Shown here: piece by piece, positions 1 through 27,202 of the stretch
How positions within the stretch are numbered: position 1 is the first letter of the stretch
How the letters are laid out: every line of letters starts with the position of its first letter
NCBI GenBank assembly: GCA_016176845.1
Contig: JACOWJ010000034.1
Span: 1 to 27,202 of the forward strand
Origin: Nitrospinota bacterium
Lineage (GTDB): Bacteria > 2-12-FULL-45-22 > JACOWJ01
DNA length: 27,202 bases
Reading direction: 5' to 3'
Made by a program: the position numbers and the translations under genes
Notes under the pieces: model-generated
Told to the model about the DNA's origin: nothing
Seen by the model: the letters and a program-made list of their open reading frames with translations, nothing else
Databases searched by the model: none

Positions 1-107
1 GGGGGGGCAAGGGGGGGTAATTTAACGATTGACCTTTCACGATCCAAAAGGGAAGGGTGAGCGATACCCCTGGCCCTGCGTAACTCCTGCTTTATAAGGA
101 GAAAAAG

Positions 108-2708
108 ATGGAAAAGCCCCGCCAAAGAGGTCGTGGCAATGTTTGCTGCCTGGGGGTGGCCTCCGTCCTTGTCCTTTCCCTCCTGTCCTTCCTGATCGAA
201 GGGATCTCCTGGGGAGACGACATCCAGCCTGTCATTGCCTCCATTAAGGTGCAAGGGAACCGGCGGATCGAAGAGTCGGCCATCAAGTTCGTGTTGGAGA
301 GCAAAGTCGGGGAGGCATATTCCCCGTCCCGGTTGAGCAAGGACATCCACAAGATTTACGACCTGGGCTACTTCAAGGATGTCAAAGTGGACGTTTCGGA
401 TGGCCCCTCGGGGGTAACTTTGACCTACCGGGTCGTCGAGCGGCCCACGGTGGAGAAGATCGTCATCATGGGCAACGAGAAGATCAAGACTGCCGACCTG
501 GAGGAAAAGCTGGGCCTGAAGGTCCACTCCGTCCTGGACCAGCAGGCCGTCCAAGAGGGCATCCAGAACCTTAAAAGCCACTACCGGGAGCAAGGGTTCT
601 ACTTCGCAGAGGTGGAGTCCACCCTGAAGGAGCTGGTGGGAAACCAGGTGGGGTTGGAGCTGCGGATCAAGGAGGGAGATAAGCTGAAGATCGAAAAGAT
701 CCAGTTCCAGGGCAACCGGCTTTTCCCCGAGAAGAAGCTTAAGGGGGTCATCCAGACCAAAGAGAAAGGGCTGATCTCTTCCATCCTCGGCAAGGACCTG
801 TATCGCGACGTCTTGGTAAGGGACGACCAGATGCGCTTACAGATCTTTTACCAAGATAATGGCTTCATCGATATCCAGGTAGGGGAGCCCATCCTGCAGA
901 TCAACAAGCAGGCCCAGAAGGTCAGCATGACGATTCCCCTGAAGGAAGGGCCCCAGTATAAGATCGGGAAGGTAACGGTCAAAGGAGACGAGGTTTATAC
1001 GCAAGAAGAACTGGCCAATGAGCTGAAGTCTTACATGGGATCGATCTTCAGCCGGAGTGCCTTGCGGCAGGATATGCAGCACCTTTCCGAGCTTTACAGT
1101 CAGAGAGGTTATGCCTTCGCCAATGTTGAGCCCATGACGGAGGTCAATGAGGCCTCCCGCAAGATCGACATCAACTTCGAGATCGATAAGGGCCAGAAGA
1201 TTTACGTGGGCCAGATCTCCATCGAGGGCAACACCAAGACCAAGGACAAGGTGGTCCGCCGCGAGCTTCCCCTCAAAGAAGGGGAGCTTTACAACAGCGA
1301 GTATCTCAAGAGCAGTGAGGATCGCTTGAAACAGACCGGTTACTTCGAGGAGGTCAAGGTTGAGACCCAGCGGCGGCCTGGCGAAAATGGCGTGGTAGAC
1401 CTGACGGTCAAGCTGACCGAGAAGCCTACGGGGAATATCACCTTCGGCGGGGGCTTCAGCACCAGCGCCAGCATCCTGGGACAGGTCGGGGTCGAGCAGA
1501 ATAACCTGTTCGGCACCGGGTTAAAGGCGAACCTGAGTGGGCAGCTGGGGGGGCGGCGCAGCCGTATCGTCCTGGGGGTCACCCAACCCTATTTCATGGA
1601 TCTGCCCATTAGCGCCGGCTTCAGCCTTTACGACCGCTTCGCCGAGTACCCCAGCTTCGAGACCAACCGGCTAGGGAGCGAGGCGAACGTGGGAAAACAC
1701 CTCTTCGAGCTTGTCCAAGCCAACCTGGGCTTGAAGCTGGAAAAGGTGGGATTGGATGAGATTGATGAGTACGAGATCCCCCGGATGGCAGGGGATGGCA
1801 CGGCAAAACTGAAGACGAGGACCGATAAGAAGACGCGGGAGACGTATCTCGTCCAAAGACGCGCCACACGCACCATCCTGCCCAATGACCAGGAGGAGAA
1901 CAGCTCGACCAGCAGCATTGTGGCCTCCCTGAGCCGCAGCACGTTGGATAACTTCCTCTTTCCCACTCAGGGCAGCCGCATCAACCTCTCCACGGAGCTG
2001 GCCGGAGGGTTGGGAGATAACAGCTTCTATAAAGGGGAGCTGGAGATGAGCCAGTTCATCCCCCTGGCCTTCATCTATCCCCTCTTCCCTTCTTCTTTGT
2101 GGCAGAAGCTCTCCTTGCGGCTAAGAGGCAACTTCGGGATGGGCGGCGGCCTGGGCAATACCGGCTTCGGGAAGAAGAACGAGGGCATGCCCCTCTATGA
2201 ACGCTTCTTCTTAGGCGGGGACAACAATCTGCGAGGCTATGACTTCGAGGACGTGGGACCTAAGGCGCGGATCGAAAGATTTCACTGCTCGGACTTGGTG
2301 AAGACTTCGGAAGGGCTGAAGAATGAGGGAAAAAACACCCCCTGCCGGCAATATAATCCCATACCGGAGATCATCAGCGGCGATGCCATCGGAGGCGATT
2401 ACAGCGCACTGCTGAGCGCCGAAGTTTACTTCCCCATCCCGCTTACGCTCCCTTACGTGAAGGCCATGCGCGGTGTGGGCTTCTTTGACATGGGGGACGT
2501 CTTTGCCAAGGGGGATGCCAAGGACTTCTTTAACATCTTTTCCTACCGAAAGAGCATGGGTGTGGGAGCGAGGGTCCTGACTCCCATGGGTCCGGTCCGG
2601 GCGGACATCGCCTACAGGTTGGACGAAGGGGAAAAGAGAGACGATCAGGATCAGGAGGACCAGGCGGGCCGCATCAAGTTCCACTTCGGCTTCGGCAACT
2701 CTTTTTAA
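108..2708 (+). CDS. bamA: Outer membrane protein assembly factor BamA
   Basis: Central subunit of the BAM complex, which folds beta-barrel proteins into the outer membrane. The 866-residue product has an N-terminal hydrophobic signal (about residues 12-36), then five POTRA repeats, each opening with a variant of I-x-x-I-x-x-x-G-N (about 45-112, 115-190, 194-280, 285-362, 366-440), then a 16-strand-type barrel to the C-terminus. The barrel carries the conserved loop-6 signature LRGYDFEDVGP near residue 708 and ends in Phe. Two cysteines (about 727 and 746) lie in the loop-6 region, where E. coli BamA also has a cysteine pair. The start is supported by an AAGGAG Shine-Dalgarno a few bases upstream. 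It heads the envelope block and is followed by ompH, as in many proteobacteria. The stop codon abuts a repeat element. Length is typical for deltaproteobacterial BamA. Confidence 0.97.
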   Translation: MEKPRQRGRGNVCCLGVASVLVLSLLSFLIEGISWGDDIQPVIASIKVQGNRRIEESAIKFVLESKVGEAYSPSRLSKDIHKIYDLGYFKDVKVDVSDGPSGVTLTYRVVERPTVEKIVIMGNEKIKTADLEEKLGLKVHSVLDQQAVQEGIQNLKSHYREQGFYFAEVESTLKELVGNQVGLELRIKEGDKLKIEKIQFQGNRLFPEKKLKGVIQTKEKGLISSILGKDLYRDVLVRDDQMRLQIFYQDNGFIDIQVGEPILQINKQAQKVSMTIPLKEGPQYKIGKVTVKGDEVYTQEELANELKSYMGSIFSRSALRQDMQHLSELYSQRGYAFANVEPMTEVNEASRKIDINFEIDKGQKIYVGQISIEGNTKTKDKVVRRELPLKEGELYNSEYLKSSEDRLKQTGYFEEVKVETQRRPGENGVVDLTVKLTEKPTGNITFGGGFSTSASILGQVGVEQNNLFGTGLKANLSGQLGGRRSRIVLGVTQPYFMDLPISAGFSLYDRFAEYPSFETNRLGSEANVGKHLFELVQANLGLKLEKVGLDEIDEYEIPRMAGDGTAKLKTRTDKKTRETYLVQRRATRTILPNDQEENSSTSSIVASLSRSTLDNFLFPTQGSRINLSTELAGGLGDNSFYKGELEMSQFIPLAFIYPLFPSSLWQKLSLRLRGNFGMGGGLGNTGFGKKNEGMPLYERFFLGGDNNLRGYDFEDVGPKARIERFHCSDLVKTSEGLKNEGKNTPCRQYNPIPEIISGDAIGGDYSALLSAEVYFPIPLTLPYVKAMRGVGFFDMGDVFAKGDAKDFFNIFSYRKSMGVGARVLTPMGPVRADIAYRLDEGEKRDDQDQEDQAGRIKFHFGFGNSF

Positions 2709-2709
2709 C

Positions 2710-2866
2710 GGCCTATCCGAAAACTCCTTTCTCTCCAAAAAAAGTGTTAAGTTTTAGGTTTTAGGTTTAACTTAACACTTAAAACATAAAACTTAACACT
2801 TTCTAAAACTTTTATTTTTTCAGTCGAGAGAGCCCTCTCGGCAAAGGTTTTCGGAGGGGCTCTAAG
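2710..2866. repeat. Inverted-end repeat element, copy 1 (CTATCCGAAAA family)
   Basis: The left end GGCCTATCCGAAAACTCC starts 2 bases after the bamA stop. The right end GGTTTTCGGAGGGGCTCTAA (about 2847-2866) is its imperfect reverse complement. Inside lie a heptad inverted array and a hairpin CGAGAG-AGCC-CTCTCG (about 2825-2840). The same ends occur at 5620-5708 and 20452-20549, and one end occurs at 23851-23882. The architecture resembles a non-coding MITE- or REP-like element; no transposase is present. Confidence 0.7.
2741..2802. repeat. Heptad array in inverted orientation (AGTTTTA / CTTAAAA type)
   Basis: The left arm reads as 7-base units AGTGTTA, AGTTTTA, GGTTTTA, and the right arm as CTTAACA, CTTAAAA, CATAAAA, CTTAACA. 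The two arms of about 30 bases are near-complementary and could fold into one long hairpin between bamA and ompH. Both strands contain TAA or TAG in every unit. A very similar array lies upstream of clpB at 27042-27098. Confidence 0.75.
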
Positions 2867-2894
2867 GGGTTAGGGATTATGGGGTTAGGATTGG
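2866..2894 (+). repeat. Short degenerate heptad array (GGGGTTA type)
   Basis: Units GGGGTTA, GGGATTA, TGGGGTTA and GGATTGG run from the right end of the repeat element towards ompH. The unit is the reverse complement of the CTAACCC-type unit at 21098-21132, so the same sequence type recurs 18 kb away in the opposite orientation. Confidence 0.5.
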
Positions 2895-2957
2895 CAGATC
2901 CCCTTAAAGAAGGGGGTTTAGTCTGCGCGAGAGTCTTTTATGAAGGGAATAAGCAGC

Positions 2958-3551
2958 ATGAGAAAGGTGGTCGCGTTTCTGGGGATCCTTGTTTTGAGCA
3001 GCCTCTACGCAGGGCCGAGATATTCCGCTGGCGCGGAGCCCTCTTTGAAGATCGGCTACGTGGACTTACAGAAGGCCGCCCGGGAGTCCAAAGCCGGCAA
3101 AGAAGCCTTCGCATTATTGAAGAAGGACTTCGACCAGAAACAGGCGATCATCGAAAAGAGGCAGAATGAAATCCAAAAGCTGCAGGGCGAGCTAAATCAG
3201 CAGGGACTGCTTCTGACGGAAGAGAGCAAGAAGGATAAGGAAGAAGTTTACGTCAAAAAACTCAAGGATCTGAAACGATACATCGACGATTCCAATCAGG
3301 AGCTCCAGAAAAAAGAGAAAGAGCTCACCCAGAAGATCTTCCTGGAGCTAGTCAAGATTATCGATAAGATCGGCAAGGAAGGCCAATACACCCTGATTTT
3401 TGAAAGACAAGAGGGCCTCCTGTATGCCTCTCAAGCCATCGACGTGACGGACGAAGTGATGAAGCGGTACGATCAACAGGGCAATCAATCGGCACAGTCA
3501 GCAGCTCCAGCTCCTGCCAGCAGCCCACCTGCAAGTCCACCGAAGAAGTAA
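2958..3551 (+). CDS. ompH: OmpH/Skp family periplasmic chaperone
   Basis: A Skp-type holdase that keeps unfolded outer-membrane proteins soluble in the periplasm and hands them to BamA. The product has a signal peptide ending near the A-G-A motif before EPSLKIGYVDLQKA, the typical Skp mature start. A long charged coiled-coil follows (about residues 50-130), then the conserved Y-x-x-I-F-E-x-x-x-x-L-L-Y-A segment, and a low-complexity tail rich in Pro, Ala and Ser ending in KK. An ATG six codons upstream (2940) is also in frame. The 2958 start is preferred because GAAGGGA precedes it at a suitable distance. The position between bamA and lpxD is the classic order. Confidence 0.92.
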   Translation: MRKVVAFLGILVLSSLYAGPRYSAGAEPSLKIGYVDLQKAARESKAGKEAFALLKKDFDQKQAIIEKRQNEIQKLQGELNQQGLLLTEESKKDKEEVYVKKLKDLKRYIDDSNQELQKKEKELTQKIFLELVKIIDKIGKEGQYTLIFERQEGLLYASQAIDVTDEVMKRYDQQGNQSAQSAAPAPASSPPASPPKK

Positions 3552-3554
3552 TCC

Positions 3555-4616
3555 ATGATGAAGCTCAGGGATCTTGCAGCCGTTGTAAAGGGCGAGCTAA
3601 AGGGCGATCCGGACATCGAGATCACCGGAATCTCCAGCCTGTGGAATGCCAGGGCCGGTGAGATCACCTTCGTTGCCCATAAGCGCTACCTCAAGGAAGT
3701 CGCCAACTGCCAGGCGTCGGCGATCCTGCTGGAAGAGGGAACGGAAGGGCCCTTTCCTGGCTCAGCCACAACCGGCGGGAGTAATCAGGAACCCGCCCTC
3801 ATTCGGGTGAAGAATCCCTACCTGGCCTTCGCCCAGATCCTGGAGCTCTTCCATCCCCCTAAGGTCAAGCCCGGATTTGTGAGCGAAAAGGCCTTCGTCG
3901 GCAAGGACGTCCGCCTGGGCCGGGATGTGCGCATCTTTCCCTTCGCTTACGTAGGAGACGAAGCAGAGGTGGGCGAAGGAACCACCCTCTATCCTTTCGT
4001 CTTCCTGGGAGACCGGGTCAAAGTAGGCCGGGAAACCCGGATTTACTCTCATGTCACGGTTTACGAGGAAGTCGAGATCGGGGACCGCGTGATCATTCAT
4101 GCAGGCGCGGTCATCGGAAGCGACGGGTTCGGCTTCGTCAGGATGGAGGATGGACAACAGCGCAAGATTCCCCAGGTCGGCCGGGTCATCATCGGGGACG
4201 AAGTGGAGATCGGGGCCAACGTATGCATCGACCGGGCCAACCTGGGAGAGACGATCATCCGGAGCGGGGTCAAGTTCGACAACCTGGTCCATGTGGCCCA
4301 CAACGTGGTCATTGGGGAAAACTCGATGATCGTAGCCCAGGCGGGTATCTCTGGGAGCTGCGAGCTGGGCAAGAACGTGATCCTGGCAGGCCAGGTCGGG
4401 GTGATCGATCACGTCAAGATCGGCGACAACGCCATCGTCCTCGCCCAATCGGGGGTTGTGGAGGACGTGCCGGCCGGATCCTTCGTCTCAGGCTCGCCAG
4501 CCATCCCTCATTCGGTTTGGAGGAGGGTCCAGGTTAGCCTTCCCCGGTTGCCGGAGCTCCTGAAGACGGTCAAGCGGTTGGAAAAGCGGGTCGAGGAGCT
4601 GGAGAAGGGCCGATAG
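3555..4616 (+). CDS. lpxD: UDP-3-O-acylglucosamine N-acyltransferase LpxD
   Basis: Adds the N-linked hydroxyacyl chain from acyl-ACP in the third step of lipid A synthesis, in the cytoplasm. The N-terminal uridine-binding domain (about residues 1-100, with G-I-S-S-L-W and I-T-F-V-A) is followed by a left-handed parallel beta-helix of hexapeptide repeats (about 105-315). That helix contains the FDNLVHVAHNVVIG stretch, whose AHN histidine corresponds to the catalytic base of E. coli LpxD. A short coiled helix (LKRLEKRVEELEKG-like) ends the chain. At 353 residues the length is normal. An ATG one codon downstream (3558) is an equal start candidate. It begins 3 bases after ompH and ends 4 bases before the next gene, so these are surely co-transcribed. 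Confidence 0.96.
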   Translation: MMKLRDLAAVVKGELKGDPDIEITGISSLWNARAGEITFVAHKRYLKEVANCQASAILLEEGTEGPFPGSATTGGSNQEPALIRVKNPYLAFAQILELFHPPKVKPGFVSEKAFVGKDVRLGRDVRIFPFAYVGDEAEVGEGTTLYPFVFLGDRVKVGRETRIYSHVTVYEEVEIGDRVIIHAGAVIGSDGFGFVRMEDGQQRKIPQVGRVIIGDEVEIGANVCIDRANLGETIIRSGVKFDNLVHVAHNVVIGENSMIVAQAGISGSCELGKNVILAGQVGVIDHVKIGDNAIVLAQSGVVEDVPAGSFVSGSPAIPHSVWRRVQVSLPRLPELLKTVKRLEKRVEELEKGR

Positions 4617-4620
4617 ACTA

Positions 4621-5601
<981 letters not shown>

Positions 5602-5619
5602 CGAGCAGACCCGAATCTA

Positions 5620-5708
5620 AGTGCCTATCCGGAAGCCCCTTTTCCCCCTCGGTTTTTCCATAAAGGGAGGCCTTCTCAGGGAGGTTTTCGGATAGGCTCT
5701 AAGGCACT
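5620..5708. repeat. Inverted-end repeat element, copy 2 (CTATCCGAAAA family)
   Basis: The left end AGTGCCTATCCGGAAGCCCC and the right end GGTTTTCGGATAGGCTCT followed by AAGGCACT are imperfect inverted repeats. The outermost AGTGCC/GGCACT match exactly. The element fills most of the gap between the oxidoreductase gene and the secreted repeat protein gene. It is about 89 bp and has no coding content. Confidence 0.72.
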
Positions 5709-5754
5709 GAAAGTAAAGATTGATTCGAAGTATAAACACGGGCAAGGACTAAAT

Positions 5755-8163
5755 ATGCAGAAGAACTTGAAAAAGATCCAGGGTAGCAAAATGGGGATAT
5801 TCTTTTTTTTGGTAAGCCTTTTGGCCTGTCGTCTGTTCATCTTTCCACCTGGCTCCAATGCAGATCCCTTGGACAACTGGCACTGGAGGAGCCCTTGGCC
5901 CCAGAGTTATTTTTCATGGATCACCTATGGGAACAACACCTTCGTAGCGGTAGGAAACAATGGCACAATCCTGACCTCTCCCGATGGGACCAGCTGGACA
6001 ATCAAGTCTTCGGGGACTGCCAGCACACTTTTCGGAGTCATTTACGGGAACAACACCTTCGTGGCTGTGGGAGAAAATGGCACAATCCTGACCTCTCTCG
6101 ATGGAATCACCTGGACAAAGAGGTCTTCGGGGACTACCCATTGGCTTTCTGGAGTCGCCTATGAAAACAACACCTTCGTGACGACAGGAAACAGTGGCAT
6201 AATCCTGGCCTCTCCCGATGGAATCACCTGGAAAAAGAGGTCTTCGGGGACTACCAACGCGCTTTATGGAGTCATTTACGGGAACAACACCTTCGTGGCT
6301 GTGGGAAGCAATGGCACGATCCTGACCTCTAAAAATGGGGTCGCCTGGGCAAAAAGTTCCTCAAAAACCGCTAATATTCTTTTGGGAATTACCTATGGGA
6401 ACAACACCTTCGTGGCGGTAGGAGGCAATGGCACAATCCTCGCTTCTCCTGATGGAATCTCCTGGACAAAGAGGTCTTCAGGGACTAATAATAATCTATT
6501 TGGAGTCACCTATGGGAGCAACGCCTTCCTGGCTGTGGGGGATTATGGCACGATCCTGACCTCTTTCAATGGGACCACCTGGATAATCAGCTCTTCAGGG
6601 ACTACCAGCACACTTTTCGGAGTCATTTACGGGAACAACACTATTGTGGCTGTGGGGAGAGGACGTGACGCAACAGGAAGGGATTATGGCACGATTCTGA
6701 CCTCTCTTAATGGGATCAACTGGACAGAAGAACCTTCAGGAACTACCAGTTGGCTTTCCGGAGTCACCTATGGGAACAGCACCTTTGTGGCCATAGGACA
6801 CGATTACAATGATAATACCGGCATGATCTTGACCTCTCCCGATGGAATTGCCTGGACAGAGAGACCTTCAGGGACTACCGGCTGGCTTTCCGGAGTCACC
6901 TATGGGAACAACACCTTCGTAGCTGTGGGGACAGGGTATGACGCGTCCGGAATGCCTTATGACACGATCCTGACCTCTCCCGATGGGATCACCTGGATAG
7001 AGAAACCTTCAGAGACTGCCGGTTGGCTTTCCGGAGTCACCTATGGGAACAGCACCTTTGTGGCCGTAGGACATGATTACAATGATAATATTGGCATGAT
7101 CTTGACTTCTCCCGATGGAATCGCCTGGATAGAGAAACCTTCAGGGACTACTAGTTGGTTTTCCGGAGTCACCTATGGAAAAGACACCTTTGTGGCCGTA
7201 GGATACAATTACAATGATAATACCGGCACAATCCTGACCTCTCCTGATGGGATCACCTGGACAGAGAAACCTTCAGGGACTACTAGTTGGCTTTCCGGAG
7301 TCACCTATGGAAAAGACATCTTTGTGGCCGTAGGATACAATTCCAATGATAATACCGGCACAATCCTGACCTCTCCTGATGGGATCACCTGGACAATCAG
7401 GTCTTCAGGGGCTACCAATTGGCTTTCTGGAGCCAGCTATGAGAACAACACCTTTGTGGTTGTGGGAGAAGTAGGCATAATATTGACTTCTCCCGATGGA
7501 ATCACCTGGACAAAGAGAGCTTCAGGGACTAATAATGATCTTTTGGGAATTACCTACGGGGGCAATACCTTTCTGGTTGTGGGAATGAATAGCTCGATAC
7601 TCCAATCTGGCATACCTCCTTCTATTGAAGCGGTCAACCCTGCGGTAGGGACCGTGGGAACGGAGTTGACCATCACAGGTTTCGGCTTCGGCGCAAACAA
7701 AGGGAAGGTCTCGATCGGAAAGATTCCTCTGACGATCCTGGAGTGGACGGATGAATCCATTCACGGCCGTTTAACAGGAGTCCCTACCCCCGGAACCTAT
7801 GATGTGACAATTCAGCCCATAGAGTCAGGGGGGACTGTCTCTATCGTTAAACAGGGCGGCTTTACGGTGAAGGCCCTGGAGATCGTTTCGGTTGATCCCA
7901 ATCGTAGTTCGGCTGGGGGGCATATCACCATCCATGGACGATTCTTTGGGACGACAAGAGGAAAGACCTATCTGGGTTATGAGTCAAAAGGAAAGCCTGT
8001 AAAAAAAGCTTGCAAAGTCCTCAGTTGGAAAATGGATCCCACGACCAATGAAGGGGATATTGTATTTGTGGTGCCCAAAGGTCTTCCTCCTGAGGAATAT
8101 GATCTCATCATCAACAACAATGTGGGTTCAACCACGCTGGCAGATGGGTTGACTATCCTATAG
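5755..8163 (+). CDS. Secreted 14-repeat beta-propeller-like protein with two IPT/TIG domains
   Basis: No named gene is recognised. A Lys-rich N-terminus and hydrophobic segment (about residues 14-30) indicate export; LLAC inside it is a possible but weak lipobox. From about residue 55 to 617 there are 14 tandem units of the form GVTYGNNTFVAVG-x-GTILTSPDG-ITW-T-x-x-SSGTT-x-x-LS. Units 1-6 and 13 are about 39 residues, units 7-12 are 44-47 residues with an added loop (for example HDYNDNTG), and the last unit is truncated. The pattern resembles Ycf48/BNR-like propeller blades, and 14 units would suit two seven-bladed propellers (inference). Two IPT/TIG immunoglobulin-like domains follow (about 621-705 and 706-802). 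Base composition is visibly more AT-rich than its neighbours, and it splits the lipid A block, suggesting acquisition. A cell-surface or secreted binding role is plausible, but no catalytic motif is seen. An in-frame ATG at 5791 is an alternative start. Confidence 0.85.
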   Translation: MQKNLKKIQGSKMGIFFFLVSLLACRLFIFPPGSNADPLDNWHWRSPWPQSYFSWITYGNNTFVAVGNNGTILTSPDGTSWTIKSSGTASTLFGVIYGNNTFVAVGENGTILTSLDGITWTKRSSGTTHWLSGVAYENNTFVTTGNSGIILASPDGITWKKRSSGTTNALYGVIYGNNTFVAVGSNGTILTSKNGVAWAKSSSKTANILLGITYGNNTFVAVGGNGTILASPDGISWTKRSSGTNNNLFGVTYGSNAFLAVGDYGTILTSFNGTTWIISSSGTTSTLFGVIYGNNTIVAVGRGRDATGRDYGTILTSLNGINWTEEPSGTTSWLSGVTYGNSTFVAIGHDYNDNTGMILTSPDGIAWTERPSGTTGWLSGVTYGNNTFVAVGTGYDASGMPYDTILTSPDGITWIEKPSETAGWLSGVTYGNSTFVAVGHDYNDNIGMILTSPDGIAWIEKPSGTTSWFSGVTYGKDTFVAVGYNYNDNTGTILTSPDGITWTEKPSGTTSWLSGVTYGKDIFVAVGYNSNDNTGTILTSPDGITWTIRSSGATNWLSGASYENNTFVVVGEVGIILTSPDGITWTKRASGTNNDLLGITYGGNTFLVVGMNSSILQSGIPPSIEAVNPAVGTVGTELTITGFGFGANKGKVSIGKIPLTILEWTDESIHGRLTGVPTPGTYDVTIQPIESGGTVSIVKQGGFTVKALEIVSVDPNRSSAGGHITIHGRFFGTTRGKTYLGYESKGKPVKKACKVLSWKMDPTTNEGDIVFVVPKGLPPEEYDLIINNNVGSTTLADGLTIL
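5917..7608 (+). repeat. Coding tandem repeats of 117-141 bp (14 units)
   Basis: The DNA of the propeller gene repeats phrases such as GGAGTCACCTATGGGAAC and ATCCTGACCTCTCCCGATGG throughout. Units 8, 10, 11 and 12 are nearly identical over long stretches, showing recent duplication or gene conversion, while units 3-6 are more diverged. Unit length falls into two classes, 117 bp and 132-141 bp. Such a tract is prone to copy-number change and to assembly collapse. Confidence 0.85.
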
Positions 8164-8176
8164 GCTAGGGGAGTTA

Positions 8177-8983
8177 ATGAAGGAAGCCAAAATCGGGTTG
8201 ATCGCCGGACAGGGAAAGCTGCCCCGGGTGTTGGCCGAGGCGGCCTTCAACCGCGGGATCGAGATTATCGCCGTGGCCCTGAACGATCGGATCGTTGAGG
8301 ACTTGCGACCTTTCTCACAGAAGGTTTACTCGTTTGGTATCGGCCAGACCAACAAGATCATCAAGACCCTGCGCAACGAAGGGGTCAAAGAGGTGACCAT
8401 CTTGGGGAAGGTGGACAAAAGCGTCCTCCTCAAGCCGTGGAAGCTCGATTGGCGAGCCATACGGACCCTTCGTGCCCTCCGGCATCACGGGGACGATAAC
8501 CTCTTTCTGGCGATCAAAGGCGAGCTGGAAAAGGATGGTCTCCATCTGGTCGATCAGACTCATTTCCTGAAGGAGCTCCTGGTCAAGAAAGGGGTATTCA
8601 CCCAGAGAAGCCCCACGCCCCATGAGTGGCAGGATATTGAATACGGGTTCCAATTGGCCAAGGAGATCGGCCGGTTGGACATTGGCCAAACGGTGGTCGT
8701 AAAAGGCAAGACGATCCTGGCTGTGGAAGCGATCGAGGGCACGGACGAGACGATCCGCCGTGGATGCCGATTGGGAGAGGCAGGAGCGATTGTGGTCAAG
8801 GTGAGCCGGCCCCAGCAGGACTTTCGCCTGGACGTGCCCACAGTGGGAAATCAGACCCTCGAAGTGATGCGAGAAGGCAAGGCGGTTGTCCTGGCCCTGG
8901 AGGCAGAGAAGACCCTGGTGATAGACTTAAAGGAGATGGTCGCCCTGGCCGATGCGGCCTCTATCTCTTTGGTGGCCGTGTGA
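8177..8983 (+). CDS. lpxI: UDP-2,3-diacylglucosamine pyrophosphatase LpxI
   Basis: Hydrolyses UDP-2,3-diacylglucosamine to lipid X and UMP at the inner membrane; it is the LpxH substitute used by alphaproteobacteria and many deltaproteobacteria (formerly DUF1009). The 268-residue protein has the N-terminal IGLIAGQGKLPRVLAEAA motif, the D-D-N-L-x-x-A-I segment, the RSPTPHEWQDIEYGFQLAKE block and the C-terminal VEAIEGTDETIRRG and FRLDVPTVGNQTLE blocks of the family. The start is preceded by GGGGAGTT. It lies 13 bp after the propeller gene, so it is probably read through from it. lpxB, which normally follows, is absent: the next gene starts on the opposite strand immediately after the stop. Confidence 0.95.
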   Translation: MKEAKIGLIAGQGKLPRVLAEAAFNRGIEIIAVALNDRIVEDLRPFSQKVYSFGIGQTNKIIKTLRNEGVKEVTILGKVDKSVLLKPWKLDWRAIRTLRALRHHGDDNLFLAIKGELEKDGLHLVDQTHFLKELLVKKGVFTQRSPTPHEWQDIEYGFQLAKEIGRLDIGQTVVVKGKTILAVEAIEGTDETIRRGCRLGEAGAIVVKVSRPQQDFRLDVPTVGNQTLEVMREGKAVVLALEAEKTLVIDLKEMVALADAASISLVAV

Positions 8984-9568
8984 TTAGCACCCCATGAGCC
9001 AGCGCCGGAGAGAGAGCATGGCTCCCACCAGGGTGATCGCGGAGGCCAGGGCCACTGCCCCGTTTCCCAAGAGCACATACTGGGGATTGGCTAGCTCCTG
9101 GATCGATCCCACCCTTTCGGTGAATTCCCCCACCAGGGCTTTGCTCTCCCCCTGTGCTCTGAACGTGATCTTATAGCTTCCTGCCTGCGGGAAACGGTGA
9201 TTCTCCTCGTAATATCCCGGCACCCCGGCAACGGCAGGCGCCAGCAAATCTTCTTTCCTTCCCGTGGGCCCTTTGATCTGAAGTTCAGCCTTCAGGTCGC
9301 TCAGGTAAAGGCCCGTATCCGCCGACTGTACCTCGAAGACCAGCCTGGCCGCCTCATTGACCTCTGGGACCTTAGGGTAAGAGAGGAATTTCACCCGATA
9401 GCCATGGACCAATACCTCTTGTTGCCACTGAGTGGCCTCCGTACCAGTCTCCTCTCCCTCTTCTTCCTCCAGGGCCAACCCCCCGTGATGGGTGTAAGCC
9501 GGCTTGATCGACAGAGCGATCGCCCCCGCTGCGAAGATGATCCACCAGATCCCCCTACTGAAGCGCAC
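8984..9568 (-). CDS. Exported YtkA/FixH-like domain protein, C-terminally anchored
   Basis: A GTG start at 9568 gives a clean signal peptide (MRFSRG then a hydrophobic run to about residue 20, cut before HHGG) and leaves a 25-base gap after the CopD-like gene. The longer reading from 9634 would overlap that gene by 41 bases and add a non-signal-like stretch. The mature part begins with His-His and an acidic run, followed by a beta-rich domain (V-H-G-Y-R-V-K-F, D-L-K-A-E-L-Q-I-K-G-P-T-G, Y-K-I-T-F-R-A-Q-G) like YtkA/FixH/CopC-type immunoglobulin folds. A C-terminal membrane helix (last 30 residues) ends RRWLMGC. As last gene of the trio YcnI-CopD-this, a periplasmic copper-handling role is likely, though metal ligands are not proven. 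It meets lpxI tail to tail with no gap. Confidence 0.72.
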   Translation of the reverse strand: MRFSRGIWWIIFAAGAIALSIKPAYTHHGGLALEEEEGEETGTEATQWQQEVLVHGYRVKFLSYPKVPEVNEAARLVFEVQSADTGLYLSDLKAELQIKGPTGRKEDLLAPAVAGVPGYYEENHRFPQAGSYKITFRAQGESKALVGEFTERVGSIQELANPQYVLLGNGAVALASAITLVGAMLSLRRWLMGC

Positions 9569-9593
9569 AGCGATTTCCCTTTGTCCTCCGAGA

Positions 9594-10079
9594 TCAGGCC
9601 TGACAGAAGCGGAGGGATTCCCCCAAAGCCACAATGACCATGGCCAGCAAAAGGTTCAGTCTCGCCGCGACCTGCAGCCCTATCCAGGCCCGGGAAAAGG
9701 GCTCGCCCGGTTTACCGCCCGGGCCTGTGGCCGCGCTCCGGATCAGCATCGGAAGGTACCGATTCTCGATGAGGATGCCATTGATCACCATGAGCAGGTA
9801 AAGCAGGATCTTGGCCAACAGGATCCATCCATACATCCGTGGTAGGAACAGGAGCCCGGGATCCCCCCAGATTAGCAGCCGACCTACCCCGCTCGCCCAG
9901 AGCAGCAGGATCCCTATCCCCATAAGATGGGAGGCCCTGGGCAGGAGATCGATCACGAAGTGGCTCCCATAGCCGCTCAGCGAGCGATCGGCCCTTGTCA
10001 TCAGCGTGGCCAGCCAGATCGCGCCGCCTCCAAAGAGCATCAGTCCAAGGATGTGGGTCAGTGTGCTGACGAATTCCAT
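9594..10079 (-). CDS. CopD-like integral membrane protein
   Basis: 161 residues with four predicted transmembrane helices (about 5-25, 48-68, 79-100, 135-155). The first helix has THILGLMLFGGGAIW and the second loop RASHLMGIG. The spaced histidines and the WASG and G-W-I-L-L-A-K-I-L-L motifs are typical of the CopD/YcnJ-type copper-resistance family. Its ATG overlaps the stop of the YcnI-like gene as TAATG, so translation is coupled. It probably moves or relays copper across the inner membrane together with its two exported neighbours (family knowledge plus context). An alternative is a general DUF2269/heme-type membrane protein, but the YcnI partner favours copper. Confidence 0.75.
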   Translation of the reverse strand: MEFVSTLTHILGLMLFGGGAIWLATLMTRADRSLSGYGSHFVIDLLPRASHLMGIGILLLWASGVGRLLIWGDPGLLFLPRMYGWILLAKILLYLLMVINGILIENRYLPMLIRSAATGPGGKPGEPFSRAWIGLQVAARLNLLLAMVIVALGESLRFCQA

Positions 10080-10732
10080 TACCGGACCCTGGAAGTTTGG
10101 AAAATCGAGATGGCCACAACCACGATCAAGGCGAGGGAGATGGCGATGGCGACGTAGCTCAGGGTGGTGGCCTCCTTGATTCCCTTCATCAGTTCGTCTT
10201 GCCCTCCCCTACGCGGCCCCTCTCCAGCCTTCACGCCCCCTTCTGCCCTCGCCTGGCCTCCCCGATCGATCACCGGGGTGACCTTGGCCGTTTCAACGGT
10301 GGTCGGCTCCTTGACGAAGGTCTGGAAATTCCAGGTGCTCTCCTTGCCGCCGGCATACTTTTGATAGGCGGTCCACATGTATCCGCCCTTCTCCTTGGGG
10401 TTTTTGGCGAAGAACTTGAACTCCTCGAAGGTTAAAGGAGGGACTTCTCCCCCACTCCAGGAGATCTCTCGGATCAGGCCGGCAGCATCCCTTTTCACCG
10501 AAAACTTCCAGGGGGGCTTGTGCTGGACCACCTCCAGCTCGAACCCCCAAGGGATGGTCAGGGTAAGCTGAGTGGTGGGAGAGCTCGTCTCGGTGGGCAC
10601 CCGGATCGTATAGACCTCCCAGATATTGGGCTTGCTATCCCGTGGAACAGCATCCACATGGGCCTGAGCGCTGGCCGCAATCACCCAGAGGGCCACCATG
10701 ACCACGCCTCTCAGGCCAAAGGCTTTTCTCAT
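10079..10732 (-). CDS. YcnI-like (DUF1775) copper-binding exported protein
   Basis: The signal peptide ends A-Q-A before HVDAVP, so cleavage would leave His as mature residue 1. This is the arrangement of the mono-histidine copper brace known for Bacillus YcnI. The domain (about residues 25-150) contains PNIWEVYTIRVPTE, LTIPWGFE, W-S-G-G-E-V-P-P and YMWTAYQKYAGG, as in DUF1775. A charged linker and one C-terminal membrane helix (about 190-212) anchor it to the outer face of the inner membrane. It lies 5 bases after the BcrB-like gene and overlaps the CopD-like gene by one base. Role: likely periplasmic copper chaperone or sensor, inferred from family. No metal-responsive regulator is adjacent. 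Confidence 0.83.
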   Translation of the reverse strand: MRKAFGLRGVVMVALWVIAASAQAHVDAVPRDSKPNIWEVYTIRVPTETSSPTTQLTLTIPWGFELEVVQHKPPWKFSVKRDAAGLIREISWSGGEVPPLTFEEFKFFAKNPKEKGGYMWTAYQKYAGGKESTWNFQTFVKEPTTVETAKVTPVIDRGGQARAEGGVKAGEGPRRGGQDELMKGIKEATTLSYVAIAISLALIVVVAISIFQTSRVR

Positions 10733-10737
10733 CTCAG

Positions 10738-12042
10738 TTAAGCCCTCATCCGGCTGGAGCGGACGATCTCCAGGAACCCCTCGATCTTCTCCTCCAGGGC
10801 CTTGCGGTGTTCGTTGGGCAGATCGGTATCCAGGATCAGGATGGGCAATCCCAGCTCCTCTTTGATGACATCACAGACGTAGCGGGCCGTCTTGGAGATA
10901 TAGTTGCACCCGTAAGCGCAATCGAAGATCACTCCTTCCACCCCCCACTCCCTCACCAGGTCGACGATGACGGCGCTGCGATCCCCCATGGGCTGGGTGA
11001 AGGGAATCGAGAGGTCGCGCCGGGCCAGGCCCACGTAGGGGTCTCCCTCCTCCGCCACATCCTCCCGGAAGATGTTCCAGATGCACTCGAGGCCCACCAA
11101 AGTACCCCCCAGATCCTCCAAGAGGTTGTAAACCCCCAGGTCACAGGTGGTAATGCCGCAGAAGAAGATGCGAGCGCTGTCCTCCTGGATGCCCTTTCCC
11201 CGCTCTCCCTGTGCGGCCCGTTCCCCCACCTCCTGGCAAATGGTGTCAAGGACATCCCAGGAGGCCATCGGGTCGGCCACCCAGTCGTCCGTCAGGAGGC
11301 CGGCGAACACGAAGTCCAGCGCGGAGAAGGGTACCGCCTCCAGCTTCAAATACTCCTTCAGCCGCCGCATCTTCTGGCGCAGGGCGTTGCCCGTTCGGAT
11401 GGCCCGGCGCATCTCCTCCATGTCTGTCCGCTTTCCCGTAAGCCTCTCCATTTGGGCAGCAAAGGCCTGGATTTCCTTTACCATGTAATCCAGGGCGTTC
11501 TCCTCCTTGCCCTCTCGGTGGGGGAAGAAGGGCTGGTCCAGGAAATGGGCATCGGGGAGCACCTCCAGCAGGTTCTCGCAGTTGTAGGGCGTATTGGTGC
11601 ACCAGGGACCGATGAAGGGATAGAAGGCATCCAGCGGGACCATCCCCTTGCGGATGGCCGCGTTGGCGGCCGCCTGCCAGGCGCATGCCTCCGGGGAGAG
11701 CTCGGCCCTTCCCTCTTCCGTCAGCGAGTGGTCCCCGGTAAAGACCTGGTAGGCCATGGCATGGACGAAGGGATCGGCGGGGATGACCCCGCAGCCATAA
11801 TAGAGATCGGGAGGGTTGGCGGGGAATTTGCCCACCACCTTGGCTCCCCCGGCCCGGGCCCCATGCAGCCGCTCCCACAAGGTGAGACACAGGTAGGTCA
11901 GCTTCACCATCCCGATGAGCTCGAGGTCCAACCGGAGCTCCCTCAGCCCGGGGTACTCCTGGGCCGCCTCCTTCAGAAAGCCCCGCATCTCCTCCAGGGA
12001 TACCTCTCTCCCATCGGCCAGCTTCAAAGCGCTCTCTGCCAT
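10738..12042 (-). CDS. 2-hydroxyacyl-CoA dehydratase / benzoyl-CoA reductase family subunit (BcrB-like)
   Basis: 434 residues from the ATG at 12042, chosen because GGAGGAG lies seven bases upstream; the open frame extends ten codons further without support. Family marks are the cysteines in YYGCGVIPADPF, GPWCTNTPYNCENLL and FFCGITTCDLGVYNLLE, and the C-terminal block GVIFDCAYGCNYISKTARYVCD followed by LPILILDTDLPNE. The cysteines could ligate an Fe-S cluster, as in HgdB, BcrB/BcrC and double-cubane cluster proteins. Size matches BcrB (about 430) and the next gene matches BcrC (about 390), so a heterodimer is likely. No ATP-dependent activator (HgdC/BcrA/D type) is in the window, so the substrate is unknown and could be other than an aromatic acyl-CoA. 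Confidence 0.85.
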   Translation of the reverse strand: MAESALKLADGREVSLEEMRGFLKEAAQEYPGLRELRLDLELIGMVKLTYLCLTLWERLHGARAGGAKVVGKFPANPPDLYYGCGVIPADPFVHAMAYQVFTGDHSLTEEGRAELSPEACAWQAAANAAIRKGMVPLDAFYPFIGPWCTNTPYNCENLLEVLPDAHFLDQPFFPHREGKEENALDYMVKEIQAFAAQMERLTGKRTDMEEMRRAIRTGNALRQKMRRLKEYLKLEAVPFSALDFVFAGLLTDDWVADPMASWDVLDTICQEVGERAAQGERGKGIQEDSARIFFCGITTCDLGVYNLLEDLGGTLVGLECIWNIFREDVAEEGDPYVGLARRDLSIPFTQPMGDRSAVIVDLVREWGVEGVIFDCAYGCNYISKTARYVCDVIKEELGLPILILDTDLPNEHRKALEEKIEGFLEIVRSSRMRA

Positions 12043-12084
12043 TTCGTTTCTCCTCCGCCAATAGGTTCCCATATCGGTTCGCTC

Positions 12085-12109
12085 AAATTTTCAATTTTCA
12101 ATTTTCAAT
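12085..12109 (-). repeat. Heptad array ATTGAAA x3 overlapping a gene end
   Basis: Read on the minus strand this is three copies of ATTGAAA. It overlaps the end of the BcrC-like gene, whose last residues (KIEN) and TGA stop are encoded by the array, and runs into the gap before the BcrB-like gene. The 7-base unit contains TGA. Confidence 0.7.
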
Positions 12110-13269
12110 CTCTCTTTTCGGGTCCTCAACATCTCGAGGAAGGCCTCCAGTCGGGTCCGGATCTGCCCCTGGTTGCTGGAGGAATAGTCCGAGTCCAGGT
12201 GCAGGACCGGGATCCCCTTCTCCTCCAGCCATCTCTTTTCCATCTCTGCCTTAAAGGCGTACGCATCACAGAACCTCAAGGTGTAGTACAGGACCCCATC
12301 GATCCGGTACTCCTCCATCAGTTCTTCTAGCCGCTTTCGCCGGGGGTTCTCGGCGGATTGCAGAACAGGAAGGGTCCCGCAGGGGGATTTCTCCAGGTAC
12401 CGGCGGGCCAATCCCTCCAGCGTTGGCTCCTCGACGGGCTCCCAGAACCAACGGGAGCCGGTGCAAAGATCGTCCATGACGATCCGGGCCTGCAGCGCAT
12501 CGGCCATCTGGATCACCTTGTCATCCCCCGCGGCCAGGATGCTCCCGAGGAGCAGGAGCCTGGGCTCCTCTTTGGGGTTCCCGGGAGACCTCCTGACCTC
12601 TCCGATCTCTCGACATACCTGCTTCAGGCCCTCGAGGTAACGGGCCCGGTCCAGCACAAAGCCGGCCTGGACCAGCGTGAAGAGCTCCGACCACCGAAGG
12701 GGTCCCTCATCCTCCCTTTGTAGCTCGTAAAGCTCGCGGAGGGAGCGACGGATCTCGTTATAGAGCCGAATGGAGGAGAGCAAGGCCTCAGGCTGGATCT
12801 GGCGACCGGCGATGGCCTCCACCCCTTTGGCAAAGTCTCTGACCTCCCGGATGAAGTACTCCAACCCATCCGGAGAACGGAAGTTGCGAGGCAGGCCGAT
12901 CGGGAGGGTCTTCACCCCGAAGTACTTCTCCCAGATCTCCAATGCCCATTCCATCTGGACACAGGCCGGCGCCTCGGCCAGGTAGTCCACCTCCCCATAG
13001 AGGGGGTCGTGGGCCTCGCCTCTCAGGCCAACACAGCTCTTGGCAAAGGAGCAGGAGTTCAAGTTGAGATAGTCCCCTCCGGCCGCCTCCGCCTCCCTCT
13101 CGCCTCCTTTCACCAGGCGAAGGGGGATATGGCCGGCGGCATGGATGATCTCCTCGGGCACGTAGTTGCAAAAATAACCGATCACCTTTCTCTCGGGAGA
13201 TCTTTCCCGGATGAGCTCGGCCGGACGGCCTTCGGCCGCCTCCTTCAATTCCGCAATGCTGGCAAGCAT
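12091..13269 (-). CDS. 2-hydroxyacyl-CoA dehydratase / benzoyl-CoA reductase family subunit (BcrC-like)
   Basis: 393 residues from the ATG at 13269, which has GGGAGGG four bases upstream; the open frame extends 63 codons further, but that part overlaps the Nudix gene and reads as non-protein. Family features are VIGYFCNYVPEEIIHAAG near residue 30, NSCSFAKSCVGL near 75, the DDLCTGSRWFWE block and LYYTLRFCDAY with a late LHLDSDYSS. It pairs with the BcrB-like gene downstream (gap of 48 bases). The last residues and the stop come from an ATTGAAA array, so the original C-terminus may have been altered. Its partner lacks an adjacent activator, so the reaction is not assignable. Confidence 0.83.
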   Translation of the reverse strand: MLASIAELKEAAEGRPAELIRERSPERKVIGYFCNYVPEEIIHAAGHIPLRLVKGGEREAEAAGGDYLNLNSCSFAKSCVGLRGEAHDPLYGEVDYLAEAPACVQMEWALEIWEKYFGVKTLPIGLPRNFRSPDGLEYFIREVRDFAKGVEAIAGRQIQPEALLSSIRLYNEIRRSLRELYELQREDEGPLRWSELFTLVQAGFVLDRARYLEGLKQVCREIGEVRRSPGNPKEEPRLLLLGSILAAGDDKVIQMADALQARIVMDDLCTGSRWFWEPVEEPTLEGLARRYLEKSPCGTLPVLQSAENPRRKRLEELMEEYRIDGVLYYTLRFCDAYAFKAEMEKRWLEEKGIPVLHLDSDYSSSNQGQIRTRLEAFLEMLRTRKERLKIEN

Positions 13270-13319
13270 TCTACCCTCCCTGAAAACGAGAGCCGTGAAA
13301 ATCGGGGTTGAAGATTGAA

Positions 13320-14123
13320 TTACGAGGGATAGAGCTCTCCGTATACCCGTCGGGTTCCGGCCTCGGGCGGTTGGAAGCCGAAGATCGCCTTTAGGAAGGA
13401 CATCACAATGTGGTAGGTGGCCCCCCAGAGCACCTCCTCTCGTCCCTCCTCCAGACAAACGAAACAGGGAAACTCCGCCCGGGCGTTACCACCTCCGATC
13501 CTTCCTCGATAAGATTCGGGGATAGCCAGAGAGTACAGGCCGTAGTTATCCTCCTCGAAAAAGGTCTCAAGGGGGACATGAAGAATTCGCTCCACTTCCC
13601 AGTTGGGCCTGAGCCTCACTCCCGGCCCGATCCATCCCACCAGGGGAAAGATGACCCGCTGGAAAGGAAGAAGCTGATAGCAGGGCAATGCCCCCAGGAA
13701 CTCCAGCCGAAAGGGGTTCAAGCGGACCTCTTCCCAGGCTTCCCTCATGGCATTGGCCAGGAAGAAGGTGATCCAATGAAAGAGATGCTGCCCCTGCTCC
13801 CTCGCCCGATGGTAGGCTGCCCCCCGTTTGAAATGCAACAGGTGATGGAGCAGACGATCGAAGAGAGGATGGAGGGTCCCCCCGGGACAGCAGAGGTCCC
13901 CGGGCTGCTGGACCCGGTCAGAGCGCTTATTGAGCAAGAGGGTGACCTGCTCCCCTTTACAGGAGAGCATCAGGAGCACCCCAGCCTCCCTCCACCTTTC
14001 CCCATCGCGGTTGCGCTCCCCGATGAAGGCCAGTTGCTCCAGATAGTCCACCTCCAGTGCAGCCAAGGCCTCGACCGCTCGGATCTTAAACTCCTCTTTC
14101 CTCCAGCATAGCGGTGAACGCAA
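13320..14123 (-). CDS. Nudix hydrolase, CoA-pyrophosphatase-like
   Basis: 267 residues. The Nudix catalytic core AMREAWEEVRLNP (RE-x-x-EE) follows a GG glycine motif (CCPGGTLHPL) after an unusually long insertion of about 45 residues (HHLLHFKRGAAYHRAREQ and onwards), so the Nudix box is split compared with most relatives. L-L-L-N-K-R-S-D-R-V and QQPGDLCCPGG resemble the UPF0035/NudL segment that precedes the box in CoA pyrophosphatases. The start is TTG at 14123, eight bases after AAGGAG; no upstream ATG is available. It is first in the run that leads into the two acyl-CoA dehydratase-like genes, so CoA or acyl-CoA turnover would suit the context (inference). Confidence 0.8.
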   Translation of the reverse strand: MRSPLCWRKEEFKIRAVEALAALEVDYLEQLAFIGERNRDGERWREAGVLLMLSCKGEQVTLLLNKRSDRVQQPGDLCCPGGTLHPLFDRLLHHLLHFKRGAAYHRAREQGQHLFHWITFFLANAMREAWEEVRLNPFRLEFLGALPCYQLLPFQRVIFPLVGWIGPGVRLRPNWEVERILHVPLETFFEEDNYGLYSLAIPESYRGRIGGGNARAEFPCFVCLEEGREEVLWGATYHIVMSFLKAIFGFQPPEAGTRRVYGELYPS

Positions 14124-14387
14124 CTCCTGATCTCCTTTGCCGCGAGAGACTATGGCTACTACATTTCAAACCATTCTACCACATTCCAACAGGTTTAGGT
14201 AGGTTCTTGCGAACTGGTCAATACCAGGAGGCCTTGCTGTAAGGGGAAGTGGTAGATGGCCAGGAAGCCAAAGGAGGGCAAAAGGAAGAAGTCGCACGGG
14301 ATCGCTCTGGACCCGCGGGGATTATTGGACCCCCACGCCGTGGCTGGGGAAAAGGTCATTAATTATTCGGCGGCAAAAGCCAGGCCC

Positions 14388-14816
14388 TCAGGCCTCCAGG
14401 CTGTGGGTGATCGCCTCCCGTAAGCTGGAGATCTCGAACGGTTTGGTGATCCATCCCCGGGCCCCCTTCTTCCGGGCCACGTCCTCCAGGTCTCGATGGC
14501 CATAGGAGGCCATAAAGATCACCTTGGTCCGGGGAGAGGCATGGGCCACTTGAGCCAGAAAGTCTAGACCATGGAGGTCAGGCAGCTCAATCTCCACGAC
14601 CACCAGGTCAATCTGATCCCGCTCCAAGAGCTGCAAGGCCTCTTCCACCTCGTGAGCCACCAGGGTTTGGCAACGCTGCTGATCCCGGAAAAGACCTCTG
14701 GAGAGGCTCCAGGTTAGGGTATCTTCCTGATCGACGATCAGGATTTTTTTCGGCCTTCGCCTCGTCGAGCGGATCTCCACCTGGCCCAGGTTCGGGTTGA
14801 AGGATAACGTTTCCAT
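14388..14816 (-). CDS. Stand-alone response-regulator receiver domain with atypical active site
   Basis: 142 residues from the ATG at 14816, backed by AGGAGAAAGGA upstream; a longer frame reaches 14885 without a good site. After about 22 basic residues the CheY-like fold begins with KKILIVDQED, so the usual second acidic residue is Gln (Q30). The phospho-acceptor position reads VVVEIELPD, giving Glu (E75, codon at 14592-14594) in place of Asp. The switch Ser (IFMASYG) and the conserved Lys (ITKPFE) are kept. There is no output domain and no kinase nearby. It may be a phosphorylation-independent or constitutively active-like receiver. A paired TCGCGA palindrome lies about 95 bases upstream. 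Confidence 0.85.
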   Translation of the reverse strand: METLSFNPNLGQVEIRSTRRRPKKILIVDQEDTLTWSLSRGLFRDQQRCQTLVAHEVEEALQLLERDQIDLVVVEIELPDLHGLDFLAQVAHASPRTKVIFMASYGHRDLEDVARKKGARGWITKPFEISSLREAITHSLEA

Positions 14817-15293
14817 CAAATCCTTTCTCCTCTCCTTATGAGAATCAAGCCCATATATCTTCATAACTCTTTTTTTGCGGTCCAAAGAGTCCTGAACATT
14901 TCCTCGGAAGTCGCGATTTGTTTCGCGAAACCTGGTTCTATATCACTGGTTTTGAATGCAAGGCTTTTGTGGGAAGATAAGCAATATTCATGCCTTCATA
15001 GAGGACAGGGGAAAGAACCCTATCCTCTTACACTGTCAAAGCAACGTTGAGGCTTACCCCCGGCCTTTCCCAGCGGGAGATGCCCTCTTGCGCTCGCCCG
15101 TGAAGGCCGAGTTTCAGAGCCCCATGGCTACTAGGAAGTCCGCCACTCTTGCCTTCTAGCCCGTTCAATCGGCCTTGCGCGCTCTCAGGTAAAAAGTACC
15201 GGGGGAAAAGAGAAAAAGCGGGAAGAAGTGGAAAAACAGCGGGAAAAAGAGCAACGAGATGCGCGATTTGCCCCAGTGGCGCGAGGCATTGCG
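14817..15293. other. 477-base region with no convincing gene
   Basis: The gap between the receiver gene and tupC holds no reading frame that looks like a protein on either strand. Visible items are the TCGCGA palindrome pair near its left end and a purine-rich stretch (about 15190-15265) with loose repeats of GCGGGAAAAAG. No tRNA-like cloverleaf or strong terminator was seen. Confidence 0.5.
14911..14931. promoter_or_regulatory. Paired TCGCGA palindromes upstream of the receiver gene
   Basis: TCGCGA occurs twice, at 14911-14916 and 14924-14929, and the second sits inside the perfect 12-base palindrome GTTTCGCGAAAC (14920-14931). It is about 95 bases upstream of the receiver start. The spacing of about 13 bases could suit a dimeric regulator on one DNA face (inference). 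Confidence 0.35.
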
Positions 15294-16394
15294 CTATTTG
15301 CCGCCTTCCGCCCGGCGGATCAGGTGAGCGGCCGTGGCCTTGAAGGAGGCGAAGACCTCGATCCCCTCTCGCAGCCCCAGCTCCTCCCGGGACTGTTGGG
15401 TGATGAGCGCCACCAGGGGGAAGCCGCAATCGAGGATCACCCGGCACTGGAACCCCCGGGGGATGATCTTAACCACCCGACCCTTCAAGTGGTTGCGAGC
15501 GCTGGAGGGAGGGCCCTGCTGGCGGGTCAGGTTGACATCCTCCGGCCGCAGGCAAACCACTCCCTTCTCCTCGGGTTGGGCTTCCGCACAGACCAGGATC
15601 TTCACCCCTCCCACCCACACGGCGGCCAGTCCCTCGGCCCAGCCGACCACTTTCCCCGGCAGGAGGGTTTCCACGCCCACGAAGCGGGCGATCTCCTCGT
15701 CGAGCGGGCAGGCAAAGACCTCTTCCGGACGGCCCAGTTGTCGGATCTCCCCTCCGAGCATCACCCCAACCCGGTCTCCCAGCACCAGCGCTTCGTTGCG
15801 ATCGTGCGTGACCAGGATCGTGGTGGTGGCCATCTCCCGCAGGATGGCTTCCAGTTCGTGAAGGAGCGCATCCCGGGTGGGGGGATCCAACGCGGCCAGG
15901 GGCTCATCCAGGAGCAGGATCTCGGGGTCTAGCGCGAAGGCCCGCGCCAGGCTGGTCCTCTGCGCCTCCCCGCCCGAAAGGGTTCGGGCCTTGCGGTGGG
16001 CCAGGGGGGCGATGCCGAGCCGCTCCAACCAGGGGGCCACCCTCGCCTCGGCCTCCCTGCGGGACAAGCCACGAAGCCTCAGCCCCAGCGACGCGTTTTC
16101 GGTGACCGTTCCCTCACACAGCAGCGGCTCCTGAAAGACGGTGGCCATCCGGCGGCGCAGGGAAAGAAGCTCAGCGGGCCGATAGCTCACCCGTCTCCCC
16201 CCCACAAACACCTCTCCCTGGGTGGGCCGCTCCAACAGGCCCAGGACCCGGACCAGAGAGGACTTCCCCGCCCCGTTGGGACCCATCAGGGCCAGGATCT
16301 CTCTCGGACGCACCCCCAGGGACGAGACCTGCAGCGCCACCTGGGGGCCATAGCAGACCCGCACCTCCCGCAGCTCGAGTAAATTCTCCATCAT
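15294..16394 (-). CDS. tupC: Tungstate/molybdate ABC transporter ATP-binding protein with TOBE-like C-terminus
   Basis: The ATPase that powers oxyanion import. Walker A GPNGAGKSS (residues 38-46), signature LSGGEAQRTS (139-148), Walker B ILLLDEP (159-165) and switch THDRNEA (near 197) are intact. Beyond about residue 240 the chain continues about 125 residues with VCLRPEDVNLTR and a TOBE-like oxyanion-binding fold, as in ModC/WtpC-type ATPases. With 366 residues it is longer than minimal TupC proteins. It follows tupB by 21 bases. Ligand identity rests mainly on tupA. An ATG one codon downstream is an equal start candidate, and the ribosome site is weak. Confidence 0.88.
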   Translation of the reverse strand: MMENLLELREVRVCYGPQVALQVSSLGVRPREILALMGPNGAGKSSLVRVLGLLERPTQGEVFVGGRRVSYRPAELLSLRRRMATVFQEPLLCEGTVTENASLGLRLRGLSRREAEARVAPWLERLGIAPLAHRKARTLSGGEAQRTSLARAFALDPEILLLDEPLAALDPPTRDALLHELEAILREMATTTILVTHDRNEALVLGDRVGVMLGGEIRQLGRPEEVFACPLDEEIARFVGVETLLPGKVVGWAEGLAAVWVGGVKILVCAEAQPEEKGVVCLRPEDVNLTRQQGPPSSARNHLKGRVVKIIPRGFQCRVILDCGFPLVALITQQSREELGLREGIEVFASFKATAAHLIRRAEGGK

Positions 16395-16410
16395 CTGGCC
16401 TATCCCCGCG

Positions 16411-16424
16411 ATGAGCTATGAGCT
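16411..16424 (-). repeat. Two-unit ATGAGCT heptad at the tupB stop
   Basis: Two copies of ATGAGCT on the plus strand (AGCTCAT on the minus) straddle the tupB stop. The TAG stop at 16416-16418 and the last Ser codons lie in the repeat. The unit is the same as in the array between tupA and tupB. Confidence 0.5.
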
Positions 16425-17117
16425 CCCCTGTTTCTGCTGTTGGATCCAGGTGAGGATCCCGTTGACGGCAAAGGTCAGCAGGAGCAAGATCAGCCCCAGG
16501 GCGATGGCCGCATCGAAGTGGCCCATGCGCGATTCCATGACCATGGCCGTGGTCAGCACCCGCGTCTGTCCCTTAATGTTGCCCCCCACCATCATCACCG
16601 CCCCGACCTCCGAGATCACGCCGCCAAATCCGGCCATGAGGGCGGCCAGCAAGGGAAGCCGTGCCTCCCGCAGCAGCAGCCAGAACAGCTGCAGGCGGGA
16701 GGCCCCCAGGGCCAGCAGCTGCAGGCGCAGCCGGGGGTTCAGCTGTTGGATGGCCGCGATGGTGAGTCCGGTCACGATCGGCGCGGCGATGATGACCTGG
16801 GCCAGGACGATCGCGGCCGGCGTGTAGAGAAGCTCTAGGACTCCCAGGGGGCCACTCCTCCACAGCATCAGGGTAACGAAGAGGCCCACCACCACGGGCG
16901 GCAGCCCCATGCCCGTGTTCACCAGGCTGATGAGCAGCTGCCGTCCAGGGAAGCGGACCAAGGCCAGGAGGGCCCCCAAGGGGACGCCCAGCAACAGCGC
17001 GAAAAAGACGGCCACACCGGAGACCTGCAGGGAGAGCAGGGCGATGCGGAGCACCTCCGGGTCGCCCGTCATCAAAAGCCAGAAGGCTTGCCGAATTCCT
17101 TCTCCCATGAGCTCCAT
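16416..17117 (-). CDS. tupB: Tungstate ABC transporter permease
   Basis: 233 residues with about five membrane helices. The region LALGASRLQLFWLLLREARLPLL (about 150-172) matches the EAA loop that docks the ATPase, and GGVISEVGAVMMVGGNIKGQTRVLTTA is characteristic of TupB/WtpB permeases. Start ATG 17117 is preceded by GGGAGGGAGGG. tupA lies upstream on the same strand, but the 126-base gap is filled by a repeat box and a heptad inverted array, so tupB/tupC expression may depend on read-through of a long hairpin. The stop codon is supplied by an AGCTCAT repeat. Confidence 0.9.
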   Translation of the reverse strand: MELMGEGIRQAFWLLMTGDPEVLRIALLSLQVSGVAVFFALLLGVPLGALLALVRFPGRQLLISLVNTGMGLPPVVVGLFVTLMLWRSGPLGVLELLYTPAAIVLAQVIIAAPIVTGLTIAAIQQLNPRLRLQLLALGASRLQLFWLLLREARLPLLAALMAGFGGVISEVGAVMMVGGNIKGQTRVLTTAMVMESRMGHFDAAIALGLILLLLTFAVNGILTWIQQQKQGSS

Positions 17118-17135
17118 CAGCCCTCCCTCCCGTTA

Positions 17136-17165
17136 CTTCAATCGCATAGGAATTTCCATTTTCAG
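17136..17165 (-). repeat. GGAAATTCC box, copy 1
   Basis: On the minus strand the core reads GGAAATTCCTATGCGATTGA, with AAAATG before it. It is the first of three copies in the window (others at 18243-18270 and 21033-21058). It sits between tupB and a heptad inverted array that begins 15 bases away. Confidence 0.65.
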
Positions 17166-17172
17166 CTAAATA

Positions 17173-17245
17173 AGCTCATGGCTCATGGCTCATAGCAAAG
17201 GCAAAAAGCCGGCCCATCTTTGCTATGAGCTACGAGCTACGAGCT
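17173..17245. repeat. Heptad inverted array between tupB and tupA (GGCTCAT / ACGAGCT)
   Basis: The left arm 17173-17200 has units AGCTCAT, GGCTCAT, GGCTCAT, AGCAAAG, and the right arm 17218-17245 has CTTTGCT, ATGAGCT, ACGAGCT, ACGAGCT. The 28-base arms pair with four mismatches, some compatible with G-U. The tupA stop codon TAG (17244-17246) lies at the outer edge of the right arm. The predicted RNA would form a long hairpin between tupA and tupB. Confidence 0.75.
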
Positions 17246-18083
17246 AATTCATCTCCTTCGGATTGGGGAAGAAAAGGGGCTGACCATACTCGTCCTGCCC
17301 ATAGATCCCGATCAGCCGCTGGGTCTCGGGGGAGACCAGGAAGTCGGCGAAGGCCCGTCCCCCGGCGGCGTTGACCTTGGGATGGCGGGCGGAATCAAGC
17401 TCGATTACGCTGTAGAAGTTCTTCAGTGCCCCGTCCCCCTCCACCAGGACGGACAGGCCCAGGCCCTTCTTCATCGCCAGGTAAGTTCCCCGATCGACCA
17501 GCGTGTAGCCTCCCTTCTGGTCGGCGATTCGCAGGGTCTCCCCCATCCCCTGGCCAGCCTCGATATACCATTTCCCCTGGGGAGATAGTCCGGCGGCCTT
17601 CCATAGGTTCAGCTCCATCTTATGCGTGCCCGACTGATCGGCCCGGGAGACAAAAAGGCTTTGGGCCTGGGCCATGGCCTTGAAGGCCGCCGCGGACGAA
17701 GGAGTGCCCTGGATCCGGGCAGGGTCCTGGGCCGGGCCGACGATCACGAAATCGTTGTGCATCACCGGCCGGCGACGCAGGCCGTGCCCCTCTGCCATAA
17801 ATTTTTTCTCGGCCTCGGGCGAATGGACCAGCAGGACATCCGCCTCCCCTCGACTTCCCATGGCGAGGGCCTCCCCCGAGCCCACGGCGATCGTCTTGAC
17901 CAAGTAGCCCGTTTTCCGCTCGAAGATCGGGAGCAGGAAGTCCAGCAGCCCCGAATCTTGGGTGCTGGTGGTGGTGGCCAGGATCAGGCCTTGACCGGCA
18001 GAATGGACAGGAACAGCCTTCAGGATCAGCAGCAGACAGATCATGCCCATCAGGGCCAACCCGATCCGGGAGCCCCAACGCAT
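17244..18083 (-). CDS. tupA: Tungstate ABC transporter substrate-binding protein
   Basis: Captures tungstate in the periplasm. The 279-residue product has a signal peptide (MRWGSRIGLALMGMICLLLILKA to the V-H-S-A-G site), then the TupA/WtpA-type signature LATTTSTQDSGLLD (about residues 33-46). The oxyanion-binding G-S-G-E-A-L-A-M-G-S-R-G-E-A-D-V-L segment and VSRADQSGTHKME follow. The TTTSTQDSG motif separates TupA from ModA, so tungstate is favoured, though molybdate cannot be excluded. The ATG at 18083 has AAGGGA directly touching it, a poor spacing; the frame is open upstream to 18389. The operator lies 336 bases before the ATG, so a long leader or leader peptide exists. The stop is within a heptad array. 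Confidence 0.9.
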   Translation of the reverse strand: MRWGSRIGLALMGMICLLLILKAVPVHSAGQGLILATTTSTQDSGLLDFLLPIFERKTGYLVKTIAVGSGEALAMGSRGEADVLLVHSPEAEKKFMAEGHGLRRRPVMHNDFVIVGPAQDPARIQGTPSSAAAFKAMAQAQSLFVSRADQSGTHKMELNLWKAAGLSPQGKWYIEAGQGMGETLRIADQKGGYTLVDRGTYLAMKKGLGLSVLVEGDGALKNFYSVIELDSARHPKVNAAGGRAFADFLVSPETQRLIGIYGQDEYGQPLFFPNPKEMN

Positions 18084-18242
18084 TCCCTTAAGGGACCCGG
18101 GCCCCCCCTCCAGATGGCCCTCTCTCTCCTTTGGAATGCTAACATTTCCTCGCCGCCCATCGTGCAGCCATTTGAGGGGAGATTCCCCCTGATCCAGACG
18201 CCGTCCCCTCGCGCGCAATCCCCCCTGGGTCGCCTTCTGTTT

Positions 18243-18270
18243 AACTTGATCGTATAGGAATTTCCTTTTG
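18243..18270 (-). repeat. GGAAATTCC box, copy 2
   Basis: The minus-strand core is AAAAGGAAATTCCTATACGA followed by TCAAG, within the tupA leader. It is about 29 bases from the CCTGTCC heptad array, in the same relative order (array, then box, on the minus strand) as the other two copies. Confidence 0.65.
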
Positions 18271-18295
18271 ACATGGGCCAGCATTTCTCTGATTC

Positions 18296-18335
18296 CCCAT
18301 CCCTGTCCCCTGTACCCTGTTCCCTGTCCCCTAAC
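18296..18335 (+). repeat. Heptad array CCTGTCC type in the tupA leader
   Basis: Plus-strand units run CCCATCC, CTGTCCC, CTGTACC, CTGTTCC, CTGTCCC, CTAACTT in register of seven. No inverted partner is seen. Unlike the other arrays, most units lack stop triplets, so the tupA frame stays open through it (reading as Gly-Gln-Gly-Thr-Gly-Tyr-Arg type residues). Confidence 0.65.
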
Positions 18336-18418
18336 TTGAGATGCCATGCCCAGTCCCCTCCCATGAACCCTGAGTACCACTCCACACAATCCCTTCCCAG
18401 TAGAGCGGTACTGAGCGC

Positions 18419-18436
18419 TATGTTGAACAAAACATA
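18419..18436. promoter_or_regulatory. ModE-like operator upstream of tupA
   Basis: TATGTTGAACAAAACATA is an inverted repeat (TATGTT/AACATA) matching the regulator's own operator at 20280-20297 in 16 of 18 positions. The two share the flanking AGCGC as well. On the minus strand TTGGGC lies 16 bases before TCAACA, a weaker counterpart of the regulator promoter. Proposed role: tungstate-dependent control of tupABC. Confidence 0.7.
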
Positions 18437-18456
18437 AAGGAAGCCCAAAGAAATCC

Positions 18457-19821
18457 TCAAAAATCCACCTGGAACCTGCTCAGAACCAGGTCTTCCTTGT
18501 CGTCCCCACCCAGATCGGAGAGGGGATCATCAAATTCGTTCCGGACATAGTTGACGCTGACCCGGAACATATTGTGGGGGTACCAGTTGACGCCCAGGGC
18601 AAAGGAATGGGCCCGGTTCGTCCCTGTAGCAAAACGCTGCTTGGATTGCCCCTGAGGCCTGAGCTTAAATATCCCCCGGTCCGCACCAAAGGACTCCACC
18701 CTTGCCGCCAGCTCGAAGGCCCCCCAGCCCCCTTCGAGGGGGTTAAAGGCATGATTGGGAGTGACCCGGCCAAAGATCCCTTCTTTCAAGTTCTTTTTCT
18801 CGCCCGTAAGAAACCAGCTTGCACTGACATACCAGCCGGCCACATCCAGGTCATCTCTGAGGCCAGCGACCTTCAGGTTGTCCCACCGGGTCTTCATCCA
18901 TTCCCCTTTCAGGGAAAATGGGCCCGCTACCCAGGCCATTTCTGCACCGGACCGTTTCCGGCGACCGTCGCTCTTCACTCCGGTTTTGTTCCAGGTAACG
19001 ATCCCGGTCTCTGAGCCAGGTACCACGATATTGCTCACGGTACCTTGCTGGTTCCCCCAGGTAAAGGCGCCGCCTACCTGAAGCCCTTCCAGAAAGGGGA
19101 TCCCGCTCTTCCTAAAGGGACGGAGATAGACCCTGCCAGCCAGATCTTTGTCATCATTCTCATCTCTCTTTTTGTTTCGGCCATTGCCGTTAAAAATCCC
19201 TACCCCATACCCCAAGATCCCATCGAATAGATTGGCATGGAGCATCACCCCAATATCGCGTCCGGGGGCAATGCTGTTCGCGATGATCGACCTTTCGACA
19301 AAATCTACAAACCGAAAGGAAGTAAGCGCCTCCAGGCTGAAGGGCTCTTTGAACTGTCCCAGCATGGTTTTAGCGAAGGGGAGATGCGTGAGGTTGATGT
19401 AACCATCGGTCAGGCTGGCAGCGCTTCCCTCACTGAAATCGAGCTCCGCCTTGAATTCGGTATTTTTGTATAAATTGCCTTGCGCGTATATCCTGGCCCT
19501 TTTCATATCAAAAGAGCTGGCTTGCTGATCTTTGTTATCCAGGCTAAGGTAGTCCATGTGAGCCCTCCCACCGACAACCATTGTAAAGGCCTTATCTGGT
19601 GTATCTACATGAAAACCTTCTTTATAATAAGCTTTCAGGGATCCATCTTTTTTCTCTTTCTCTTTTACCCGGGCCAGGAGTTGATCTACTTCTGGCTGAG
19701 TAAGGATTCCTTTGTCTTTTAACAACCTGATCAAGTCTTCATCTGCACCATAGCTGAACGTTGGGTAAACACAAACATAAATGAACAAATAAGCCAACAC
19801 AGTGCCAACTTTCATCTTCAT
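18457..19821 (-). CDS. OprO/OprP-type phosphate-selective porin family protein
   Basis: 454 residues. The signal peptide ends near FSYGA, then a short charged coiled-coil (DEDLIRLLKDKGILTQPEVDQLLARVKEKEKK) typical of this porin family. The beta-barrel follows, with AHMDYLSLDNKDQQASSFDMKRARIYAQGNLYKNTEFKAELDFSEG and TMLGQFKEPFSLEALTS as family motifs, ending in FQVDF with terminal Phe. GGAGGT precedes the ATG. It sits between the ModE-like regulator (81 bases upstream) and tupA, so it probably belongs to the same regulon. The family forms anion-selective channels, so a tungstate/molybdate entry role is a natural inference but untested. Phosphate uptake is the alternative. Confidence 0.87.
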   Translation of the reverse strand: MKMKVGTVLAYLFIYVCVYPTFSYGADEDLIRLLKDKGILTQPEVDQLLARVKEKEKKDGSLKAYYKEGFHVDTPDKAFTMVVGGRAHMDYLSLDNKDQQASSFDMKRARIYAQGNLYKNTEFKAELDFSEGSAASLTDGYINLTHLPFAKTMLGQFKEPFSLEALTSFRFVDFVERSIIANSIAPGRDIGVMLHANLFDGILGYGVGIFNGNGRNKKRDENDDKDLAGRVYLRPFRKSGIPFLEGLQVGGAFTWGNQQGTVSNIVVPGSETGIVTWNKTGVKSDGRRKRSGAEMAWVAGPFSLKGEWMKTRWDNLKVAGLRDDLDVAGWYVSASWFLTGEKKNLKEGIFGRVTPNHAFNPLEGGWGAFELAARVESFGADRGIFKLRPQGQSKQRFATGTNRAHSFALGVNWYPHNMFRVSVNYVRNEFDDPLSDLGGDDKEDLVLSRFQVDF

Positions 19822-19869
19822 TTGTTACCTCCATTCATTTTGTTCGAGGTTACCGGCAATGAAGAGCTC

Positions 19870-19892
19870 GAACCCGCCCCGTGCGGGTCCCG
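19870..19892. terminator. Possible attenuator hairpin between regulator and porin
   Basis: GAACCCGCCCCGTGCGGGTC can form an ACCCGC/GCGGGT stem with a small loop in the 81-base gap between the regulator and the porin. There is no strong T-run, so it is at best a partial terminator or an RNA structure that tunes porin expression. Confidence 0.25.
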
Positions 19893-19902
19893 TGGTCTCC
19901 CC

Positions 19903-20250
19903 TCAGGGCGTCGGGCCCTGGAAAACCTGCTGGAACAACTCCTCCACGGTTGCATCCCATTTCCTCCTGAATTCGCGATACTTTTGCAAGAACTTCCGGC
20001 CCGGGTCAGTCAGCTGGGAGCCTCCTCCCTCTTTGCCTCCCACGTTGGTCTGGATGAATTTGAAGCCCGCCCTGGCTTCGATCTTATGAATAAGGCCCCA
20101 GGCGTGCCGGTAGGACATCCCGAAACGTTTGGCGGCCTGTTGGATGGAGCCCAATTCGTCGATCGCCTCCAACAGCGCTGCCCGACCGTCGCTCAGGACG
20201 ATCTTGCCGTCCCACTCGATCCAGACCTTGTGCTTTACCTGAAACGCCAT
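19903..20250 (-). CDS. Short ModE-like winged-helix transcriptional regulator (no TOBE domain)
   Basis: 115 residues from the ATG at 20250, which has GGAGGAGG six bases upstream; the frame runs back to 20310 but that part overlaps the promoter. The domain matches the ModE N-terminal DNA-binding fold: LLEAIDELGSIQQAAKRFGMSYRHAWGLIHKIE and the wing GGKEGGGSQLTDPGRKFLQKYR. No molybdate/tungstate-binding C-terminal domain follows, so sensing must use another route or a bound partner. It lies at the head of the porin-tup cluster with its own operator overlapping the promoter, fitting autorepression. Regulators of this type control tungstate or molybdate uptake in other bacteria. Confidence 0.87.
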   Translation of the reverse strand: MAFQVKHKVWIEWDGKIVLSDGRAALLEAIDELGSIQQAAKRFGMSYRHAWGLIHKIEARAGFKFIQTNVGGKEGGGSQLTDPGRKFLQKYREFRRKWDATVEELFQQVFQGPTP

Positions 20251-20279
20251 ACCGAGCCTCCTCCCGTGAACCCTGGCGC

Positions 20280-20297
20280 TATGTTTATCAAAACATA
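20280..20297. promoter_or_regulatory. ModE-like operator of the regulator
   Basis: TATGTTTATCAAAACATA is a 7-base inverted repeat (TATGTTT/AAACATA) with a 4-base centre, 29 bases upstream of the regulator ATG. It overlaps the spacer and -10 element of the predicted promoter, so binding should repress. Its half-site geometry resembles the ModE box (TAT-type ends with a short spacer). Confidence 0.75.
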
Positions 20298-20310
20298 AGG
20301 CGAAAGTCAA
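20282..20310 (-). promoter_or_regulatory. Predicted sigma-70 promoter of the regulator-porin unit
   Basis: On the minus strand TTGACT (20305-20310) and TAAACA (20282-20287) are spaced by 17 bases. The operator covers the -10 side, and the start codon is about 30 bases downstream. No competing promoter was seen in this gap. Confidence 0.6.
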
Positions 20311-20451
20311 TCCCGAAATGATGGGAGGTCCCTCGGAGCTCCCCGAAGCGCAAGAGGCAAAACCTCTTGACTTCCCCTGCCCTCAGGTGTAACCTCCACC
20401 ATTAATTGATGAGAGGAAAGAGCCCATAAGTTAGTATGTTCTTTATTAAAT

Positions 20452-20549
20452 TCCTATTCGAAAAGCCTGCAAAGCCACACTCACCCCTTCTCTCCCTTTC
20501 GTGAGAGGGTGAGGGAGGGATGAGGGGCCTTTGTTTTTCGGATAGGCTC
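20452..20549. repeat. Inverted-end repeat element, copy 3 (CTATCCGAAAA family)
   Basis: The left end TTCCTATTCGAAAAGCC and the right end GGCCTTTGTTTTTCGGATAG followed by GCTC form the family's inverted ends. The middle holds a long hairpin (CTCACCCCTTCTC against GAGAGGGTGAG). It is about 98 bp and ends 16 bases before the small gene at 20566, so it could supply or block that gene's promoter. Confidence 0.68.
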
Positions 20550-20565
20550 AAAATTAGGAGGGGAC

Positions 20566-20943
20566 ATGCCAATTCCAGCTGCAGAAGCCAAGGCTTGGGG
20601 GGTCGTCTTCGGGGAAGAATTCTCGAGCGCACCGACTCCCTATTTGGGCATCAACATCTTTGATGTACCTATACAACATTGGGAGGCGGTCCTGCGGAAC
20701 GTACGCCAGCAGAGCGAGATCGTAAAGCAGGTAGGAGGCCAATCGCATTTGTGGTCTGTGCGCGATCACGGCCAACGGAAGCGGGTGTTGTGGATTAACC
20801 GCTACCCTCACTCCTTAAGGGATCGGATGAACAAGAATGACATGATGGCATTCTGCGAGGGTCCAATCTGGAAGGAGTTCTGTAGTCTGATCGAAACCTA
20901 TCAGTGGTTCCTGGTTACCGAACAGCCTTCGACCGAGCCATAA
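20566..20943 (+). CDS. Unrecognised 125-residue protein
   Basis: No known family is recognised. AGGAGGGG lies just before the ATG, and the chain has mixed aromatic and charged content without low complexity (IFDVPIQHWEAVLRNV, HLWSVRDHGQRKRVLWINRY, FCEGPIWKEFC), which suggests a real cytosolic protein. There is no signal peptide or membrane segment. It stands alone between the tungstate module and the cupredoxin-like gene, right after a repeat element. It may be a remnant or a lineage-specific protein. Confidence 0.5.
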   Translation: MPIPAAEAKAWGVVFGEEFSSAPTPYLGINIFDVPIQHWEAVLRNVRQQSEIVKQVGGQSHLWSVRDHGQRKRVLWINRYPHSLRDRMNKNDMMAFCEGPIWKEFCSLIETYQWFLVTEQPSTEP

Positions 20944-21032
20944 ACCCCAAGGGAAGTAAGGACAAATAACGCGGTTAATATACCCATTCAGGCTGCGGCA
21001 GGCCACAAGGTGGGAGCACCTCACCGGCCAAT

Positions 21033-21058
21033 TTAATTGTATAGGAATTTCCTTTTCA
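21033..21058 (-). repeat. GGAAATTCC box, copy 3
   Basis: The minus-strand core AAAAGGAAATTCCTATACAA is followed by TTAAAT. It precedes the CTAACCC heptad array by 16 bases, in the same arrangement as the other two copies. Confidence 0.65.
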
Positions 21059-21068
21059 AGGGGGCAGA

Positions 21069-21132
21069 GGCTAGGGATTAGCGAAATCTCTTCTTTACTA
21101 ACCCCTAGCCCCTAATCCCTAACCCCTAATTT
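21069..21132. repeat. Heptad array CTAACCC with short inverted arm
   Basis: Five units CTAACCC, CTAGCCC, CTAATCC, CTAACCC, CTAATTT run from 21098 to 21132. A left arm GGCTAGGGATTAG (21069-21081) pairs with part of it. It sits between the 125-residue protein gene and the 3-prime end of the cupredoxin-like gene. Every unit holds TAA or TAG. Confidence 0.75.
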
Positions 21133-21163
21133 AGCCATGTCGGTTTCATAAGGGAAAAGAGCT

Positions 21164-21631
21164 CTACTTGATCAGGACCGTTCCCGTTTCCACGACGTCT
21201 TGTTGCGTGGGATAAGCCTTAACCTTTGCTCCCGTCAGGGTATAGGCGTACTCCCCCGGCTCGACGAAACACAGGCTCGCAGTCCCCCCAAAAGGGATCC
21301 CCTCCGACTGGAAAGTGCCATCAGACTGGAGAGCGAAATGGAGCGGGTCCGTACATGCGAGCCTCACCTGGTCCCCTCGATCAAAGCGGATTTGTACCGG
21401 TCCATTCGTGGCGTTGTACCAGATCACGGTGGTACCTTTGCCGGAGGCCACGGTCTTGGGGACCAGGCCCTTTTCTCCTCGAATCTCCACGACCCGGGTG
21501 GTTAGCTGATCTGTCGGGATGAGGGCGATCCCCTTCTTTCCCTCCGCCTGTTGCGCAAGGCATGTCCCATAGCTTAAAGTAAGAAAAGTAACCACCGGCA
21601 CCAGAAACCACCCAATTCCTTTCCGCATCAT
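21164..21631 (-). CDS. Exported cupredoxin-like protein
   Basis: 155 residues with a clear signal peptide (MMRKGIGWFLVPVVTFLTLSYGTCLA, cleaved before QQAEG). The mature domain has the cupredoxin beta pattern: a GTTVIWYNATNGPVQIRF strand pair, then IPFGGTASLCFVEPGEYAYTL. A Cys sits in CTDPLHF and another in LCFVEPG. The usual copper ligand set H-C-H-M is not clearly complete, so metal binding is uncertain. AAGGAGG is seven bases before the ATG. It is monocistronic, and divergent from selB. Confidence 0.65.
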   Translation of the reverse strand: MMRKGIGWFLVPVVTFLTLSYGTCLAQQAEGKKGIALIPTDQLTTRVVEIRGEKGLVPKTVASGKGTTVIWYNATNGPVQIRFDRGDQVRLACTDPLHFALQSDGTFQSEGIPFGGTASLCFVEPGEYAYTLTGAKVKAYPTQQDVVETGTVLIK

Positions 21632-21839
21632 AACATTCCTCCTTTTCGCGAATAGCCCAATACCTTACAGCCACTGCTCCCAAGAGATACTCCAGACATC
21701 CAGAGGCACCTACCGTCCTGCCCTTCGAAAAGACTCGATGGACCCTCTACCATGAACCACCTATACCCCAGGCCCGTCAGGGACAATAAAGGCTAAAGAT
21801 AACAGACGAGAAAGAAAAGTCAAGCGTTTGAAAAATGGC

Positions 21840-21868
21840 TTGAAGTGGTTTCGAACATAGGATACACT
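21840..21868 (+). promoter_or_regulatory. Possible sigma-70 promoter of selB
   Basis: TTGAAG (21840-21845) and TACACT (21863-21868) are 17 bases apart and about 50 bases before the selB start. Each hexamer matches the consensus in four of six positions. Confidence 0.35.
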
Positions 21869-21916
21869 TTTCACCTTGGGGAAATTCAACATTGTCGAGA
21901 GAAGGACCGTAGACTT

Positions 21917-23818
21917 ATGAAACAGATCATTGTGGGAACCGCCGGCCATATCGACCACGGCAAGACATCGCTGGTCAAGGCCCTGACGGGCATCGATACC
22001 GATCGGCTGAAGGAGGAGAAGGAGCGGGGGATCACCATCGACCTGGGGTTTGCCCACCTTCCCCTGGAAGACGGGATCCAGTTAGGGATCGTGGATGTTC
22101 CCGGGCACGAGCGTTTCGTTAAGAACATGTTGGCCGGAGCGGGAGGGATCGACCTGGTCCTCCTGGTCATTGCGGCCGACGAAGGGGTCATGCCCCAAAC
22201 CCGAGAGCACCTGGCGATCTGCGAGATGCTCAAGGTCAAGGACGGCTTGGTGGCGCTGACGAAGGTGGATATGGTGGAAGAGGAGTGGCTGGAGCTGGTC
22301 AAGGAGGATCTCCAGGGGTTCCTGAAGGGGACCTTCCTGGCGGGGCGACCTATCATCCCGGTCTCCTCCCGGACGGGGGAGGGGCTGGACCTTTTACGGC
22401 GGGAGCTGGCTACTATGGCGAGCGCCGTTGCTCCCAAATCGAGCGAGGGCCCTTTCCGGCTGCCCATCGACCGGGTATTCATCATCCAGGGCTTCGGCAC
22501 GGTGGTTACCGGCACCCTCTTCTCTGGTTCGGTGAAGGTGGAGAGCTCCGTGACGGTCTATCCGAAAGGCTTGCCGGCTCGAGTCCGGAGCATCCAGGTT
22601 TACGGTCGCCCGGTAACCGAGGCAATGGCTGGCCAGCGGACGGCCATCAACCTTCAAGGGTTGGGAAAGGAAGAGGTGGAGCGGGGCGACGTCCTCTCCG
22701 CTTCCGGCGGCCTGCGGCCCACCTTTATGCTCGATGTCAGTTTTCAACTCCTCTCTGATGCCCCTCGCCCCTTGAAGGATCGAAGCCGGATTCGATTCCA
22801 CCATGGTACCAATGAGCTGTTGGGCCGGGTCCGTTTCCTGGACGTGGAGGAACTGCTCCCTGGCCAAAGGGCTTACGCCCAGCTCCGGCTGGAGGAGCCT
22901 GTGGTCGCCCTGCCCAAGGATCGCTACGTGATCCGGAGCTACTCGCCGATCCAGACGATCGGAGGCGGGGAGATCCTGGAGGTGGCTCCCCAGAAGCTGA
23001 AGAAGGGCCGCAAGGACATCTTGCAGCACTTCGAGACCCTGGAGAAGGGCTCGGGAATGGAAGTGGTGGCTCGCCAGCTTCAGGAGGCGGGGATCAATGG
23101 GCTGAGGCTGGCCGACCTGATTCCCCGCAGCCCCCTGTCGCTGGATCGACTCAAAGGAATCTGTAGCCAGATAGCGAGGGAGGGCTGGGCAGTGACCATC
23201 CAGGAGGAGGGGGGCTGGCTGGTCCATGCCCAACAGTATTCCCGCCTGCTGGAAGGAATCGTCAACCGTCTTAAGGCCTTCCACGCCCGCTTCCCGTTGA
23301 AGGGCGGCATCCCTAAGGAAGAGCTGAAAAGCAAGAGCGGTTTGGTGGAGGAGAAGGTTTTCTCCAGGGCGCTGAAGGATCTGGAGCGGGACGGCCGGAT
23401 CATGGTCCAGGCGGAGAAGGTCCGACTGGCCGACCACAGCGTTCAGGTAGGAGGAAAGTTGGGGATGCTGAAGGAGCAAATCGAGGGAGAGTACCTCGCC
23501 GGGGGGAACCAGCCCCCTGATCTGGAGAAGGTCTTCGAGAAGTTGAAGGTCCAGAAGCCGGAGGAGAAGGAGCTGATCCATGTCCTGCTAGAGGAAAACC
23601 GATTGGTGCGGATCAAAGGGGACCTCTTTTACCATCGAGAGGCCTTCACCCAGATCGAGGGGCGGCTGAAGGATTTCCTGAAGGAGAACGGGGAGATTAC
23701 GCCCGGTCAGTTCAAGGACCTGTTCCAGATCTCGCGCAAGTACGCCATCCCGCTGCTGGAGTACTTCGATGGCCACAGGCTGACCGTCCGGCTGGGGGAT
23801 AAACGGGTGCTCCGATGA
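21917..23818 (+). CDS. selB: Selenocysteine-specific translation elongation factor SelB
   Basis: Delivers Sec-tRNA to UGA codons guided by a SECIS hairpin. The 633-residue product starts [19 protein letters not shown] (P-loop GHIDHGKT, residues 10-17), followed by [13 protein letters not shown] and ALTKVD. Domain II/III beta-barrels (about 180-370) precede the C-terminal winged-helix repeats (about 380-633) that bind SECIS RNA. The start at 21917 is chosen because the P-loop protein begins there; the frame is open 24 codons earlier with a weak site. GAAGGA lies 11 bases upstream. selA, selD and a tRNA-Sec were not seen nearby, and no UGA-containing gene is evident in the window. Confidence 0.96.
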
Positions 23819-23839
23819 TCCGGCTCAGAATATGAAAAT

Positions 23840-24295
23840 TCAGGGTAGAGACCTCCTGGGAGGTTTTCGGATAGGGTCTAAGCCCGAAGCGTTGTTTTTC
23901 TTGCGTTTCGTATGGATTTTTTTAAGGGTTAATTGGTTTTTCTTTAACCAGAAGGCCTCGTCGAATTTGCTGCTGTAATACTCCTCGAAGGCGATTTCTT
24001 GGGGAGATAGCCTCTTCCCATCGATGAGATATGGAGCCAACTCGTCGGGGTCGGACGCTTTTTCCTCATCCGGTTCATCCTTCATGTGACCCAAGGAGAG
24101 GCCGAACTTTCCCCTCTCGTTGGGGGCCTGTAAGGTGATAATGAGGAGGTCAGCGGGACCGAAGAGGCCTCTGGACATGAGGTTTTCCAGGAGAGGGCCC
24201 AATTCATCGGAGGCAAGGATCGCTCGAGCCAGGGCCTGAAGAAGTTTTTCATATTCCGCTTCGGGTCCTTGTCTTCGTCTTCTTCTATAACTCAT
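23840..24295 (-). CDS. Unrecognised small protein downstream of clpB
   Basis: 151 residues with a basic N-terminus (MSYRRRRRQG), a helical middle (EKLLQALARAILASDELGPLLENLMSR) and the segment SPQEIAFEEYYSSKFDEAFW. There is no signal or membrane helix and no family is recognised. AAGGTGA precedes the start, and clpB ends 54 bases upstream on the same strand, so co-transcription is likely. The last 13 residues (LDPIRKPPRRSLP) are coded by the CTATCCGAAAA repeat, so the original C-terminus has been replaced or extended by the repeat. Confidence 0.6.
   Translation of the reverse strand: MSYRRRRRQGPEAEYEKLLQALARAILASDELGPLLENLMSRGLFGPADLLIITLQAPNERGKFGLSLGHMKDEPDEEKASDPDELAPYLIDGKRLSPQEIAFEEYYSSKFDEAFWLKKNQLTLKKIHTKRKKNNASGLDPIRKPPRRSLP
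23851..23882. repeat. Single end of the CTATCCGAAAA repeat family (copy 4)
   Basis: ACCTCCTGGGAGGT followed by TTTTCGGATAGGGTCTAAG is the right-hand end of the family seen at 2847-2866 and 5681-5704. No matching left end is found. It lies inside the coding end of the small gene and a few tens of bases after the selB stop; its ACCTCC/GGAGGT stem with TTTT may also act as a terminator for selB. Confidence 0.6.
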
Positions 24296-24349
24296 AGTTC
24301 ACCTTTTCAGACTTGGGGGCCAGGGGTAACCCCTGGCCCTCAACCTTCG

Positions 24350-26980
24350 TTAGGCTGCGGCCATCGCAGCCGCCTCTTTGGCCGCCTGGCTGAAAACCAG
24401 CTTCTCCCCTTTTGAATCCACATCGCACAGGATGGTGTCTCCTTCAGAGAAGCGGCCTTCCAGCACCTGCAAGGCCAGTGGGTCCATGATCATCCGCTGA
24501 ATGGCCCGTTTCAGGGGGCGGGCCCCATAAGTCGGGTCGTAGCCATGCTGCGAGAGCAATTCCTTGGCGGCATCCGTCAGGACGATATCCATCCGCTTCT
24601 CGACCAGCCGCCTCTTGAGATAGCGGAGCTGAATGTCGATGATGGCCTTGATCTGCTCCCGGGTCAAGCCACGGAAAATAATGGTCTCATCGACGCGGTT
24701 TAAGAACTCCGGCCGGAAGTTGGCCCGCAAGGAATCGGTGACCCGAAGGCGCATCTCCTCGTAATCCTTCTCCCCTAAATCCTGGATCCACTGGCTCCCA
24801 ATGTTAGAGGTCATAATGATCACCGTGTTTTTGAAATCCACCGTGCGGCCATGGCCGTCGGTGAGGCGGCCATCATCCAAGATCTGCAGGAGGATATTGA
24901 AGACATCCGAGTGGGCCTTTTCGATCTCATCAAAAAGGATGACCGAGTAAGCTCGGCGTCGCACCGCCTCGGTCAACTGTCCCCCCTCCTCGTAGCCCAC
25001 GTAGCCCGGAGGGGCCCCGATCAGGCGAGCCACCGTATGGCGCTCCTGGTACTCGCTCATGTCCAATCGGACCATGGCCTGCTCGTCGTCGAAGAGGAAC
25101 TCGGCCAGTGCCCTGGCCAGCTCCGTCTTGCCCACGCCCGTAGGGCCCAGGAAGATGAAGGAGCCAATGGGGCGGTTGGGGTCCTGCAGGCCCGCCCGGG
25201 CACGTCGAACAGAATTGGAGACCAGGCGGATGGCCTCGTCCTGGCCCACCACCCGCAGTCCCAGCCGCTCTTCCATCTTGATGAGCTTTTCGATCTCCCC
25301 CTCCATCATCTTGGAGACCGGGATCCCGGTCCACTTGGCGACCACCTCGGCCACGTCCTCCTCATCGACCTCCTCCTTAAGGAAGCCGTTCTGGCTCTGG
25401 AGCCCGGCCAGCTTCTGGTTCTCAGTCGCCAGTTCCCGCTCCAGGGAGGCGAGGACCCCGTAGCGCAGCTCGGCTACCTTGCCCAGCTCGCCCATCCGCT
25501 CGGCCCGCTCGGCCTCCAGCCTGGCCTCCTCGATCCGTCCCTTGATCGACCGGATCTTCTCGATGGCCTCCTTCTCCTGCTGCCAATGGACCTTCATGCC
25601 GTCCCGCTCCTCCTCCAGGTTCGAGAGCTCCTCCTCCAGCCTCTGGAGCCGCTCCCGTGAGGCCGGGTCGTTCTCCTTCTTCAAGGCCTCCCGCTCGATC
25701 TCGTACTGCATAATCTTGCGCTGCACCTCGTCGATCTCCGTGGGCAGGCTGTCGATCTCGATTCGCAGCCGCGAGGCGGCCTCATCGATCAGGTCGATCG
25801 CCTTGTCTGGCAAGAAACGATCGCTGATATAGCGGTGGGAGAGGGTGGCGGCGGCGATGATCGCCGAGTCCTTGATGCGCACGCCGTGGTGGACCTCGTA
25901 GCGCTCCTTCAACCCGCGCAAGATTGCGATGGAATCCTCCACTGTGGGCTCTTTGACGAAGACGGGCTGGAATCGGCGCTCCAGGGCGGCATCCTTCTCG
26001 ATGTGCTTGCGGTACTCATCCAGCGTGGTGGCCCCGATGCAGCGCAGCTCCCCCCGGGCCAGGGCCGGCTTGAGCATGTTGGAGGCATCGATCGCCCCCT
26101 CGGCCGCCCCGGCCCCCACGATGGTGTGCAGTTCATCGATGAAGAGGATGATCTGACCCTCCGCCTCCTGGATCTCCTTGAGGAGGGCCTTCAAGCGATC
26201 CTCGAACTCCCCACGATACTTCGTCCCGGCCACCAGGGCCCCCATGTCCAGCGCCGCCAGCCGCTTCTCCTTGAGCCCCTCGGGGACGTCCCCGGCCACG
26301 ATGCGCCGGGCTAACCCCTCGACGATGGCGGTCTTGCCGACTCCCGGCTCCCCGATCAGGACGGGGTTGTTCTTGGTGCGGCGCGAGAGCACCTGGATCA
26401 CCCGTCGGATCTCGTCGTCGCGGCCGATGACCGGATCGAGCTTTCCCTTGCGGGCCAGTTCCGTCAGGTCGCGGCAGTAACGCTCCAGGGACTGGTACTT
26501 CTCCTCCGGGTTGGGATCGGTGACCCGTTGAGTACCTCGGATGCTGAGCAAGGCCTTCAGGATAGTGTCCCGGCTGATCCCCAAAGACCTCATGGCCTGG
26601 GCGGCGCTTCCGCCCTTCTCTTCCGCGATGGCCAGCAGGATGTGCTCGGTGCTGATGTATTCGTCCTTGAGCCGTTCGGCCTCCTGGGCAGCGGCCTCCA
26701 AGATACCCTTGGTCCGAGGAGAGATGTAGACCTGGCCAATGGGGGTCCCTCCTCCATAGACCTGCGGCAATCGCCGCAGCCCTTCCTCCAGCCGCTGCAG
26801 GAGGAGCTGCGGGTCGGTGCCCAGCTTCAGCAGCAAGGGTCCAATGAGCCCTTCTTTTTGCTGGATCAGGGCCAAAAGGAGGTGCTCGACCTCCAGGGCC
26901 TGGTGTTGATGCTTTTCCGCAATGGATTGGGCTTCCTGAACGGCCTCTTGGGCCTTCACCGTCAACTTATCCCAGCGCAT
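24350..26980 (-). CDS. clpB: ATP-dependent disaggregase ClpB
   Basis: A Hsp100 ring ATPase that rescues aggregated proteins with DnaK. The 876-residue chain has a Clp N-domain (about residues 1-145), first AAA+ module with GEPGVGKTA (about 206-214) and [10 protein letters not shown], the M-domain coiled coil (about 400-530; [16 protein letters not shown]), and second AAA+ module with [10 protein letters not shown] and [11 protein letters not shown]. It ends with an Ala-rich tail. GGAGGAGG precedes the ATG. Length and M-domain distinguish it from ClpA/ClpC. No CIRCE or sigma-32 promoter is visible; a heptad inverted array sits 62 bases upstream. Confidence 0.97.
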
Positions 26981-27041
26981 CCTGCCTCCTCCTCACATGT
27001 GCGAGAAATCTTTATTGAGGATCTAAGCCCAGAATTGAAAC

Positions 27042-27098
27042 AGGTTTTAAGTTTTAGGTTTTAGGCACTTAAAACTTAAAACTTAAAACCTAAAACTT
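27042..27098. repeat. Heptad inverted array upstream of clpB (AGTTTTA / CTTAAAA)
   Basis: Left units GGTTTTA, AGTTTTA, GGTTTTA are followed, after a GGCA centre, by CTTAAAA, CTTAAAA, CTTAAAA, CCTAAAA. The arms of about 24 bases are complementary with few mismatches. The same heptads occur between bamA and ompH at 2741-2802. Confidence 0.75.
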
Positions 27099-27202
27099 AT
27101 TAACTCGGGTTTTACCAATTCACAGCAGCGGGTAGTTCCTGGAATTCGTTGTCTGACTTGGGTTGCTGAATTTTTCGGTAGTTTCGCAAAGGCACCCCCC
27201 TC

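What the first reader, a model, noticed from the sequence alone, without database searches (positions are those of the whole stretch)
2741..27098. Seven or more different 7-base tandem arrays populate the intergenic spaces
Arrays at 2741-2802, 2866-2894, 12085-12109, 17173-17245, 18296-18335, 21069-21132 and 27042-27098 all keep a 7-base register, yet their units differ (AGTTTTA, GGGGTTA, ATTGAAA, GGCTCAT, CCTGTCC, CTAACCC). Four of the seven are built as inverted pairs that can fold into hairpins of 13 to 30 bases. Conserved period with variable sequence suggests a mechanism (slippage copying or a templated insertion) rather than descent from one repeat. Short heptanucleotide repeats are known from cyanobacteria (STRRs), but this variable-unit, inverted form is not something I can match to a named family.
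Basis: partly seen in the sequence, partly recalled or inferred. Interest (0 to 1): 0.75.

Follow-up and report, generated by a model that had tools for sequence, protein, structure and literature searches.

The report
Seven-base repeats inside mobile-looking hairpin modules
This uncultured bacterium's intergenic DNA holds some 300 short arrays that repeat every seven bases, most of them within palindromic elements scattered round the genome; seven-base repeats are already known from other bacteria, but the paired, module-bound form and the exchangeable inner sequences are unusual.

Summary
In 1.07 Mb of the window's own genome, period-7 arrays are the only enriched tandem class (149 long exact runs against about 2 by chance). 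There are 307 arrays, about 93% outside called genes, and 55% have an inverted partner. The units are not unlimited: 45 forms collapse into six families. Array-bearing sites carry dispersed flanking sequence about twice as often as other intergenic sites. At least 118 module copies share one 3' tail (AAAATGGAAATTCCTATACGAT) behind unrelated palindromic bodies; three of the window's seven arrays have it. In C-type hairpins the two arms carry different fixed unit variants, so the pairs spread by copying and are not made afresh. A same-order relative has different units, or none, in the same gene gaps. Period-7 abundance is already published, as is a proposal that 7 nt reflects a DNA-polymerase slippage step (cited in PMC4679880). 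Best explanation: 7-base-step slippage inside intergenic palindromic modules that then dispersed, with no proven function. Novel: arrays as arms of modules with constant ends and swappable bodies. Unknown: the mobilising enzyme.

The parts
2741..2802 (.). Family A (AAAACTT-type) inverted pair of heptad arrays, between bamA and skp; one hairpin
   Evidence: DNA fold z -6.0
2706..2728 (+). Left inverted end of a dispersed element (TTAGAGCCTATCCGAAAACCTCC-like, 6 mismatches, weak)
2843..2865 (-). Right inverted end of the same dispersed element (4 mismatches), so the heptad hairpin would lie inside it
5618..5702 (.). Likely copy of the same dispersed element without a heptad array (right end exact, left end 6 mismatches)
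   Evidence: no period-7 array
2866..2894 (+). Weak GGGGTTA-type array: two units then a register shift; not scored as an array
   Evidence: absent; read directly
12086..12109 (-). Family B array (GAAAATT x3.4, 100% match), overlapping the 3' end of the ORF 12091-13458
17141..17162 (-). Constant 3' tail of the D-type module
   Evidence: 1 mismatch to AAAATGGAAATTCCTATACGAT
17174..17246 (-). Family D (AGCTCAT-type) inverted pair: arms 17174-17193 and 17222-17246
   Evidence: DNA fold z -5.3
18249..18270 (-). Constant 3' tail of the F-type module
   Evidence: 2 mismatches
18301..18332 (-). Family F array (CCCCTGT-type), not a hairpin
21036..21057 (-). Constant 3' tail of the C-type module
   Evidence: 3 mismatches
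21069..21132 (-). Family C (CCCCTAA/TAGGGRY) inverted pair: short left arm, right array 21098-21129
   Evidence: pairing weak (z -0.5); arms compared
27042..27099 (.). Family A inverted pair, 23-bp perfect hairpin stem, next to the ClpB-family gene 24350-26980
   Evidence: DNA fold z -6.5

Best explanation
The arrays grow and shrink by replication slippage in steps of about seven bases. In this lineage that happened inside intergenic palindromic elements (MITE-like or REP-like modules), which were then copied to many intergenic sites, carrying the arrays with them. Shown: exclusive period 7, six unit families, dispersed flanks, a constant module tail, neighbouring units more alike than distant ones, copy-number differences of one heptad between near-identical elements, arm mismatches fixed in C-type copies, and lineage-specific gain at conserved gene gaps. 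Inferred: that slippage is the source of the 7-base step, that an enzyme (not found) moved the modules, and that the arrays have no essential function but are tolerated between genes and rarer in divergent, promoter-bearing gaps.
For: Period 7 only, 149 against about 2; 307 arrays, six families. Neighbouring units differ by 1.05 bases, rising to 2.3 four units apart, against about 1.7 when unit order is shuffled. A1 elements have inner lengths of 52 or 59 bases, and C hairpins two to eight units round similar spacers. 72% of array clusters have dispersed flanks against 38% for array-free intergenic and 24% for coding sites; five or more copies 59% against 27% and 2%. Constant tail with about 1.7-2 bits at its core positions and almost none upstream, 118 copies; no copy of the ends without a body. 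C arms: innermost unit GC on the left in 12 of 14 copies and AT on the right in 14 of 14, arms no more alike within a module than between modules. The bamA-skp gap is 249 bp with arrays here and about 25-40 bp without in G001, while skp-lpxD is 3 bp here and carries an 8-base inverted array there. Array clusters per kb in gaps up to 400 bp: co-directional 2.1, convergent 2.1, divergent 0.7.
Against: No target-site duplication was found at module ends (left and right heptamers identical in 3 of 57), and no mobilising enzyme: no Y1 transposase (RAYT), and other transposases were not searched. The genome is 68% complete. No second strain was available, so copy-number change in real time is not shown. 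Generic slippage does not by itself explain why 7, with 8 as the runner-up in some other genomes.
Confidence: 0.6

Rival explanations
1. The arrays are selected binding sites: a nucleic-acid-binding protein reads a 7-base register in DNA or RNA, and arrays spread and persist because they regulate neighbouring genes.
For: Published proposals of this kind exist for Beggiatoaceae (PMC4679880) and Geobacter metallireducens (PMC2700814). Arrays avoid divergent gaps and sit near gene ends.
Against: Six unrelated unit families in one genome; orthologous gaps in the relative have other units or none; no strand bias relative to genes; C-type arm pairing is not maintained.
Confidence: 0.2
2. A dedicated templated mechanism (reverse transcriptase, or fold-back copying of one arm into the other) writes the arrays and makes the inverted pairs locally.
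For: 55% of arrays have an inverted partner, far above controls (132 inverted, 18 direct, 1 reversed); some stems are perfect.
Against: No reverse transcriptase in the held genome; C-type arms carry different unit variants that are fixed by descent; in NPL-UPA2, with a higher array density, inverted pairing is nearly absent (2 of 44), so pairing is not needed to make heptad arrays.
Confidence: 0.08
3. The hairpins act as transcription terminators or mRNA-end stabilisers, like REP/BIME elements, and are kept for that.
For: Hairpins close to upstream stop codons, depleted in divergent gaps; strong stems in three window pairs.
Against: Weak or no pairing in several families (F, C); almost equal enrichment next to start codons (quintiles 26, 16, 15, 12, 28); no T-run seen on the array side of the stems read; no Rfam match.
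Confidence: 0.12

Closest known systems
Heptanucleotide long simple sequence repeats of prokaryotes (Mrazek 2007, cited in PMC4679880; cyanobacterial STRR; Nostoc/Xanthomonas G-rich heptamers, PMC4692102)
   Same: Seven-base tandem units, enriched between genes, scattered over phyla, under-represented between divergent genes
   Different: Here six unit families occur together, 55% as inverted pairs and often in modules with constant ends; the published Nostoc (GGGGAYT) and Xanthomonas (GGGNATC) units are not among the frequent units of this genome
Geobacter metallireducens paired global regulator binding sites, classes 1-3 (PMC2700814)
   Same: Short tandem arrays of 7 or 8 bases placed in pairs on opposite strands, intergenic, multicopy
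   Different: Fewer copies there (16-48 sequences aligned per class), variable distance between sites in classes 1 and 2, and no constant-tail module is described; units differ (MTYCTGA, GTTGCTYN)
BrickBuilt MITE of Porphyromonas gingivalis (PMC4596501)
   Same: A tandem array carried inside a dispersed intergenic element with constant leader and tail
   Different: 23-base units, one unit sequence, about 19 copies in one strain, inverted-repeat ends
Beggiatoaceae TAACTGA direct repeats (PMC4679880)
   Same: About 170 short heptamer arrays in intergenic DNA of a single genome
   Different: One unit, direct orientation, next to start codons

Membership tests
Heptanucleotide LSSR / STRR | Tandem 7-base units far above chance | tested here: met
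Heptanucleotide LSSR / STRR | Mainly in non-coding DNA | tested here: met
   23 of 307 arrays more than half inside called genes
Heptanucleotide LSSR / STRR | Published units (GGGGAYT, GGGNATC, TAACTGA) | tested here: not met
   not among the frequent canonical units listed
REP/BIME with RAYT | Y1 transposase (RAYT) encoded in the genome | tested here: inconclusive
   none found with PF01797, in a 68% complete genome
REP/BIME with RAYT | Dispersed intergenic palindromes | tested here: met
MITE | Conserved ends round a variable interior, multicopy | tested here: met
   constant tail, 118 copies; same tail with another body in G001
MITE | Target-site duplication | tested here: not met
   left and right heptamers identical in 3 of 57 modules
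MITE | Cognate transposase with the same ends | not tested
   only Y1 transposase and reverse transcriptase families were searched
Geobacter paired hepta/octanucleotide sites | Paired arrays on opposite strands | tested here: met
Geobacter paired hepta/octanucleotide sites | Bound by a global regulator | not testable with these tools
   also only predicted in PMC2700814

The most novel reading that the evidence does not exclude
An active cassette-like family: modules with fixed ends (YRARTTA ... AAAATGGAAATTCCTATACGAT) that carry interchangeable palindromic bodies, of which heptad hairpins are the commonest, so that one mobilising system spreads many unrelated hairpins through a whole order of bacteria. 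The relative G001 carries the same tail behind a different body.
Probability: 0.2. Interest if true: 0.75.

Novelty: new variant of a known kind. Interest (0 to 1): 0.5.

Why it matters
Why bacterial intergenic repeats prefer exactly seven bases (sometimes eight) is an open question; a genome with some 300 arrays in six families, plus a relative with other units in the same gaps, makes it testable. The constant-tail modules with swappable bodies may be an undescribed class of non-autonomous mobile element in an order with few sequenced members.

Tried and rejected
RAYT/REP origin: no Y1 transposase found (incomplete genome). Templated insertion by reverse transcriptase: none found. Simple target-site duplication: not seen. 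Body inserted into a pre-existing tail repeat: no copy of the ends without a body was found. Known RNA family: no Rfam match. Plasmid origin of the D module: no match. A cyanobacterial STRR yardstick from Nostoc plasmids was not available: a low-complexity query found nothing and the accessions tried are not held.

Full report
What was checked. The window is contig 55 of a 1.53-Mb, 68%-complete genome whose only near relative in the collection is one same-order genome, G001. I took 1.07 Mb of it, the window included, for analysis. Six of the seven arrays are real period-7 arrays; 2866-2894 is marginal.

Statistics. Across lags 1-30, only 7 and its multiples stand out: 149 exact runs of 12 or more at lag 7 against about 2 in Markov sequence. 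The scan finds 307 arrays, 23 of them mostly inside called genes. Intergenic DNA alone gives 248 arrays against 0.1 expected, and the window 9 against 0.04. Genes were called by a codon-usage script of my own, so coding borders are approximate. Arrays with other unit periods between 4 and 12 are rare here.

Unit vocabulary. Forty-five canonical units fall into six main families, AAAACTT, AAAATTG, CCCCTAA, AGCTATG, AAAATGC and CCCCTGT, plus a dozen outliers; the variants are often transitions. The grouping was made by eye. Similar units recur in scattered unrelated genomes: AAWTGVA repeats in 21 of 241, AGCTCRW in 8, TAGGGRY in 6; the backwards-read control is low in most genomes but not in all.

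Inverted pairs. Adjacent arrays within 150 bp are of the same family and inverted in 58 cases and direct in 4, with one polarity per family. By k-mer test 158 of 285 arrays have an inverted partner nearby or within themselves (132 nearby against 18 direct and 1 reversed control). G001 shows 9 of 19; NPL-UPA2 (G066, identified by its contig length), G094 and G238 show almost none. Heptad arrays therefore do not need hairpins; pairing is a feature of this lineage and a few others.

Modules. A tail AAAATGGAAATTCCTATACGAT followed by a degenerate YRARTTA occurs behind C, D, F and A hairpins, behind two REP-like pairs (GAGGAATCT and GAAGCAATC types) and behind GC-rich hairpins. Base-by-base information is high across the tail and near zero upstream. 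Three window arrays carry it. B and E arrays instead often border GC hairpins with a TTCG, TGCG or TACG loop. Of 241 array clusters 72% have dispersed flanks, against 38% of array-free intergenic and 24% of coding control sites. G001 has the same tail behind another body.

History of arrays. Neighbouring units are more alike than distant ones, as local duplication predicts. In C hairpins the inner left unit is GC in 12 of 14 copies and the inner right unit AT in 14 of 14; the arms are no more alike within than between modules. This speaks against recent fold-back copying and against selection for perfect pairing, and for spread of founder modules. Arm matching was tested for the C family only.

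Comparison with G001. The bamA-skp-lpxD order is conserved (LpxD 58% identical). This genome has arrays between bamA and skp, where G001 has none; G001 has an 8-base inverted array between skp and lpxD, where this genome has 3 bp. In other shared gaps the units differ or are missing. The sample is small: 25 pairs, eight with arrays here.

Position. In gaps up to 400 bp, array clusters per kb are 2.1 in co-directional, 2.1 in convergent and 0.7 in divergent gaps; in co-directional gaps they sit near either end. Divergent gaps in that size class are few (26), so that figure is rough. The same avoidance of divergent gaps is reported for Xanthomonas and Nostoc heptamers (PMC4692102).

Literature. 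Heptanucleotides were reported as the most abundant long-unit class in most repeat-rich genomes, and 7 nt was proposed as the length contacted by DNA polymerase (Mrazek 2007, as cited in PMC4679880; I did not read the original). Paired hepta/octanucleotide sites on opposite strands are in PMC2700814. A tandem array inside a MITE is in PMC4596501.

Verdict. The 7-base step is a known, unexplained bacterial trait; the new part is its packaging in paired arms of dispersed modules with constant ends.

Noticed in passing
L149-L153 (G066, NPL-UPA2 Unc8): Long intergenic stretches of about 70-110 bases keep a 7-base phase while the unit drifts step by step (for example GTGATTA to GTTACCA), and chains of 8- and 7-base arrays recur in similar order at several loci.
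   Followed up: partly
L124-L133 (G184, G094): Eight-base arrays are also enriched in these genomes, in G094 about as common as seven-base ones.
   Followed up: partly
window 5755-8163: ORF with 39-residue repeats (117-bp tandem units), a beta-propeller-like protein by eye; not scanned against Pfam.
   Followed up: no
L060:13637-13743 and L094, L088, L069: The direct repeat GCCGGTGAAGTTCCCCACGGGCTA, or close forms of it, flanks B-type arrays on one or both sides.
   Followed up: no
window 2706-2865, 5618-5702, 23859-23881: Another dispersed element with inverted ends TTAGAGCCTATCCGAAAACCTCC; one window copy encloses a heptad hairpin and one does not.
   Followed up: partly
own genome, family C arrays: TAGGGRY arrays have several G-runs and resemble the G-quadruplex-forming heptamers of Nostoc (PMC4692102); not tested.
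   Followed up: no
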